Shown piece by piece: positions 1-64,000 of a DNA stretch of 64,000 nucleotides. This stretch comes from Actinophytocola algeriensis (lineage in GTDB: Bacteria > Actinomycetota > Actinomycetes > Mycobacteriales > Pseudonocardiaceae), in NCBI RefSeq assembly GCF_014203735.1, contig NZ_JACHJQ010000003.1:977326-1041325 (forward strand). Direction: 5' to 3'. Below the pieces are notes generated by a model. That model saw nothing but the letters and a program-made list of their open reading frames with translations, was not told where the DNA came from and did no database searches. The stretch's first letter is position 1. Each line of letters opens with the position of its first letter. A program made the position numbers and the translations under genes.

Positions 1-73
1 TCAAGAACCCCATGCGAGACATGCTGAACCTTCCAGTAACTGGAGAGTCAATCCTCGCCGGTACCGTGGCGTC

Positions 74-553
74 ATGCACTTCACCCGGGCCCGCGATCTC
101 GTCACAGCCGGGCTCGTCGCCGCCGCGGTGGTCTACCTGCTGGTGCGTGTCCTCTATGGACAGCTGCCGCCGCTGCCGACGTTCGCCGGTGTGACGCTGC
201 TCGTGCTCGCCATCGTGGAGACCGTGCTCGCGTTCTCCCTCCGCTCCCGCATCCGCAACCCTCGGCAGGGGCGGCCGGTGCACGCGCTCACCGCGGCGCG
301 GGCCGTCGCGCTGGCGAAGGCCTCGTCACTGCTCGGCGCGATCATGGCCGGGGCGTGGCTCGGTGTGCTCGGTTACGTGTTGCCGAGGCGTGCGGAGATC
401 ACGGCCGCGGCCGACGATCTGCCCAGCGCGGTGGTCGGTGTGATCTGTTCCGCACTCCTGACCGCCGCCGCTTTGTGGCTCGAATGGTGCTGCCGCACAC
501 CGCGTGACCAGGACAATCAGCCGCCTGAACGGCATTCCGGGTCGGCCGGCTGA
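74..553 (+). CDS. DUF3180 family membrane protein
   Basis: This is a 159-residue integral membrane protein of unknown function. Four hydrophobic segments are visible at about residues 10-28, 38-55, 85-105 and 117-137, with a charged, Pro-rich tail. The N-terminal pattern HFTRARDLVTAGL and the membrane layout fit the DUF3180 family, which sits just after folK in actinobacterial folate operons (Rv3605c in M. tuberculosis). The next genes here match the downstream Rv3604c-Rv3596c order, so the folate genes probably lie just left of the window. The ATG at 74 gives the family-typical start. Membership is recognised from synteny and hydropathy; the function is unknown. Confidence 0.8.
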   Translation: MHFTRARDLVTAGLVAAAVVYLLVRVLYGQLPPLPTFAGVTLLVLAIVETVLAFSLRSRIRNPRQGRPVHALTAARAVALAKASSLLGAIMAGAWLGVLGYVLPRRAEITAAADDLPSAVVGVICSALLTAAALWLEWCCRTPRDQDNQPPERHSGSAG

Positions 554-601
554 CATCCTTTGCGAATCGTAATGGTCTCGTCCTTATAACGGACCGGTAC
601 G

Positions 602-2128
602 GTGTGTGCCATGAACGCCCGCCGAGACTCCTCCGATGAGCCTGAGGCCGGCTCGTCCGGCGGGCGTGTGCTACTCGCGGGCGCCGTGCTCTTCGCGCTC
701 GCGGCCACCGGCCTGCTGGTGCTGACCGACGAGGAGAAATGGCTCCGCCTCGGCATTGTCGCCGCGCTGTGGGCCGCGCTCGGCGGTGCGTTCGTCGCCG
801 CGAGGTACCGCAAGCAGGTGGCCGACCAGCGCGAGGCCGCGGCAGAGCGGCAGAAGATCTACGAGCTCGAGCTCGAGCGTGAGGTCGCGGCCCGCCGCGA
901 GTACGAGCTGGAGGTCGCCGCCGAGGCGAAGCGCCAGGCGGAGGAGGAGGCCCGCGACGACATCGCGGTGCTGCGCGACGAGCTGCAGAAGATGCGGCAG
1001 ACGCTGGAAAGCCTGCTGGGCGGTGAGTTCCTGGTCGAGCGGTACGCGCTGCGCGCCGAGTCGACCCGCATGCGCTCCCTCGGTGACGACCGCGCGATCG
1101 CGGTGCCCGGCGACATCAAGCGCCTGACCGCGGCCCGGTCCGAGCAGCCCGACATCGTCGTCCCGCCGGTCGTGCGCGAGGCCGAGACCGAGATGATCGA
1201 GCGGATCCGCGAGGTGCACCAGAAGCCGCGCCGCGAGCCCCACCGCGAGCAGCCGCCGCACCGCCCGGAACCGAAGGTCGCCGAGTCCCGCCCATCGTCG
1301 GGGGCCCGCCGCCCCGAGCGCCCGGCCCGGCCCGATCGGCCGACGCCGGAACCGGTGCAGCCCGCGAAGCGCGCCGAGCCCGTGAAACCGGCGAAGCGCG
1401 CCGAGCCCGCGCCGCCCGCGAAGCGACCCGAGCCGGCGCAGCCCGCGGCCGCGGCACGGCAACAGGAGCAGCCGACGCGGTACGTGGAGCACCCGGCCGA
1501 GGTGTCCGACCGCTGGTTCATCCCGGAAGGCCTCGCCGATTCCGGCGCCATGCCGACCGCGGCGCCCTCGGCGCGCCGCCAGGAACAGCAGCGCCGTGCC
1601 GAGCAGCCGCGCAGGCCCGAGCCGAAGCGTCCGGCCGACCCACCGCCGCGCCGGGCCACTCCCGGCTGGGACGACGGTGAGCCGGAGTGGGGCCCGTCGT
1701 GGGAGACGCGCCGTGAGGAGTCACCGAACGGCGCGCCGTTCGGCATGACGGCCGAGCAGACCAGTTGGCTCGCGCAGTACAACCAGCCGCAGTCGCCGGG
1801 CGAGCCGACGTACTCGAGCCGCGCGTACGTCCCGCCGGTGCGGCCGGAGCCGTCGGAGAGCACGCCGGAGCAGGTGCTGACCGACCGGCCGAGCAGGCGC
1901 AGTGCCGAGTACCGGTCGGAGGAGCCGCCGGCGGGTCGGCGGCACCGGGCCGAGGAGTCGGGCGGTGGGCGCAGGCGCCGGGCCGAGGGGCAGCCGTCGT
2001 GGCAGGAGACCGTGGGCCAGCAGGAGGAACCGACCGGTTCGCACGCCGCGGGCCGCTCGGTGAGCGAGCTGCTCGCCAACCACGGCCTCGACTCGAGCCC
2101 CCGCCGCAGACGCCGCCGCGAGGACTGA
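602..2128 (+). CDS. Membrane-anchored Ala/Arg/Pro-rich protein (Rv3604c-like, DUF6779 type)
   Basis: The 508-residue product has two close N-terminal membrane helices (about residues 23-41 and 50-68). A long charged coiled-coil stretch follows (about 70-140), and then about 360 residues of low-complexity Pro/Arg/Glu-rich sequence. Within the latter, AKRAEP-type units repeat in tandem at about residues 255-285. The layout and position match Rv3604c, a conserved membrane protein rich in Ala, Arg and Pro. No catalytic motif is visible; a cytoplasmic scaffold role is only a guess. The start is GTG at 602; an in-frame ATG at 611 is an alternative. The disordered tail ends in a cluster of arginines. 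Confidence 0.75.
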   Translation: MCAMNARRDSSDEPEAGSSGGRVLLAGAVLFALAATGLLVLTDEEKWLRLGIVAALWAALGGAFVAARYRKQVADQREAAAERQKIYELELEREVAARREYELEVAAEAKRQAEEEARDDIAVLRDELQKMRQTLESLLGGEFLVERYALRAESTRMRSLGDDRAIAVPGDIKRLTAARSEQPDIVVPPVVREAETEMIERIREVHQKPRREPHREQPPHRPEPKVAESRPSSGARRPERPARPDRPTPEPVQPAKRAEPVKPAKRAEPAPPAKRPEPAQPAAAARQQEQPTRYVEHPAEVSDRWFIPEGLADSGAMPTAAPSARRQEQQRRAEQPRRPEPKRPADPPPRRATPGWDDGEPEWGPSWETRREESPNGAPFGMTAEQTSWLAQYNQPQSPGEPTYSSRAYVPPVRPEPSESTPEQVLTDRPSRRSAEYRSEEPPAGRRHRAEESGGGRRRRAEGQPSWQETVGQQEEPTGSHAAGRSVSELLANHGLDSSPRRRRRRED

Positions 2129-2389
2129 CCACTGGCCGACCGCTCCCACCCGCCGACGCCCGTGGCGCCTGCGCGTGCCGCGCGGGTTCGCCGAGCACCC
2201 GGCGCCAGCGGAGAGCGAGCGCGCCTCCTCGCGAGGCAGGTCCCCAACCGATGACGGAACAACGGAACGTGCCGCCGGAAACGCCCCTGGCCCGGGCGAA
2301 CCCGAAGCGCGAGCACCCCACGCTGACCAGCGAAAACTCCTCGCGCGCGCCCGGTACCCAACCCCCACCCGTTCCCGGGGGCGTCCCGC

Positions 2390-2468
2390 CTTGCCAGCTT
2401 ACCGGTAGGTACCGACGGGGAGGGTGATGTTGATCTTGCCTGTGGATAACCGGGTGGGCTGTGGACAA
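2390..2468. repeat. Partial copy of the paired DnaA-box intergenic element
   Basis: The gap 2129-2502 (374 bp) has no convincing gene. It holds two DnaA-box-like 9-mers on the minus strand, TGTGGATAA at 2441-2449 and TGTGGACAA at 2460-2468, exactly 19 bp apart. About 25 bp before them is a degenerate arm (CTTACCGGTAGGTACCGAC, 2399-2417) that resembles the arms of the complete copies. No right arm is present; the PrsW gene starts 34 bp later. Confidence 0.7.
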
Positions 2469-2502
2469 CCTGCACGAAGTGGTCAGGCTTTAGGGTGACC
2501 CC

Positions 2503-3657
2503 GTGCACCCTGCCCGGCCGCCGCATCGGCACACACCGCGTCGGCGAACCGTCCTTCTGCCGGTCACCGGGCTGGTCGTGCTCGCCGCCTGCGGGCTCAC
2601 GCTCCTCGCGCTATCCACGGCCCGCGTCGGCCTCGTCGCGGAACTGGTCGGGATCGTCGCCGCGCTCGTGCCCGTCGGGTCGATCGTGGCCGCCCTGCTC
2701 TGGATCGACCGCTGGGAGCCCGAACCCGCGCGCATGCTCTGGCTCGCGTTCGGGTGGGGCGCCAGCGTCGCCGCGATCACGGCACTGCTCGTCAACAACA
2801 CCGCCGCCGCGGTCGGGGACGCGCTTCTCGGGCACGGCAGCGGCGACAAGGTCAGCGCCATCGTCTCCGCGCCGCTCTTCGAGGAAGGCCTCAAAGGCGT
2901 CTTCGTCCTCGGGATCATGTACTTCCTGCGCGACGAGTTCGACGGGGTCATCGACGGCGTCGTCTACGCGGGCTTCGTCGCCGCCGGGTTCGCCTTCACC
3001 GAGAACATCTACTACTTCGGCCGCGCCTTCGCCGACCACGGGTTCGGCGACCCCGGCACCGGCGGCGTCGTCACCGCGTTCATCCTGCGCGGGGTCCTGT
3101 CGCCGTTCACCCACCCGCTCTTCACCGCCATGATCGGGATCGGCATCGGCATCGCCGTGCGCACCTCGAGCCGCTGGCTGCGCGTCGTGGCGCCGCTGGC
3201 CGGTTACCTCGTCGCGGTCCTGCTGCACGCGCTCTGGAACGCCGCCGCCACGCTCGGCACCCCGCAGACCTTCCTCAACGTGTACTTCCTCGTCATGGTG
3301 CCGATCTTCATCTCGGGCGTCTTCCTCGTCAGCTGGCACCGCCGCCGCGAGCAGCGGATCGTCGCCAGGGCGCTGCCCGCGATGGTGGACCGCGGCTGGG
3401 TCGACCCGGCCAACGTGAAGCGGCTCGTCACGCTCACCGCCCGCCGCAACTGGCGGGTCCGGGCCGGGCGCAAGCAGGGCAGAACCGCCTCCCGCGCGGT
3501 CGGCGCCTACCAGGCCGCGGTCACCGAGCTGGCGTTCCTGTGGCACGCCGTCCACCTCGGGCTCGCGGGCCACGACGCCCCAGAGCGTGAGGCGCGCCTC
3601 GTCACGGTGCTGCACGCCGCCAAGGCCGACCTGCCCGCCAGAACCCCGTCGCGGTGA
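2503..3657 (+). CDS. PrsW family intramembrane metalloprotease
   Basis: This 384-residue polytopic membrane protein belongs to the PrsW (CAAX-protease-like) family. Members cleave substrates, such as anti-sigma factors, within the membrane. Family motifs are clear: FEEGLKG (EExxK) at about residues 126-132, then DGVIDGVVYAGFVAAGFAF followed by ENIYYF, and a conserved H near LLHALWN. About eight hydrophobic segments are visible, and the C-terminal 100 residues are basic and cytoplasmic. The start is GTG at 2503. The gene follows a paired DnaA-box element and precedes the DUF2520/pantothenate cluster. The substrate is unknown; there is no neighbouring anti-sigma gene. Confidence 0.88.
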   Translation: MHPARPPHRHTPRRRTVLLPVTGLVVLAACGLTLLALSTARVGLVAELVGIVAALVPVGSIVAALLWIDRWEPEPARMLWLAFGWGASVAAITALLVNNTAAAVGDALLGHGSGDKVSAIVSAPLFEEGLKGVFVLGIMYFLRDEFDGVIDGVVYAGFVAAGFAFTENIYYFGRAFADHGFGDPGTGGVVTAFILRGVLSPFTHPLFTAMIGIGIGIAVRTSSRWLRVVAPLAGYLVAVLLHALWNAAATLGTPQTFLNVYFLVMVPIFISGVFLVSWHRRREQRIVARALPAMVDRGWVDPANVKRLVTLTARRNWRVRAGRKQGRTASRAVGAYQAAVTELAFLWHAVHLGLAGHDAPEREARLVTVLHAAKADLPARTPSR

Positions 3658-3694
3658 AGTTACGCTTCCGTCGGGAGATGTTCAGGGAGGCGGT

Positions 3695-4597
3695 ATGAAC
3701 CGGCCCGCGCGCCTTGCCGTCGGGGTGGTCTCCACCGGACGCGTCGGGGCGGTGCTCGGTGCGGCCCTCGCACGCGCCGGTCACTCGGTCGTCGCCGCCT
3801 CCGGGGTCTCCCGCGAATCCGTCCAGCGCGCAGAGGACCTGCTGCCCGGCGTCCCGCTGCTCGCCCCCGACGACGTCGTCCGCGCCGCTGACCTGGTGCT
3901 CCTCGCCCTGCCCGACGACGCGCTGCCCGGCATGGTCCGCGGGCTCGCCGCCGCCGACGCGCTGCGGCCGGGCCAGATCGTCGTCCACACCTGCGGCGCG
4001 CACGGCGTCGACGTCCTCGCCCCCGCGCAGGAACACGGCGCACTGCCGCTCGCGTTGCACCCGGTGATGACGTTCACCGGCCGCGCCGAGGACCTCGAAC
4101 GCCTCGCGACCTGCTGTTTCGGAGTCACCGCCGTCGACTCCGACGAGGCGGCGTGGAGCGTCGGCGAGGCACTCGTGATGGAGATGGGCGCCGAGCCGGT
4201 CCGCATCTCCGACTCGGACCGCCCGCTGTACCACACCGCACTGGCCCACGGCGCGAACCACCTGGTCACGCTGGTCGCGGAGGCCGCCGACCTGCTGCGC
4301 GGCACCGGCGTCGACAACCCAGACCGGATGCTCGGCCCGCTGCTGTCCGCCGCGCTCGACAACGCGCTGCGCCACGGCGACCGCGCGCTCACCGGTCCCG
4401 TCGCCCGCGGTGACGCGGGCACCGTCCGAGCCCACCTGCGGGTCCTGGCCGAGAACGCCCCCGACATGCTGCCCGCGTACCGCGCGCTCGCCGAGCGGAC
4501 CGCGGAACGCGCAGAGCAGAGCGGGCTCCTGCGCCCGGACCTGGCCCCCGACGTCTTCGCCGCGCTCCGGCCCGGCACTGGAGAGGATCGCCGATGA
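3695..4597 (+). CDS. Rossmann-like and DUF2520 domain protein (Rv3603c-like)
   Basis: The 300-residue protein has an N-terminal NAD(P)-type Rossmann fold (GVVSTGRVGAVLGAALARAG, about residues 10-29) and a C-terminal all-helical DUF2520 domain, as in 6-phosphogluconate dehydrogenase/ketopantoate reductase-like proteins. It always neighbours panC-panD in actinobacteria. A role in pantothenate synthesis, possibly as ketopantoate reductase, has been suggested for the family but cannot be shown from sequence. The start is ATG at 3695, with AGGGAGGCGG just upstream; an upstream in-frame extension runs into the PrsW gene and lacks family features. It overlaps panC by 4 bp (ATGA), indicating translational coupling. 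Confidence 0.85.
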   Translation: MNRPARLAVGVVSTGRVGAVLGAALARAGHSVVAASGVSRESVQRAEDLLPGVPLLAPDDVVRAADLVLLALPDDALPGMVRGLAAADALRPGQIVVHTCGAHGVDVLAPAQEHGALPLALHPVMTFTGRAEDLERLATCCFGVTAVDSDEAAWSVGEALVMEMGAEPVRISDSDRPLYHTALAHGANHLVTLVAEAADLLRGTGVDNPDRMLGPLLSAALDNALRHGDRALTGPVARGDAGTVRAHLRVLAENAPDMLPAYRALAERTAERAEQSGLLRPDLAPDVFAALRPGTGEDRR

Positions 4598-5469
4598 CGC
4601 CGAGGTTCACCCCCGGCCAGCTCCACGTCCACAGTGGACTCGACGACATGGTGGCGACCGCGCGCGCGTTGCGTGCCGTCGGCCGCAAGATCGCGCTGGT
4701 GCCGACCATGGGCGCGCTGCACGACGGGCACCGGCAGCTCATGCGCACCGCGCGCAGGCTGCCGGGCACCGTGCTCGCCGCGTCGATCTTCGTCAACCCG
4801 CTGCAGTTCGGGCCCGACGAGGACTACGACCGCTACCCCCGCCCACTCGAGGCCGACCTGAAGATCTGCGGGGAAGAACGCGTCGAGCTGGCGTTCACGC
4901 CGTCCCGCGAGCAGATGTACCCGGGCGGCCCGGAGATCATGGTCGACCCCGGTCCGCTCGGCGGTGAGCTGGAGGGCGCGTCCCGGCCAGGTCACTTCGC
5001 CGGTGTGCTGACTGTGGTGACCAAGCTGTTCACGATCATCCAGCCGCACTACGCGGTGTTCGGGGAGAAGGACTACCAGCAGCTGACGCTCGTCAGGAAG
5101 CTGGTCCGCGACCTCAACCTCGACGTGAAGGTCATCGGCGTGCCGATCGTGCGGGACCCCGACGGGCTCGCCCGCTCCTCCCGCAACGCCTACCTGTCCG
5201 ACGAGCAGCGCACGGCCGCGATCACGCTGTCGGCCGCGCTCGTCGCGGGTGCCCGGGTCAGCGCGGGCGGCGCGGCGGTCGTGCTGGAGTCCGCGCGCGC
5301 GGTGCTCGACAAGGAGCCGTCCGTGGCGGTCGACTACCTGGAGCTGCGTGGCGCCGACCTCGGTCCGGCGCCGGAGCACGGGGAGGCCCGGCTGCTGGTG
5401 GCGGCGCGGGTCGGCTCGACGCGGCTCATCGACAACAGCCAGGTGTTCCTTGGTCAGGGGGAGGACTGA
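4594..5469 (+). CDS. panC: Pantothenate synthetase
   Basis: PanC condenses pantoate and beta-alanine, using ATP, to make pantothenate in the cytosol. At 291 residues it has the usual length. The nucleotidyltransferase motif [10 protein letters not shown] (HIGH-like) is at about residues 34-43. [29 protein letters not shown] and the ATP-loop region SSRNAYLS follow in order. The start overlaps the DUF2520 gene by 4 bp, and panD follows 1 bp after the stop, so the three are co-transcribed and probably translationally coupled. Confidence 0.97.
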
Positions 5470-5470
5470 C

Positions 5471-5932
5471 ATGTTCCGCACGATGCTGAAGTCCAAGATT
5501 CACCGGGCGACCGTGACGCAGGCCGACCTGCACTACGTGGGCTCGGTGACCGTCGACCAGGACCTCATGGAAGCCGCCGACCTGCTGGCCGGCGAGCAGG
5601 TGACGATCGTCGACGTCACCAACGGCGCCCGCCTCGAGACGTACGTGATCACCGGCGAGCGGGGCAGCGGTGTCATCGGCATCAACGGCGCGGCCGCGCA
5701 CCTCGTGCACCCCGGCGACGTCGTGATCCTGATCGCCTACGGCCTGATGGACAACGCGGAGGCCGCCGCCCACCGCCCGCGCGTGGTGTTCGTCGACGAG
5801 ACCAACGCGATCGTCGACAAGGGATCGGTGCCAGGGCACGTGCCGGACGGGCACGGCCTGGTCAGCGGTGCCGTGCCGGCGGAGACGGCCGAGGCGGCGA
5901 TGCTCGACGCGCTGCTCCAGTCGGAGAGCTGA
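5471..5932 (+). CDS. panD: Aspartate 1-decarboxylase proenzyme
   Basis: PanD makes beta-alanine from aspartate for pantothenate synthesis. The proenzyme cleaves itself at Gly-Ser to generate an N-terminal pyruvoyl group; the site is visible as HYVGSVT at about residues 21-27 (cleavage before Ser25). [20 protein letters not shown] and the conserved [12 protein letters not shown] segment are typical. The product is 153 residues; the last 20 or so (after DKGSVPGH) are an actinobacterial-style tail beyond the core of about 127. ATG 5471 lies 1 bp after the panC stop; upstream in-frame codons belong to panC territory. Confidence 0.96.
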
Positions 5933-5936
5933 CCCG

Positions 5937-6713
5937 GTGCTGCTCGCGATCGACGTCGGCAACACCAACATCGCGCTGGGCCTGTACGCGGGCACGGAAC
6001 TGGTCCGCGACTGGCGGATGCGCACCGACCCGCAGATGACCGCCGACGAGCTGGCGTTGATCATGCACGGCCTGCTCGGCGAGCACGCGTCAGGGGTCAC
6101 CGGCGTCTCGGCGCTGTCGACCGTGCCCGCCGTGCTGCGTGAGCTGCGGGTCATGCTCGGCCGCTACTACCGCGCGGTGCCGCGCGTGATCGTCGAACCG
6201 GGCGTGAAGACCGGCGTGCCGCTGCTCGTCGACAACCCGAAGGAGGTCGGCGCCGACCGCGTGATCAACACCCTCGCCGCCCACCACCTGCACGAGACGA
6301 CGTGCGTGGTCGTCGACTTCGGCACGTCCACCAACATCGACGTGATCTCCGCGCGCGGCGAGTTCCTCGGCGGCGTGTTCGCGCCCGGCATCGAGATCTC
6401 CGTGGACGCGCTCGCGTCCAGGGCCGCCGCGCTGCGCAAGGTGGAGCTGGTCCGCCCGAAGTCGGTGATCGGCAAGAACACCGTGGAATGCCTGCAGTCC
6501 GGCATCATGTACGGCTTCACCGCCCAGGTCGACGGCCTGGTGCGCCGCATCGTCGACGAGCTCCACCGCACCGCCCACCCCGGCGAGGTCACGGTCATGG
6601 CGACCGGTGGCCTCGCTCCGCTGGTGGTCGACGAGTCCGAGACGATCACCGACCACCGCCCCGACCTGACGCTGCTCGGGCTGCGCCTGGTCTTCGAACG
6701 GAACACGAGGTGA
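5937..6713 (+). CDS. coaX: Type III pantothenate kinase
   Basis: CoaX phosphorylates pantothenate, the first step of CoA synthesis. The start is GTG at 5937, 4 bp after panD, and the 258-residue product begins VLLAIDVGNTNIALGLY, the family's N-terminal phosphate-binding motif. Further motifs are GADRVINTLAA (about residues 104-114), VVDFGTSTNIDVI (about 123-135) and the GG(V)FAPGIEIS segment, all typical of the ASKHA-fold type III kinase, which needs a monovalent cation. The gene completes a pantothenate-to-CoA cluster and overlaps the acetyltransferase gene by 4 bp (GTGA). Confidence 0.96.
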   Translation: MLLAIDVGNTNIALGLYAGTELVRDWRMRTDPQMTADELALIMHGLLGEHASGVTGVSALSTVPAVLRELRVMLGRYYRAVPRVIVEPGVKTGVPLLVDNPKEVGADRVINTLAAHHLHETTCVVVDFGTSTNIDVISARGEFLGGVFAPGIEISVDALASRAAALRKVELVRPKSVIGKNTVECLQSGIMYGFTAQVDGLVRRIVDELHRTAHPGEVTVMATGGLAPLVVDESETITDHRPDLTLLGLRLVFERNTR

Positions 6714-7198
6714 CCGTGGACATCCGTCCGGCCGGCGACGCCGACGACGCAGTGCTGCTGGAGATCGACTTCGCGACGTGGACGCAGGCCGTGTCCCCGG
6801 CACCGGCGCCGACCAGGGAGGACCGCACGTCGTTCTTCGACGACCGCACCGACCGCGAGAACTACCTGGTCGCCGAGGCCGACGGCCGGGTCCTGGGGTA
6901 CGTGCTGGTGCACCAGAACATCCCGCTGCCGTCACACCAGCACGTGCTCGGCATCAACGGGCTGGCGGTCGACCCGTCCGCGCAGGGCCGAGGGGTCGGC
7001 CGGGCGCTGGTCGAGGCGGCGGTGGCGGAGGCGGCCCGGCGTGGCGCGTCGAAGGTGGCGCTGCGGGTGCTGGGCGAGAACCCGGGCGCGCGGCGGCTGT
7101 ACGAGCGCTGCGGGTTCGTCGTCGAGGGCGTGCTGCGCGGCGAGTTCGTGATGGACGGGAAGCTCGTCGACGACGTGCTCATGGCGCGATACCTCTGA
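6710..7198 (+). CDS. GNAT family N-acetyltransferase
   Basis: The 162-residue protein has a single GNAT fold. Motif A, the acetyl-CoA pyrophosphate loop, is VDPSAQGRGVGRALVEAAV (about residues 85-103), followed by NPGARRLYERCGFVVEG (motif B). The substrate cannot be deduced. GTG 6710 overlaps the coaX stop by 4 bp; a second GTG at 6716 is possible. It sits where Rv3599c sits in M. tuberculosis, but whether it is the orthologue is uncertain. It converges on the methyltransferase gene with a 16-bp gap and no obvious terminator. Confidence 0.88.
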   Translation: MTVDIRPAGDADDAVLLEIDFATWTQAVSPAPAPTREDRTSFFDDRTDRENYLVAEADGRVLGYVLVHQNIPLPSHQHVLGINGLAVDPSAQGRGVGRALVEAAVAEAARRGASKVALRVLGENPGARRLYERCGFVVEGVLRGEFVMDGKLVDDVLMARYL

Positions 7199-7214
7199 CC
7201 CCGGCGGCCGAGCC

Positions 7215-7940
7215 TCAGACCCGCCTCGCGCGTACCACCTTCGTCACCAGCGGTGCGTCGAACTCACCACTCGCCGTCTCGGGCCGCGATGACAGGTACG
7301 CCCGGATCCGCCCCAGCACCGCGTCCCGCTCGGCAACCGGGATCACGATCATCCGCGAGTGCGTGCTCAGCGTCTCCGCCAGCGAGTCGCTCGTCCGCCG
7401 CTGCACGTGCGGGAACATCGCCACCTCGGGCTCGCTGAACAACGCGTGCGTCGGCATCGAGGTCCGCTCCGGCGCGGAGATCCCCGCCGTCGTCCCCGCC
7501 AACGCCATCAGCCCGGCCATCCACTCGACGCTCGTGTCCTCCGCGTTCCACAGCAGCCCGACCGCTCCGCCCGGCCGCAGCACCCGCCCGATCTCGTCCA
7601 GCGCCGCGGCCTGGTCGAACCAGTGGAACGCCTGCCCGACGAGCACCGCGTCGACGGAACCCGAGGCCAGCGGGATCTCCTCCGCCGCGCCAGGAAGCGC
7701 CGCCACCTGCGGAAACCGGCGCGACAGCTCGGCGCGCATCGCGTCGTCCGGCTCCACCGCGGTCACGGACAGGCCCAACGCCAATAGCCCTGACGTGAGC
7801 TTCCCGGTACCCGCCGCGAGGTCCAGCACCGGACCGGTCACGCCGCCGAGTGCCCAGCGGATGCCGTCCGCCGGGTAGTCCGGCCGGTGCTCGGCGTAGT
7901 CGCCCGCGAGTGATCCGAAGGAACGCGCCCGGTCCGCCAT
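7215..7940 (-). CDS. Class I SAM-dependent methyltransferase
   Basis: This 241-residue protein has a methyltransferase-11/25 type fold: motif [13 protein letters not shown] (about residues 38-49), the acidic loop [13 protein letters not shown], and the post-motif [13 protein letters not shown]. The substrate is unknown; small-molecule methyltransferases of this class are common in actinomycetes. ATG at 7940 is chosen; an in-frame TTG at 7949 is less likely. Its start lies 45 bp from the divergent lysS start, so the two share a promoter region. It is not part of the conserved lysS-lsr2-clpC order and appears to be a lineage-specific insertion. Confidence 0.85.
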
Positions 7941-7985
7941 GGCACCCAAACTAACCGGTTAACACACGCATTACTCTGTTCTACC

Positions 7986-9488
7986 GTGACCGACGAAACG
8001 CAGGTACCGCAGTCCGACGACCTTCCTGAGCAGCTTCGGGTCCGTCGGGAGAAGCGGGCCCGGCTGCTTGCCGACGGCGTGGATCCATATCCAGTCGAGC
8101 TGCCGCGCACCCACGACCTGCGACAGATTCGTGAGACATATTCGGACCTCGCGCCCGACACCGCGACCGGAGATGTGGTGGGCGTCACTGGCCGGGTCAT
8201 CTTTCTGCGCAATACGGGCAAGCTGTGTTTCGCGACACTGCAAGCGGGTGACGGCACCGAACTGCAGGCGATGCTGAGCCTGAACAAGGTCGGTGCGGAC
8301 GCACTTTCCGACTGGAAGAGCACCGCCGACATCGGTGATCACGTTTTCGTCCGCGGCGAGGTAATCACCTCCCGCCGGGGCGAGCTGTCCGTTCTCGCCG
8401 ACGAGTGGCGAATGGCCGCCAAGTCGCTGCGGCCCCTGCCGGTGGCGCACAAGGACCTGAACGAGGAAACCCGGATTCGGCAGCGGTATGTCGATCTGAT
8501 CCTGCGCCCGCAGGCCCGCGAAACGGTACGCACCCGCGCGGGGGTGGTCCGCGCATTGCGCGACAGTTTCCACGGGCGCGGATTCATCGAGGTCGAGACG
8601 CCGATGCTCCAGACGCAGCACGGCGGTGCCACCGCACGGCCATTCGTCACCCGCTCGAACGCGATGAGCATGGACCTGTACCTGCGCATCGCGCCGGAGC
8701 TGTTCCTGAAGCGCTGCGTGGTCGGCGGTATCGACCGGGTCTTCGAGATCAACCGCAACTTCCGCAACGAGGGCAGCGATTCGACGCATTCCCCCGAGTT
8801 CGCGATGCTCGAGTTCTACGCGGCCTACGAGACCTACGACTCGATGGCCGTGCTGACCCGCGAGCTCATCCAGGAGTCCGCGCAGGCAGCGCTCGGTACG
8901 CAGGTCGTCACGCTCGCGAGCGGCGAGGAGTACGACCTGTCCGGCGAATGGACCAGCCTGTCGATGTACCCGTCGCTGTCCGACGCGCTGGGCTCGGAGG
9001 TCACCCCGGAAACGCCCGCCGAGCTGCTGCACAAGCACGCGGAGCGCCTCGAGCTGGAGGTCGACCCGAAACTCGGCCACGGCAAGATGGTCGAGGAGCT
9101 GTGGGAGCACCTGGTCGGCGACCAGCTGTACGCGCCAACGTTCGTGCGGGATTTCCCGGTCGAGACCTCCCCGCTCACCCGGCAGCACCGCAGTATCGAC
9201 GGTGTCGCCGAAAAATGGGATCTCTACGTCCGGGGATTCGAGCTCGCCACCGGATACTCCGAGCTCGTCGACCCCGTGGTGGAACGCGAGCGCTTGACCG
9301 AACAGGCCGGTCTGCGGGCGGGTGGAGACGACGAGGCGATGCGTCTCGACGAGGACTTCCTGCGTGCGCTGGAGTACGGAATGCCCCCCAGCGGCGGCGT
9401 CGGAATGGGTATCGACCGGTTGCTGATGGCTCTCACCGGTCTCGGCATACGGGAGACGATCCTGTTTCCGCTGGTGCGCCCAGAATGA
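7986..9488 (+). CDS. lysS: Lysine--tRNA ligase, class II
   Basis: LysS charges tRNA-Lys. At 500 residues it has full length: an N-terminal OB-fold anticodon-binding domain (about residues 50-160, [20 protein letters not shown]), then the class II core. Motif 2 is [11 protein letters not shown] followed by HSPEF (about 258-275), and motif 3 is [11 protein letters not shown] near the C-terminus. The GTG start at 7986 has no strong Shine-Dalgarno and may be leaderless. The gene is followed by lsr2 and clpC in the conserved actinobacterial order, although lsr2 has its own upstream inverted repeat. Confidence 0.97.
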
Positions 9489-9507
9489 GCAACTTGCGGC
9501 TCGGGAA

Positions 9508-9548
9508 CCACTAACCTAATCACGGATTTGCGTTAGGCTGGTTAGTGG
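9508..9548. promoter_or_regulatory. Inverted repeat upstream of lsr2
   Basis: A perfect 9-bp inverted repeat, CCACTAACC (9508-9516) and GGTTAGTGG (9540-9548), lies between lysS and lsr2; TTAGGCT precedes the right arm. It could be a weak terminator for lysS, but no T-run follows, or an operator in the lsr2 promoter. The right half loosely resembles an iron box half-site. Confidence 0.45.
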
Positions 9549-9615
9549 GAGTATTTGTTATGTGCTCACGCACGTTCGCTTGGTCCCCCGTGTCGCAAAC
9601 CTGAGGAGGGCGCAC

Positions 9616-9966
9616 ATGGCGCAGAAGGTCACGGTTAGCCTGGTCGACGACCTCGATGGTTCAGAGGCGGAGGAGACTGTCGAGTTCGGTTTGGACGGCG
9701 CGTTCTACGAGATCGACCTCTCCGAGGACAATGCGGAGCGGTTGCGGGACGCGCTCGCCGAATACGTCGAGCACGCGCGCCGGTCCGGTGGCCGTAAGCG
9801 CAGCGGTGGCCGAGTGGCCGTCGCGGGACGTGCCCCACGCACCGCGTCGGCGGATCGGGAACAGAACCAGGCAATGCGTGAGTGGGCCCGTAAGCAGGGC
9901 ATGAACATCTCCGATCGCGGCCGAATCCCGAAGGAAGTCGCTGAGGCGTACAACGCTCAGGCCTGA
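9616..9966 (+). CDS. lsr2: Lsr2 family nucleoid-associated protein
   Basis: Lsr2 is the H-NS-like nucleoid protein of actinobacteria, which bridges DNA and silences AT-rich, horizontally acquired genes. The 116-residue product has the N-terminal dimerisation domain ([20 protein letters not shown]) and a C-terminal DNA-binding domain. The latter contains the AT-hook-like RGR motif within [10 protein letters not shown] (about residues 100-109), joined by a basic Gly/Arg linker. ATG 9616 is preceded by GAGGAG. Its conserved position between lysS and clpC supports the orthologous copy. The AT-richer genes of the element at 45-47.5 kb would be plausible silencing targets. Confidence 0.97.
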
Positions 9967-9986
9967 GATTCACACAATCGTGCGGC

Positions 9987-10015
9987 GCCGGTTCCCGCAT
10001 TAGGCGGGAACCGGC
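9987..10015. terminator. Intrinsic terminator between lsr2 and the MFS gene
   Basis: A perfect 12-bp stem, GCCGGTTCCCGC (9987-9998) with its complement (10004-10015) and a 5-nt loop, is followed by ATTTCGCTT on the plus strand. It lies at the lsr2 end and overlaps the last codons of the convergent MFS gene, so it may serve both directions. Confidence 0.85.
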
Positions 10016-11214
10016 GATTTCGCTTCGGCCGGGCGCACCGCGAGGGCGATCCACACGGCACTGCCGAGTGTCGCCGCGCCCGCGAGTGCCATCGCGACCC
10101 CCACCGGTACCACCTCGGTCAGCCCGCCGAACACGAGTGGCCCGACACCCTGGAACGTCATCAGGCCGGTCGACAGCAACCCGAACGCCTGCCCGGTCGA
10201 GTCGTCCGGCAGCGCGTCCCGGAACCGGCCCTGCAGCCCGACGCCGAACGCGAACCCGGCGCCCAGGAACACCATGAGCACACCCGCGGTCACCGCGTTC
10301 AGGTCGAACACGAAAGCGACCAGCGGCAACCCGAGCACCGCCACCAGCACCGGCACCGCCCGCTCCCGCAGGTGCGGCGTGAACACCCTGGTCACCACCA
10401 GGTTGCCGACGAACATCCCGGCCGGGATGCACGCGAGCACGACACCGGCCGCGCCGGTGGGGAAGCCCGCGAGGGCCGCGTAGGGGATCAGCAGGCTCTC
10501 CCCGCCGATCACCAGCGCGGGCGGCAGCCAGTTCGCGAACAGCAGCCGCCGGACCACGGGGTCGACGAGCAGCTCACGCGCGCCGTGGAAGCTCTGCCGC
10601 ACCAGCGACCGCTCGCTCTGCCGGCCAGGCGCGGGCAGGTCGGGCAGCGCGAGCCAGGCCCACAGGGCGGCGACGGCGTGGCAGGAAGCGGTCACCAACA
10701 GGGCCGTCTCCGACCCGACGAACGCGACCGCGAGCCCGCCGCCCGCCATCCCGATGACCTGCGCCGCCGACGACGCGAGCTGGAACAGGCCACGTCCGAC
10801 GACGAACGCGTCCCCGGTCAGCACGTCGGCGGTGAGCCGCCCCGCGGTGCCGTTGAACACCGGCGCGAGGCAGCCGATGCCGGCGACCAGCAGCAGGCTC
10901 GCCCACACGGGCATGCCACCGACCGCCAGCACGGCGGCCGCGCCTGCCTCCAGCGTGTAGCCGGTGACGATCAGCAGCCGCGGCCGGACCAGGTCGGGCA
11001 GCGCGCCGATGACGAGCCCGCCGACGACCTGGGGGAGGAACGAGGCACCGAACGTCACCGCGCCGAGCAGCGCCGACCCGGTGGCCGTGAAGACCAGCAC
11101 GGACAGGGCGACCGTGCGCAGGGTGTCGGCGCCGATCGCGAGGGCCCTGGTGAGGAAGACCGTGCGGTAGACCGGCACGGCCAGGACCTGGCGGAAGGTG
11201 GCTCGTTCACTCAC
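10000..11214 (-). CDS. MFS transporter
   Basis: This 404-residue major facilitator protein has about twelve hydrophobic segments. The first half starts SERATFRQVLAVPVYRTVF, and the conserved loop between helices 2 and 3 appears as PDLVRPRLLIVTGY. It resembles actinobacterial drug or metabolite exporters; the substrate is unknown. GTG 11214 is chosen because the family alignment begins there; a long Pro/Arg-rich upstream extension looks non-coding. The gene diverges from a winged-helix regulator 65 bp away, a usual arrangement for repressor-controlled efflux. Confidence 0.87.
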   Translation of the reverse strand: MSERATFRQVLAVPVYRTVFLTRALAIGADTLRTVALSVLVFTATGSALLGAVTFGASFLPQVVGGLVIGALPDLVRPRLLIVTGYTLEAGAAAVLAVGGMPVWASLLLVAGIGCLAPVFNGTAGRLTADVLTGDAFVVGRGLFQLASSAAQVIGMAGGGLAVAFVGSETALLVTASCHAVAALWAWLALPDLPAPGRQSERSLVRQSFHGARELLVDPVVRRLLFANWLPPALVIGGESLLIPYAALAGFPTGAAGVVLACIPAGMFVGNLVVTRVFTPHLRERAVPVLVAVLGLPLVAFVFDLNAVTAGVLMVFLGAGFAFGVGLQGRFRDALPDDSTGQAFGLLSTGLMTFQGVGPLVFGGLTEVVPVGVAMALAGAATLGSAVWIALAVRPAEAKSPVPA

Positions 11215-11279
11215 GGCCCCAGCCTCTGCCTTCTGGTGACCGCGTCCCACTCTTTCGTGCATCGGCGTAAGGTCGCGGT

Positions 11280-12260
11280 GTGCTGAGGTTCGTGGCGGGC
11301 CGGGACGACCTGTTGAACAGCCGTTTCGCGCTGTCGCCGGTGACCGAGCTGGAGAACCTGCTGCGCAAGCTGTCCGGCCGCAAACGGGCGGCGCTGCCAC
11401 CGGCGTGGTCGGCACGCCTGACGCCGGCCTTCCAGCGTCTGCGCGCGGAGACGGCCCTGGACGCGGTGCTCGCACTGCAGAGCGAGCGGTACGGCGCCGC
11501 GTTCGTGGTGCAGCCGCCGGCGAGCATGGCGCAGACCATCGACGACGACCTGGCCGCGCTGCGGTCGACGCCGCTGGCGCAGGCCCGCAAGGAGATCGCC
11601 GACTGCCTCGCGCGCCGTCCGGCGACCGACCCGAAGGTGCTGGCGGTCCTGGAAGACCGGCACGTGGCCACGATCATGGCGGACGCGATGGAGGCGGCCT
11701 GGCACGAGCTGGTCGCCCCGGACTGGCCGACGCTGCGGGCGGTGCTGGAGCGCGACGTGGTCCATCGCGGTGGACTGCTCAGCACGGGCGGCTGGCAGGC
11801 GGCGTTCGCGGGCCTGCACAAGAGGCTCGCGTGGCGCGACGGCGGGCTGGAGCTGAGCAGGTTCGTGGACGCGACGTACGAGCTGGATGGCGCGGGGCTC
11901 CTGCTGGTGCCCGCGGTCTTCGTGTGGCCGAACATCGGCGCGTACACCGACCCGCCCTGGCCGAAGGCGCTGGTCTACCCGGCGCGCGGCACGGCGGCGC
12001 TGTGGGACCCAGGCCCGGCGACGCCGCCGGACGCGCTGGCGTCACTGCTGGGCCGCTCCCGGGCGCGACTGCTGGTGTCCCTCTCGGACGCGGCGAGCAC
12101 GACCCAGCTCGCGACGTCGCTGGGCATGGCCACGGGCGCGGTGGGCGACCACCTGGCGGTGCTGCGCAACGCGGGCCTGGTCACGAGGGCCCGCTCTGGC
12201 CGCTCCGTGCTGTACAGGAGGACGCCACTGGGCGACGCGCTGGCGGGCGGGACGCCGTGA
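11280..12260 (+). CDS. ArsR-type winged-helix transcriptional regulator (DUF5937-like)
   Basis: The 326-residue protein has a long N-terminal region of unknown fold and a C-terminal winged helix: ASTTQLATSLGMATGAVGDH (helix-turn-helix, about residues 275-294), then LAVLRNAGLVTRARSGRSVLYRRTPLG split over the wing. This layout fits the large ArsR-like regulators of actinomycetes that carry DUF5937. No metal-binding cysteines are visible. It diverges from the MFS exporter and probably controls it. GTG 11280 is the start. A paired DnaA-box element begins 2 bp after its stop codon. Confidence 0.83.
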   Translation: MLRFVAGRDDLLNSRFALSPVTELENLLRKLSGRKRAALPPAWSARLTPAFQRLRAETALDAVLALQSERYGAAFVVQPPASMAQTIDDDLAALRSTPLAQARKEIADCLARRPATDPKVLAVLEDRHVATIMADAMEAAWHELVAPDWPTLRAVLERDVVHRGGLLSTGGWQAAFAGLHKRLAWRDGGLELSRFVDATYELDGAGLLLVPAVFVWPNIGAYTDPPWPKALVYPARGTAALWDPGPATPPDALASLLGRSRARLLVSLSDAASTTQLATSLGMATGAVGDHLAVLRNAGLVTRARSGRSVLYRRTPLGDALAGGTP

Positions 12261-12261
12261 C

Positions 12262-12420
12262 GCCTCCGGCCCCCGGATTCCACGCTACCGGCGAGCACCG
12301 ACGGGCCCGGCTCACCGGACCGGGCGCTGTGGACAACCTGGAGAGCTGTGGACAACCGCCGCGCAGCCGCGCCGCACTGTCGGTGCCGTGCCGTAGCGTG
12401 GTTCGAGGGGGCCGGAGGCC
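12262..12420. repeat. Complete paired DnaA-box element (copy A)
   Basis: Left arm 12262-12304 (GCCTCCGGCCCCCGG through CACCGAC) and right arm 12376-12420 (ACTGTCGGTGCC through GGGGGCCGGAGGCC) are imperfect inverted repeats. Between them lie TGTGGACAA at 12328-12336 and 12347-12355, 19 bp apart. The arms sit 1 bp after the stop of the ArsR-like gene and 5 bp from the stop of the convergent gene. The element therefore fills the whole convergent gap and may also terminate transcription. Confidence 0.85.
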
Positions 12421-12425
12421 ACGCC

Positions 12426-12872
12426 TCACCGCATCCGGCCCAGCACCTGTTCGGCGGGAATCGGCGGCTGCACCGCGATCTCGAGTACCGCGGTCGGCGT
12501 GGTCAGCCGGGTCACCCGGCAGTCCGGATCCAGCCACAACCGGCTGAGCCCGCGGATCGGGCCCGGCGAGCCCGCGGCCACCACCTGCACCGGCGTCACC
12601 GGTCGTTTCAGGAACGACATGCCACCCACGAACCGGGTGAACTCCAACCTGCCGGGCGTCGCGACCGCCGTGCCGGAGCGCCACCTCGGCCCCAGCCCCG
12701 CGTGCGACCCGTCGACCACCCGCAGCACCACCACGGCCCGCCCGGCCTGCCACTCACTCCTGGTCACCCGGTACATGGCTCGGTGGCGCAGCCGTTGCCC
12801 CGGCCCGGGCGTGTACAGGAACACGAGGACCACGGCCGCGATCACGAGGCCGACGAGCAGGTTCGTCAACAC
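12426..12872 (-). CDS. Single-pass membrane protein of unknown function (DUF2550-like)
   Basis: The 148-residue product has one N-terminal transmembrane helix (about residues 5-20) followed by a cytoplasmic domain of about 125 residues rich in beta-prone sequence (AVVVLRVVDG, RLEFTRFVGG, AVLEIAVQPP). The arrangement of a helix followed by a small beta domain resembles DUF2550 proteins of actinobacteria, but I cannot confirm membership. No catalytic motif is seen. It lies 33 bp from the FhuF-type gene in the same direction and could be co-transcribed with it. ATG 12872 is the only good start. Confidence 0.65.
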   Translation of the reverse strand: MLTNLLVGLVIAAVVLVFLYTPGPGQRLRHRAMYRVTRSEWQAGRAVVVLRVVDGSHAGLGPRWRSGTAVATPGRLEFTRFVGGMSFLKRPVTPVQVVAAGSPGPIRGLSRLWLDPDCRVTRLTTPTAVLEIAVQPPIPAEQVLGRMR

Positions 12873-12905
12873 CGGTCCAGCGTGCCAAGCGGGCCTAACA
12901 TCGGG

Positions 12906-13739
12906 CTAACTCTTCGCGCAGACCCTCGGGCACGTGTCGCAGACGCCCTGACCGGCCTCCATCAGGTAGTGGAAGCAACACGCCTCGCGCCGCCGCGTCC
13001 ACCCCGTCCTGCCGTCGTCCTCGATCACAGGGCGCAGCGTGGACGCCGAGGTCAGCGGTGCGAACCGGTCCGGCAGCAGCAGGTTGGCGTCCAGCACCCC
13101 TGCCGTCTCGTCGCCCGCGTACCGGCCGACGAGCCACATCGAGTGGTCGATCGCGTCGGTCGCGGCCGCCCACAGCGTGTGCCTGCCGAACCGCACGGTC
13201 CCGCTGAACGCCGACACGAACCGGGCCGCGTGCGCGGTGAAGCGGCCGCGCAACACCGCGGCGAGGGCTTTCTCGGTGGGCACGACCGTCGCGTTGGCCG
13301 TGCCGGCGGCCGGGTCGTCCGGCAGGCAGACGAAGCTCTCGTCCAGAACCGCGATGGAATCCGGGTGGGGTCTCGGTCGAGCTTTGTGGAAGGCGAGGTG
13401 CTCCGGACGCAGCGACGGCACCCGCCGCTCGTGGTGGAAGAGCAGTGCCGCGAGGTACCCGGGGACGCCGAGGTACCACGACATCACGTAACCGGCGGTG
13501 GTCCGTTCTGGGGCCTCGCTGTAGCGATCATGCAGCCAACCTGCGAGTTCCTGTCGCCAAAGAGTGAACCGGTCGGGCGCGGAGAGTAGTTCCGCACAGT
13601 TCACCCAGCCGGTGGAATCGTCGGGTAGCCCGACGCGGACCTCGGTCCTGACCTGGCGGGACGCGGCCCGTGTGACGGATTCGACAAGCGAAGGGGCGCG
13701 CGTTTCAGTCACAAGCCGTAGGCTTGGACTGGTCCGCAT
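12906..13739 (-). CDS. FhuF-like (2Fe-2S) siderophore-iron reductase
   Basis: The 277-residue product ends with the FhuF-type iron-sulfur motif: CC at about residues 253-254, then CDTC with a final C (pattern C-C-x10-C-x2-C). FhuF proteins reduce ferric siderophores in the cytosol to release iron. The body has the alpha-helical FhuF/ferric iron reductase layout, with Trp-rich stretches. ATG 13739 was chosen; an in-frame extension upstream would run over the iron box. An IdeR/DmdR-type iron box at 13760-13778 lies 21 bp upstream of the start, so iron-dependent repression is likely. Confidence 0.85.
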   Translation of the reverse strand: MRTSPSLRLVTETRAPSLVESVTRAASRQVRTEVRVGLPDDSTGWVNCAELLSAPDRFTLWRQELAGWLHDRYSEAPERTTAGYVMSWYLGVPGYLAALLFHHERRVPSLRPEHLAFHKARPRPHPDSIAVLDESFVCLPDDPAAGTANATVVPTEKALAAVLRGRFTAHAARFVSAFSGTVRFGRHTLWAAATDAIDHSMWLVGRYAGDETAGVLDANLLLPDRFAPLTSASTLRPVIEDDGRTGWTRRREACCFHYLMEAGQGVCDTCPRVCAKS

Positions 13740-13759
13740 GGGTATCTCCCGGGGCGTGG

Positions 13760-13778
13760 TTAGGTGAGCCTGACCTAA
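13760..13778. promoter_or_regulatory. Iron box (IdeR/DmdR operator)
   Basis: TTAGGTGAGCCTGACCTAA matches the 19-bp actinobacterial iron-box consensus TWAGGTWAGSCTWACCTWA at 17 of 19 positions, with the two mismatches placed symmetrically. It lies just upstream of the FhuF-like gene. Confidence 0.85.
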
Positions 13779-13822
13779 CTCTAACTCACCAACAAGATCA
13801 TCGCGACCCCGGTGCCGGGCGT

Positions 13823-13839
13823 GTTCGCGTTCAGCGGAC
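13823..13839. promoter_or_regulatory. Candidate ClgR operator upstream of clpC
   Basis: GTTCGC-GTTCA-GCGGAC fits the published ClgR-type pattern GTTCGC-N5-GCG known upstream of clp genes in Streptomyces and Corynebacterium; the outer half-sites are near-palindromic. It is 185 bp upstream of the clpC start. The assignment is a motif match only. Confidence 0.5.
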
Positions 13840-14023
13840 AACCACCTCTGGCGGAATCCGTCCACGTCGTCGCACGTTGTTCCTCACGAAGGCCGCGGAT
13901 AGCCGCAAGTGGTACTGAGAGCGACAGGCTGGACGACTACAGTGGTCTTCACGGTGCTGACCCACCGCACAAGAGAAAGATGCGGTGAAGTAAGGGCCGC
14001 CGGCGCAGCAGTCAGGAGTGCAG

Positions 14024-16579
<2,556 letters not shown>

Positions 16580-16595
16580 TCCGAAAGTTCTGAGG

Positions 16596-16630
16596 AAAGG
16601 CCGCGCTCCCTTCGAGGGGGCGCGGCCTTT
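16596..16630 (+). terminator. Intrinsic terminator of clpC
   Basis: A 16-bp stem (16596-16611 pairs with 16615-16630, one G-T pair) around a TCG loop, with AAAGGCCGCG at its base, is followed by CTGTTG. It lies 17 bp after the clpC stop. Confidence 0.93.
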
Positions 16631-16659
16631 CTGTTGCGACCCACCGGCCGCGCCGCGAG

Positions 16660-16755
16660 TTGTCCACAGCCGAGCCGGTTATCCACAGGTCTGCCCACAG
16701 CCCACCGTGACTGTCGGTGCCGCCCCGTAAGCTGGATTCCCGGGGGCCGGAGGCC
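16660..16755. repeat. Partial paired DnaA-box element (copy B)
   Basis: TTGTCCACA at 16660-16668 and TTATCCACA at 16679-16687 are 19 bp apart, followed by the right arm 16710-16755 (ACTGTCGGTGCC through GGGGGCCGGAGGCC). A left arm is absent; the clpC terminator occupies that place. Confidence 0.83.
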
Positions 16756-16832
16756 GCCCCCTGACAGAGGCACGAGAACCTCGAAAACCCAAGCAACGCA
16801 AGGGGTTCCGGCGCTGCGGCGGTGCGGCGGCT

Positions 16833-17002
16833 GGCCTCCGGCCCCCTCGAACCACGCTACGCGATGGCACCGACACAACCGGCCGCGCCAACGTTCCGTA
16901 ACCCGGGTTATCCACAGCCGACACGGTTGTCCACAGGCGCCCTGGGGACAACTCCGGAGTGTCGCCCACCGCCGTTACGCTGGATTCCGGGGGCCGGAGG
17001 CC
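16833..17002. repeat. Complete paired DnaA-box element (copy C)
   Basis: Left arm 16833-16875 (GGCCTCCGGCCCCC through CACCGACA), boxes TTATCCACA at 16908-16916 and TTGTCCACA at 16927-16935 (19 bp apart), then right arm about 16958-17002 ending GGGGGCCGGAGGCC. With copy B it fills nearly the whole 480-bp gap between clpC and the next gene; I see no gene in that gap. Confidence 0.83.
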
Positions 17003-17059
17003 GCGACACGACCGGCAAGCCAGCGGCGCCACCCACCCAACCTCGGGCAAGCTGTACCC

Positions 17060-17269
17060 ATGGGGCTTGAGGACGACCCGTTCGACTGGCGGGTCACCAA
17101 GGACGGGCAGCTGCTCGTCTCCCGCGGCGGCCGGGTCGTCACCACGATCCGCGGTACCGCCGCCGACAAGCTCCTCGGCCGCCTCGAACGCGCCGGTGAC
17201 GACGAGACCCAGCACCTCCTCGCCCGCGCCACCGGCAACTACAAACGCGGCAACGAACGCCGTGGGTAG
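17060..17269 (+). CDS. Small conserved actinobacterial protein of unknown function
   Basis: The 69-residue cytosolic protein begins MGLEDDPFDWRVTKDGQLLV; the DPF-W-VTKDG pattern and the following basic strand recur in small actinomycete proteins of unknown function. No enzymatic motif is visible. It overlaps the next gene by 8 bp, indicating translational coupling with the EEP-family protein. ATG 17060 is the first start after the copy C element; a much longer upstream frame runs through the repeats and is not credible. Confidence 0.72.
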   Translation: MGLEDDPFDWRVTKDGQLLVSRGGRVVTTIRGTAADKLLGRLERAGDDETQHLLARATGNYKRGNERRG

Positions 17270-18278
17270 GCGGAGCCAGGCAACCGACGAGGTCGACTAC
17301 GCACCCGTCGACGACGTCGCCGAACCCGGTCGGCGCCGCCGGAGCGGCAAGGTCACGTTCCTCCTGGCCGTTCTCACGCTGGTGGTCCTCGCGTACGGGG
17401 TCGTCCGCGTGCTCAGCCTCGAGAACAACGCGTTCCTCATCGGCGCCATGGCACTCACGCCGTACGTGGTCGCGGGCGCCGTCATGCTCACGTTCGTCAC
17501 CCTGCTGCTGCGGCGGTGGTTCCTGGGGCTGGCGGTCCTCGTCGTCACGCTGTCGCTGTCGTCGCTGCTCGGCCCGAGGTTCCTGGCGGAGGAACAACCG
17601 GCCGCGAACGGGCAGCACCTGCGGATCATGACAGCCAACCTCCGTGCGGGCCTGGCCGACGCGCGCACGCTCGTCGACCTGGTCCGCAGGCACGAGATCG
17701 ACGTGCTGACCATGCCGGAGCTGACCCCGGCCGCGGTGTCCGCTTTGGACAGAGCAGGCCTGTCGAAGTTGTTGCCCCACCACGTTTTCGACGAACGCCC
17801 AGGTGGTGACGGCTCCGGCATCGCGTCGAACCTGCCGCTGCGCCAGATAGTTCTCGTCGACGACAGCACCCTGTCGCAACCGTCGGCGGTGGTGGACCTG
17901 CCGGGCCGCGAGGACATCGAAGTGACCGCGGTGCACGTCCAGCCGCCACTGACGGGCCCCGACGCCCGCACGTGGCGGCAAGAACTCGACGAGCTCCCGA
18001 AGTCCACAACGGACAAGCGACCACGAATCCTGGCGGGCGACTTCAACGCCACACTCGACCACGCCGCCTTCCGCGACCTGGTCGACCACGGCTACGCCGA
18101 CGCGGGCGAGGAGACCGGCGAAGGCATGCAGACCACCTGGTCGTCCTGGCCGACGGGTCCACCACTGACGATCGACCACATCGTGACGGACGTCCGCTGC
18201 GCGATCAGCAGCTACGCCGTGTACGACCTGCCGCACAGCGACCACCGCGCGGTCATGGCCGAGGTCATCCTCCCGTAG
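17262..18278 (+). CDS. Membrane-anchored endonuclease/exonuclease/phosphatase family protein
   Basis: The 338-residue protein has three N-terminal transmembrane helices (about residues 30-48, 58-80 and 83-100) and then an EEP domain outside the membrane. EEP motifs are ANLRAG (about 128), IDVLTMPELTP (metal-binding Glu in a variant QE position), VHVQPP, LAGDFNATLDH (catalytic D and N) and LPHSDHRAVMAEV (catalytic H). The layout fits actinobacterial membrane EEP proteins acting on lipids, nucleotides or DNA; the substrate is unknown. GTG 17262 overlaps the upstream small gene by 8 bp. Confidence 0.87.
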   Translation: MGRRSQATDEVDYAPVDDVAEPGRRRRSGKVTFLLAVLTLVVLAYGVVRVLSLENNAFLIGAMALTPYVVAGAVMLTFVTLLLRRWFLGLAVLVVTLSLSSLLGPRFLAEEQPAANGQHLRIMTANLRAGLADARTLVDLVRRHEIDVLTMPELTPAAVSALDRAGLSKLLPHHVFDERPGGDGSGIASNLPLRQIVLVDDSTLSQPSAVVDLPGREDIEVTAVHVQPPLTGPDARTWRQELDELPKSTTDKRPRILAGDFNATLDHAAFRDLVDHGYADAGEETGEGMQTTWSSWPTGPPLTIDHIVTDVRCAISSYAVYDLPHSDHRAVMAEVILP

Positions 18279-18307
18279 GGACGACCACCCCGACCATGAT
18301 CAACGGC

Positions 18308-18402
18308 GGCCGTCGGCCCCCCGAAATCCAGCGTAGCGGGGAGGGGCGACAGTTTCCGCGCGTTCCGCGGTCGCTGTGGACAACTCAGGTCGCTGTGGAC
18401 AA
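18308..18402. repeat. Partial paired DnaA-box element (copy D)
   Basis: Left arm about 18308-18353 (GGCCGTCGGCCCCCCG through GCGACAGT), then TGTGGACAA at 18375-18383 and 18394-18402, 19 bp apart. No right arm is recognisable before the convergent peptidase gene ends at 18539. Confidence 0.8.
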
Positions 18403-18538
18403 CCAGCACGGCCGCTGCTGTGTCCACCAACGTTTGCCGGTCCTTCGGACACCGCCAGAGCCGCAAAAGGCGCGCGCGGGGCGTGAGCCCCACACCACTC
18501 CCGAGGCTGCCTGCCATCCCAGAGATGGGGACACAGCA

Positions 18539-19987
18539 CTACTTGCGCAGCGGCCCCGGGTACAGGTACTCGTCCGCCGGCTGCGTGTCGTCGCGGAACC
18601 AGGCTTCGAAGAAGTCGGTCAGGTCGCGGCCCGCGATCTCGGACACGAACTTCTCGAACTGCGGCCACGACGCGTTGGCGTCGCGGTGCTTGGTCGGCCA
18701 GTCCTTCAGGACCTTGTTGAACGCGTCCTCGCCGATCTCGCGGCGCAGGGCGTGCAGTGCGAGTGGGCCCTTCTCGTACACGGCGCCGAACTCGTTGCCC
18801 GCGCCCATGTCGTACAGCTTGCCCGACCACAGGTCGTCGGTGCTCCTGGCGACCTCCACGCGGTACTGCTCGTCCAGGTTCGCGCCGTATTTCGCTTCGT
18901 CCCACAGCCACTGGGCGTAGCTCGCGAAGCACTCGTTCAGGCAGATGTCCTTCCACTCGGACACCGTCACCGAGTTGCCCCACCACATGTGTGCGTTCTC
19001 GTGCACCACCACGGGCTCTTCCGCCCACGCCGCGTAGATGGGCCTGCCCTGGGTCTCCAGCGAGAAGCCGATGTTCTCGTTGATGTAGATCCCGCCTGCC
19101 GCCGACTGCGGGTACGGACCGAACTTCGTCTCCAGGAACGCGATGATCTCGGGGAGCTTCGACTCGACCGACTTCTTGTCCTCGGCGCCCGGCGCGTACG
19201 CGCTGACGACCGGTGTGCCGCTGGGGAGCGTCGACCGTTCGAAGGTCCACTTGTCGATGCCGACCGTCGTCAGGTACGTCGCTATGCGGGTGGGCTCGTT
19301 CCAGTGGTACGTGGTCCAGCCGTCGCCACCGGGCGTGGCGGGGGACTCGACACCGTTCGAGACCACGCTCCACCCGTTCGGTACCCGCGCGTCGAGCTTG
19401 AACGTCGCCTTGTCCTTCGGGGTGTCGTTCGCCGGGTACCAGGACGTCGCCGAGTGGGGCTCGCCCGCCGCGAACGCGCCGCCGGACGACGACAGCTGCC
19501 AGCCGTTCTCGCCCAGCGAGCCCTGCCGCGCGGCTTCCGGGACGCCGTCGTACCGCACCCGGGTCGTGAACGTGTCGCCCTCCGCGACCGGGCTCGACGG
19601 GGTGATGACGAGTTCGTGGTCGCCCTCACGGGCGAACTCCGCCTCCGCGTCGCCGACGGTCACCGCCGACACTTCCAGGCCCTGCAGGTCCAGGTTGAAC
19701 TCCGGCAGCTCCGCGCTCGCCTTCGCCGTCACCAGGGTGTCGCCCTGCAACGCCTTCGTGCCGGGGTCGTAGGTGATCTGCACGTGGTACGCGGTGACGT
19801 CGTAGCCCGGGTTGCCGTCCTCCGGGTAGTACGGATCGCCAGCACCGTCACCGCCGGGGGCCTGCGCCGCCGGTGGCGCCTCGTCCGGTGCGGGCGACCC
19901 CTCGTTCGTCCGCGAGACCGTGCAGGCGGCCAGACCCGTCGCGGCCAGCGTGAGGCAGAGAACGCGCACGGCCGTGCGGTGGTGCAT
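18539..19987 (-). CDS. M1 family metallopeptidase lipoprotein
   Basis: The 482-residue secreted aminopeptidase-like protein has a lipoprotein signal peptide ending in the lipobox LAAC (Cys at about residue 22), followed by an acidic Pro-rich linker. The gluzincin zinc site is HENAHMWWG (HExxH at about 325-329), with the third ligand in LNECFASYA 18 residues later. The M1 exopeptidase signature is present only in variant form (INENIGFS rather than GAMEN), as in many actinomycete M1 homologues. ATG 19987 gives a normal signal peptide. It diverges from an alpha/beta hydrolase gene 70 bp away. Confidence 0.9.
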   Translation of the reverse strand: MHHRTAVRVLCLTLAATGLAACTVSRTNEGSPAPDEAPPAAQAPGGDGAGDPYYPEDGNPGYDVTAYHVQITYDPGTKALQGDTLVTAKASAELPEFNLDLQGLEVSAVTVGDAEAEFAREGDHELVITPSSPVAEGDTFTTRVRYDGVPEAARQGSLGENGWQLSSSGGAFAAGEPHSATSWYPANDTPKDKATFKLDARVPNGWSVVSNGVESPATPGGDGWTTYHWNEPTRIATYLTTVGIDKWTFERSTLPSGTPVVSAYAPGAEDKKSVESKLPEIIAFLETKFGPYPQSAAGGIYINENIGFSLETQGRPIYAAWAEEPVVVHENAHMWWGNSVTVSEWKDICLNECFASYAQWLWDEAKYGANLDEQYRVEVARSTDDLWSGKLYDMGAGNEFGAVYEKGPLALHALRREIGEDAFNKVLKDWPTKHRDANASWPQFEKFVSEIAGRDLTDFFEAWFRDDTQPADEYLYPGPLRK

Positions 19988-20057
19988 GGTGAACAGCTCC
20001 CGATCGTCGGTGACCCGGACATCATGACCGACCGGATGTGATGCGTGGGTTGGTTCG

Positions 20058-20825
20058 GTGCAACCATCGGACGTGCACATTGTCGAGTTCGGCGGTGACG
20101 GCCCCGGGATCCTGCTCCTCCACGGCCTGATGGGCCGCGCGACCACCTGGTGGGAAGCGGCGAAGTGGATGAGCCACTACGGCCGGGTCGTCGGCCTCGA
20201 CGCGCGCGGGCACGGCCGCAGCCCGCACCGCGGCGGCGGCTGGCGCACCGAGGACTTCGTCGACGACGCCGCCGAGGTCCTGCGCGACCTCGGACCCAGC
20301 ACCGTCGTCGGGCACTCGATGGGCGGGCTGCACGCGTGGTGCCTCGCCGCCACCCACCCGGACCTGGTCCGCGCGGTCGTCGTCGAGGACATCGCGCCCG
20401 ACCAGCGCGGCAAGACCGTCGACCCGTGGAAGGCGTACTTCGAGTCGTGGCCGGTGCCGTTCCGGTCGCTGGCGCACGTGCGGGAGTTCTTCGGGGACCT
20501 CGGCGACTGGTTCACCGAGTGCGTGGAGGAACGCGCGGACGGCTACCACCTGATCGCCGACCTCGAGGACCTGTACGAGATCGCGAACGAGTGGGGCCGC
20601 CGCGACTACTGGCCGTTCGTCGAGCGGGTCCGCTGCCCGATGCTGGCGATCGAGGCCGAGCACAGCGCGATGCCGCCCGGGCAGATGGCCGAGCTGCCGA
20701 AACGCGCGGGCGGCGAGGTGCGCCACCTGGTCGTGGCAGGCGCGGGCCACGTCGTCCACCACGACCAGCCCGCCGTCTACCGGGGCGCGGTCGAGGCGTT
20801 CCTGTCGGGTGTGCTGAACCGCTAG
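20058..20825 (+). CDS. Alpha/beta hydrolase
   Basis: This 255-residue alpha/beta-hydrolase fold protein has LLLHGLMGRATTWW (oxyanion-hole HG motif, about residues 17-30), nucleophile elbow GHSMGGLHAW (Ser at about 88), LDARGHGRS, and catalytic His in GHVVHHDQP (about 234). It resembles small-ester or lactone hydrolases; the substrate is unknown. The start is GTG 20058. Its stop overlaps the end of the convergent small frame at 20822, so the two converge with no gap. Confidence 0.9.
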   Translation: MQPSDVHIVEFGGDGPGILLLHGLMGRATTWWEAAKWMSHYGRVVGLDARGHGRSPHRGGGWRTEDFVDDAAEVLRDLGPSTVVGHSMGGLHAWCLAATHPDLVRAVVVEDIAPDQRGKTVDPWKAYFESWPVPFRSLAHVREFFGDLGDWFTECVEERADGYHLIADLEDLYEIANEWGRRDYWPFVERVRCPMLAIEAEHSAMPPGQMAELPKRAGGEVRHLVVAGAGHVVHHDQPAVYRGAVEAFLSGVLNR

Positions 20826-20995
20826 CGGCGGCGGTCCCGCAGCGAGCGCGGCAGTTCGGCGGGTGTGTCGCGGTAGCCGAGGATGTTCGACTGCGACGAG
20901 GTGGGCCGCACCATGAAGGAGCCGCCGAAGTCGTCTTCCTCCTCGACCGGTGCCGGACGGGCGGGCTCCGGAGGAGGCGCACCCGGCGCAGCTCT
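20822..20995 (-). pseudogene. Small protein frame lacking a start codon (probable frameshift)
   Basis: This open frame encodes 57 residues with protein-like composition (a Pro-rich lead, EEEDDFGGSFMVRPTSSQ, then YRDTPAELPRSLR). It has no ATG, GTG or TTG upstream of an internal Met at about residue 28. An ATG at 21003, overlapping the stop of the 2'-5' ligase-like gene, opens MSEEL in another frame; gaining one base near 20990 would join the two into one 60-residue protein. Either the gene is broken, the sequence has an indel, or a 30-residue protein starts internally. Function unknown. Confidence 0.45.
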
Positions 20996-20999
20996 TCAC

Positions 21000-21539
21000 T
21001 CATGACCCGTCCTCCAGATCGCGTAGGACGTCAGTCTCACCCGTGTGGGTGTCGACGACCACGATCTCGGTGATCTTCGCCTTGATCGACGCTACCGGGT
21101 ACAGCGCGGCGAAGCCCGCCGTCATCTCTGCCGGTTCGAGATCGCGCGCGAGCACGCAGCGCGGCATCCACGAACCGGGCAGATAGCGCGCGACCGGCTG
21201 TTTCACCCGTTTCGCCAGCACGTCGTGTACCGCGGAGTGGACGGCGAGCAGCTCGGTGTCGACGACGGCGGTCAGCGCCAGCTCGCCGTCGGCGGCGGTC
21301 AGGATCGACAGCCACAGCGACGGGATCGACAGCAGCCGAAGGTCGTCCCGCAGCGCCGCGCGGGTGGCCGCGGGGATCGTGCCCGCGGCCGCGAAGGTGA
21401 CGTGCGGTGACGTGGCGGGGCTGGGGACACCGCTCGAGATGCCGTTGCTCGAGATGTGGTTGTCCGCCAGCCGCCGCCACAGTCCTCGGACGGCGGCGTC
21501 CGCGTCGCCGTCGAAGTGGAACTCCAGCGCCTGCGCCAT
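21000..21539 (-). CDS. 2'-5' RNA ligase family protein (2H phosphoesterase), second motif degenerate
   Basis: The 179-residue protein fits the two-histidine phosphoesterase/ligase superfamily. The first H-x-T motif is PHVTF (about residue 46). At the position of the second motif the sequence reads WMPRCVLA (about 124-131), with Arg where the second His is expected, so catalysis may be altered or lost. Such proteins act on cyclic or 2'-5' phosphodiester bonds in RNA or nucleotides. ATG 21539 is the start. It lies 20 bp after the amidase gene's stop, in the same direction, and is coupled to the following broken small frame. Confidence 0.75.
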   Translation of the reverse strand: MAQALEFHFDGDADAAVRGLWRRLADNHISSNGISSGVPSPATSPHVTFAAAGTIPAATRAALRDDLRLLSIPSLWLSILTAADGELALTAVVDTELLAVHSAVHDVLAKRVKQPVARYLPGSWMPRCVLARDLEPAEMTAGFAALYPVASIKAKITEIVVVDTHTGETDVLRDLEDGS

Positions 21540-21558
21540 GCACGCAGGGTGCCAGGTG

Positions 21559-22602
21559 TCAGGCCAGGAGCCGCTGCCAGGTCGGGGTGTCGACGGTGGC
21601 GAACCGCTCCCCGCGCGCGGACATCAGCACCCGCGCGGCCTGCGCGGCCTCACCGGTGTCGCCCGCCCGCACGGTGCGGACCAGCAGCGGCCACGTGGTG
21701 ACGCCGACGAAGCCGCTCTCGTCCGCGGACCGGCTGGCGTAGCAGGGTTCGTACGCCACCCCGTTCTCGGCCGCGAGCCGCGCCACCGCGGCGAACGTCG
21801 CGTCGCCGAACACGCCGTCCGCCTTGACCGCCACGCCGCGCGCTCGCAGGAGGTGTTGCGCGGCAAGGACCTTGTCGCTCTGCTCACCCGGCTTCAGCAG
21901 GGGCCAGGAACGCAGGGGAGCGGCGGGTGAGGCAGGCGAGGTGCCGAGCGCGGCGCGGACCGCCGCGATCAGCTCCGGCAGGCGCTCGTACAGCACCTGC
22001 CCGGGACATTCGGTGGCGTTGAAGTCGCGGTGTCCTCGGATCATGTCCGGCGAGATCCCGTACGACTGCGCGATGTAGGCGACCAGCTGCACCAGCGAGT
22101 TCCACAGCGCGACCGGGACGTCCACAGTGGAGTAGAGGCCCTCGTTCTCGATGCCGATGACCTCGCTGTTGTGGTTGCCCACGTTCGCGCCCTGCACGTG
22201 CCGCGTGCCGCCGTCGAGGATCTCGACGCTGCGGTGGCGGCCTTCGGTGATGTGCCCGCCGCGGCTGTTGGTCAACTGCTGGCCGCTGTCGATCCAGCCG
22301 CGGCCGTCCATGTGGAAGTTCTGGATGCCGCGCGAGATCTGGTACGCGTGCGCCAGTGACGTGTCGGACGAGTTCCCGCCCGCGGTGTGGTGCACGACGA
22401 TGTAGGTCGGTTTGTGGTTCTCGACGGTGATGGTGCCGTTCGGCGGGCGCGCGCCCCACTCGCTGCAGGTGTGGATGCGCGGCCGGTCGACGGCTCTCGC
22501 GCCGACCTCCCCGAACGCGAGCGGTGCGGTGGACGTGCCGAGCACGCCCATGGCGGTGACGGTGAATCCGCCCCGTAGAAGGGCACGGCGGGATACGGCC
22601 AT
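21559..22602 (-). CDS. N-acetylmuramoyl-L-alanine amidase (PGRP/amidase_2), Tat-exported
   Basis: The 347-residue secreted cell-wall hydrolase starts with a twin-arginine signal (SRRALLRGGFTVTAMGVLG). The amidase-2/PGRP domain (about residues 35-205) has zinc ligands in YIVVHHTAGG, a second His in GHRDFNATECPG and the catalytic-type SEVIGIENEGLY segment. The C-terminal 130 residues contain two peptidoglycan-binding-like units (KVLAAQHLLRARGVAVKADG and a weaker repeat). ATG 22602 is preferred because AGGGAG lies six bases upstream; ATG 22620 is the alternative. It likely trims peptidoglycan during growth. Confidence 0.9.
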   Translation of the reverse strand: MAVSRRALLRGGFTVTAMGVLGTSTAPLAFGEVGARAVDRPRIHTCSEWGARPPNGTITVENHKPTYIVVHHTAGGNSSDTSLAHAYQISRGIQNFHMDGRGWIDSGQQLTNSRGGHITEGRHRSVEILDGGTRHVQGANVGNHNSEVIGIENEGLYSTVDVPVALWNSLVQLVAYIAQSYGISPDMIRGHRDFNATECPGQVLYERLPELIAAVRAALGTSPASPAAPLRSWPLLKPGEQSDKVLAAQHLLRARGVAVKADGVFGDATFAAVARLAAENGVAYEPCYASRSADESGFVGVTTWPLLVRTVRAGDTGEAAQAARVLMSARGERFATVDTPTWQRLLA

Positions 22603-22734
22603 CTCGATCTCCCTCGACATGGGGCCATCAGACCCAGATCGGTGACTGGCATTTCCGACGGTAGTGGCGCGGTTACTCGAAGACAAGAGTTCCCCAATTG
22701 CCAGAGAATTTGGTTGCCGATTCCCGGAAGTGGT

Positions 22735-23610
22735 TCAGTGCTCTCCGGGTAACGCGAACAAGCCGTCGGTGGTCTGTTCGACCAGCCCGTCCACCAGCAG
22801 CGAGTCGAGACATCTGTCCCGCTGCCCGGCGTCGGACCAGACGACGTCCAGTCGTGTCTTGGGGACCGGGGTCGAGGTGTCCCGCAGGACGTCCAGCAGC
22901 AGACCGCGCACCTGGCGGTCCGTGCCCGCGAACTTCTGCACGGGCTTCGCGGGGCCGGCGTAGGCCGGTTTCCCGGCGAGCTGCCACGCGCACGAGTCGT
23001 ACACCGGGCAGTCGGCGCAGCGCGGGTTCCGTGCCGTGCACACGATCGCGCCCAGCTCCATCAACGCGGCCGACATCCGCGCGGCCTGCTCGTCGTCGGC
23101 GGGCAGCAGCTTCTCCGCGTCGGCCATGTCGCGCGTGTTCGAGGCGGGCCCCGCATCGCCCGCGCCGTGCACCGCGCGGGCGATGACCCGCCGCACGTTG
23201 GTGTCCACGACCGGGCAGCGCTTGCGGTACGCGAACGCGGCGACCGCACGCGCGGTGTAGGCACCGATGCCCGGCAGCGCCAGCAGGGTGTCCACATCGG
23301 ACGGGACGACGTCGTCGTGCTGCTCCGCGATCACCGTCGCGGCGTCCCGCAGCCGCAGCGCGCGGCGCGGGTAGCCGAGCTTGCCCCACATCCGGAGCAC
23401 GTCGGCCGGGGTGGCGGCGGCGAGCGCGGACGGGACCGGCCAGCGCGCCAGCCACTCGTGCCACGACGGTTCGACGCGGGCGACCGGGGTCTGCTGCAGC
23501 ATGATCTCGCTGACCAGCACGCCCCACGCCGAGCAGTCGGGCCTGCGCCATGGCAGGTCCCGTGCCTTCTCGGCGAACCAGTCGGTCAGCACGTACGCGT
23601 CGATGGTCAT
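22735..23610 (-). CDS. mutY: A/G-specific adenine glycosylase
   Basis: MutY removes adenine mispaired with 8-oxoguanine. The 291-residue protein has the helix-hairpin-helix LPGIGAYTARAVAAFA (about residues 112-127) and the catalytic Asp in CPVVDTNVRRV. The [4Fe-4S] loop is C-x6-C-x2-C-x5-C (CTARNPRCADCPVYDSC, about 191-207). The catalytic Glu region is VLVSEIMLQQTPVARV. The C-terminal recognition domain is short, as in actinobacteria. The neighbouring carbonic anhydrase gene repeats the M. tuberculosis canB-mutY neighbourhood, although here both are on the same strand. Confidence 0.95.
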   Translation of the reverse strand: MTIDAYVLTDWFAEKARDLPWRRPDCSAWGVLVSEIMLQQTPVARVEPSWHEWLARWPVPSALAAATPADVLRMWGKLGYPRRALRLRDAATVIAEQHDDVVPSDVDTLLALPGIGAYTARAVAAFAYRKRCPVVDTNVRRVIARAVHGAGDAGPASNTRDMADAEKLLPADDEQAARMSAALMELGAIVCTARNPRCADCPVYDSCAWQLAGKPAYAGPAKPVQKFAGTDRQVRGLLLDVLRDTSTPVPKTRLDVVWSDAGQRDRCLDSLLVDGLVEQTTDGLFALPGEH

Positions 23611-23674
23611 CGCCGACCGATGCTAGCCCGGCACGGCGGCCCGCGCGCGGAGGGCGCGGCGCCGGGGGAGCCGG

Positions 23675-24166
23675 TCAGATGACCTCGGTCAGCTCCGCGT
23701 TGTGCACGTCGTAGACGAACCCGCGCACGTTGTCGCGGTGGGGCACGAACGGGCTGCGCCGCACCCGCTCCACCGACTGGCGGACGCTGTCCTTGACCTC
23801 GCGAAACGCCTCGATCGCCCACGGCGGCCGCAGCTTGGTCTCCTTTTCCAGCTCGTCCTTGAACTCGTCCTCGGTGATCAGCGACAGGCCGCACGACGTG
23901 TGCTGCATGACGATGACCTCGCGGGTCTCGAGTTTGCGCTGGCTGATCGCGAGCGACCGGATCACGTCGTCGGTCACCACACCGCCCGCGTTGCGCAGGA
24001 TGTGCACCTCGCCGTGCCGCAGGCCGAACACGTCGAACACCTTGATGCGCGCGTCCATGCAGGTCACGACGGCCAGGTGGAGTGATGGCACGGGTGTGGG
24101 GACCTCGGGCGCGCCGAGGTCCACGCCGGTCACGTGCCGGTGCAGGAGATCGTCGATAGCGGTCAT
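23675..24166 (-). CDS. Beta-class carbonic anhydrase
   Basis: The 163-residue cytosolic enzyme interconverts CO2 and bicarbonate. Beta-class zinc ligands are visible: Cys and Asp/Arg in VTCMDARIKV (about residues 33-42), then His and Cys in QHTSCG (about 88-93), with the conserved RNAGG in between. Its length equals short beta-CAs of the Rv3588c type. ATG 24166 is the start, with AGCTGACAG upstream. It diverges from the Rv3587c-like gene 203 bp away, the same head-to-head arrangement expected from the mycobacterial locus. Confidence 0.93.
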   Translation of the reverse strand: MTAIDDLLHRHVTGVDLGAPEVPTPVPSLHLAVVTCMDARIKVFDVFGLRHGEVHILRNAGGVVTDDVIRSLAISQRKLETREVIVMQHTSCGLSLITEDEFKDELEKETKLRPPWAIEAFREVKDSVRQSVERVRRSPFVPHRDNVRGFVYDVHNAELTEVI

Positions 24167-24369
24167 CTGTCAGCTCCCGTGTTTCGCCGTGCCCACATTG
24201 CGGTCAAGCACTGGAAACCTGCTCGATCACCAATTGGAGCAAGGTGGCGGCCCGAGGGCAACGTGTCGTCGACAACAACTCTCCGTGGTCACTACCTGCA
24301 CAAATATCCCCCTTTCGAGGCCAGGGAAGATCCAAGCGCACGCGATAGTGCGGGGTTACCGTCAGGCGC

Positions 24370-25134
24370 ATGATCGAACCGAACGGCCCGTTGCCCCGGT
24401 CCGTGTACCGGCGCCGTCGCGCGTTCGCGGCCGGTGTTTCGGTGCTGGCCGTGGTGCTGCTGGCGTGGCTCATCGGCGGTCTCGTCGAGGCGGACGACCA
24501 GCACCCGGTGCAGGGCACGGCGAACACGGCGGACCTCGGTGGACCCGCGGCGGCCGGCTCCGTGCGGGCCACGTCGGACCGGGCGTCCGCGCCCCCGTCG
24601 AGCCCGGGCCCGGACGACCCACAAGGTTCGGTCACCGCCGGCCCCAGCCGCACCGGGCCGACGTCCGGTGCGAGCAAGCCCGCGCCGCCCGCCCCGGTCG
24701 TCACGACCACGACGACCACCCCGGCGCCGCCGCCCGGCCCGCCCAAGGCGTGCCCCGACGCGGTGATGAAGGTCGCGGCCGCGCCGGACGTGCCGTCGTA
24801 CGCGGTCGGCACACGGCCGTTGCTGCGGCTGCGGATCGTCAACGCGGGCCCGGTCCCGTGCACGCGCGACGTGAACCGCGGGCTGCGGGAGATCCTCGTG
24901 ATGGGCGCCGACGGCGCGCGGCTGTGGTCGAGCAACGACTGCTACGGGCCGCCGGAGGCCGACGTGCGCGTGCTGGCGCCGAACCAGCCGGTGGAGTTCT
25001 CGGTCAACTGGGCCGGGCGGACGTCCGAGCCCGGTTGCCCGCTGGACCGCAGGACCGTGCCTGCCGGTACGTACCAGGTGGTCGGCAAGCTGGGCGCGCT
25101 GGCAGGCGCACCGACGCAGCTGGTGCTGACGTAG
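24370..25134 (+). CDS. Membrane-anchored protein with extracytoplasmic DUF4232-like domain (Rv3587c position)
   Basis: The 254-residue protein has a basic N-terminus, one transmembrane helix (about residues 22-40), a Pro/Thr/Ser-rich linker (about 65-125, including a run of threonines) and a folded outer domain of about 130 residues with three or four Cys. The position next to the carbonic anhydrase gene equals Rv3587c. The outer domain (VKVAAAPDVPSY-type start, LRLRIVNAGPVPC) looks like an immunoglobulin-like beta fold; the function is unknown. In M. tuberculosis disA and radA flank it, but here a LacI regulator follows. Confidence 0.8.
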   Translation: MIEPNGPLPRSVYRRRRAFAAGVSVLAVVLLAWLIGGLVEADDQHPVQGTANTADLGGPAAAGSVRATSDRASAPPSSPGPDDPQGSVTAGPSRTGPTSGASKPAPPAPVVTTTTTTPAPPPGPPKACPDAVMKVAAAPDVPSYAVGTRPLLRLRIVNAGPVPCTRDVNRGLREILVMGADGARLWSSNDCYGPPEADVRVLAPNQPVEFSVNWAGRTSEPGCPLDRRTVPAGTYQVVGKLGALAGAPTQLVLT

Positions 25135-25162
25135 CCGAGCCTTCGTGCCGCCGCGATGTCCT

Positions 25163-25205
25163 GAAAGACGCCTTCGGGGCGTTGAGTGCCCCGAAAGCGT
25201 CTTTC
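25163..25205. terminator. Bidirectional intrinsic terminator
   Basis: An 18-bp stem (25163-25180 with 25188-25205, one mismatch) beginning GAAAGACGCC around a 7-nt loop lies between two convergent genes. The A/T pairs at the base give a short T-run in both directions. Confidence 0.93.
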
Positions 25206-25228
25206 GAGAGATCAGCCGTGGCGCCCGG

Positions 25229-26329
25229 TCACGGGCCGAACCAGCGTTCCTCCGTGGTCCTCGGCGGTGCGCTCGTGGTGCCGACGACCAGTTCGGTGTC
25301 CAGCGTGATGTGCCGGGGCTTGCTGTGCTCCGCCGAGGCGAGCAGCAGCTTCCCGGCCGCGCGGCCCTTCTCCAGCACCGGCTGCCGGATCGTCGTCAGG
25401 CCGACCCGCTCCGCCTCGACGATCCCGTCGAAACCGGTCACCGTCAGGTCCTGCGGCACCCGCAGCCCACGCCGCTTCGCCTCGTTCAGCGCGCCGAGCG
25501 CCAGGATGTCCGACGTGCAGATGAGGGCCGTGACCTCGGGGCTCGCGTCCAGGAGCTGCGCGGCCGCCGACTCGCCGCTCCCGATGGAGTGGTCGAAGCG
25601 CTCCACGACCGGCACCCGTGCCCAGTCCACGCCCGCCGTCTCGAACGACTCGGCCAGCGCGGTGAGCCGGGCCCGCTGCACGTGGAAGTGCGCGGTCCGC
25701 TGCCGCGCGATCGCCGCGAAGCCGTCGTTGCGGTCGCGTGCCAGCCGCATGCACAGCACCCCGATGTTCCGGTGCCCGATGCTGATCAGCCGCCCCGCCA
25801 GCTGCGCGATCGCCGCGTGGTCGTCGATGCCGACCAGGTCGACGCCCTCCACCCGCGGCTGGTCGCACACCACGGTCGGCACCGGGCGCGACAGCACCGC
25901 GGCCAGGTGGGGGTCGTCGTCCGGTACGGAGTAGACGACGAAACCGTCCACACCAGCACTGTGGACGGCGGTGACGTCGTCGCGCTCCGGGTTCACCGGC
26001 ACCAGGTGGAGGCCCTGGCCGGCGCCTTCACAGGCCAGCGCCAGCCCCTCCAGGAAGCCGAGCGCCGCCGGGTCACGGAACGCGTACGAAAGGTTCTCGG
26101 TCAACAGGAGCCCGACCGCGCCCGCTTTGCGCGTGCGCAACGATCGCGCCACCGGGTCCGGGCCGGGATAGCCCAGACGTCGCGCCGTCTCCAACACGCG
26201 TCTGCGCAGCTCCGGCGAGAGCTGGTCAGGCCGGTTGTAGGCGTTGGACACGGTGGTTCGCGAAACGCCGAGCTCCGCCGCCAGCGACGCCAGTGTCGCC
26301 GGCCGCCGAACATGCATAGGCCTCGCCAT
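25229..26329 (-). CDS. LacI family transcriptional regulator
   Basis: The 366-residue regulator has an N-terminal LacI helix-turn-helix (LASLAAELGVSRTTVSNAYN, about residues 12-31) with hinge helix. A periplasmic-binding-like sensor domain (about 65-345) follows, with GFVVYSVPDDD, GIDDHAAIAQL and VTGFDGIVEAERVGLTTIRQP in the family order. The ligand is probably a sugar or nucleoside but is not identifiable; no sugar operon adjoins. ATG 26329 is chosen, with ATG 26317 as an alternative. It diverges from the zinc-importer operon; its operator is not evident. Confidence 0.9.
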   Translation of the reverse strand: MARPMHVRRPATLASLAAELGVSRTTVSNAYNRPDQLSPELRRRVLETARRLGYPGPDPVARSLRTRKAGAVGLLLTENLSYAFRDPAALGFLEGLALACEGAGQGLHLVPVNPERDDVTAVHSAGVDGFVVYSVPDDDPHLAAVLSRPVPTVVCDQPRVEGVDLVGIDDHAAIAQLAGRLISIGHRNIGVLCMRLARDRNDGFAAIARQRTAHFHVQRARLTALAESFETAGVDWARVPVVERFDHSIGSGESAAAQLLDASPEVTALICTSDILALGALNEAKRRGLRVPQDLTVTGFDGIVEAERVGLTTIRQPVLEKGRAAGKLLLASAEHSKPRHITLDTELVVGTTSAPPRTTEERWFGP

Positions 26330-26463
26330 GTGCTGACCGTAACGGTTCAGAAGCACAATCAGAAGCCTGGCCACGCACGTCACCTTCACCACATCTGGTG
26401 GCACTTCTCACCTGGTCGGCTGACGCGCCCGGAATTTCCAGTCGTATAGTCGACTTGCAGTAG

Positions 26464-26482
26464 TCGAAAACGGTTTCCATTA
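26464..26482. promoter_or_regulatory. Candidate Zur operator of the metal-importer operon
   Basis: TCGAAAACGGTTTCCATTA is an AT-rich imperfect palindrome (GAAAAC/GTTTCC) 40 bp upstream of the binding-protein gene and resembles actinobacterial Zur sites of the TGAAAATNATTTTCA type. No Zur gene lies in the window. Confidence 0.5.
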
Positions 26483-26521
26483 CCTATAGCGTGACACGCA
26501 TGAATACTTCGGAGGAACGCC

Positions 26522-27397
26522 ATGAGAAGCGCCCTTCCACTCGCGGTCGCCGCGGTCGCCGTCCTCGGCGCCGCCGGCTGCGGCGGTGGCACGACTGACG
26601 CGGCGGCGGACGGGAAGGTCGCGGTCGTCGCGTCCACGAACGTGTGGGGCAGCGTCGTCCAGGCGGTCGGCGGTGACGATGTGAGCGTTCGCTCCCTGAT
26701 CAACGACTCGAAGGGCGACCCGCATTCCTACGCGGACAAGCCCGAGGACGCGACCCTGCTCACCGAGGCGAAGCTCGTCGTCTACAACGGCGGCGGCTAC
26801 GACGACTTCTTCACCAAGCTGGTGGACGCGGCAGGCGCGGACGCGAAGCAGGTCGTCGCGTACGACGTCGCCGGTCTCGCCGAGGGTGAGAACGAGCACG
26901 TCTGGTACGACTTCGCGACCGTCAAGAAGGTGGCGGGCAAGGTCGCCGAGGAGCTGGGCGCCATCGACCCGGACAACAAGGACACCTACGCGGACAACGC
27001 GAAGGCGTTCGACGGCAAGATCGACGAGCTGACCACGAAGGCCGGCGCCATCCCGGACGGCGACGTCGTCGCGACCGAGCCCGTCGCCAAGTACCTGCTC
27101 GACGCCGCCGGCCTGACCGACGTGACGCCGCCGGACTTCTCCGAGGCCATCGAGGAGGAGACCGACCCGCCGGTCGCGACGGTCGCCGACACCATGGACC
27201 TGGTGACCGGCAAGCAGATCGTCGCGCTGGTCAACAACGACCAGACCGAGACGAACGTGACCGACCAGCTCAACGGCGCGGCGAAGAGCGCCGGGGTACC
27301 GATCGTGAACGTGAGTGAGACGTTGCCACCGGGCGTGACCGACTACGTTGAGTGGATGACCAAGCAGGTGGACGCGCTGGCGGGCGCGGTGGCTTGA
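26522..27397 (+). CDS. Zinc/manganese ABC transporter substrate-binding lipoprotein
   Basis: The 291-residue cluster 9 (ZnuA/TroA-like) binding protein has a lipobox LGAAGC (Cys at about residue 20). Probable metal ligands are His in GDPHSYAD (about 63), His in NEHVWYD (about 125), Glu and a C-terminal Asp region. No long His-rich loop is present, which slightly favours an AztC/manganese-type or low-His zinc protein over classical ZnuA. GGAGG precedes ATG 26522. The next two genes overlap it by 3 bp and each other by 1 bp, forming one importer operon under the candidate Zur site. Confidence 0.92.
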   Translation: MRSALPLAVAAVAVLGAAGCGGGTTDAAADGKVAVVASTNVWGSVVQAVGGDDVSVRSLINDSKGDPHSYADKPEDATLLTEAKLVVYNGGGYDDFFTKLVDAAGADAKQVVAYDVAGLAEGENEHVWYDFATVKKVAGKVAEELGAIDPDNKDTYADNAKAFDGKIDELTTKAGAIPDGDVVATEPVAKYLLDAAGLTDVTPPDFSEAIEEETDPPVATVADTMDLVTGKQIVALVNNDQTETNVTDQLNGAAKSAGVPIVNVSETLPPGVTDYVEWMTKQVDALAGAVA

Positions 27398-28212
27398 TGG
27401 ACGGACACGTACCCGCGATCTCGCTCCGGGACGCGACGCTCGGCTACGGCGACCGGATCCTGTGGTCCGGCCTGAACCTCGACATCGAGCCGGGGGAGTT
27501 CGTCACGGTGCTGGGCCCGAACGGGTCCGGCAAGACGAGCCTGCTCCGCGTGCTGCTCGGGTTGCAGGCGCTGTCGTCGGGCACCGCGCGGATCGCGGGC
27601 GAGTCGCCGGGGCGCGGCAACAAGCGGATCGGGTACGTCCCGCAGCAGCGGGCCATCGACGCCCCCGTCCGCGGCCGCGACCTGGTCGGCCTCGGCCTGG
27701 ACGGACACCGCTGGGGCACCGGCGTTTCCCGGATCCGCGAGCGGCGGCAGCGGGTCGACCAGGCCATCGCCGAGGTGGGTGCGGAGGCGTTCGCGAAGGC
27801 GCCGGTGGCGCTGCTGTCCGGCGGTGAACAGCAGCGCCTGCGGGTGGCGCAGGCACTGGTGAGCGACCCGGACGTGCTGCTGTGCGACGAGCCGCTGCTG
27901 TCCCTCGACCTCGCGAACCAGCAGGTGGTCAGCTCGCTGATCGACCAGCGCCGCCGCGTCGCGAACACCGCCGTGCTGTTCGTGACCCACGAGATCAACC
28001 CGGTGCTGTCGCTGGTCGACCGCGTGCTGTACCTCGTGGACGGTCGCTTCCGGATCGGCAGGCCGGACGAGGTGATGAACTCCGAGACGCTGTCCGAGCT
28101 GTACCGCACGAAGATCGACGTGGTGCGGGTGCGGGGCCAGATCCACGTGGTCGGCGCGCAGAGCGGGCTGTGCGAGGACCAGACACACCACCTGCACGAG
28201 GAACGCGCCTGA
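27397..28212 (+). CDS. Metal ABC transporter ATP-binding protein
   Basis: The 271-residue ATPase of the zinc/manganese importer has Walker A GPNGSGKTS (about residues 47-55), Q-loop YVPQQRA, signature LSGGEQQRLRVAQAL (about 144-158), Walker B VLLCDEPLLSLD and H-loop FVTHEINP. It energises uptake by driving the membrane component. ATG 27397 overlaps the binding-protein stop (TGATG), and its own stop overlaps the permease start, so translation is coupled across the operon. The short C-terminal extension after VRVRGQIHVVG is His-containing (QTHHLHEE) and could sense metal, but this is inference. Confidence 0.94.
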   Translation: MDGHVPAISLRDATLGYGDRILWSGLNLDIEPGEFVTVLGPNGSGKTSLLRVLLGLQALSSGTARIAGESPGRGNKRIGYVPQQRAIDAPVRGRDLVGLGLDGHRWGTGVSRIRERRQRVDQAIAEVGAEAFAKAPVALLSGGEQQRLRVAQALVSDPDVLLCDEPLLSLDLANQQVVSSLIDQRRRVANTAVLFVTHEINPVLSLVDRVLYLVDGRFRIGRPDEVMNSETLSELYRTKIDVVRVRGQIHVVGAQSGLCEDQTHHLHEERA

Positions 28213-29087
28213 TGGACAAGCTGTTCGACCTCGAGCTGCTGGGCAGGTTGCTGGGGCTGCCCTACGTGCAGGCCGCGCTGGTGGCGGCCGCCATCCTGGG
28301 GTTGCTGGCGGGAGTGCTGGGCCCGCTGATCGTGAGCAGGAACATGGCGTTCGCGGTGCACGGGACCAGCGAGCTGTCGTTCACGGGCGGTGCCGCGGCG
28401 CTGCTGCTGGGCATCCAGGTCGGTCACGGCGCGCTCGCGGGGGCGGTGATCGCGGCGCTGGTGCTGGGCCTGCTGTCGCGGCGCAGCTCCGACCACGACT
28501 CGGTGATCGGCGCGGTGCTGTCGTTCGGCCTCGGCCTCGGGGTGCTGCTGCTGTGGCTCTACCCCGGCCGCGCGAACAACAAGTTCGGCCTGCTGGTCGG
28601 CCAGGTCGTCGGCGTCAACTTCGCGTCGATCGCGCTGCTGTCGGCGTGCGGCATCGCTGTCATGCTGGTGCTGCTGGTGATCTACCGGCCGCTGCTGTTC
28701 GCGTCGGTGGACCCCGATGTGGCGAAAGCCCGCGGCGTTCCGGTCGGCGGGCTGTCCGTGGTGTTCGCGGTGCTCGTCGGTGTCGCGACGGCGCTGGGGG
28801 TGCAGACGGTCGGTGCGCTGCTGGTGCTGGCGCTGATGATCACCCCCGCCGCGGCGGCCGCCAAGGTGACGGCGAGCCCGCTGCGCGCGACGGTGCTGGC
28901 GGTGGTGTTCGCGGAGGCGGCGGCGCTGGGCGGGTTCATCCTGTCGCTGGCGCCGGGTGCGCCGGTGAGCGCTTTCGTGACCGCGATCTCGTTCCTGATC
29001 TACCTGGTGTGCTGGACGATCAGCCGCGCGCGGGGCCGGTCGACGCGCGGGGCGTCGGTGGTCGCGGTGCCGATGCCCGCGCGGTGA
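28212..29087 (+). CDS. Metal ABC transporter permease
   Basis: The 291-residue integral membrane subunit of the ABC-3 family (ZnuB/MntB/AztB) has about eight or nine transmembrane helices. The family signature around VLVGVATALGVQTVGALLVL and ALMITPAAAA (about residues 190-220) is clear. SRNMAFAVHGTSELSFTGGA near residue 40 is typical of the conserved cytoplasmic loop region. ATG 28212 overlaps the ATPase stop. The operon ends here; a short convergent gap separates it from the DUF6236 gene. Confidence 0.94.
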   Translation: MDKLFDLELLGRLLGLPYVQAALVAAAILGLLAGVLGPLIVSRNMAFAVHGTSELSFTGGAAALLLGIQVGHGALAGAVIAALVLGLLSRRSSDHDSVIGAVLSFGLGLGVLLLWLYPGRANNKFGLLVGQVVGVNFASIALLSACGIAVMLVLLVIYRPLLFASVDPDVAKARGVPVGGLSVVFAVLVGVATALGVQTVGALLVLALMITPAAAAAKVTASPLRATVLAVVFAEAAALGGFILSLAPGAPVSAFVTAISFLIYLVCWTISRARGRSTRGASVVAVPMPAR

Positions 29088-29175
29088 CGAGGCCAGGGGC
29101 CTGAGATACCGGAGATACCGCCTCACTTCTCGCGGGAGATCGTCGCGCGGAGTCGGTCGGTCAGTTTCCGGGGTG

Positions 29176-30249
29176 TCAACGCCCGGTCGAGCCGAGGAGA
29201 TAGCCCGCCGGGCTGCGTTTCCTGACCCTCGCCTCCCGCCGCGCCGCGTGCGCGGTGCCGACGAAGTAGGCCGCGGCGGTACCGGCTCCCGCGATGACCG
29301 ACGGAAGTCCGGCGATGCCACTCGCGGCCGCCACCAGTGCCGGCGGCGTCAGCGTCTTGAGGCTGAGCAGTGCCTGGGCCGGTTGCAGACCCAGAGTCCG
29401 CAGTTCCCGGCGTAAATCCTTGACCGCCTGGTCGAGTTGGTCGTGCACCAGCATTTCGACCCGCGCCCGCATGACCTCCCCGTTGTCGATCGCGGCGATC
29501 TCCGTGAATTCCCGCGAAAGTGTGCCGAGGTGCGCGCGAAACGCGTCGAACTGCACGGCCAGTTCACGGCGCGCCTTGATGATCTTGTCGACCGGCACCT
29601 GCGCGAGATCCGCGGGCACGACGGTCTCGATCGCCGTCACGGAGTACGCCGACGCCACATCGCCGGTGGTCCGGACCGCGGGATGACCGTCGTCGAGGAG
29701 GTCCAGGACGAGGTCGGCCGCGTTGGTGACCGCCGCGTGTGCCGCCACCTGGTCGGTGACGAGCGACAGCTCATTGGCGTCGGCGACCCGGTGCATGAGG
29801 AGACTCGTGTAGGCGCTGGTGACGCGCGGGTGCAGGTCCAGCCAGGAAGGACCGGCGACGTCCCCGGGATCGCCGGCCAGGCCGCTTTCCAGCAGAGCTG
29901 TGCGCAGATCGCCGGACATCTGACTGTCCATGACGAAGCTGTTCCCGTCGAACGGCCCGCCATAACGGGCGCGGAGTGCGTCCTCGTGCCCATTGATCAG
30001 ACTCAGCAGTTCGGCGGAAGCGCCCGGCACATGAGGAGCCGGATCGACATCGACGAAGAAACCCAGCTCGTCCCGCAACGCGCGCCCGACCGGCCCTTCC
30101 CGGTAGTCGCCGGGGAGAAATCCCTCCGGGCGCAGGATCGCCAGCCTGGGCCAGTACAGAGCGCACGCCCGCAACCAGTCGGCACGCCGGACGAAGATGT
30201 ACGGGAAGTACAGCGGGATGGGACGCAGTCCGGCCGGGGTCGCCTCCAT
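29176..30249 (-). CDS. DUF6236 family protein
   Basis: The 357-residue cytosolic protein of unknown function begins with PIPLYFPYIFVRRADWL (about residues 10-26), the opening seen in DUF6236 proteins. The middle is helical, with a charged heptad-like region (about 210-300), and the C-terminus contains a hydrophobic Gly/Ala-rich segment (about 315-340) before a basic tail. A membrane-associating role is possible. ATG 30249 is used because longer frames run into a paired DnaA-box element. No operon partner is evident. Confidence 0.72.
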   Translation of the reverse strand: MEATPAGLRPIPLYFPYIFVRRADWLRACALYWPRLAILRPEGFLPGDYREGPVGRALRDELGFFVDVDPAPHVPGASAELLSLINGHEDALRARYGGPFDGNSFVMDSQMSGDLRTALLESGLAGDPGDVAGPSWLDLHPRVTSAYTSLLMHRVADANELSLVTDQVAAHAAVTNAADLVLDLLDDGHPAVRTTGDVASAYSVTAIETVVPADLAQVPVDKIIKARRELAVQFDAFRAHLGTLSREFTEIAAIDNGEVMRARVEMLVHDQLDQAVKDLRRELRTLGLQPAQALLSLKTLTPPALVAAASGIAGLPSVIAGAGTAAAYFVGTAHAARREARVRKRSPAGYLLGSTGR

Positions 30250-30265
30250 GGCTCGAACATAGCGT

Positions 30266-30414
30266 GGCCGCCGGCCCCCTCGAACCACGCTACGGCAAGG
30301 CACCGACAGTCAGCGCGAGTTGTCCACAGCTCCGGCGGTTGTCCACAGGGGAACGTTGACGCGGCCGGAACTGTCGGTCCCTTGCCATACGCTGGAAACC
30401 GGGGGCCGGAGGCC
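30266..30414. repeat. Complete paired DnaA-box element (copy F), best conserved
   Basis: This is the cleanest copy. Left arm 30266-30310 and right arm 30370-30414 are each 45 bp and inverted (GGCCGCCGGCCCCC inward to CACCGACAGT, and the mirror). Centrally, TTGTCCACA lies at 30320-30328 and 30339-30347, 19 bp apart. The right arm ends 1 bp before the stop codon of the aldo/keto reductase gene, and the left arm begins 17 bp upstream of the DUF6236 start. Confidence 0.88.
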
Positions 30415-30415
30415 A

Positions 30416-31237
30416 TCACCCGCCGATCGTGTTCAGTTCCGCGACCGCGTCCTCCGGCAGCACGAGATCCGCCGCCGCCACGTTTTCCCGCAGGTGCGCC
30501 ACCGACGACGTGCCAGGAATCAACGCGATCGCCGGGGACCGCCGCAACAGCCACGCCAACGCCACCTGGTGCGCCGTCGCCCCCAACCGCGCCGCGACCG
30601 ACGTCAACGTCGACGACTGCAGCGGCGTGAAACCACCCAGCGGGAAGAACGGCACGTACGAGATCCCCTCCGCCTCGCAACGGTCCACCAGTGGGTCATC
30701 GCCGCGCTGCGCCACGTTGTACAGGTTCTGCACCGTCACCACCGGCGCGATCCGCTGCGCCTCCGTGAGCTGGTCCGAACTCACCGCACTCACGCCCAGG
30801 TGCCGGATCACACCCGACTCCCGCAGCGCGGCCAGCTCCGCGAACTGCGCCGTCACTGACGTACCCGGCACCTCCGGCACCCGCAGGTTCACCACATCGA
30901 GCACCTCGACACCCAGGCGCGCGAGGTTCTCGTGCACCTGCGCGCGCAGTTCGGCCGGTTCGAACGCCGGGATCCACGCGCCGTCCGAACCGCGCCGGGC
31001 ACCGACCTTCGTCACCAGCCGCAAACCGGCCGGGTACGGGTGCAGGGCCTCCCTGATCAGCTCGTTCACGACGTACGGCCCGTAGAAGTCGCTCGTGTCG
31101 ATGTGCGTGATGCCCAGCTCGACCACTTCCCGCAGCACGGCGAGAGCCTCGTCGCGGTCCTTGGGCGGGCCGAACACGTTCGGACCCGCCAGCTGCATCG
31201 CGCCGTAACCCATCCGGGGGAAAATGAACTCTGTCAT
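30416..31237 (-). CDS. Aldo/keto reductase
   Basis: The 273-residue NADPH-dependent oxidoreductase has a TIM-barrel AKR fold: GYGAMQLAG (strand 1), GITHIDTSDFYGP (catalytic Asp and Tyr, about residues 38-50), VTKVGARRG (Lys), a variant of the catalytic His segment (DVVNLRVPEVPG), and IALIPGTSSVAHLREN (cofactor 2'-phosphate binding). It resembles YdbC/IolS-like oxidoreductases; the substrate is unknown. ATG 31237 is chosen over the GTG/ATG codons upstream. It diverges from a decayed XRE regulator, a common pairing in which the regulator controls the reductase. Confidence 0.9.
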   Translation of the reverse strand: MTEFIFPRMGYGAMQLAGPNVFGPPKDRDEALAVLREVVELGITHIDTSDFYGPYVVNELIREALHPYPAGLRLVTKVGARRGSDGAWIPAFEPAELRAQVHENLARLGVEVLDVVNLRVPEVPGTSVTAQFAELAALRESGVIRHLGVSAVSSDQLTEAQRIAPVVTVQNLYNVAQRGDDPLVDRCEAEGISYVPFFPLGGFTPLQSSTLTSVAARLGATAHQVALAWLLRRSPAIALIPGTSSVAHLRENVAAADLVLPEDAVAELNTIGG

Positions 31238-31307
31238 GCCACCCATTCTCCGCGCACACCGCCAGGCCTGGGCATGTCCCGCTGTTCCTGGGGATGACAG
31301 GGCTACC

Positions 31308-31757
31308 GTGAACCGCGTGGACAGCTCCAACGCGCTCGGCGAGTACCTCCGCGCCCGTCGCGAGCAGGTACGACCCGCCGACGTCGGCATCGTGCCGGGT
31401 GGGCTGCGGCGCGTGCCCGGCCTGCGCCGCGAAGAGGTCGCGCTCCTCGCGGGCATCAGCGCCGACTACTACCTGCGACTGGAACAGGGCCGCGACCGCA
31501 ACAAGTTCACCGACATCCTCGCCGTCAACGAGCTCTGCACCGCGCTGTCCCCGAACTACCGCGTCGGCGTCAACATGATGCGCGCCGTGTTCCTCGACCC
31601 CGCCGAGCACGCGCTGCGCCGCGACTGGCTCGACCTCACCGACGAGGCGGTCGCCGTGCTCCGCGCCAACGTCGGGCCTGACCTGTCCGACCCCCGGCTC
31701 GTCGAGCTGGTCACCGAGCTCCGGCGTGCCGTGGTGGAGTCGCAGGTGACCGGCTGA
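31308..31757 (+). pseudogene. Truncated XRE/MmyB-type regulator
   Basis: The 149-residue frame has the N-terminal helix-turn-helix of the MmyB-domain regulators (LGEYLRARREQVRPADVG, VPGLRREEVALLAGIS, YYLRLEQGRDRN). After residue about 64 it jumps directly to the ligand-domain sequence AVNELCTALSPNYRVGVNMM, which in full-length members (about 280 residues) lies roughly 50-60 residues further on. It then ends early at VESQVTG, lacking the domain's C-terminal part. It therefore looks like an internally deleted and truncated gene with its frame kept open. DNA binding may survive. Its stop is directly followed by the DUF445 ATG. Confidence 0.6.
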
Positions 31758-32957
31758 ATGGTCGACGACTTCCTCGCGCACTGGCAGGTCTACCTGTCCA
31801 TGCCCGTGATCGCGGCCGTCATCGGCTACCTCACCAAGCGCGCGGCCATCGAGATGATGTTCCGGCCGCTCGAGTTCGTCGGCATCCCGCCCTACCTCGG
31901 CTGGCAGGGTGTCGTGCCGCGCAACTCCGAGCGCATGATCGCGGTCGCCGCCGACCTGCTGACCGCGAAACTCGTCCACCCCAAGGAGATCTTCGGCCGC
32001 CTCGACCCGGCGAAGCTCGCCAAGGAGCTGGAACTGCCGCTGATGCTGGCGGCCGACGAGATCACCCGCGACGTCATGGCCCGGCACGGCCTGTGGCAGA
32101 AGCTGCCGCCGCTCGCGCAGGAGGTGGCGATCAAGCGCGTGCAGGCCGGGATCCCCGGCCTCGTCGCGCGGATCATGGCCACGCTCAGCGCGGACATCGA
32201 CGAGTTCCTCGACATCAAACAGGTCGCGGTCGACGCCCTGCACCGCGACAAACGCCTGCTGCTCAAGCTGATCCGCGACATCTCCCGCCCGGAGATGGCG
32301 TTCATCGCGCGCTGCGGCGTCTACTTCGGACTGGTGCTCGGGCTGGTGCAGACGGTCGTCTGGGCGCTGACGAAGGACCCGATCGTGATGCCGCTGTTCG
32401 GTGCCGCGATCGGCTGGTGCACCGACTGGCTCGCGATCAAGCTCGTGTTCTTCCCGCGTGAGCGCAGGCGAATCCTCGGCGTGCTGCCGCTGCAGGGCGT
32501 GTTCCAGCGCAGGCGTGACGAGGTCGCGAAGCAGTACGCGGCGATCGTGGCCCGCGACGTGATGACCATGCCGAACCTCGTGACCGCCGTGCTGAACGGA
32601 CCACGCGCCGACCGTCTCCGTGCGATGGTGCGGGAAACCGTCGAGGAGGCGATCGACGAGCAGGCGGGCCTGGTGCGCACGCTCGTCGGCGCGGACCGGT
32701 TCACCGAGCTGAAGAAGGCGGCCGCGGACCGCGCGATCCGTTATCTGCCAACGACGATGCTGACCGCGGACCGCTACACGACCGAGGCACTGGACATCCG
32801 CGACACGATCGCGCAGAAGATGCGCAGGCTGACGCGGATCGAGTACGAGGCGCTGCTGCGCCCGGCGTTCCGGCAGGACGAGTGGAAGCTGATCGCGGTC
32901 GGCGCGGTGATCGGCGCGCTCATCGGTGAGCTGCAGGTTTTCTTGTTCCTGCACTAG
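31758..32957 (+). CDS. DUF445 family membrane protein
   Basis: The 399-residue protein has transmembrane helices at about residues 12-30, 190-215 and 375-395, and two copies of the DUF445 pattern: GYLTKRAAIEMMFRPLEFVG near the N-terminus and GWCTDWLAIKLVFFPRERR at about 215-233. This family (YheB/YjiN relatives) is widespread and poorly understood. The region between the helices is helical and charged. ATG 31758 directly abuts the stop of the upstream truncated regulator, and its last 38 bp overlap the convergent HxlR gene. The function is unknown. Confidence 0.85.
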   Translation: MVDDFLAHWQVYLSMPVIAAVIGYLTKRAAIEMMFRPLEFVGIPPYLGWQGVVPRNSERMIAVAADLLTAKLVHPKEIFGRLDPAKLAKELELPLMLAADEITRDVMARHGLWQKLPPLAQEVAIKRVQAGIPGLVARIMATLSADIDEFLDIKQVAVDALHRDKRLLLKLIRDISRPEMAFIARCGVYFGLVLGLVQTVVWALTKDPIVMPLFGAAIGWCTDWLAIKLVFFPRERRRILGVLPLQGVFQRRRDEVAKQYAAIVARDVMTMPNLVTAVLNGPRADRLRAMVRETVEEAIDEQAGLVRTLVGADRFTELKKAAADRAIRYLPTTMLTADRYTTEALDIRDTIAQKMRRLTRIEYEALLRPAFRQDEWKLIAVGAVIGALIGELQVFLFLH

Positions 32958-33312
32958 CTTTGCGGTCGTACTCGGCGCGCGCGGACTCGACTCGCTCGAG
33001 GTTGGACGACCACTCGGACAGCGCGGCGAACAGCGGGCCGAGGCTGCGCCCGAGGTCGCTGATCTCGTACTCGACGCGCGGTGGCACCTCCGCGTGGTAC
33101 GTGCGCACGACGAGTCCGTCGCGTTCCAGCTGCCGCAGCCGCTGCGTGAGCACCTTGGGCGTGATCGTGGTGATGCGGCGGGACAGCTCGACGAACCGCT
33201 GCCGCCCGTACTCGTTGAGCGCCCACAGGATCGGCGTGGTCCACCGGCTGAACACGACGTCGACCACGGGCGCGACCGGGCAGGCCAGCTCGGGTGTGGT
33301 GTCCTCGATCAC
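32920..33312 (-). CDS. HxlR family transcriptional regulator
   Basis: The 130-residue MarR-like winged helix of the HxlR type has CPVAPVVDVVFSRWTTPILW at the N-terminus (Cys11 conserved in redox-sensing members), RFVELSRRITTITPKVLTQR (helix-turn-helix, about residues 40-59) and the wing EVPPRVEYEISDLGRSL. Members control nearby oxidoreductases and often respond to electrophiles or quinones through the N-terminal Cys. It diverges from the NmrA-like reductase gene 56 bp away and probably represses it. The start is GTG 33312; the 3' end overlaps DUF445 by 38 bp. Confidence 0.9.
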   Translation of the reverse strand: MIEDTTPELACPVAPVVDVVFSRWTTPILWALNEYGRQRFVELSRRITTITPKVLTQRLRQLERDGLVVRTYHAEVPPRVEYEISDLGRSLGPLFAALSEWSSNLERVESARAEYDRKASAGTRKPAAHR

Positions 33313-33330
33313 GTTCCCATTACTTTCCTC

Positions 33331-33340
33331 TAGGTACCTA
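33331..33340. promoter_or_regulatory. Candidate HxlR operator
   Basis: TAGGTACCTA is a perfect 10-bp palindrome in the AT-rich 56-bp gap between the HxlR gene and its divergent target. TACTAT and GATACTAG follow on the right, so the operator may be longer. Confidence 0.45.
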
Positions 33341-33368
33341 CTATCAACAAGATACTAGCGTCCTCCAC

Positions 33369-34178
33369 ATGATTGTGGTGACAGGAGCGACAGGCAATGT
33401 CGGACAGCCGCTGGTGGCGGCACTGGTGGCGGCAGGCGAAGAGGTGACGGCGGTGTCCCGCCGGGCGGTGGAGGTGCCGGGCGCCAAGGTGGTCCAGGCG
33501 GACCTGGCGAACCCGGCGTCGTTGCGGCCGGCGCTGACCGGCGCGGAGGTGGTGTTCCTGCTGACCGCGGGCGACCTCCTGGGCGCGGACCTCGCGCCCG
33601 TGCTGTCGGAGGTGCGGTCGAGCGGGGTCGGCCGGGTGGTGCTGCTGTCGTCGCAGGGCGTCGGCTCGGGCCACCACCCGCCCGCGCTGGAGGACGCGGT
33701 GCGGGCGTCGGGTCTGCGGTGGACGATCCTGCGACCGGGCGGCTTCCACTCGAACACGTTGCGGTGGGCGGAATCCGTGCGTGCCCACCGGGAGGTGGCG
33801 GCGCCGTTCGGAGACACGGCACTGCCGACCATCGACCCGGTGGACATCGCCGCGGTCGCGGCGACGGTGCTGCGCGACCCGGCGGCGCACGAGGGCCAGA
33901 CCTACGAGCTGACCGGCCCGGCCCCGGTCTCCCCGCGCGACCAGGTGGCCGCGATCGCCGCCGCGGTGGGCGAACCGGTGCGGTTCGTGGCACAGACCCG
34001 CGCGGAGGCGAAGGCGGCGATGCTGCGGTTCATGCCGGAACCGGTGGCGGAGAGCACGCTGGACATCCTGTCGTCACCGGCGTTGCGGCAGGTCAGCCCG
34101 GCGGTCCAGGACCTACTGGGCCGCGCGGGCCGCACGTACGAGTCGTGGGTTGCCGAGCATGCGGGGGTGTTCAAGTAG
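33369..34178 (+). CDS. NmrA/NAD(P)H-binding family oxidoreductase
   Basis: The 269-residue atypical short-chain dehydrogenase starts MIVVTGATGNVGQPLV (Rossmann GxxGxxG, about residues 1-16), with LLSSQGVGSGHHPP, LRPGGFHSNTLRW and DIAAVAATVL following, as in NmrA/QorB-like quinone or stress reductases. It lacks the strict YxxxK dyad. Substrate and reaction are unknown; divergence from HxlR suggests induction by electrophiles. ATG 33369 is the start. It converges on the DHFR-like gene with no gap. Confidence 0.88.
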   Translation: MIVVTGATGNVGQPLVAALVAAGEEVTAVSRRAVEVPGAKVVQADLANPASLRPALTGAEVVFLLTAGDLLGADLAPVLSEVRSSGVGRVVLLSSQGVGSGHHPPALEDAVRASGLRWTILRPGGFHSNTLRWAESVRAHREVAAPFGDTALPTIDPVDIAAVAATVLRDPAAHEGQTYELTGPAPVSPRDQVAAIAAAVGEPVRFVAQTRAEAKAAMLRFMPEPVAESTLDILSSPALRQVSPAVQDLLGRAGRTYESWVAEHAGVFK

Positions 34179-34754
34179 TCACCGGACGACGTCGTAGACG
34201 AGCTTCTGGATGCCGTTCGAGTAGGTCTCGCTCTCGACGACCTTCAGCATGCGCTTGTCGACGTCGGAGTCGCTGAACAGCCGCTTGCCCGCGCCGAGCA
34301 GGACCGGGAAGACGAGCAGGTGGTAGCGGTCGATGAGGCCGGCGTCGGACAGGTTGCGGTTCAGGGTGGCACTGCCGTGGACGATGATCGGTCCGCCGTC
34401 GGTCTCCTTCAGGGCGGCGACGTCGGCCAGCGACCGCAGGATGGTGGTGTCACCCCAGTTGTCGACGAGGTCGCCGTCGGCGAGCGTCGAGGACACGACG
34501 TACTTGGGCATCGCGTTGTACCCGGCGAAGTCCTCGGTCATCGTCGGCCAGACCGGGCTGAACACCTGGTAGCTGACCCGTCCCATCATCATCGCGGCGG
34601 CCTCGTCCTGCTCCCGGCCCTTGAGCTCGTAGGCATCGGGCACGAAGTCGATGTCCTTGAACGTCCAGCCGGAGCTGCGGTGGCCCGCCTCGCCGCCGGG
34701 CGCCTCGACAACGCCGTCGAGCGAGACGAAGGCGGTGGTGATCAGGGTGCGCAT
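34179..34754 (-). CDS. Dihydrofolate reductase family protein (RibD C-terminal-like)
   Basis: The 191-residue protein has a DHFR-like/RibD-C fold: LITTAFVSLDGVVEAPGG (about residues 4-21), MMMGRVSYQVFSPVWP (about 58-73), PKYVVSSTL and GPIIVHGSATLNRNL (cofactor-binding, about 120-134). Such stand-alone proteins are abundant in actinomycetes and are rarely true folate enzymes. ATG 34754 is preceded by GAGGAG. It overlaps no gene and ends exactly where the convergent NmrA-like gene ends. Confidence 0.88.
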   Translation of the reverse strand: MRTLITTAFVSLDGVVEAPGGEAGHRSSGWTFKDIDFVPDAYELKGREQDEAAAMMMGRVSYQVFSPVWPTMTEDFAGYNAMPKYVVSSTLADGDLVDNWGDTTILRSLADVAALKETDGGPIIVHGSATLNRNLSDAGLIDRYHLLVFPVLLGAGKRLFSDSDVDKRMLKVVESETYSNGIQKLVYDVVR

Positions 34755-34880
34755 GGGGTTCTCCTCGTGGTGGTTGATCTCCATCTTCGCCTGTACGTCG
34801 GACGGTGGTCGGGTGGATCGACATCCGTCGACAGAAGTTTTGAGGGACCCGTCCGGTGGGTTGGGCTCAGCGTCCGCATC

Positions 34881-35051
34881 ATGCGAAAGATCGCGCTCGG
34901 CATGCGCTGGGGTTGCCGTCCTGCGGTGACCTTCTTCTTGTTCGCGCTGGTCACGGGCGTGGCTGTCGAGGCGGGGACGGTGGCCCTGGTCTTCGTGGGG
35001 GTGGCGGTCATCGTGGTCAGCGTCGTCGATCTGGCAGTCCGCCACCGGTAG
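34881..35051 (+). CDS. Possible 56-residue two-helix membrane peptide
   Basis: The frame opens MRKIALGMRWGCRPAV and encodes two hydrophobic helices (about residues 15-30 and 33-50) with a basic start and end, a plausible small membrane protein. There is no clear Shine-Dalgarno, no recognised family and no operon partner. It may be a chance frame in GC-rich DNA. Confidence 0.35.
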   Translation: MRKIALGMRWGCRPAVTFFLFALVTGVAVEAGTVALVFVGVAVIVVSVVDLAVRHR

Positions 35052-35158
35052 CGCGGTGATCACGTCGGCCGTGATGTGCGAGGGAGCCCCACGGCTCGCG
35101 AGGAGAAAGGCGCGGTCCTGGCTATCGGGACCGGATGTTCGACGTGTTGGCCGAGTCT

Positions 35159-35935
35159 CTACTTGTGGTTCGAGTCGCTGGGTGATCGCGGTTGTTCCGC
35201 GTCATCATGCGGGGTTGACATCGACTCTTCGTTGGCTGAGTGTTCAATGCCCAGCCGCTCAAGGCGCGTTTTACGCCGCTTCGCGGCAATGCGTTCTGTT
35301 TCAGCATGAATTAGTTTCGCGGCCTCGGCGGCGATGTATCCGATGAACCCGGCCAGGCCGAAGTAGCCCGATGATCTTGAGAATTCATCAAGAGTCCTGT
35401 TTGCTCGTGATCCTCCCAATTTTGCCAGGACGGCGCTCATTTCCTTGGCAAACTCACGGGTTTGGGCGGATTCCATGTCAAGCGCGAGGCGACGTTGGCG
35501 ATCTGCGAGGTCGTCAAGTGCGTCCAGTGTCTCTGTCGCTCTTGTCCTCAGTTGGTCCTTCTCGTACTCCAGGGTCAGCTCGCGGGACCGTAGTTCAATG
35601 GCCGAGTTCAAGCCTGAGTACATCTGTCGGTTTTTCTCTACCTCTGTGACGATCCGCGTTAATTCTTCGAGCTTTGCTGGCGTGAGCGTGATGCGCGTCG
35701 TGAGGTCGTGCAGGTGGCGACTTCTTGTTGTTGCGGCGAATTTCATGAACTCGAAAGCCATCGCGCCGCCCAGAGCTGTGGCAATTCCGAACCAATTGAT
35801 TAGGCTGGGGTCTTCGTTGGTCTTCTGCGCGAAATAGATCATCCCGCTGACAAGGGCCGTGGCCAGCGCAAGGGCAACACCGGCTCCGATCCACTTCCCA
35901 GCGGGCGGTGATTCCAGCCTTCTGATCTCACCCAA
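35159..35935 (-). CDS. Two-helix membrane protein with long coiled coil, unknown function
   Basis: The 258-residue protein has two N-terminal transmembrane helices (about residues 15-34 and 46-65), then a long charged heptad-rich coiled coil (about 75-170), a short hydrophobic segment (about 190-205) and a basic, Ser-rich tail. Base composition is visibly more AT-rich than the flanking core genes, suggesting horizontal acquisition. It lies just outside the left attachment repeat of the integrated element, so it belongs either to the chromosome or to an older insertion at the same site. No family is recognised. ATG 35935 is used. Confidence 0.65.
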   Translation of the reverse strand: MGEIRRLESPPAGKWIGAGVALALATALVSGMIYFAQKTNEDPSLINWFGIATALGGAMAFEFMKFAATTRSRHLHDLTTRITLTPAKLEELTRIVTEVEKNRQMYSGLNSAIELRSRELTLEYEKDQLRTRATETLDALDDLADRQRRLALDMESAQTREFAKEMSAVLAKLGGSRANRTLDEFSRSSGYFGLAGFIGYIAAEAAKLIHAETERIAAKRRKTRLERLGIEHSANEESMSTPHDDAEQPRSPSDSNHK

Positions 35936-36039
35936 GACTGAAGTCCTATCTGGTCCGTCATGCGTAACTCGTCACCTCCGTATCGCCAAGGTGGGCCCGA
36001 CCGCTACAACGAGGGCGCGGTCGCGACCTGGCTAGGCCA

Positions 36040-36059
36040 CGTCAGAACTGGTAGTACAG
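36040..36059. repeat. attL core (left copy of 20-bp direct repeat)
   Basis: CGTCAGAACTGGTAGTACAG is identical to 48144-48163; the flanking bases differ on both sides. It is 58 bp from the integrase stop. CTGGTAGT (36048-36055) and ACTACCAG (36075-36082) form an 8-bp inverted repeat, a possible integrase core-site dyad. Confidence 0.92.
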
Positions 36060-36117
36060 CGCATGCGCACCGTCACTACCAGCGATGATGTAGACCAACG
36101 CGGCCGCCAGGCCGTGA

Positions 36118-37335
36118 TCAGGCCGTCAGCGAGTCCGGGCCGTCGCCGAACACCCCGTCGACCGCAGTGCGCGTGCGCTGCTTACTCGACGGCATGAGGT
36201 GTGTGTAGACCTTGAGCGTGAAGCCTGGATCGGAGTGGCCGAGGTAGCTCGACAGCGCCGTGATCGTCTCCCCGGCATCGAGCAGCGTGGAGGCGTAGAA
36301 ATGCCGCAGGGCGTGGAACCCGTCCACACGGGCCTGCCGCTCGACGCCTGCCTTCTTCAGCGCGGGAATCCAGGTCCACTGGTTGTAGACCGGCCGCCAG
36401 GCCGCCGAGTGCTCACGACTGGTCACGATCAGCCGGACCGTCGTCGGCTCCCCGCCTGGCTTCTGCCACGGCAGCGTGATCGCCACCGGCGGGTACGTCT
36501 CTATATGCGCCCGGATCGCAGCGGCCACCGACTGGGGCAGCGGCACGTCGCGAGTCTTGCCACCCTTCGGCGGGCCGAAGCACGGCTTCCCGCCCACGAG
36601 CTTCACTTGGCGGACGACGTGCACGGTCTCGTCGTCGAAGTCGACGTCGTCCACGGCCAGGCCGAACGCCTCGCCCTGGCGAAGCCCAAGCCCAGCCCCG
36701 AGCACGACGGTAAGCCGGTACCGAGGGTTCATCGCCTCCCGAACCGCGTGCACCCGCTCAGCAGGCCACAGCACGACCTTCCTCGCCGGAATCTGCGGCT
36801 TCTGCACCGACGAGGCGTTGCACGGGTTCTTCCTGATCCGCTCGTCATCGATGGCCGCGTTGAAGATCGTCTGCATATGGATGAAGATCACCTGCCGGTA
36901 GCTCGCGGCGAGCCCCTTCTCCTGCAGCGCGCGGAGCAGCTCCCGAACGTCGGATGGCCGGATCGCGTCGAGGTTCCGCGGCCCGATGGCAGGGAAGACA
37001 TGCAGCCTCAGCCGTAGTCCGGTGCTCTCCCGAGTGGACTCGTCGAACGATTGGGACCGCAGCCAGCGCGTGGCGTACTCCTCGAAGGTGATCTTCCCGG
37101 CCGAGGGATCGATATAGGTCCCGCGCCGTAGCTCGCCCTCGACCTCCCGCAGGTAGTCGTCAGCCTGCTTCTTCTGCCGGTCAGGGAAGGTCTTCGACCG
37201 TTCACGTCCCGAGTGGTCGACGTACCGCACCTTGTACCGGTCGCCGACGCCGTAGACGCCCGTCTTCTCTCGCGTGACCTTCTTAGACACTGGGTCGACG
37301 ACGCGCTTGTACCAGCGATCTTGAACATGTCCCAT
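36118..37335 (-). CDS. int: Tyrosine recombinase/integrase of the AICE
   Basis: The 405-residue site-specific recombinase probably inserts the element into the 3' end of the MBOAT gene. It has an N-terminal arm-binding region, a SAM-like core-binding domain (about residues 80-170) and the catalytic domain. Active-site residues are visible: Arg in GLRQGEA (about 222), Lys in PPKGGKTRD (about 260), HALRH (His/Arg, about 340), LGHSDPG (His) and the nucleophile Tyr in KVYTHLM (about 380). Full length and intact. ATG 37335 starts just after the excisionase reading region. The gene lies next to attL, as usual for AICEs. Confidence 0.94.
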   Translation of the reverse strand: MGHVQDRWYKRVVDPVSKKVTREKTGVYGVGDRYKVRYVDHSGRERSKTFPDRQKKQADDYLREVEGELRRGTYIDPSAGKITFEEYATRWLRSQSFDESTRESTGLRLRLHVFPAIGPRNLDAIRPSDVRELLRALQEKGLAASYRQVIFIHMQTIFNAAIDDERIRKNPCNASSVQKPQIPARKVVLWPAERVHAVREAMNPRYRLTVVLGAGLGLRQGEAFGLAVDDVDFDDETVHVVRQVKLVGGKPCFGPPKGGKTRDVPLPQSVAAAIRAHIETYPPVAITLPWQKPGGEPTTVRLIVTSREHSAAWRPVYNQWTWIPALKKAGVERQARVDGFHALRHFYASTLLDAGETITALSSYLGHSDPGFTLKVYTHLMPSSKQRTRTAVDGVFGDGPDSLTA

Positions 37336-37525
37336 CGCTCAGGCCGCCTCTGACGTCGCCCACGCCTGGACCGCGCGGGTCGTAGCGCAGGTGGCGGCCG
37401 ATCTTGCGGACCGGCGGCCCTTCTCCGCGCCACTTCCACTGGTAGAGCGTCTTGACCGGCACGCCGAGGTAGGTGGAGACGTCCTCCACGGTCCACAGGC
37501 GGTCGATCGGGATCCCCATGTCCAT
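37283..37525 (-). CDS. xis: Excisionase-like helix-turn-helix protein, C-terminal frame disturbed
   Basis: The first 50 residues form a MerR/excisionase-type winged helix: LWTVEDVSTYLGVPVKTLYQ, then GPPVRKIGRHLRYDP. In relatives this is followed by a short tail like AVQAWATSEAA and a stop. Here that tail exists in another frame ending at 37339, just before the int ATG, while the actual frame reads on as GPGVGDVRGG and ends inside int at 37283. One extra base near 37375 explains this. The HTH part is complete. ATG 37525 follows GGGGGAACAG; ATG 37519 is an alternative. Its likely role is directing excision by Int. Confidence 0.75.
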   Translation of the reverse strand: MDMGIPIDRLWTVEDVSTYLGVPVKTLYQWKWRGEGPPVRKIGRHLRYDPRGPGVGDVRGGLSDGTCSRSLVQARRRPSV

Positions 37526-37538
37526 CTGTTCCCCCTGG

Positions 37539-39128
37539 TCAGGCTGCCTGCGTGGAAGTTGCTGAAAGATCGGGCGGTGACGCGGCGAGGAGCGCTCTGT
37601 CGTACTCGGCCCGCCATCTGATCCGCTCCGCGATGGCGTGCATGAGCAGGTGCGCGCGGGGCGGGACGTGGGGGTCGCCGGGCTGGACTTTGTGCCAGAC
37701 GAGCCGCCGAGGTTCTTCCTCTGGCTTCTCGATCCCGATGTCTGCGAGGGCTTGGAGCACGAACGCTCGCCGGTCCGCCCTGTGGTCAGCGAGGCTTTTG
37801 CCTGACCACTTTCGCGACACGAGCACCCGCCGACCCGGTAGGCCGAGCGTGGTTCGCCGGTGAGCGCGCCCCTTGCAGTGCCCCGGCGTGGTCCGGGAGT
37901 TCGCCCCGAGCGGCTCGACGCCGTAGAGCAGCCACACCGCGCACCGTGGCGAGCAGGGCGTGACGGCCAGCTCGTCGTGCAGCCGGTCATGGTGCCGTCG
38001 CTGGCGGTCGGAGTTGGCCTCGACGACCTCCCCGAGCGACTTCGTCAGGTACTTGGTCAGGTAGCCGATGTGCCGCCCGGCTTCCTCCGAGCCGCCGAGG
38101 ATGCCCTTGGAGTGCACCTGCCGCCCGAACGTGGCGACGTGCGCAGGCTCGTCGACGTCCTCAAGCGCATCAGCCCAGGTAGTCAAGGCCCTTCGCGTGT
38201 CGGGGTCGACGAACCGTTCCCCGTCCCACACGGGCAGGTGGTCGCCGTCGTAGACGAGTTCGTCGTGCCGGGGCCACCAGACCTGGAGGTAGGTAGCCAC
38301 GGTCACCTGCCGCACCACCTCGTGCGGGATGGAACCGCGGATCGCGGCATGCAGGTGCGGAGCCACCCGCTTCTGCGGCTCCACGGTCGCGAAATACTGC
38401 ACGTCCCAGCCCACGCAGCGGCGCAGGTTCTGCCACCACCGGTCCACAAGCGACGCGAAGTGGACAGCATCACGGGCAGCGCGCCGGTAGTCATATGTCG
38501 ACTCGTCGACCGGTGTTCCATCGTCGCGCACGCGGCCGTAGCTGTCGCAGGTCAGGGTGACGAACATGGACGGCCGGAACCGCCCAGCGAACTCCCGCCC
38601 GAGGGTTCGCTTCTCCACGCGCCGCCGAGGCAGGTTCGGCGCGTCCTGCCGCCGCTTGGTGGACCGCTTCGGCGCGGTCTTCTGGGTCTCCAGTTCCGGA
38701 GAGGGGAGACGTCCGCGCATGCCGAGGCCACGTAGTTCCTCGTCGACAGAGCGGATCTCGTCCCGCAAGTCGTCGGCGTCGGCACCCTCGGCGGTTCGGT
38801 AGGCGGCGACGAGGTCGGCCCGCAGCGTCAACAGCGCCTTGTGATCCTCACTCGGAGGCTCCGGGGTGAAGTCCGGTTCTTCGGTCAGGTGCCAGCCCTC
38901 TCGGCACTGGACGACCCGCAGCGCGCGAGCCTTCCGAGCACACGGCCCACAGACGGACTCGACCGTCGAGCCGCAGGGCACGGCGACGTGCCGGAGTTCG
39001 CCGGTGTCGAGGTCGCCGACCTCCATCGTGAACGGCCGGACGCACACGCCGTGCTGCTCAGCGGTCGCGGTGACAACGTCGATGGCAAGCGGCATAGCCA
39101 CTCGCTCAGCGCGGGTCTGGTGAGTCAT
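37539..39128 (-). CDS. RepSA-like rolling-circle replication initiator
   Basis: The 529-residue initiator is of the AICE RepSA type. Visible features are an N-terminal Cys-rich zinc site (CGSTVESVCGPCARKA, about residues 53-68), the HUH-type metal motif APHLHAAIRG (about 260-269), a conserved MFVTLTCDSYG strand and the tyrosine-bearing HIGYLTKYLTKS (about 370-381). It would nick the element's double-strand origin and start rolling-circle replication before transfer. ATG 39128 overlaps the preceding gene by 4 bp. A long upstream frame extension is not protein-like. The gene is intact. Confidence 0.88.
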   Translation of the reverse strand: MTHQTRAERVAMPLAIDVVTATAEQHGVCVRPFTMEVGDLDTGELRHVAVPCGSTVESVCGPCARKARALRVVQCREGWHLTEEPDFTPEPPSEDHKALLTLRADLVAAYRTAEGADADDLRDEIRSVDEELRGLGMRGRLPSPELETQKTAPKRSTKRRQDAPNLPRRRVEKRTLGREFAGRFRPSMFVTLTCDSYGRVRDDGTPVDESTYDYRRAARDAVHFASLVDRWWQNLRRCVGWDVQYFATVEPQKRVAPHLHAAIRGSIPHEVVRQVTVATYLQVWWPRHDELVYDGDHLPVWDGERFVDPDTRRALTTWADALEDVDEPAHVATFGRQVHSKGILGGSEEAGRHIGYLTKYLTKSLGEVVEANSDRQRRHHDRLHDELAVTPCSPRCAVWLLYGVEPLGANSRTTPGHCKGRAHRRTTLGLPGRRVLVSRKWSGKSLADHRADRRAFVLQALADIGIEKPEEEPRRLVWHKVQPGDPHVPPRAHLLMHAIAERIRWRAEYDRALLAASPPDLSATSTQAA

Positions 39129-39534
39129 GCCGCCACCCCCGCCGACCCGGAAGCCCAGAAGCGCAGGACCGAGAGCGCGACGCTCTGCCGTCCGCCGGGC
39201 TGGAGGTCCGCGAACACATCCTCGGTGAAGTCGACGCCGCCGTACACGACGACGCGGGTGGTGTCGTGCCGTTCGCCGGTGACCGTCAGGTGCACGGTCT
39301 CGCCGTGCGGTGGCCGCCACGCGGACACGGTGATCCTGGTGAGCGTGTCGACCCACGCCAGCAACCCGGATGCCAGTTCAGACAGCAGTGAGGGGTGCAG
39401 GTGCACATGACGTGTTCGCCCTCGATCAGGTCGCAGCGCACCGTCACCGACGCAAGCGGAGTGTTCAGGTCGTGCGCGGTCAGGTGCTCGCGGACCGACC
39501 CGAGCAGCCGCACGATGGTGTTGGCGTCAGTCAT
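39125..39534 (-). pseudogene. AICE accessory protein split by an apparent frameshift
   Basis: Two overlapping frames look like halves of one protein. The first, from ATG 39534, reads TDANTIVRLLGSVREHLTAH to about GEHV. The second, in another frame from GTG 39406, continues HLHPSLLSELASGLLAWVDT to a stop at 39125. One missing base near 39405 would join them into a protein of about 135 residues. Alternatively the second is a separate 93-residue overlapping gene. Flanking ATGA overlaps with traB and rep indicate a coupled operon. The function is unknown. Confidence 0.5.
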
Positions 39535-41023
39535 GCCGCACCTCCCCGCGTCATGTCGCGGCCGGCGGGGAAGTCGACTACCTCCGCCGACGTGGGCAGA
39601 GCAGGACGGCCGGTGAGGTAGCCGACGAGTTGGGTGAGGTGGTCGTCGGTGACGTGGAAGGTCCGTGCTCGCACCGGTTCCCGCTTGCCGTCCTCCTTCA
39701 CCCAGGCCACGCCTGGTGTGCTCTCGGAGATCTCGTGCGCGGCCGCGCCCCGTTTGCGGACGCCGTCGCCGAGGACCATGTCGACTTGGGCGGGTTCGTC
39801 GAGGCGCATGGCGATGCGGGTGGAGAACAGGTGCCGGAAGGCGATGATCTCCTTACGCGGGTCCTGCAACAGCCCCAGCACGCACACACCAGGCGCGCGC
39901 CCCTGCGAGGTGATGGCCTGCACCGCCCGGGTGGCGCGATCGCGAAGGTTCTTGTCGGTCTGGTAGGCGATCACGTCCGCCAGCTCATCAACCACGAGCA
40001 GGATGAACGGATCACCAGACTCAGCGGTCCACATGCGACGACGACCCCGGTAGGATTCCGCGCGGCGCTTCACTTCCTGCGCCAGCCACTCCAACAACGT
40101 CACGGCGTGCGACCCGTTGTCGTAGACGACCCGTTCGAACACCTCCGGTGCCTGCCCCAGTCCATCCCGCCCTTGGGATCGATCCCGTAGAGCTTCACCC
40201 GCCCGGCCTTGATCGCGGGAGCCAGCGCCCAGGCAACGGACCACAGCAGCGAGCCCTTACCTGCACCGGAGACGCCGACGGTCAGGACGTGGGTGCCGAG
40301 GAGCTGAAGCCGCAACGGCTTCCCGGTCTCGGTCCGGCCGATCACCACGCGCCGCAAGTCCACTGCGGACTCGTCGACCAGCTCAGGAACGGGAATGGAA
40401 CGAGCAAGCGGGTCGGAGTGGATGAAGTCCAACTCCAGACGGCCAGGCTTGCGAACCCGCACGCGGCAGGACTCGGCGTTGAACGCGTGCGCCAGCCCCG
40501 AGGCGTGCAGCTCCCACTGCTCGGGAGCCTGCCCCTTGACCATCCGAACCCGCACCAGGTCCCGCCAGCCCTCAGCGCGAACCCGGCCGAGCGTTGGCCT
40601 GTACTCACGGCCACGCTTGTCTTTGGTCAGCTCCGAGAGTCGCATGACCGACCGCCACTCCCAGGCGTAGACGAACAAGCGGCGGCACTCGGTCCGGACA
40701 CGTGGTACGACGAACCGCTCGAACGAGGGCCGGGCACGCCACCACCACAACGCCAGCAGCCCGAGCAGCACAGCCAGGAACGCGGCGAACCACCACGGCC
40801 CCAGATCGGAGTATGACCACCACGCGGCGATCAACAGGGCCAGCGAGAGCGGGTAGCGGTAGACGATCCGGCCGAGCTGGAACACAAGCCAGCACAACAG
40901 GATCAGGGCCGCAACGGGCGAGAGGACGAGCTTGACCCAGCCGGGCAGCATCGTCCACCACGGCAACCGAGGCCGCGACACTTCCAACGGTGCGGGGTCA
41001 ACCCAGCGGGATTCGCGCACCAT
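39531..41023 (-). pseudogene. FtsK/SpoIIIE-type transfer ATPase (TraB-like), frameshifted
   Basis: TraB-type motors form a membrane pore and pump double-stranded element DNA between mycelia. The N-terminal frame (from 41023) has two to three transmembrane helices (about residues 35-85) and Walker A VGVSGAGKGSLLW (about 260-272), reading to DPKGGMDWG. There the protein continues in another frame as LGQAPEVFERVVYDNG, with Walker B FILLVVDELADVIAY. A missing base near 40161 (restoring a GA-N, CTG reading) rejoins them into about 497 residues. As given, the ATPase is cut between Walker A and Walker B and would not work. Confidence 0.85.
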
Positions 41024-41181
41024 CACCGACCACCCCGCCCGAAGTCCAGCGGCAAGGTTCCGGCGCACCGGCCGCACAGGATCTCGCCGGGTAGCAGCCG
41101 AGCGAACCGGCGGCACTTGCTGCAGCGCGTTCGGGTGACCCCTACTGGTGCCGAGGTATGGGTTGGTTCTAGCCTTGTCAT
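41023..41181 (-). CDS. 52-residue zinc-ribbon protein coupled to traB
   Basis: This small frame starts at ATG 41181 with GGAAGG upstream and encodes a protein with two CxxC pairs (CSKC at about residues 20-23, CGRC at 36-39) separated by a basic stretch, a typical zinc ribbon. Its stop overlaps the traB ATG (TGATG), which signals translational coupling and also supports the chosen traB start. It may bind DNA or help assemble the transfer complex; the function is not known. Confidence 0.72.
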   Translation of the reverse strand: MTRLEPTHTSAPVGVTRTRCSKCRRFARLLPGEILCGRCAGTLPLDFGRGGR

Positions 41182-41339
41182 TGCTTACCTTCCGGGTGAG
41201 CAGCGCAGGAGCGGAAACAGGTTGGTAGCCAGGTGTTCCGCTTCTGCGTCTTACGGATCCGTTGCAGCGCAACAAGAGCGCACTTCACCGCCGCACAACG
41301 TGCGTGCACGGTGCGTTCCGATTAGTGACAGCAGAGTGT

Positions 41340-41894
41340 CTATACGGGTACGGCGTCCACCTCCTCGGTGACCGTGTGGTCCGGGGTGAACTTGGCGAGG
41401 TAGGCCGACATCTCCCGATTTGTCCGGCCCATGACCGCGGCCAGCTCCCGCACTCCGTCCGGCGACACCTCGATCACGCCGTCAGCACTGTCGTGGAGCC
41501 GGTTCCGCGCCCACGGCACCAAGGGCCGGTAGTGGACATTGGTGTTCTGCAACACCTGCCGCAGGTCCACCCGCATGGTGATGTTCTGCAGATACAGCCG
41601 GGCGCGTTGCAACGCCTGGGCCACGATCACCGACGCGGGCACCTCCAACCCCTGCGACAGCTCCAGCAGCCGCAACATCGTGAGCTGCCGCAACCCGTGC
41701 TCGTACGCGAGCAGCGTGCGGTCCCCGATCTGGGACGGCAGCCGCTTCACGAAGAACGCCCGCGACCACCCCCGCGCTTCACGAGCCCGCCGCAACTCAT
41801 CTCCGAGCGCCCGCGCGATCGCCGACGCGGTCACCTCGTCCGTCACGTCCAACGGATCAGCCTGCGACCCAGGCCCAGATGCTGTCGTGGTCAT
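41340..41894 (-). CDS. Helix-turn-helix regulator of the AICE
   Basis: The 184-residue XRE-like protein has a helix-turn-helix at about residues 27-80: LGDELRRAREARGWSRAFFV, then TLLAYEHGLRQLTMLRLLEL. A helical C-terminal half contains ELAAVMGRTNREMSAYL. It probably regulates replication and transfer genes transcribed toward the integrase, as KorSA- or Pra-like regulators do in pSAM2-type elements, though it is not clearly homologous to either. ATG 41894 lies 2 bp after the upstream gene. The 158-bp gap 41182-41339 in front of the zinc-ribbon/traB unit is where an operator and promoter would lie. Confidence 0.72.
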   Translation of the reverse strand: MTTTASGPGSQADPLDVTDEVTASAIARALGDELRRAREARGWSRAFFVKRLPSQIGDRTLLAYEHGLRQLTMLRLLELSQGLEVPASVIVAQALQRARLYLQNITMRVDLRQVLQNTNVHYRPLVPWARNRLHDSADGVIEVSPDGVRELAAVMGRTNREMSAYLAKFTPDHTVTEEVDAVPV

Positions 41895-41896
41895 GG

Positions 41897-42148
41897 CTAG
41901 GTGTCGCTGTCGATCGCAGGGGCGATGCGGTGCTCGATCTCCCGAGCCCGCCGGATCGCAAACGCCGCGTACTGCGACGCCTCCGCCCGGTTCGGCACGT
42001 CAACTTTCGCCGCCGCCGCGTACACCTCCGCGCTGTGCCGATGAAACGCCATCCACTCCTCAGGCGCCGCGTCGTGACTCGGCCTGCGCCGCCACAACAC
42101 CTCGTGCGCCTCGAACAACGACGACGGCGCAACCTGCTGACAGCCCAT
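41897..42148 (-). CDS. Small AICE accessory protein (AMED_5909-like)
   Basis: The 83-residue acidic, all-helical protein has the pattern LFEAHEVLWRRRPSHDAAPE, then FHRHSAEVYAAAAKVDV, which resembles small proteins annotated AMED_5909 family in mobile elements of Pseudonocardiaceae. No function is known. It overlaps the upstream gene by 1 bp and precedes the HTH regulator by 2 bp, so all are co-transcribed. Confidence 0.6.
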   Translation of the reverse strand: MGCQQVAPSSLFEAHEVLWRRRPSHDAAPEEWMAFHRHSAEVYAAAAKVDVPNRAEASQYAAFAIRRAREIEHRIAPAIDSDT

Positions 42149-42456
42149 CAGTACCCACCACCCGAGTCACCGAGGTCGCCGGTCACCAACCGGTGCCGAG
42201 GCGCACGCTCAGGCGGAGCAGGCTCCCCGTCCGGATCGATCTCAGCGGCCAACTTGGCGGCCTCGCGCGCCAGCTCCCGGCAGAAGTCCGCGAGTCCCCG
42301 GGTGCCTGCCACGGATGGTTCGCCGTGGAGGGTCATGTTCACGGGGTCGAGGTAGACCATCAGGACCGGCGTGCCACCGGGGCCGCGTGTGGCGGCAGCG
42401 CCAGCGTTGCGGCCGGGGAAGCAGGCGACCTGATAAGTGGTGCTGTAGTCGCTCAT
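42148..42456 (-). CDS. AICE accessory protein of unknown function
   Basis: The 102-residue protein has a short beta-prone N-terminus (TTYQVACFPGRN, then TPVLMVYLDPVNMTL) and a helical acidic middle (ADFCRELAREAAKLAAEID). No family is recognised. It overlaps both neighbours by 1-4 bp, indicating membership in the coupled AICE operon. Confidence 0.6.
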   Translation of the reverse strand: MSDYSTTYQVACFPGRNAGAAATRGPGGTPVLMVYLDPVNMTLHGEPSVAGTRGLADFCRELAREAAKLAAEIDPDGEPAPPERAPRHRLVTGDLGDSGGGY

Positions 42457-42905
42457 GCCGCCGACTTCCCCTCACCCCTCGCTGAGCTGGAACGGCCGGA
42501 AGCAGGTGCGTCGACGCCCCGCAGGCCGGTGGCGCGGACGACCCAGGTGATCCACTTGGCCTGGCCGGATGCTTCGGCGCGCGGCTGGACGGTCAGCCCT
42601 TCCAGGACCACGGGCCGGAACGGCAGGTTGCCCACGGCCTCGGGCGGCACGGGCTGGACGTCGGCGGTGATGTCGACCGAGATGGACTTGTCGCGTTCCT
42701 TCTCGGCGGACGGGTCGGCGATGGTGGCGCGGTAGAGCCGCTTGCCGGTGGTCTCGTCGATCCGGGGCCGGATGGGACGGTTGCGGGCCTTGTCTTCTTG
42801 CGACTGGTACTCGGTCAGGGGCTGGATGTCGCCCATGAGGTACGCGCCCTGGGGGAACAGGTCGTCGAACGCGATGGGGAACCGTGCGCCGTGGGGTACA
42901 GCCAT
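42453..42905 (-). CDS. AICE plasmid-transfer/regulatory accessory protein (SCO3933-like, tentative)
   Basis: The 150-residue protein has a beta-rich core (TGKRLYRATIADPSAEKERD, then FRPVVLEGLTVQPRAEA and a conserved WITWVVRATGL) and a Ser/Arg-rich tail. The layout, a parental value Y-RA-I with domain-end W-VRA, resembles the SCO3933-type proteins found in Streptomyces integrative elements. ATG 42905 follows a good AAAGGAG. It belongs to the same coupled operon; its precise role is unknown. Confidence 0.6.
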   Translation of the reverse strand: MAVPHGARFPIAFDDLFPQGAYLMGDIQPLTEYQSQEDKARNRPIRPRIDETTGKRLYRATIADPSAEKERDKSISVDITADVQPVPPEAVGNLPFRPVVLEGLTVQPRAEASGQAKWITWVVRATGLRGVDAPASGRSSSARGEGKSAA

Positions 42906-42907
42906 GA

Positions 42908-43192
42908 TCAGTCTCCTTTGTTGTGGTTGGTGAGTCCGGCCCAACCGCTCGGGCGGTCGTCGAAGGTGCGGGAGCGGTTCTGCTCGTCGCACCAGTCGGC
43001 GAAGTCGCTCGCGGCCGCCGCCAGGGAGCGGGCGAATCGGGCGGTGTCGGCCAGGCCGCCGATGCGTGCGGGGACCTGAACGGTCATGCCGACGTCACCG
43101 CTGCCCGCGATGAGCTGCCGGACGCCCAGCAGGGGCTCGATGACCTCAGCGCCGAAACCGGCCGTGGGTTGGATGACTACGTGCACACTCAT
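42908..43192 (-). CDS. Small AICE protein of unknown function
   Basis: The 94-residue protein starts MSVHVVIQPTAGFGAEVIEP and has a helical Ala-rich middle (TARFARSLAAAASDFADWCD). No known domain is visible. ATG 43192 lies downstream of a hairpin at 43264-43284, so this gene could begin the transfer operon. Confidence 0.55.
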   Translation of the reverse strand: MSVHVVIQPTAGFGAEVIEPLLGVRQLIAGSGDVGMTVQVPARIGGLADTARFARSLAAAASDFADWCDEQNRSRTFDDRPSGWAGLTNHNKGD

Positions 43193-43263
43193 GCGCCTTC
43201 CGCCGTCCTCGGGGCACCCGGTCGGGTGCGGTGATCCAAGGAAACCGGCGGAACAGGCCAACG

Positions 43264-43284
43264 ACCCGGACAAACTGTCCGGGT
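43264..43284. promoter_or_regulatory. Perfect hairpin/operator-like palindrome
   Basis: ACCCGGACA-AAC-TGTCCGGGT is a perfect 9-bp inverted repeat with 3-nt spacer between the flavoprotein stop and the next AICE gene. It could terminate the regulator/flavoprotein transcript or bind a repressor for the operon to its left; no T-run follows. Confidence 0.6.
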
Positions 43285-43306
43285 GCCTCAATTGGAGGGG
43301 TTGCGG

Positions 43307-43861
43307 CTACCGCTGAGCTGCGGAAACGATGGCGTCGATGATCGCGTCCCAGGGCAGTTGCTTGCCTGGCGCGGAGCGCGGCTCGTGCAGGGGCCACACG
43401 TCATCGCCCATTACGAGATGCACACCAGCCCGCGTCAGGGCAGAGGTGTGACTGTCCCACGACGGTTGACGCGCGTGGGCAGCGTTGATGCGTGGGAAGA
43501 CGACGACCGGCACGGTGCCACCACCGATGGCCTCGCAGACCTGGGTGAGAGCCTGGTTGTCAGCCAGGCCGAGCGCGAGCTTGCCGACGGTGTTCGAGGT
43601 GGCCGGGACGACCGCGTAACAGTCGATCTTCGGGTGCGGGCTCTCCTCGCCGGGCAACCGCGGCTTCACCCGTACTGGCAGGCCCGTGACCTGCTCGATC
43701 TTGTCGAAATCGCCGGTCGCTTTGAGCCAGGTGGCAGCGGTCGGCGTGAGCGTGACAGCCACCCGCCAGCCTCGTTCAATCATGGGCTCGACGAGCTTTG
43801 GAAGGATCTCCTCCAGGCCACCGGCGGCGGAGCCGACCAGGCCGAGCACGGGCGCGGCCAT
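43307..43861 (-). CDS. Flavoprotein (phosphopantothenoylcysteine decarboxylase-like fold)
   Basis: The 184-residue protein has a flavoprotein/HFCD fold: LGLVGSAAGGLEEILPKLV (phosphate-loop-like start), VAVTLTPTAATWL, YAVVPATSNTVGKLALGLAD (the conserved PAT-N-xK-A-GxAD motif, about residues 84-103) and PVVVFPRINAAHARQP. Stand-alone homologues accompany XRE regulators in actinobacterial mobile elements. The biochemical role is unknown; flavin binding is likely from the motif. Its start overlaps the stop of the XRE/TPR gene by 1 bp (ATGA-type), so the two are expressed together. Confidence 0.82.
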   Translation of the reverse strand: MAAPVLGLVGSAAGGLEEILPKLVEPMIERGWRVAVTLTPTAATWLKATGDFDKIEQVTGLPVRVKPRLPGEESPHPKIDCYAVVPATSNTVGKLALGLADNQALTQVCEAIGGGTVPVVVFPRINAAHARQPSWDSHTSALTRAGVHLVMGDDVWPLHEPRSAPGKQLPWDAIIDAIVSAAQR

Positions 43862-45102
43862 CAGCTGTCACTCACCGCGCGGCAGCGTTCGGCCAGCGCG
43901 AGGAGCAGCGAGGACTTCTTGCCGCCGGTGACCGGCGCTCGCCGGTAGATGGTCCGCACGACCTCCCGCGCGATCGCGGAGTGCCGGACGAGCTGCGGTG
44001 ACTTCTCCTCGGCTGACAGCAGCACCTGTACGGCGTCGTCGTCCTTGGCGAGAAGGCTGAGTGCGCGGGCGTGGTCGATGAGGTGTGTGACCTGTCGTTC
44101 GACCGGCACGCCGCTGGTGTCGAGCTGCTCGGCCTGCTTGATCGCCAAGGGGATGTCGCCGAGGTCGAGCCCAGCAGAGATCCGGTGCAGGGCGACGTTG
44201 GTCGGCCCGAACCCAGTCAGCCAGTGATTGGCGTCCTCGCCGAGGGCGTCACCAGCGACCTCGGCCTTGGAGAGCAGTTCGGAGGCGATGCCCCGGTCCT
44301 GCTGACGCGCGGCGGCGATGGCCGAGCGGAGGTGGAGCATGCCGTACAGGCTCAGCGCGGCGGGGTCGCCGTCCTTCATCCTGGGCATCAGCCAACGGGC
44401 AGCAGCGTCGCCAAGCTGCATGGCGTCGTCGAACCGGCCGACCGCGAGCAGCGCGTGTGTGCCGGACCGGGCGGCGGACGCCAGAACCAGGGGATCGTCG
44501 GCGGTATCCGCGGCTTGCATGGCACGTTCGGCGGCGATCCAGGCAAGGTCAGCCTCGCCGACCTTGGACAACGTGGTCGCGGCCAGGTGGTGGATGCGGG
44601 CGGACACGGCCGCGCACCGGCGCTTGTAGGAGCCGTCCCCACCGGCTGCTTCCATCTGCTGAGCAGTCTTGATCAGACGCGGAAGCGCGGCGACGACCTT
44701 GCCGATCCGGCCACCCTGGTAGTCCGACCAGGCATCTTCGGTCCACGACGCGACCGGCTTCGGGTCGACGTACTCGGGCTCGAATCCGCCGCCGAACAGA
44801 GTCTTGGACAGCCGCTGAGGAGCCATGAGCGCGTCCCGGATGGCAGGGACATCGTCGTTCTTGTGCTCGTCCTCCATGAGCACCGGCTCACCCAACAGGT
44901 CACCAAGCGTGACACGCAGAGCTTTCGCGACCTCGACCAGCACGTCCAGGCGCCGGATGTCCCGCTCGCCACGCTCGATCTTGGACAACCAGTCCTCAGA
45001 CCGCCCCACCAACCCCGCCAACGTGGCCTGAGCCAGCCCCCGCCGCCGCCGGTAGAACGCAACGCGCTCCCCGACCGTCAACGGATCACCAGCACCACGC
45101 AT
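43861..45102 (-). CDS. XRE family regulator with helical-repeat domain
   Basis: The 413-residue protein has an N-terminal helix-turn-helix (VGERVAFYRRRRGLAQATLA, GRSEDWLSKIERGERDI, about residues 9-50). About 330 residues of TPR-like alpha-helical repeats follow (ASAARSGTHALLAVGRFDDA, LHRISAGLDLGDIPLAIKQA). This design is typical of peptide- or protein-sensing regulators in actinomycetes. Coupling to the flavoprotein suggests a two-gene module that senses host state. ATG 45102. The promoter lies in the 91-bp gap before the AT-rich ATPase gene. Confidence 0.85.
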   Translation of the reverse strand: MRGAGDPLTVGERVAFYRRRRGLAQATLAGLVGRSEDWLSKIERGERDIRRLDVLVEVAKALRVTLGDLLGEPVLMEDEHKNDDVPAIRDALMAPQRLSKTLFGGGFEPEYVDPKPVASWTEDAWSDYQGGRIGKVVAALPRLIKTAQQMEAAGGDGSYKRRCAAVSARIHHLAATTLSKVGEADLAWIAAERAMQAADTADDPLVLASAARSGTHALLAVGRFDDAMQLGDAAARWLMPRMKDGDPAALSLYGMLHLRSAIAAARQQDRGIASELLSKAEVAGDALGEDANHWLTGFGPTNVALHRISAGLDLGDIPLAIKQAEQLDTSGVPVERQVTHLIDHARALSLLAKDDDAVQVLLSAEEKSPQLVRHSAIAREVVRTIYRRAPVTGGKKSSLLLALAERCRAVSDS

Positions 45103-45193
45103 AACCTGAGGTTACCGCCCCTCCGGACGATCAAGGAAGGCTTCGACTCCATGGCTGACGGCCTCGACGTTACCTCATTCCACTTTTTGCAAT

Positions 45194-46630
45194 CTATCCA
45201 TCATCTGAACTCAAGATAAGGCTATAGTAGATCGAGTTTGGATCATCTGGTTGCAATGCCCACCGATAGGCGGGATGAATCTCCCAGTTGAAGCCGAAGT
45301 CTACTAGTTCACTTTGAAGGTATCTTTGCTCTTCAAAGTATTTCCGGATAATCAAATTGCTGCGCTCTTTGCGAGCCGTAAGAAAGTTGATCTTGTACAT
45401 GAAGGCGGCCAGATCCTTCTTGCTGGCGACCCTTCCAAGCTTAAAACGAAATTGACCTTGCTCCGTGATATCTTGAATCTTCTTTAGAAGGTCGGCTGTC
45501 TCGTAGACGTACCCAGCCTTCGCGGTCTTCTCCTTCTTTGTTGGCCGCATATTCAGTATAAGTCGCTCGACATCTGGCAACTCGGATCGATATTCGTTAA
45601 TGGTATCTTGCACTCGTCCTTGGGAGTATTCCTCGAATGAGTTTTCCAAATCTTCAGTGTATATTTTTGCATGCTTGGCGATCCGTGCGTTACGAGCCGA
45701 CAATGAGCAAAGCTTGACAAGGTCGCGAGGTCGTTTGCGGATAAGAGACATCAAGACTCGATGCGTTGGAGCATTTCTCCAATGCCCCTGTCCGCGAAAT
45801 CTATCGTCGAATACGGGAGCTAGATACGATGCCAACTCGTTCGGGCTCCGTGTACGTAACCACTCATAGTCCAGATTGCGGCCGAAGAAAGTTTCAATCC
45901 GCTTGACCAAAAGCGCGAAGATTTCGTGATTTGTCCATGAATGCCAGATGACCGATCCCTCAATTTTGTCGGTCGACTCATCTGAGGTGCGGACCAGAAA
46001 GTACACATCTGAACGAAGGCTAATTCGAAACCGAAGTCCACTTTCCTCATTGGCGAGATCTCGAACTGCGTTTAGCAGCGCCGAGATTCGCTTCACATCG
46101 CGAGGTCGCCCCTCCCAGCCGCGATCGAGATCGTCGATATACGTAGTAAGGTGTCGATCTTTCAAAAACTGTGCTGACGTTGCGTTGTCGACACCCTCCG
46201 ATGCAATTCGGGAGGCAAGTGCGGGAAGGATCGACTGACCCTCTTCAATGGCAGAGGCAACTGCTCTAGCGTTCAGCCCCAGAGCTTTAGCTGCTCTATT
46301 AGCTAAAATTTGAAGTAGGCCGCGCTTCCAGTATCTAATGGCGCGGAGAAAGTCCGCGTCGTCTTTCTCTATATCCAGTACATCGTCCGGCTTTAGGACG
46401 ATCACCAAGTTATTAGAATCGCGCTGTTCAAGAATAGCGTTTTGAAAAAGCGCTGACTTCCCGATTCCCTTATGGCCGACCAAAACGCGGACAGGCAAGT
46501 CGGTTACAACCTGATCGTATGTTGACGACTTGAAATAGTATTCGCGGAGGCGTAGTGGGTCTTCATCTTCGGCAGCCTCGTGACCGAATAGCTTTTGAAT
46601 AGTCCGTTCGTCGAATTCAAGACGGGCCAC
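45194..46630 (-). CDS. P-loop ATPase (Sll1717-like), AT-rich cargo
   Basis: The 478-residue protein has Walker A VGHKGIGKSAL (about residues 45-55) and a Walker-B-like YIDDLDRGWEG (about 165-175), the pattern of Sll1717/KAP-like P-loop ATPases. C-terminal helical regions follow (KRPRDLVKLCSLSARNARIA). The DNA is clearly more AT-rich than the rest of the window, so the gene was acquired recently. GTG 46630, with GGAGG five bases upstream, is chosen. It diverges from a membrane pentapeptide protein 88 bp away. Members of this ATPase group often occur in defence islands; a phage-defence role is inference only. Confidence 0.8.
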   Translation of the reverse strand: MARLEFDERTIQKLFGHEAAEDEDPLRLREYYFKSSTYDQVVTDLPVRVLVGHKGIGKSALFQNAILEQRDSNNLVIVLKPDDVLDIEKDDADFLRAIRYWKRGLLQILANRAAKALGLNARAVASAIEEGQSILPALASRIASEGVDNATSAQFLKDRHLTTYIDDLDRGWEGRPRDVKRISALLNAVRDLANEESGLRFRISLRSDVYFLVRTSDESTDKIEGSVIWHSWTNHEIFALLVKRIETFFGRNLDYEWLRTRSPNELASYLAPVFDDRFRGQGHWRNAPTHRVLMSLIRKRPRDLVKLCSLSARNARIAKHAKIYTEDLENSFEEYSQGRVQDTINEYRSELPDVERLILNMRPTKKEKTAKAGYVYETADLLKKIQDITEQGQFRFKLGRVASKKDLAAFMYKINFLTARKERSNLIIRKYFEEQRYLQSELVDFGFNWEIHPAYRWALQPDDPNSIYYSLILSSDDG

Positions 46631-46718
46631 TGCGCCTCCCCTGTTGTATAACCGGCGAAGATTGTACCCTACCGTGAGCAGAGGTCGTGGCGCGCGAGAG
46701 AGTACCAAGGAGTTATCG

Positions 46719-47501
46719 GTGGGAAAATTTCGGACATGGCTGCTCTGGGTGTTGGCGATGCTTGCCATACTACTGCTGGGCGCCACGTTCGTTGGACTAG
46801 CATTGCCCCTCCGCTCACTGCTTTCAGAAAGGGTGGAGGGGCTCACAACCGCCGAACGACTAAAAGCAGCCAACGACGCCCGCACGACGTTCGTTAGTGC
46901 AATGGTAGGCGCTGTGGCACTAGGCAGTGTGATCGTAGGCCTTAGAACCTATAAATTGTCTCAATCTGGACAGTTCACGGACCGATATTCACGTGCCGTC
47001 GAGCATCTAAGTAGCGAAAAGACTACCGTGCGCCTCGGTGGAATATATGCGCTAGAACGGCTGGCAAAAGATTCGTCGTTTGACAAACAGGCAGTGGCTG
47101 ACGTACTGGCAGCATTTATAAGAGAGGCGGCCACAGTGGTAAATTCTGATGGTGAACGCCAGCTTTCCTCGGATGCACAGGCGGCCATTCGGGTAATTGG
47201 CGCCAAGTTTATGCGTGGCGGACGCCGGGAGGTGAACCTTGCCGGATCCAGTCTTCCACTTGCTGATCTCCGCTCGTTGGATTTATCACGGTCAGATCTA
47301 GTCAATGCTGATCTCTCAATGGCTAGTTTAGACAACGCAACACTAGAGAACTCCAATCTCGCCGGAGCGGATCTTCGTGGGATCACCGCTAATGGTACGA
47401 AATTTTCCGGAGCAAACTTGACATCCGCTGATCTACGCGGTGTCAAGGTGCACAAACTTAAGTTGACAGACTCCCAAATGGCATCCATTAGACGTGAATA
47501 A
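46719..47501 (+). CDS. Membrane pentapeptide-repeat protein, AT-rich cargo
   Basis: The 260-residue protein has two N-terminal transmembrane helices (about residues 5-27 and 60-80) and a conserved domain (TDRYSRAVEHLSSEKTTVRL, then GIYALERLAKDS, about 90-125). About 14 pentapeptide repeats of the A(D/N)LXX type follow (ADLRSLDLSRSDLVNADLS and on), which fold as a right-handed quadrilateral beta-helix. GTG 46719 follows AAGGAG. The composition is AT-rich like the divergent ATPase gene, suggesting a shared origin. The membrane plus beta-helix design suggests a scaffold or effector; its function is unknown. Confidence 0.8.
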   Translation: MGKFRTWLLWVLAMLAILLLGATFVGLALPLRSLLSERVEGLTTAERLKAANDARTTFVSAMVGAVALGSVIVGLRTYKLSQSGQFTDRYSRAVEHLSSEKTTVRLGGIYALERLAKDSSFDKQAVADVLAAFIREAATVVNSDGERQLSSDAQAAIRVIGAKFMRGGRREVNLAGSSLPLADLRSLDLSRSDLVNADLSMASLDNATLENSNLAGADLRGITANGTKFSGANLTSADLRGVKVHKLKLTDSQMASIRRE

Positions 47502-48143
47502 AGTGCGCCAGCCCATTTGGTTTGGCTACCGACACACACTCGACCAGCAACGTTCGCCTGGGTTATCTACTCAGAGGCTGCGTCTAGCTATCCCTGCGTC
47601 TCATTTCACCGATGTCTGGCTGTGTCTAGTCGTACCTGATGCTTGACGGTGTCTGGCTGATGCTGTGGAACTTGGCTCTATGGGATCAAGGCGCGCCGCC
47701 GGTGGCGGCGCGCTGTGCCCGTCGCGTTGGCGACGTGGTCTGCATCCATCGCGGCACGGGCGGCTTCCGCTCCGCTCACGCCGCCCGGCCTGCGCGGCGC
47801 AGCCCACGGCCCGCGACGGGAGCGCCACCACCGGCGGCGCGAGGGACCACAGAGCCACGGTGGCAGCTCCCTCGGCCTCGATCGTCTAACGCCGGGGTGT
47901 CGGCATCAAGAGCGCTCCGCGTCGCTGACGCGATGGCCGCAAGCGACCACTCTTGACACCGACACCCCGGCGCTACGTGACGGCCTGTACGAGGGAGCGG
48001 GGGAGGTCTAGGCAGACCAAGATCAGGCCGTCTCCAGGCCGTCAGAGGTTGGGGAGCGGCGAGAGCCGACGAGAAACGTCGAGCAACGTCATGCAGGTCA
48101 GCGGCACGGTCGGGCCGCGGTCGCGAGGACGGGGAAGCCCGGC
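47502..48143. other. Non-coding right end of the AICE with 22-bp inverted repeat
   Basis: I see no convincing gene in these 642 bp. A 22-bp inverted repeat (20 of 22 matching) begins GCCGGGGTGTCGG at 47891-47912 and returns at 47950-47971. TGTCTGGCTG occurs twice near 47615-47655, and GCCGTC(T/A)CCAGGCC-like repeats lie near 48030. The stretch may hold the element's origin, a transfer clt locus or attP arm sites, but nothing is decisive. Confidence 0.55.
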
Positions 48144-48163
48144 CGTCAGAACTGGTAGTACAG
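48144..48163. repeat. attR core (right copy of 20-bp direct repeat)
   Basis: CGTCAGAACTGGTAGTACAG, identical to 36040-36059. Read on the minus strand it encodes the final residues LYYQF plus the stop of the MBOAT protein, so attB is the 3' end of that gene. Confidence 0.92.
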
Positions 48164-49579
48164 GAACGGGCTGAACGTGCCCGTCGCGACCAGGATGGCG
48201 GCGTACAGGAGGCCGACCGTCATCACGGTCGCGCGGAGGATGGTCGCCGGTTTGCTGCGGGAGGACTCCAGGAGCGGGCCGGTCACCGGGTGGGCCGGGA
48301 GGAAGACGATCGCCACGGCGCACAGGAGGATGATCAGGCGCTGGTTGGTGAACGCCTGGCCCACGACGTCGGTCAGGCCCGTGAAGTCGGGGAGCAGCAT
48401 GTGGCCGATCATCGTCAGTGCCTGGGGGAGGTCCGTCGAGCGGAAGAAGACCCAGCCGACCACCACGAGGGCGAGGGTCAGGGCCCGGCGGGCCGTGCGG
48501 TGGCCGGTGGAGACCGGCGAGGTGTCCTTGTGGAAGCCGCGTTCGATGATGAGCAGGGCGCCGTGGTACAGGCCCCACACCAGGTAGGTCCAGTTCGCGC
48601 CGTGCCAGAAGCCCGTCAGTACGAACACGATGAACAGGTTCCGGTAGGTGCGTGCCGCGCCGTGGCGGTTGCCGCCCAGCGGGATGTAGACGTAGTCGCG
48701 GAACCACCTCGACAGGGACATGTGCCAGCGGCGCCAGAACTCGGTGACCGTGACCGAGGAGTACGGCCTCGCGAAGTTCTCCGGCAGGCGGAAGCCGAGC
48801 ATCCGGCCAAGGCCGATCGCCATGTCCGAGTAGCCGGAGAAGTCGAAGTACAGCTGCAACGTGTAGGTGATCGCGCCCAGCCACGCGATCGCGAACGTCA
48901 TCTCGTCGCCCGGCGTCGAGAAGCACGCTTCCACCAGCGGGCTCAGCGAGTCCGCGATGATGACCTTCTTGCACAGGCCCAGCGCGAACCGCGGGAAGCC
49001 CGCCGCGATGTCGTCCAGGCGGTGGGTGCGTTCCTGCGGCAGCTGGTCGGCGATCTCGCGGTACCGGACGATGGGGCCGGCCACCAGCTGCGGGAACATC
49101 GAGATGTAGGTGACGTAGGAGACCGGCTGGCGCAGCGCCGGGCGTTCGCCGCGGTAGATGTCCACGACGTAGGAGATGTTGTGGAACGTGTAGAACGAGA
49201 TGCCGATCGGCAGCACGAGGTGGGTGATCGGGAAGTCGCCGCCGAACAGCTGCGCGAAGCCGTTCAGCTGCTCGGTGAGGAAGCCGAAGTACTTCCACAC
49301 CACCAGTGACGCCACGTTGAACGTGATCACCGAGATGAGGGTGATCCGCTTGCGCCGCGCCGCCAAGGCCCACTCGTCTGGCTCGAGGTTCTGGCCCGCG
49401 ACGAAGTTGACGGCCATCGTGAGCAGCAGCAACAGGGTGGTGGGTCCCGCGCCGACGGCGTAGAAGATCAGCGAAGAGACAGCGACGATGCCGTTGCGCC
49501 AGGGCCTCGGCGCGAGCAGGATCGCGCCCAGCACCAGTGGCAGGAAGATCCACAGGAACAACGGGCTGGCGAACGACAC
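48146..49579 (-). CDS. MBOAT family O-acyltransferase (AlgI/DltB-like)
   Basis: The 477-residue polytopic membrane protein has about ten transmembrane helices. MBOAT motifs are WHMSLSRWFRDYVYIPLGG (about residues 305-323) and the catalytic His in LTGFWHGANWTYLVWGLYHG (about 340-359). AlgI-type enzymes transfer acyl groups, often acetyl, to extracellular polymers, usually with a partner SGNH protein; none is seen next to it here. The C-terminus PFLYYQF is the family's usual end, kept intact because the AICE attachment core duplicates the last codons and stop. ATG 49579. Confidence 0.93.
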   Translation of the reverse strand: MSFASPLFLWIFLPLVLGAILLAPRPWRNGIVAVSSLIFYAVGAGPTTLLLLLTMAVNFVAGQNLEPDEWALAARRKRITLISVITFNVASLVVWKYFGFLTEQLNGFAQLFGGDFPITHLVLPIGISFYTFHNISYVVDIYRGERPALRQPVSYVTYISMFPQLVAGPIVRYREIADQLPQERTHRLDDIAAGFPRFALGLCKKVIIADSLSPLVEACFSTPGDEMTFAIAWLGAITYTLQLYFDFSGYSDMAIGLGRMLGFRLPENFARPYSSVTVTEFWRRWHMSLSRWFRDYVYIPLGGNRHGAARTYRNLFIVFVLTGFWHGANWTYLVWGLYHGALLIIERGFHKDTSPVSTGHRTARRALTLALVVVGWVFFRSTDLPQALTMIGHMLLPDFTGLTDVVGQAFTNQRLIILLCAVAIVFLPAHPVTGPLLESSRSKPATILRATVMTVGLLYAAILVATGTFSPFLYYQF

Positions 49580-49621
49580 GCCTCGACCTCCCCCGAACCC
49601 GAACGAACCGCCGCGACGAAC

Positions 49622-50584
49622 CTACGTGCGGCCGGCTACCCGTCGCCGCCGGGACACCTCCGCCAGCACCACACCCGCGGCCACCGACGCGTTCAGCGAC
49701 TCCACGTCGGCGGACATCGGGATGGACACCGTCTCGTCGCACGCCTCGCGGACCAGCCTGGAGAGCCCCCTGCCCTCCGAGCCGACCACCACGACCAGCG
49801 GGGACGTCGCGAGCGACAGCTGGTCGACCGTGATCGACCCGTCCGCGTCCAGGCCCACGACCATCAGGCCCTCCGCCGCGTACTGGCGCAGCGTGCGCGT
49901 CAGGTTCGTCGCCACCGCCACCGGGATCTTCGCCGCGGTGCCCGCCGATGTCCGCCACGCCACCGCCGTGATGCCGGCGCTGCGGCGCTGGGGAAGCAGC
50001 ACCCCGTCGGCGCCGAACGCGGCCGCCGAGCGGATCACCGCGCCCAGGTTGCGGGGGTCGGTCACGCCGTCGAGTGCCACCAGCAGCGCGGGCTCCACCG
50101 ACTCGTGCGCCGCCCGCAGCAGGTCATCCGGGTGGGCGTACTCGAACGGCGGCATCTGCAGCGACAGGCCCTGGTGCAGGGCACCGCCGGTGAGCCGGTC
50201 CAGCTCCGGCTTGCTGACCTCGAGCACCGAGATGCCCCGGTCCGCGGCCATCCGCACCGCCTCGGTCACCCGCTCGTCCGCGTCCACGCCGATCTGCACG
50301 TACAGCGCCGTGGTCGGCACGTTCGCGCGCAGGCACTCGACCACCGGGTTGCGGCCCGCGACCAGTTCGGCCACCGGCTTGTCCTTCGCGGCCGCGCGGC
50401 GCTGCTGTGCCTTCTGCTGCGCCGCGGCCTTGCGCTGGGCCGGGTGGCCGGGACGCACGGTGGCACGGGGCGTCGGGCCCTTGCCTTCCAGGCCCTTCGA
50501 CTTCTGGCCGCCGGAGCCGCCGACCGCACCCTTCTTCGTCCCAGGTTTGCGCATGGCGCCCTTGCGCCTCGAGTTCCCCGCCAC
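49622..50584 (-). CDS. rlmB: 23S rRNA (guanosine-2'-O-)-methyltransferase RlmB
   Basis: RlmB methylates the 2'-O of G2251 in 23S rRNA. The 320-residue SpoU-family protein has a basic Lys/Gly-rich N-terminal tail (about residues 1-70) and the substrate-binding domain starting [13 protein letters not shown]. The knotted SPOUT motifs are [20 protein letters not shown] (motif 1), [19 protein letters not shown] (motif 2) and [16 protein letters not shown] (motif 3). The basic tail is longer than in E. coli, as in actinobacteria. It lies 4 bp after the cysS stop and is probably co-transcribed with cysS. Confidence 0.92.
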
Positions 50585-50588
50585 CGGT

Positions 50589-51971
50589 TCAGCCGTCCTT
50601 CAAAGTCCATTGTGGACCGTCGGGGGTGTCCTCGACGGTGATGCCCGCGGCCAGCAGGCGGTCGCGCACCGCATCGGCGGTCGCGAAGTCCCTGGCCGCG
50701 CGGGCCTGCTGGCGCTGCTCGAGCAGGTCGCCCACGAGCGTGTCCAGCGCCTTGAGCGCGCCGGTGTCCACTGTGGACGTCGACCAGGCGAGCGGGTCGA
50801 GACCGAGCACGGCCATCTGCCCGCGCACCGTCGCGGCCGCCGCCAGCGCGCCCTGCTCGTCGCCACCGTCCAGCGCGGTGAAGCCCTGCCGCACGGTGTT
50901 GTGCACGACCGCGAGCGCGGAGGGCGTGCCGAGGTCGTCGTCCATCGCCGCCGCGAACTCCGGCCCCGGCGCACCGAGCGACACCGCGCCGACCCGGCTG
51001 CCGACGCGCTGCACGAACGACTCGATCCGCTGGTAGGCGCGCACCGACTCGGCCAGCGCGGTCTCGGAGAACTCCATGGTCGACCGGTAGTGCGGCGCGA
51101 CGAGGTGGTACCGCAGCTCCTGCGGCCGGTACTTCTCGGTCAGCGCGGGGATCGACACGACGTTGCCGAGCGACTTCGACATCTTCTCGCCCGCCATGCC
51201 GACGATCCCGTTGTGCATCCAGAACCGCGCGAACGGGTCACCCGCCGCACGCGACTGGGCCAGTTCGTTCTCGTGGTGCGGGAACACGAGGTCGTGCCCG
51301 CCGCCGTGCACGTCGAACTCCGCGCCGAGGTAGGTCAGGGCCATGGCGGAGCACTCGAGGTGCCAGCCGGGGCGGCCCGGTCCCCACGGCGTCGGCCACG
51401 CGGGCTCACCCGGCCGCGCGCCCTTCCACAGCGTGAAGTCGAGCGGGTCCCGCTTGCCCTCGGCCGCGGACTCGCCCTGCTGCACCTCGTCGGGCTTCTG
51501 GCCGGACAGGGCGCCGTACGCGGGGTAGGAGCGCACGTCGAAGTACACGTCGCCCGCCGCCGCGTACGCGTGGCCGGAGTCGACGAGCCGCTGCATCAGC
51601 TCGACCATCTGCGTCACGTGCCCGGTCGCGCGCGGTGCGATCGACGCGGGCAGGCAGCCGAGGGTGTCGTACGCCGCCTCGAACTGGCGCTCGTAGGTCG
51701 CCGACCACTCCCACCACGGTCGCTCGTGCTCACCGGCCTTGCGCAGGATCTTGTCGTCGATGTCGGTGACGTTGCGCACGAGCGTGACGTCCAGCCCTTG
51801 GTGGGCGAGCCACCGGCGCAGCACGTCGTAGTTCAGGGCGCCACGCATGTGGCCGATGTGGGGCGGTCCCTGCGGTGTGGGCCCACACACGTAGATCGAC
51901 GCCGTTCCGCTGCGTACAGGATGGAACTCCCGCACACTCCGGCTCGCGGTGTCGAACAGGTGGAGGCTCAC
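50589..51971 (-). CDS. cysS: Cysteine--tRNA ligase
   Basis: CysS charges tRNA-Cys. The 460-residue class I enzyme has the HIGH signature in [14 protein letters not shown] (about residues 36-49) and KMSKS in EKMSKSLGN (about 265-273). Zinc ligands include Cys in YVCGPTPQG (about 28) and a Cys/His pair in WHLECSAM. The C-terminal helical anticodon domain (about 400-460) is complete. It is followed by rlmB in the same order as Rv3580c-Rv3579c. ATG 51971; the 45-bp gap to ispF has no terminator. Confidence 0.96.
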
Positions 51972-52016
51972 GGCATAGCTCAGCTTTCGTGGGAAGGACC
52001 CGACCAGGGGTACAGG

Positions 52017-52484
52017 CTAGTCGCGGGGGAAAAGACAGGCGGTGGCAACCGCCGCGATGCCCTCGCCGCGGCCGGTCAGCCCGAGCCCGTCGGTGGTGGT
52101 GCCGGACACCGCGACCTCGCCGCCCGCGGCCTTCGACAGCACGTCCTGCGCCTCCTCGCGGCGCTTGCTGATCTTGGGCGCGTTGCCGATGACCTGCACG
52201 ACGGCGTTCCCGAGCCGGTACCCGGCAGCCTCGACACGGGTGCGGACCTCGGCGAGCAGCTCGACGCCGTGGGCGCCGGACCAGCGCGGATCGCCGGTGC
52301 CGAACACGGCCCCGAGGTCACCGAGCCCGGCGGCGGACAGCAGCGCGTCGCACAGGGCGTGCGCGGCGACGTCCCCGTCGGAGTGGCCAGCACAGCCGTC
52401 GACGCCGTCCCACCGCAGGCCCGCGACCCAGCACTCGCGGCCGGACTCGACCGGGTGCACGTCGGTGCCGATGCCGACTCTCAC
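52017..52484 (-). CDS. ispF: 2-C-methyl-D-erythritol 2,4-cyclodiphosphate synthase
   Basis: IspF makes MEcPP in the non-mevalonate isoprenoid pathway. At 155 residues it has the usual length, with metal ligands in GTDVHPVE (Asp8, His10) and [17 protein letters not shown] (His and Asp, about residues 34-50), and conserved [11 protein letters not shown] and [14 protein letters not shown]. It overlaps ispD by 4 bp, so the two consecutive MEP-pathway enzymes are coupled. GTG/ATG at 52484 is the natural start. Confidence 0.96.
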
Positions 52485-53173
52485 GGTTCCGCCCTCACTG
52501 TGAACACCGCCTCGGCGACCGCGAGGTCGAAGGGGGTCGTGATCTTCATCGCGGCCACGTCACCGGGCACCGTGTGCACGCGCACGCCGATCCGCTCGAC
52601 GAGCCCGGCGTCGTCGGTGGCCGAGAAGACGGCGCTGTCGGCGGCCTCGTACGCGCGGCGCAGCACGTCGATCGCGAAGCCCTGCGGGGTCTGGACCGCG
52701 CGCAGGTCGGCTCGGCTCGGGGTGTCGACCACGATGCCGTCCGCGTCGACGCGCTTGACCGTGTCCGTGACCGGCAACACAGGAATCACGGCGGGCGCAC
52801 CCGCCGCGACCGCCTCGGTGACGGATCGCACAAGGGCGGGCGGGGTGAAGGCTCTGGCGGCGTCGTGCACGAGGACGATCTTCGCGTCCGGCACGTGTTC
52901 GAGCGCGGCCAGCAGCGCGAGCCGCACGGACGCGGTACGGTCCGCACCGCCGGGCACGACGGAGACCGGTTCGAACGCGGACAGGGCGGCGGCCATCTCG
53001 GCTTGGTGGTCGACCGGGGCCGCGACGACGACATGCCGCACGCAGCCCGCTGCGAGCAGGCCACGCACGGCATGTGCGACCAAAGGCAAGCCATGTAGGG
53101 AAACCATGGCCTTGGGTCCGGCTGAACCGAGGCGCTCACCCCGCCCCGCAGCGGGGACGAGTGCGACCGTCAC
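52481..53173 (-). CDS. ispD: 2-C-methyl-D-erythritol 4-phosphate cytidylyltransferase
   Basis: IspD attaches CMP to MEP using CTP. The 230-residue protein has the nucleotide-binding signature [20 protein letters not shown] (about residues 3-22), [13 protein letters not shown] (catalytic Asp/Arg region, about 100-112), [18 protein letters not shown] and [11 protein letters not shown]. It is coupled with ispF (4-bp overlap) and located 38 bp downstream of carD, the conserved carD-ispD-ispF order of actinobacteria. Start at 53173 (GTG). Confidence 0.95.
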
Positions 53174-53211
53174 AGTGGACTCGATATCTCGTTGTGTGCT
53201 GCTGCTCAGGC

Positions 53212-53703
53212 TCAGACCGAAGCCGTGGCGAGGACCTCGTCGAGGATGACCTCGGCCTTGCCCTCGTCGGTGCCCTCGGCCAGCGCAAGCTCACTGACCA
53301 GGATCTGCCGCGCCTTGGCTAGCATGCGCTTCTCTCCGGCGGACAACCCGCGATCCTTCTCGCGCCGCCAGAGGTCGCGCACCACTTCGGCCACCTTGTT
53401 CACATCGCCGGAGGCGAGCTTCTCGAGGTTGGCCTTGTACCTCCTGGACCAGTTGGTCGGCTCCTCGGTGTGAGGAGCACGCAGGACATCGAAGACGCGG
53501 TTGAGGCCCTCCTGGCCGACAACGTCCCGAACGCCCACGATCTCGGCGTTGTCCGCGGGGACGCGTACGGTGAGGTCACCCTGCGCGACCTTGAGCACGA
53601 GGTACTTCTTTTCCTCGCCCTTGATCACACGGGTCTCGATTGCTTCGATGAGTGCGGCACCGTGGTGCGGGTAGACGACGGTCTCTCCGACCTTGAAAAC
53701 CAT
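53212..53703 (-). CDS. carD: CarD family RNA polymerase-binding transcription factor
   Basis: CarD stabilises the RNA polymerase open complex at ribosomal and many other promoters. The 163-residue protein has the N-terminal polymerase-interacting Tudor-like domain ([20 protein letters not shown], about residues 3-22, to about 60). A C-terminal helical DNA-binding domain follows, with the conserved Trp in [15 protein letters not shown] (about 80-94). It is full length and near-identical in pattern to the mycobacterial protein. A candidate promoter lies at 53731-53736. Co-transcription with ispD/ispF is likely. Confidence 0.97.
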
Positions 53704-53730
53704 GTGTCCTCTGCCCCTTTCGCTGACTCC

Positions 53731-53736
53731 ATCTTA
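53731..53736 (-). promoter_or_regulatory. Candidate carD promoter -10 element
   Basis: On the minus strand TAAGAT lies 28 bp upstream of the carD ATG, with TTACGG 18 bp further upstream as a weak -35. This fits a SigA-type promoter. The rest of the 298-bp divergent gap to the lpqE-like gene has no evident gene. Confidence 0.4.
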
Positions 53737-54001
53737 ACACGAGCCAGGCTGGACCCGTAACGGACCCGGAATCGGTTACCGCAGGTCAGCGGCCACGTGC
53801 GGGCGGGCCCCGGGGTTGACAAATCTCACGGCCCCGTGCTCGCCGGGAGAAGTCGAATAACGATCACCAGCAATTCCGCGCCGTCCGAAGTTGTCCGAAT
53901 TGGACGGTGTGAACACGCGGGCACGACCACTCGGACGAGGTGGTGAGCGGTCCCGCTACCCTTTCGCGTGAGGTAGGCAAGCCCGAGGAAGGACCCGCGC
54001 G

Positions 54002-54724
54002 ATGGTGAGCCGTCAGAACACCCGACCGCTGCGCAAGCTCGTGCCCGCGGTGGCGATCGGTGTCAGTGCGCTGCTCGGGATCGTCGGCTGTTCCGCCGGG
54101 CAGGTCGCCCAGACCGCCGAGATGGAGCCGGCGGTGAACGGCAACAGCGGCCAGGTCGGCACGATCGCGCTGCGCAACGTCCAGTTGGCGTTCCCGGAGA
54201 GCGGCGAGCCGTACCAGGCCGGTGAGGACGCCCCGCTGCTGCTCTCGATCGTCAACTCCGGTGGCGAGAACGACGAGCTGGTGGGCGTGACGAGCCCGGC
54301 AGGCGAGGTCGAGCTGATCGGCAACCCGGCCATCCCGGCGGGTACCTCGCTGCAGGTCGTGCTGCCGGACGAGAACACCTCGGCCTCCGCGACCTCGACG
54401 ACCGAGTCCTCAGAGTCCTCCGAGACCTCCGGTTCGGAAACGCCGTCCGGCGGCGAGGAGCCCACGGGTTCGGAGGCGCCGTCCGGTTCCGAGTCGGCCT
54501 CGGCCACCTCGACCGAGTCGCCCGCCGACACCGAGGCCGTCGCGCCGCCGGTGGTCGGGACCATGAGCCTGGTGATCACCGGGCTGTCCGCGGACCTGCC
54601 GTACGGCAAGAACGTGCCGGTGACCTTCGAGTTCGCCAACGCGGGCAAGATCACCATCCAGCTGCCCATCGGCGCGCCCGCCACTCCGCGGCCGGAAGCC
54701 GAGGTCGTCGAAGAAGGGCACTGA
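54002..54724 (+). CDS. Secreted lipoprotein, LpqE-like
   Basis: The 240-residue exported protein has a lipoprotein signal with lipobox GIVGC (Cys at about residue 30). A beta-sandwich core follows (IALRNVQLAFPESGEPYQAG, LLLSIVNSGGENDELVGV), interrupted by a Ser/Glu/Thr-rich insert of low complexity (about 120-175), and ends with a second core half (MSLVITGLSADLPYGKNVPV). Position between carD and radA equals LpqE (Rv3584). LpqE relatives resemble PCu(A)C copper-chaperone-like domains, but the His/Met ligands of that family are not visible. ATG 54002 follows GAGGAAGG. Confidence 0.82.
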   Translation: MVSRQNTRPLRKLVPAVAIGVSALLGIVGCSAGQVAQTAEMEPAVNGNSGQVGTIALRNVQLAFPESGEPYQAGEDAPLLLSIVNSGGENDELVGVTSPAGEVELIGNPAIPAGTSLQVVLPDENTSASATSTTESSESSETSGSETPSGGEEPTGSEAPSGSESASATSTESPADTEAVAPPVVGTMSLVITGLSADLPYGKNVPVTFEFANAGKITIQLPIGAPATPRPEAEVVEEGH

Positions 54725-54770
54725 GGGGTCGCTCCACGTCTTTGTCGGTGGCTGCCTCTAGGTTGGCCGC

Positions 54771-56153
54771 GTGGCGAAGAACGTGCGATCGAAACCCGGC
54801 TGGCGCTGCGCTGAGTGCGGCAACGAGTCGGCCAAGTGGTACGGCCGTTGTCCCGAGTGCCAGGCGTGGGGCACCTTGGAAGAGGTCGGGGTCCCCAAGG
54901 CCGCGCTGGCCAAGATCGTGGCGGGTGCGCCGAGCGCACCAGCGCGGCCGATCGGCGAGGTGGACGTCGAGGCGGCCAGGGCCAGGCAGACCGGGGTGCC
55001 GGAGCTGGACCGCGTCCTCGGCGGCGGCCTGGTGCCGGGCGCGGTGGTGCTGCTGGCCGGTGAGCCGGGTGTGGGCAAGTCCACGCTCCTGCTCGAGGTC
55101 GCGTACCGCTGGGCCGCGCGCGACGGGTCCTCGTCGCCCGCGCTGTACGTGACGGGTGAGGAGTCGGCCGGGCAGGTGCGGCTGCGGGCCGAGCGCACCG
55201 GCAACGTGCACGACGCCATGTACCTCGCGGCCGAGAGCGACGTCTCGGCGATCCTCACGCACGTGGACCAGGTGGACCCCGGGCTGCTGGTGGTCGACTC
55301 GGTCCAGACGTTGTCCACGACCGCCGTCGAGGGCACGGCCGGCGGGGTCACGCAGGTCCGCACCGTGACGGCGGCGCTGGTCGCGCTGGCCAAGGAACGT
55401 GGGCTGCCGGTGGTGCTGGTCGGGCACGTCACCAAGGACGGGTCGATCGCCGGGCCGCGCGTCCTGGAGCACCTCGTGGACGTGGTGCTGCACTTCGAAG
55501 GCGACCGGCACTCCACGCTGCGGCTGGTGCGCGGGGTGAAGAACCGGTTCGGGCCCGCCGACGAGGTGGGCTGCTTCGAGCTGGTCGACGACGGGATCCG
55601 CGGGGTCGCCGACCCGTCCGGGCTGTTCCTCAACAAACGCGAGATGGGGGTGCCGGGAACGGCGGTCACCGTCGCGGTCGAGGGGAAGCGGCCGCTGGTC
55701 GGCGAGGTGCAGGCGCTCGTGTCGCGGTCGGCGCTGCCCACGCCCCGGCGTGCCGTGTCCGGGCTGGACTCGGCCCGGGTGGCGATGGCGCTGGCCGTGC
55801 TGGAGCGGCGCGGCGGGATCCGGTTGTCGGATCAGGACGTGTTCGTGGCGACCGTCGGCGGGATGCGGATCAAGGAGCCGGTCGCTGACCTTGCCCTGAT
55901 TCTGGCGGTGGCCTCCGCCGTCAGCGGGCGGCCGTTGCCGCCGGACCTGGTGGTGCTGGGGGAGGTCGGGCTCGCCGGGGAGGTGCGGCGGGTACACGGG
56001 GTCAAGTCGCGGCTGGCCGAGGCGGCTCGGTTGGGGTTCGTGAAGGCGCTGATCCCGCCGGACTGTGAGGTGCCGGACGGGGTTCGGGCGCGGGTCTGCC
56101 CTGATCTCGGGACCGCGCTGGACATCATGGAGGCCGTGTCGGCTGGTAAGTGA
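54771..56153 (+). CDS. radA: DNA repair protein RadA
   Basis: RadA is the RecA-like branch-migration protein of homologous recombination. The 460-residue protein has the N-terminal zinc finger C-x2-C-x11-C-x2-C ([18 protein letters not shown], about residues 13-30), Walker [13 protein letters not shown] (about 97-108), the RadA-specific KNRFG motif (about 256-260) and a C-terminal Lon-protease-like domain (about 290-450). GTG/ATG 54771. In related genomes disA follows directly; here the next gene is a convergent CU044_5270-type gene 42 bp on. Confidence 0.96.
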
Positions 56154-56194
56154 GGCGGCGTTCGCCCAGTTCGGCCGCCGCCTCGTCGCAGCTC

Positions 56195-57280
56195 CTACGG
56201 ACGCACACCCATGGCGGGCACAACCGCGGTCATGACCGACGTGTACTGCGTGACCGTCCCCGCCGGGATGTCGCCGAGGTCCTCCTCCGTCACCTTGCGT
56301 TCGCCGATGAACTGGCCGGTCTCCGGGTCGACGATCACGTCGTGGCGCCTGCCCTTCGCGCTGATGCCGTACGCCGTGCCCTCGACGCCGTCCAGGTTCG
56401 CCACCTGTTCGGTGATCTCCAGGTTCGGCACCTTCGCCAGCGCCCGGTACAGCGCGGCCCGGAGGTCGGCGGGGACCTGGCCGGTGCGGAGCAGGTCCGC
56501 CACGTACACGACCATCTCCAGGTCCGGGTCCTGCCCACGGCCCTCAGTGTCGTCGCGGAGCCGGTCGTACAGGGCCTGGGTGTCACGTGGCAGGGACGCC
56601 AGGAACTCCTCGTCCGGGATCTGCCAGCTGCCCTGCGTCTCGCACGGCTCGCGGCCTTCCTCCTCCGCGAACCAGTCGCCGCACGGGGCCCGCCACTCGC
56701 CTTCCGGCCAGCCCGCCTCGTCGATCGGGAAGCCCGCCTTCCGCGCCTCCTCCTCGGAGCCGGCCACCCACTTGCGGGCACCCGTGACGTCCCTGCGCCA
56801 CAGCCAGTCCTGCTTCTCGTCGGCCGGGACCCACGTCTCCAGGAGGTTCTCCGCCAGGTACGAGTACTCGTCCATCGACGCCATCCACCACGCGTGCGTG
56901 GCGATGTAGCGGTACTGGCCCGGCGCGAGCGGCTCGTCCACCGTGCTCGCCTTCGCCGCCGCCCAGTTCAGCTGCTCGGCCGCCGCCGCGCTCGGCATGC
57001 TGTCGTCGAACTGCACGGTCTGCACCACCAGCACGCTCGCCACCACCGCCGCGACCGTGCCTGCCGACGCGGCCCACCACGCCCACCGGCGGCGCCTCGG
57101 CGCCGGTGCGGGTTCCGGGTCCGGGGCCGGGGCCGGTTCGCGGCTACCCGCCGCCACCAGCAACTCCGCCTTCGCACGGCGGACGACCCGGTCGTCCACG
57201 TCCTCCACGGGCCGGAGAGCGGCCAGCGCCCGGTCCAGTTCTTCCTCCGACCACATGTCGCGCACGTTGTCCTCAGGCAT
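56195..57280 (-). CDS. CU044_5270 family membrane protein, ECF sigma partner
   Basis: The 361-residue protein has a cytosolic N-terminus with an acidic helix (MWSEEELDRALAALRPVED), a single transmembrane helix (about residues 72-94) and a large outer domain (about 100-360) rich in Trp and acidic residues. The pattern and its fixed pairing with an ECF sigma gene match CU044_5270 proteins of actinomycetes. An anti-sigma or signal-input role is plausible from topology but not shown. It overlaps the sigma gene by 8 bp, so the pair is translationally coupled. ATG 57280. Confidence 0.83.
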   Translation of the reverse strand: MPEDNVRDMWSEEELDRALAALRPVEDVDDRVVRRAKAELLVAAGSREPAPAPDPEPAPAPRRRRWAWWAASAGTVAAVVASVLVVQTVQFDDSMPSAAAAEQLNWAAAKASTVDEPLAPGQYRYIATHAWWMASMDEYSYLAENLLETWVPADEKQDWLWRRDVTGARKWVAGSEEEARKAGFPIDEAGWPEGEWRAPCGDWFAEEEGREPCETQGSWQIPDEEFLASLPRDTQALYDRLRDDTEGRGQDPDLEMVVYVADLLRTGQVPADLRAALYRALAKVPNLEITEQVANLDGVEGTAYGISAKGRRHDVIVDPETGQFIGERKVTEEDLGDIPAGTVTQYTSVMTAVVPAMGVRP

Positions 57281-57893
57281 CGCCGTCCTCCTCCCGTGTC
57301 TCCCCAGCCGTCACTGTCTTCGGGGCGTTCGCCCGCAACCACTTGCGGACCCGGTGCAGCCGCGAGCGCACGGTCCCGACCGGGATGTCGAGCGCGTCGG
57401 CCACCTCGATCGAGTCGAGGCCGGCCCACGAGGTGAGGAGCAGCACGTCGCGGTCGCCGTCGGCCAGCTCCGCCAGCGCACCGGCCAGGCGCGCGGCCAT
57501 GGCGGCCGCGTCGAGGCGGTCCGCCACCCGGGACTCGTGGCTCGCTTCCTGCCCGGGGGCGTGCCCCGCCGACCGCGCGGTGGCCTGCAGCGCCCGCACC
57601 TCCTGGCGGACCTGCCTGCGCAGCAGGTTCGTGGCGATGCCGTACAGCCACGAGCGCACCGCACCCCGTCTGGGGTCGTAGCTGTGCCGCTGGTTCAGCG
57701 CGACGAGGAACGTCTCGCTGACCAGGTCGTGCGCGGTCTCCTGGCCGACGCGACGTGCGAGGTAGCGGTGCAGCGGGCGCGCGTAGGCGTCGAACAGCCT
57801 GCCGAACTCCACCGCCGGCTCGGGTCCGCCCAGGTACGGGCGGTCCTTGTCCGCGGGCAGTGGCTCGTCGGCCTGCCGTGTCATCGTCCTCAC
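57273..57893 (-). CDS. ECF-type sigma-70 family RNA polymerase sigma factor
   Basis: The 206-residue sigma factor has region 2 (GRLFDAYARPLHRYLARRVG, then DLVSETFLVALNQRHSYD and RSWLYGIATNLLRRQVR, about residues 30-100). Region 4 has the helix-turn-helix (DSIEVADALDIPVGTVRSRL, about 155-175). It lacks regions 1 and 3, as ECF factors do. The coupled downstream gene encodes a CU044_5270-type membrane protein that probably modulates it. ATG 57893. The 156-bp gap toward the OtsB-GH15 gene has only TC-rich sequence. Confidence 0.92.
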   Translation of the reverse strand: MRTMTRQADEPLPADKDRPYLGGPEPAVEFGRLFDAYARPLHRYLARRVGQETAHDLVSETFLVALNQRHSYDPRRGAVRSWLYGIATNLLRRQVRQEVRALQATARSAGHAPGQEASHESRVADRLDAAAMAARLAGALAELADGDRDVLLLTSWAGLDSIEVADALDIPVGTVRSRLHRVRKWLRANAPKTVTAGETREEDGDA

Positions 57894-58049
57894 ATCACGT
57901 GTTGCCCGATGACTCAGACAGCGTTCACGGTTCGCTTCGCTCCTCCGCTACCCGCCGTCTTCCCTCCTCGCGTGCTCGGCGCTCGTTCCTCACGCCTGCG
58001 CGCGCTCGTCAGTCCAGACGGCGGACGCTCCGTCGCTCTCGCTCACGGT

Positions 58050-60578
58050 TCATTCAGAGAGCAGCTGCGCGCACCTGATCAGGCCCAGGTGCGAGTACGC
58101 CTGCGGGTGGTTGCCCAGCGAGCGCTCCGCGATCGGGTCGTACTCCTCCGGCAGCAGGCCGGTGGGGCCCGCGGCGTCGACGATCTGCGCGAACAGGTCC
58201 TCCGCCTCGGTGCGCCTGCCGGTCAGCAGGTACGCCTCGATCATCCACGCGGCACAGAGGTGGAAGCCGCCCTCGTCGCCAGGCAGGCCGTCGTCGCGGT
58301 GGTAGCGGTACACCGTGGAGCCGCTGCGCAGCTCCGCCTCGGTCGCCGTCACCGTCGCGTGGAACCGCTCGTCGGACGGGTCCATCAGGCCGACCATGCC
58401 GATCAGCAGGGTCGCCGCGTCCAGGTCGGTGCCGTCGTAGGCGGTGGTGAACGAGCGGACCTCGTCGTTCCAGCCGTTGGTCAGCACGTCGTTCGCGATC
58501 TCGTCGCGCAGGCCCGGCCAGCTCGGCTCGATCTCCCGGCCGTACGCCTCCGCGAGCTTGATGGCCCGGTCGATCGTCAGCCAGCACATGACCTTCGAGT
58601 ACACGTGGTGGCGCGGCCGGTGCCGCTCCTCCCAGATCCCGTGGTCCGGCTCGTGCCAGCGGCGCGCCACGGCCTCGGCCATCGCGCCCACCATGCGCCA
58701 GTCGTCGTCGGTGAGCTTGCCGCGCGCCTCGGACAGCGCCGCGACCAGGTCCACGACCGGGCCGAACACGTCCAGCTGCACCTGCTGGTTCGCGAGGTTG
58801 CCGACGCGGACCGGCCGCGAGCCCGCGTACCCGGGCAGCGTGTCGATCACGGCCTCGGCGGGCAGCGTGGTCCCGGCGATCGTGTACAGCGGGTGCAGCA
58901 GCTCGGGCCCGGGCAGCGTGGCGAGCACGCCGTGCAGCCAGCCGAGGAACTTCTCCGCCTCGTTGATCGAGCCGACGGAGACCAGCGCCTTGGCGGTCAT
59001 GGCGCCGTCGCGGAGCCAGCAGTAGCGGTAGTCCCAGTTGCGGATGCCGCCGATCTCCTCCGGCAGCGACGTGGTCGCCGCGGCCATGATCGCGCCGGTC
59101 TCGTTGTGGCACAGGCCGCGCAGCGTCAGCGCGGACCGGGCCACCAGGTCCTTCTCCACCGGCGGCAGCGTCAGGCCGTCCAGCCACTCGGACCAGTACG
59201 CGGCCGCGCGGGCGGCCCGCTCGGTCTCCGGCACCTCGTGCGGATCCAGGTCGTTCGTACCGCAACGAAGCTCGAGCACGATCGGCGCTTCGGCGGTCGG
59301 CGTGACCACCGCGCGGGCCGTGTCGTGCATGCCGTCGGACGTGATCTCCCAGGTGACACCGGGTGCGCGCAGCGAGACCGGGTCGGACGTGCCCAGCACC
59401 CGCAGGCCGTCGGCCGACGGGATCAGCCGCACCTGCACCTGCGCGAACTCCGGCCGCGGCGCGAACTCGACCACCGCGGCGGCGGTGCCGGAGATGACGC
59501 GCACCAGGTCTGTGCGGTGCGCGTAGACGTAGTGGTCGAGGTAGTCGGTGACCAGCAGACCCGACCAGCGGGTCTCGACGGTCATCGTGCCCGGCAGGTA
59601 GCGCTGCCCGAGCGGCAGGCCGCCGCGCTCCGGGTTGATCGAGAAGTTCCCCGCGTTCGGGCCGCCGAGCAGGTCGGCGAACACCGCGGCCGAGTCCGGC
59701 TCGGGGTGGCACAGCCAGGTCAGGCGGGCGTCCGGGGTGAGCAGCGCGACCGAGCGCTCGCTCGCGAGCATCGTCAGCCGCTCGATCGGTGGCGCCTGCT
59801 CGCCGTAGAGCCAGTTGCGGCGCTCCTCCAGCAGGAACGCGAGCACCATGCCGACCTGCACCGGGTCGTTGATGCGGAAACCGGCGAGGGTGTCGCCGTC
59901 GCCGACCTTCACCCCGAGGTCCGGACCGGACAGGCGGGCGAACGCCTTCTCGTCGGTCACGTCGTCGCCGACGAACACCGCGGCGGTCGCGCCGACCTGG
60001 TGGCGCAGCGTGTCGAGCGCGCCGCCCTTGTCGGTCTGCACGACCGCCAGCTCGATGACGGCCTTGCCCTCGGTGACCTGCACACCATCCCAGGTGCAGG
60101 GCCCCTGGCGGACCTGTTCGTTGACCTGGTCGGCCACGCCGGTCTCGGCGCGGCGGGTGTGCACGGCGATGCTGGCCGGCTTGATCTCCAGCTGGACACC
60201 GGCGGTGCCGTCGATGATCCGCTCCAGTGCGGTCTCCAGGCGGCGGTGCAGTGCTTTGGCCTGGTCGTCCAGCGCGTGGACGAACCCGATGTCGAACTCC
60301 GACCCGTGGCTGCCGACCAGGTGGACCTCGGCGGGCAGGCGGGACAGTGTCGCGAGGTCGCGCAGCGCGCGCCCGGAGATCACGGCGGTGGTGGTCTCGT
60401 GCAGACCCGCGAGCGAGCGCAGCGCCCCGACCGACTCGGTCATGGGGCGGGCCTCGTCGGGGTTCTCCACGATGGGCGCGAGGGTGCCGTCGTAGTCGCA
60501 GGCCACCAGGAGACGCGGCGTGCGCGCGATCTGGACGACGGCCCGGCGCAGCTCGGCAGGCAGAGCTTCAGCGGTCAT
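58050..60578 (-). CDS. otsB: Trehalose-6-phosphate phosphatase / glycoside hydrolase family 15 fusion
   Basis: The 842-residue bifunctional protein has two parts. The N-terminal HAD phosphatase (about residues 1-245) has LLVACDYDGTLAPI (nucleophile Asp), ISGRALRD and VFVGDDVTDEKAF (metal-binding Asp), as in OtsB, which makes trehalose from trehalose-6-phosphate. The C-terminal GH15 domain (about 260-840) has the signature GGIRNWDYRYCWLRDGAM (about 505-522) and LLPEEYDP near the end, holding glucoamylase/trehalase-type catalytic glutamates. The fusion could make and remove trehalose, or act on another glucan. ATG 60578 is chosen; GTG 60584 is possible. otsA lies 129 bp upstream. Confidence 0.92.
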   Translation of the reverse strand: MTAEALPAELRRAVVQIARTPRLLVACDYDGTLAPIVENPDEARPMTESVGALRSLAGLHETTTAVISGRALRDLATLSRLPAEVHLVGSHGSEFDIGFVHALDDQAKALHRRLETALERIIDGTAGVQLEIKPASIAVHTRRAETGVADQVNEQVRQGPCTWDGVQVTEGKAVIELAVVQTDKGGALDTLRHQVGATAAVFVGDDVTDEKAFARLSGPDLGVKVGDGDTLAGFRINDPVQVGMVLAFLLEERRNWLYGEQAPPIERLTMLASERSVALLTPDARLTWLCHPEPDSAAVFADLLGGPNAGNFSINPERGGLPLGQRYLPGTMTVETRWSGLLVTDYLDHYVYAHRTDLVRVISGTAAAVVEFAPRPEFAQVQVRLIPSADGLRVLGTSDPVSLRAPGVTWEITSDGMHDTARAVVTPTAEAPIVLELRCGTNDLDPHEVPETERAARAAAYWSEWLDGLTLPPVEKDLVARSALTLRGLCHNETGAIMAAATTSLPEEIGGIRNWDYRYCWLRDGAMTAKALVSVGSINEAEKFLGWLHGVLATLPGPELLHPLYTIAGTTLPAEAVIDTLPGYAGSRPVRVGNLANQQVQLDVFGPVVDLVAALSEARGKLTDDDWRMVGAMAEAVARRWHEPDHGIWEERHRPRHHVYSKVMCWLTIDRAIKLAEAYGREIEPSWPGLRDEIANDVLTNGWNDEVRSFTTAYDGTDLDAATLLIGMVGLMDPSDERFHATVTATEAELRSGSTVYRYHRDDGLPGDEGGFHLCAAWMIEAYLLTGRRTEAEDLFAQIVDAAGPTGLLPEEYDPIAERSLGNHPQAYSHLGLIRCAQLLSE

Positions 60579-60712
60579 GGTCACGGTGGTCGTCGACTCT
60601 CCGGCGAAAGGGTTGTGTGCTTGTCGCGTCAGGCTTGCAGACGGCGGCAGAGCCGAACTGTATCGCCCGTCTGTGAGAGCGATCCCCTCGTGTCCTGAGG
60701 TGGCCTTTCCCG

Positions 60713-62179
60713 CTAGATGATCTGTTCCGGTGTCGGCTGCAGTGCGTCCAGGAACGACCTGGCCCAGCGGTCGACGTCGTGGGTGAGCACCTGCCTGCGC
60801 AGGGCCCGCATCCGGCGCCTGCCCTCGGCCGGGTCGAGCTCCAGTGCCGACTCCATGGCGTTCTTCACCCCGTCCAGGTCGTGCGGGTTCACGAGGAACG
60901 CGCTGGTCAGCTCGGACGCGGCACCCGCGAACTCGCTCAGCACGAGCGCGCCGCCCAGGTCGTGGCGGCAGGCCACGTACTCCTTGCAGACCAGGTTCAT
61001 GCCGTCTCGCACCGGTGTGACGAGCATGACGTCGGCCGCGGAGAAGAACGCGGCCAGCTCCTTGCGGTCGATCGACTGGTGCAGGTAGTGCACGACGGGG
61101 TGGCCGACGCGGGCGAACTCGCCGTTGATGCGGCTGACCACCTGCTCGATCTCGCCACGCATCCGCTGGTAGTGCTCGACCCGCTCCCGGCTGGGGGTGG
61201 CGAGCTGCACCATCACGACCTCGGACGGGTCGATGCGGCCCTCGGCGAGCAGCTCCTGCAGCGCGTACAGGCGGACGTCGATGCCCTTGGTGTAGTCCAG
61301 CCGGTCCACGCCCAGGATGATCTTGCGCGGGTTGCCGAGGTCGGCCCGGATCTGGCGGGCCCGCTGGATGACCTCACGGCTGCGGGCCGTGGCGTCGAGG
61401 CCGGACGCGTCGATGGAGATCGGGAACGCGCCGACGCGCACCGACCGGTCACCGACCTGGACCACACCGGGCCGGGTGCGGACACCGACCGCGCCGCGGC
61501 TGGGTTCGAGGCCGATGAGGCGCCGGGCGAGCCACAGGTAGTTCTGCGCGCCGCCGGGCCGGTGGAAGCCGACGAGGTCCGCGCCGAGCAGGCCGCGGAT
61601 GATCTCCGCGCGCCACGGCAGCTGCATGAACAGCTCGGTGGGCGGGAACGGGATGTGCAGGAAGAAGCCGATCCGCAGGTCGGGGCGCTGTTCGCGGAGC
61701 ATCGACGGCACGAGCTGCAGCTGGTAGTCCTGCACCCACACGGTCGCACCGTCCGCGGCGATCTTGGCGGTCTCGTCCGCGAATCTTCGGTTCACCTTGA
61801 CGTAGCTGTCCCACCACGCTCGGTCGAACACCGGGGTGGCGACCACGTCGTGGTACAGCGGCCACAGCGTGCCGTTCGAGAAGCCCTCGTAGTAGTCGCG
61901 CACCTCTTCCGCCGAGAGCCGCACGGGGTGCAGCGAGATGCCGTCGTCGGAGAACTTGTCGGCCTCGACGTCCGGCACGCCGGGCCACCCGACCCACGCG
62001 CCGCTGTTGCGCTGGAGGAAGGGCGCGAGCGCGCTCACCAGCCCGCCGGGGCTGTGTTTCCACCGTTCCGTGCCGTCCGGCAGCCGTTCCAGGTCGACCG
62101 GCAACCGGTTGGCCACGACGATGAAATCGGCCCCGCCACTGTTGGTGATCCCAGTGCTGTCAGTGCTGTCACTGCTCAC
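60713..62179 (-). CDS. otsA: Alpha,alpha-trehalose-phosphate synthase
   Basis: OtsA joins glucose from UDP-glucose (or ADP-glucose) to glucose-6-phosphate. The 488-residue GT20 protein has [15 protein letters not shown] (about residues 20-34), [11 protein letters not shown] (about 135-145), [14 protein letters not shown] (about 158-171), [14 protein letters not shown] (about 280-293, nucleotide-sugar binding) and the C-terminal VNPHDLDGV and LSEFAGAA segments, all in family order. GTG 62179 is the start. With the OtsB-GH15 gene downstream on the same strand it forms a trehalose operon. Confidence 0.95.
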
Positions 62180-62281
62180 GCCGAGCGTGCCTCCCTCGAA
62201 ACGCGTCGGTCTTCGAGGTTAGCCCGCATCGTGCCGGTGTGGGTGATGAGAAGTGCGCGGTCACACAGGGTTTTCCACCGA

Positions 62282-62704
62282 TCAGACGATCGTCGTGTGC
62301 ACCTGCTCGCCGCTTTCGACCGTGCGGCTTACCGTGCACAGCTTGTCGTGCGACAGCTTCACCGTGCGTGGCAGCACCTTCCGGGCCTCGTCACCCTCCG
62401 GACCAGCGGGGAAACGGACGTCGAACGTCACGGACAGGTTCGTCATCCGGTTGCCCTGCTCGGGATCGGAGACCTTGTCGCCACTGACGGTGACCGTGAA
62501 CCCCTCCGGTTCCGCCCTCCTGCTGGTGACCGTGTCCGTGTCGATCGCCGTGCACGCGCCGATCGCGGCGAGCAGCAGCTCCACCGGCGTGAACGCGGTG
62601 CCGTCCTTGCCGCCGACGGGCAGCGTGCCGCCCCGCGTGTTGTGGACCACGTACTCACCGGTCGAGACGCGCTCGATCCGCACCGACCTGAAGGTGTCCG
62701 TCAT
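62282..62704 (-). CDS. OsmC family protein
   Basis: The 140-residue OsmC-fold protein has TPVELLLAAIGACTAIDTDT (about residues 47-66), with one redox Cys in the conserved GAC position, and a second Cys near the C-terminus in KLCTVSRTVESG (about 118-129), as expected of OsmC/Ohr thiol peroxidases that detoxify organic hydroperoxides. ATG 62704. It diverges from the ThrE-type exporter gene 87 bp away. There is no OhrR gene next to it. Confidence 0.88.
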   Translation of the reverse strand: MTDTFRSVRIERVSTGEYVVHNTRGGTLPVGGKDGTAFTPVELLLAAIGACTAIDTDTVTSRRAEPEGFTVTVSGDKVSDPEQGNRMTNLSVTFDVRFPAGPEGDEARKVLPRTVKLSHDKLCTVSRTVESGEQVHTTIV

Positions 62705-62791
62705 GTCGCCACGGTAGTGGTGCACGCCACGCGCGCTTCGCCTAACGGCGGCCCCGAGCAGTTCGATACGCCCCGGGATAGCGTGGAAACG

Positions 62792-64000
62792 ATGTGGGAG
62801 GTGAGAGCGGCGGTGTGGCGGAACAGGTCCGCGCGGACACGGGAACTCAGCAGGTGGGAACGGCTGGAGAGCCCTGTCGGCGGAGTTCAGGGACCCGCGC
62901 TCCCCTCGGAATCCGCTGTCCACTTCGTACTGGATCTCGCGTTGCGGATCGGCGAGGTGCAGATGTCGTCCGGCGCGGGCGCCTCCGACGCGACGGCCAC
63001 GATCATCGCGGTCACCAACGCCTACGGCATGCCGCACTGCGAGGTCGACGTGATCTTCACGTCGATCACCGTCGCCTGCCACCGCGGTGTCGACCTGCCA
63101 CCCGTCACCTCACTGCGCGTGGTCCGCTCCCGCAGCCTCGACTACACGCGCCTCGCGCTGGTCGAGCGGCTGGTCCGGGACATCACCCTCGGTCGCGTCA
63201 CCGCCCGGGACGCCCACACCGAACTGGACCGGATCACGAACGCACCGCACCCGTACCCGCGCTGGCTGGCCACGGCGGCCTACGCGGGCATGGCGGCCGC
63301 CATCTCGGTCCTCATCGGCGGCGACGCCCTCGTCGCCCTGTTCGCGGCGATCATCACCGCCGTCATCGACCGGATCGGCAGGCTGCTGAACAAGCGGGCA
63401 CTGCCGTTCTTCTTCCAGCAGATGGTCGGCGGCGCACTGGCCACCGGCTGCGCCGTCGGCATCGTCGCGTCGGGCGTGCTGCCGGACTCGGTCCGCCCGA
63501 CACTCATGGTCGCCGCGGCCATCACCGTGCTCCTGTCCGGGCTGTCGTTCGTGTCGACCGTGCAGGACGCCATCACCGGCTACAACGTCACCGCCGCCGG
63601 CCGCACGGTCGAGGTGTCGCTCATGACGGCGGGCCTGATCGCGGGCGTCGTCATCGCGCTGAACCTCGCCGTGCACCTGGGCCTGCCGTCGGTACCGCTG
63701 GCCGAGCCGCTGCCGCCGTCGCTCGTGCGGCTGCCGCTCCAGACCCTGGCGGGCGCCGCGGCGGCGGCCTTGTTCGCACTGGCCAGCTACGCGACGCCAC
63801 GTGCCGTGGTGGTGGCCGGGGTCGCGGGCGCCGCGGGGGCCATCGGATACAGCGGGCTCGTCCTCGCAGGTGTCGGCTCCATCGCCGCGTCCGCCGCGGC
63901 CGCGACCGTGATCGGCTTCTCGGGCGGCGTCATCTCCCGGCGGCTGCGGATCCCGCCACTGGTCATCGCGGTGGCCGGGATGGTGCCGCTGCTGCCCGGC
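62792..64000 (+). CDS. ThrE-type threonine/serine exporter, 3' end beyond window
   Basis: The frame is open from ATG 62792 (GTG 62783 is also in frame) to the window edge, giving at least 403 residues. The N-terminal soluble domain has GEVQMSSGAGASDATATIIA (about residues 53-72) and MPHCEVDVIFTSI, typical of the ThrE/DUF1212 family. Ten or so hydrophobic segments follow from about residue 165. Members export threonine and serine from the cytosol. The protein is incomplete here. Confidence 0.88.
   Translation, partial: MWEVRAAVWRNRSARTRELSRWERLESPVGGVQGPALPSESAVHFVLDLALRIGEVQMSSGAGASDATATIIAVTNAYGMPHCEVDVIFTSITVACHRGVDLPPVTSLRVVRSRSLDYTRLALVERLVRDITLGRVTARDAHTELDRITNAPHPYPRWLATAAYAGMAAAISVLIGGDALVALFAAIITAVIDRIGRLLNKRALPFFFQQMVGGALATGCAVGIVASGVLPDSVRPTLMVAAAITVLLSGLSFVSTVQDAITGYNVTAAGRTVEVSLMTAGLIAGVVIALNLAVHLGLPSVPLAEPLPPSLVRLPLQTLAGAAAAALFALASYATPRAVVVAGVAGAAGAIGYSGLVLAGVGSIAASAAAATVIGFSGGVISRRLRIPPLVIAVAGMVPLLPG

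Follow-up and report, generated by a model that had tools for sequence, protein, structure and literature searches.

Tandem box pairs in Actinophytocola algeriensis resemble a candidate operator of DNA-uptake and DNA-repair genes and are multiplied in dispersed repeats

Clusters of DnaA boxes include datA and DARS, and REP/BIME and MITE repeats are short sequences that occur in many copies and are polymorphic between relatives. The ComK K-boxes of Bacillus subtilis are separated by discrete helical turns, given as 8, 18 or 31 bp (PMC3536758). The consensus of the PafBC/RecA-NDp promoter is tTGTCRgtg, 8 nt, TannnT, and the same source names ClgR as another reported reader of the motif (PMC5656591). 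Here we describe a tandem box pair in Actinophytocola algeriensis that, judged from sequence comparison, appears to match a promoter element which many actinomycetes have in front of genes for DNA uptake and DNA repair. The pair is like the ComK K-boxes in that two similar boxes lie upstream of DNA-uptake and recombination genes; it is unlike them in the box itself, with a class-wide motif of YYGTCCACAG as against AAAA-N5-TTTT, and in a spacing that is mostly fixed within a lineage.

The window, a stretch of 64,000 nucleotides on contig NZ_JACHJQ010000003.1, contains 12 copies of TTRTCCACA (0.27 expected; at most 3 in any of 100 shuffles). They form six same-strand pairs, each 19 bp apart, at the positions given in the original prediction, and the same six are the only pairs found when up to 3 mismatches are allowed. 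All six are intergenic as claimed, none falling within a frame predicted by a crude gene finder; by the same finder, 13 of the 100 pairs checked across the genome do fall within frames. Scanning the whole genome revealed 102 pairs spaced at exactly 19 bp, 55 on the forward and 47 on the reverse strand, compared with none for the reversed pattern and about 0.00005 predicted from base composition alone. Allowing any spacing from 16 to 33 bp raises the number only to 108, of which 102 are at exactly 19. The outcome that the original prediction named as refuting it, a 9-mer at background frequency, did not arise: the genome has 369 copies, as against 40 for the reversed control. That it never occurs unpaired holds for the window and fails genome-wide, since 369 copies and 102 exact pairs leave about 167 boxes that belong to no such pair. 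The distribution of the 100 listed pairs over the contigs is highly uneven (chi-square p ~7e-17), but the contigs are unordered, so an effect of distance from oriC cannot be concluded from this. The view that the locus is not oriC stands: dnaA shares the contig but is some 530 kb distant, and the window pairs do not form a box cluster beside dnaA/dnaN.

In this genome the promoter module has been multiplied as short dispersed repeats of two types. Type A consists of two divergent damage promoters flanking one pair, or of one arm only, and its arms are palindromic. Type B has one promoter and a G/C-rich stretch. The window elements are as follows, with the arms assigned from their sequence.

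2441..2468, minus strand: box pair of a type B element (box 1 at 2460-2468, box 2 at 2441-2449)
2350..2403 (bounds approximate), minus strand: type B module, a -10-like TAAGCT followed by the near-constant CAAGGCGGGACGCCCCCGGGaacGGGTGGGGG stretch
12328..12355, minus strand: box pair of a type A element
12376..12420, plus strand: type A left arm, a divergent promoter copy with the GGGGGCCGGAGGCC stretch
12262..12303, minus strand: type A right arm, CGTCGGTG-N8-TAGCGT with GGGGGCCGGAGGC
16660..16687, plus strand: box pair of a half type A element with right arm only
16712..16755, plus strand: right arm of that half element, TGTCGGTG-N8-TAAGCT with GGGGGCCGGAGGCC
16908..16935, plus strand: box pair of a type A element
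16833..16875, minus strand: type A left arm, divergent promoter
16960..17002, plus strand: type A right arm, TGTCGCCC-N8-TACGCT with GGGGGCCGGAGGCC
18375..18402, minus strand: box pair of a half type A element
18308..18351, minus strand: right arm of that half element, TGTCGCCC-N8-TACGCT with GGGGGGCCGACGGCC
30320..30347, plus strand: box pair of a type A element
30266..30310, minus strand: type A left arm, divergent promoter
30372..30414, plus strand: type A right arm, TGTCGGTC-N8-TACGCT with GGGGGCCGGAGGCC

In relatives with few pairs, a start codon often follows box 2 at a distance of 60-61 bp, with the pair directed toward the gene. Profile searches identify the downstream genes as ComEA, Ssd/CpaE (TIGR03815) and CpaB-like SAF of the Tad pilus, YraN, SSB, RecA, RadA, DUF4192 and M23, and the genes behind the pairs largely serve natural transformation and DNA processing. 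Using ten reference families (29 proteins) that were picked after inspecting the loci and mostly drawn from those same loci, we found one of the families downstream of 49 of the 101 non-repeat pairs of other genomes and of 9 of the 20 pairs in the A. algeriensis genome that are not A/B-like, and on the other side, reading away, in 0 of 101 and 0 of 20. The pairs in both sets were found by pattern and read individually. By contrast, none of the 80 A/B-like copies in the A. algeriensis genome has a ten-family gene downstream. AbiEi-like proteins of unknown role account for 7 of the 49 cases, and the 52 pairs without a ten-family gene downstream include neighbors of Uma2-like, Tex-like and unnamed genes as well as a different cluster with 21-bp spacing. 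In five low-copy genomes in which every pair was read, 21 of 33 pairs precede such a gene (6/7 in G411, 3/8 in G620, 7/12 in G431, 2/3 in G484 and 3/3 in G456).

Of 133 non-repeat pairs, 57 have a start codon 59-62 bp past box 2, while other 4-bp windows average 10.6%. By box spacing, this anchoring is seen in 9/11 pairs at 18 bp, 37/76 at 19, 7/13 at 29 and 2/7 at 33; the cluster with 21-bp spacing is not anchored to the start codon (0/11). At spacings of at least 27 bp the commonest offset is 52 (8/27), ahead of 60 (6/27), and in several of the offset-52 cases the "start" is a GTG inside a -10-like GTGG. About half of the non-repeat pairs thus combine uptake or recombination genes, the same orientation and a fixed register, as expected of a competence operator.

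The pair signature reaches other actinomycete families with spacings of 18-20, 27-30 and 33 bp, nearly always on the strand of the gene. Among 70 regions upstream of ssd, all from actinomycetes outside the family of A. algeriensis, a tandem pair with the TCCACA core occurs in 42 in sense orientation and in 1 in antisense, with 0 reversed and 0 complemented; 28 of the 70 lack a core pair. Upstream of comEA the core pair is present in 11 of 30 regions (controls 0, 0 and 0), or in 9 of 28 once the two genomes that built the query are set aside, and is absent from 19 of the 30, one of which has no upstream DNA. The TTG-only 19-bp form is narrow, found in 2 of 396 genomes of the phylum, A. algeriensis among them, and the exact pair is absent from 43 of 120 genomes of the family. 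We found no description of the operator among the literature matches listed, which covered open-licence papers.

We think it likely that the pair serves as operator for a regulon of natural competence and recombination in actinomycetes, multiplied in A. algeriensis by promoter-bearing repeats. This proposal builds on directly observed pair statistics, gene association, orientation and anchoring, together with the promoter motif matches and the presence or absence of copies at orthologous sites presented below.

The PafBC/RecA-NDp motif (tTGTCRGTG-N8-TAnnnT) is present in the arms of many A. algeriensis pairs, where 28 of 100 right arms and 41 of 100 left arms score 10-11 of 11; none of 2000 mononucleotide shuffles made from the right-arm window did so. 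The likeness to the mycobacterial promoters lies in this motif, which many type A arms carry, as do the promoters of recA and radA; the difference is that the published consensus lacks tandem boxes about 50-80 bp upstream and that most gene-type pairs have boxes without the PafBC motif. The operator might belong to a DNA-damage regulon only, with the Tad and ComEA genes carried along and transformation not its purpose. The recA, radA, ssb and type A arms with their PafBC-type -26 and -10 motifs are consistent with this, part of this evidence being matches from genome contigs preselected by TGTCGGTG. Yet 28 of the 37 gene-type 19-bp pairs lack a TA at PafBC spacing and all keep the boxes (one of the 37 scores 9 of 9 on the motif), and tad genes are reported as required for transformation in Micrococcus luteus (PMC4322843). 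We regard a damage-only operator as unlikely.

A second alternative concerns the binder. DnaA could bind the boxes and link the expression of competence and repair genes to the state of replication, with the repeats titrating DnaA or acting like datA/DARS; it is compatible with the operator reading, and we hold it to be rather doubtful. As originally claimed, the box equals the Streptomyces DnaA-box consensus (PMC4285127), the kind of box expected of a titration or reactivation site such as datA or DARS. Boxes in the family read TTRTCCACA, TTGTCCACA is described as the high-affinity DnaA box of Streptomyces coelicolor and M. tuberculosis (PMC4285127), the same 9-mer is present on the oriC side in A. 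algeriensis, and its genome has one DnaA match. The likeness to datA, DARS and oriC is this shared 9-mer; unlike those clusters, the pairs here are promoter-anchored, directional and at genes, in a window without dnaA. Box composition may differ as well. Among 100 class-wide box copies chosen by core, position 2 is C in 43, T in 52 and G in 5, whereas T stands there in 42 of 46 oriC-side boxes found with no more than one mismatch allowed, a limit that itself favors T; when oriC-side sites are chosen by core alone, non-boxes included, T occurs in 30 and C in 13 of 50. In G411, 9 of 14 operator boxes read TTATCCACA, while 4 of 6 oriC-side boxes read TTGTCCAC-N. The class-wide motif thus appears laxer at its first two positions than the oriC-side boxes read, in a comparison that is small, biased and of a different species mix, with dnaA located in 9 of 19 contig starts and at the A. 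algeriensis locus. DnaA is a possible binder of the pair, and directional placement with a fixed start-codon distance argues for transcription rather than titration. The original prediction stands as to the pairs, which are real, enriched, distinct from oriC, embedded in dispersed repeats and, for the six in the window, intergenic. It is not supported as to DnaA titration, nucleotide-state control or nucleoid marking as the main role: in few-copy relatives the pair often forms a promoter element that points at competence and repair genes and keeps a fixed distance to their start codons.

The repeats themselves could be selfish, REP- or MITE-like, with boxes that are incidental or needed solely for the movement of the repeat. 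They are short, many-copy and, in type A, palindromic: 80 of 100 copies read in the genome are A/B-like. They are also polymorphic between relatives, as window copies are missing at the same site in some of them by orthologous-site comparison; the 18375..18402 pair sits within 260 bp separating two convergent stop codons, and in four relatives these stop codons lie near each other. Actinokineospora diospyrosa has a different amplified repeat family with other arms, and its comparison with the window loci gave only 5 matches over 5,332 bases, with a mean identity of 74.7%. The prediction of REP-like repeats is thus borne out as to dispersal. The part that called the boxes incidental fails, because boxes, spacing and the -10 or promoter register are kept while the letters of the spacer vary. 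Moreover, the same pair stands in the same register at genes in few-copy genomes, and the elements differ from REP/BIME and MITE repeats in bearing an operator and promoter common to chromosomal genes. Purely selfish repeats are, in our view, quite improbable.

Type B was also considered as a structured RNA, a reading we set aside. RNAalifold on 69 distinct copies, a few of them misfiled by the search pattern, gave a consensus of 3 pairs; at one of these, 40 rows have C-G and 22 have G-C. The 5-pair CCCCC/GGGGG stem shows no compensatory change in 25 copies from other genomes. Twelve single copies folded against shuffles gave ten z values between -1 and +1 and two at -2.0 and -3.9. As to known RNA families, Rfam at gathering score returned 0 matches in 11 sources including the window.

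Returning to the competence and recombination operator, we infer protein binding, activation, firing of the repeats in competence and the mode of multiplication along the following lines. A putative transcription activator would bind the two YYGTCCACAG boxes, which stand in tandem on one strand and face roughly the same side of the helix. Box 2 would be anchored some 60 bp ahead of a start codon that is often leaderless, and box 1 would lie further up by 18-20 or 27-33 bp, depending on lineage. The activator would assist RNA polymerase at the -10 element. Its input would join that of the PafBC/RecA-NDp DNA-damage promoter in the type A repeats and before recA and radA, and in A. algeriensis the whole operator-promoter module would have been copied as types A and B. 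We suggest, more tentatively, that a single master competence operator is common to actinomycetes, its box spacing differing between lineages, and that several lineages independently evolved selfish or regulatory repeats placed under it. About 40-100 noncoding promoters might then fire, or soak up activator, in competent cells, with types A/B and the Actinokineospora diospyrosa family as separate inventions.

Control of competence in Actinomycetota is described as little known, and a 2026 Micrococcus luteus study states that its upstream signals and regulatory nodes are still to be identified (PMC12849477). The predicted operator would make such upstream regulators testable, since a conserved, positioned element before comEA, Tad pilus genes, ssb and recA can serve as DNA bait for a regulator. 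It may also offer a means to predict which actinomycetes are transformable. The element is copied at least 80 times outside uptake and repair genes in A. algeriensis, and these copies may act as natural decoys or extra promoters, whose effect on competence is open to measurement. They would provide a way to approach how uptake of foreign DNA may be controlled in these bacteria.

The nine-letter box TTRTCCACA, counted on both strands, occurs 12 times in the window where 0.27 copies would be expected, and all 12 fall into six same-strand pairs with a spacing of 19 bp, as the original prediction held. None of the six lies inside a frame called by a crude gene finder, in agreement with their description as intergenic; in the genome of A. 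algeriensis (9.73 Mb, 23 contigs), 13 of the 100 pairs given to the same gene finder lie inside predicted frames. The six pairs, with the repeat architecture that carries each, are as follows.

2441 and 2460: type B
12328 and 12347: full type A
16660 and 16679: half type A (right arm only)
16908 and 16927: full type A
18375 and 18394: half type A (right arm only)
30320 and 30339: full type A

A scan of the whole genome, which the original prediction had proposed, returned 102 exact 19-bp pairs against none with the reversed pattern, and when spacings of 16–33 bp were allowed, 102 of 108 pairs stood at exactly 19. The box itself is well above background (369 copies versus 40 for the reversed control). 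The absence of unpaired boxes holds in the window but fails in the genome, where boxes also occur outside pairs. The distribution of the 100 listed pairs over the contigs is very uneven, with 29 on C3, 14 on C9, one on C5 and none on C2, C10 or C12. At one locus (L077, 4001–4066), four tandem boxes in 19-bp steps stand upstream of a type B module, suggestive of an operator unit that is itself able to expand.

The anatomy of the repeats was read from the sequence flanking 100 of the 102 pairs. The letters between the boxes vary; the boxes, their spacing and the promoter register are retained. Two architectures account for most copies, 80 of 100 being assigned to them by pattern. Type A is palindromic, with the layout GGCC(T/G)CCGGCCCCC...CCACGCTACGG..CACCGACA, then the boxes, then TGTCGGTG-N8-TAGCGTGG...GGGGGCCGGAGGCC, and some copies have a single arm only. 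Type B (51 genome copies by pattern) has a single promoter and a near-constant CAAGGCGGGACGCCCCCGGGACAGGGTGGGGG, which lies 81–82 bp from the start of box 1 in 40 of 42 type B rows among the matches listed, the remaining two being overlapping pairs within one four-box array. At another locus (L143, 450–1457), a type B module lies immediately upstream of a nuclease frame that we take to be RecB-like, and could serve as its 5′ leader.

Many arms match tTGTCRgtg-8 nt-TannnT, given as the consensus of the mycobacterial DNA-damage promoter (PMC5656591), for which PafBC is described as the activator (PMC6789036, PMC11804915) and ClgR is also cited as a reader (PMC5656591). Scoring against this mycobacterial consensus was blind to repeat type, with a maximum of 11; scores of 10 or 11 are found in 28 of 100 right arms (25 of these at offset 51–52) and in 41 of 100 left arms (37 of these at a distance of 22 or 32–33, positions one helical turn apart). 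None of 2000 mononucleotide shuffles reached 10–11, a control that covers the right window, the left window being wider. The same register recurs at locus L281 (minus strand, offset 1500), where a 29-bp pair with TGTCGGTG-N8-TAGGTT stands at a gene that is presumably DUF222/HNH-like.

Comparison with relatives bears on the mobility of the repeats. At the 18375 site, 260 bp separate the convergent stop codons in A. algeriensis, against ~10–20 bp at the orthologous site in four relatives (G001, G002, G003 and G005) and ~2.4 kb of other DNA in the fifth (G004). Among the five genomes compared downstream of clpC, A. algeriensis has two pairs and G002 has one pair plus a further element bearing one exact box; the stretches read in G001, G003 and G005 have no pair. 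In Actinokineospora diospyrosa, a search restricted to the pair plus TGTCGGTG found 51 places, mostly with a common downstream sequence unlike that of A. algeriensis, so that here another cargo has been amplified under the same promoter. Loci L084–L135 of that species hold a third repeat family (GGCTGTGTATTTGGGGGCTTTCGATCAGGTTGATCTTGG) with the same operator and promoter, often as two tandem units. Beside the 18375 element, window positions 18468–18525 hold a second dispersed repeat with at least 22 matches in the genome, some of those listed being on contigs for which no box pair is listed. Window positions 44001–48000 have a G+C content of 57.7% against ~70% in the surroundings and are perhaps foreign DNA.

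The pair is present in all six genomes of the genus that were searched, A. algeriensis included (9 to 102 copies each). Across the family, 77 of the 120 genomes searched carry it, representing 34 of 44 genera, mostly at 1–14 copies per genome, with one genome at 25 and four at 38–102. In low-copy genomes it often stands upstream of a gene and is oriented toward it. Profile searches named the downstream proteins as ComEA, Ssd/CpaE (Tad pilus), YraN, SSB, RecA, RadA, DUF4192 and M23 peptidase, together with a CpaB-like SAF protein scoring under the CpaB cut-off; for the AbiEi-like proteins they gave nothing above cut-off. Every pair was read in five low-copy genomes, and one of these ten families lies downstream of 21 of the 33: 6/7 in G411 (ssd, cpaB, ssb, comEA, M23 and yraN), 3/8 in G620, 7/12 in G431, 2/3 in G484 and 3/3 in G456. 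Among pattern-found pairs outside types A and B whose surroundings were read (all loci returned by the search plus hand-chosen places from lists), a member lies within 1.1 kb downstream at 49 of the 101 pairs from other genomes and at 9 of the 20 from A. algeriensis; on the opposite side, reading away, the counts are 0/101 and 0/20. The families (29 proteins) were picked after the loci had been read, and most of the proteins come from those loci, so it is the opposite-side control that carries weight. Downstream of A- and B-like copies, such a gene was found in 0 of 80 in A. algeriensis and 1 of 29 elsewhere.

Anchoring to start codons is also seen: one lies 59–62 bp past box 2, the gene-proximal box, in 57 of 133 non-repeat pairs (mean of other 4-bp windows, 10.6%). 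By spacing, the counts are 9/11 at 18 bp, 37/76 at 19, 0/11 at 21, 7/13 at 29 and 2/7 at 33. At spacings of at least 27 bp an offset of 52 is also common (8/27), several of these start codons being a GTG inside a -10-like GTGG. Box 2 thus keeps its place, and box 1 shifts by about one helical turn.

The arrangement reaches beyond the family. Ssd was found in 118 genomes of the class, 90 above cut-off. In 70 upstream regions above cut-off (30 supplied by the search and 40 hand-chosen, all from other families), a gene-strand tandem pair of the full box, with at most two mismatches per pair, is present in 33, against 1 antisense, 0 reversed and 0 complemented; for the TCCACA core alone the counts are 42, 1, 0 and 0. 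Upstream of comEA, among the best 30 loci of 114 genomes (one without upstream DNA), the core gives 11 of 30 on the gene strand versus 0, 0 and 0, and 9 of 28 once the members of the query alignment (A. algeriensis and G574) are removed. Of 345 genomes of the class, 134 contain the exact two-box pattern at 16–33 bp (49 of 115 genera), and none of the genomes tabulated has a match to the reversed pattern. Beyond the family, spacings peak at 18–20, 27–30 and 33 bp, with few at 22–26, and are lineage-specific: 29 bp in 42 of 43 pairs listed for g304 and g317, genera of one family, and 31–33 in g319 of the same family. A distinct cluster of TCCACA boxes at 21-bp spacing occurs in one family (L290–L303), at several loci upstream of one gene type that looks to us like inositol phosphate synthase.

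We infer that a protein binds the pairs and activates, and that the repeats fire. An activator would bind the two phased boxes ~50–80 bp upstream of the start and recruit polymerase to the -10, which is TAGCGT-like at many comEA genes. This two-box, same-face mode of action would resemble that of ComK, whose K-boxes lie on one helix face 8, 18 or 31 bp apart (PMC3536758), although the two share no box sequence. DnaA, a reading that overlaps with that of an activator, is a rather doubtful binder: it is described as the best-known reader of TTGTCCACA (PMC4285127), but the class-wide motif is YYGTCCACAG, in which C is nearly as frequent as T at position 2. The listings of open-licence papers that our literature searches gave hold no description of the two-box operator. 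Transformation of Micrococcus luteus is reported to require tad genes (PMC4322843), and the upstream competence regulators of this species are called unidentified in a further report (PMC12849477). In the proposed mechanism, the PafBC motif joins the two boxes at recA, at radA and in the type A arms.
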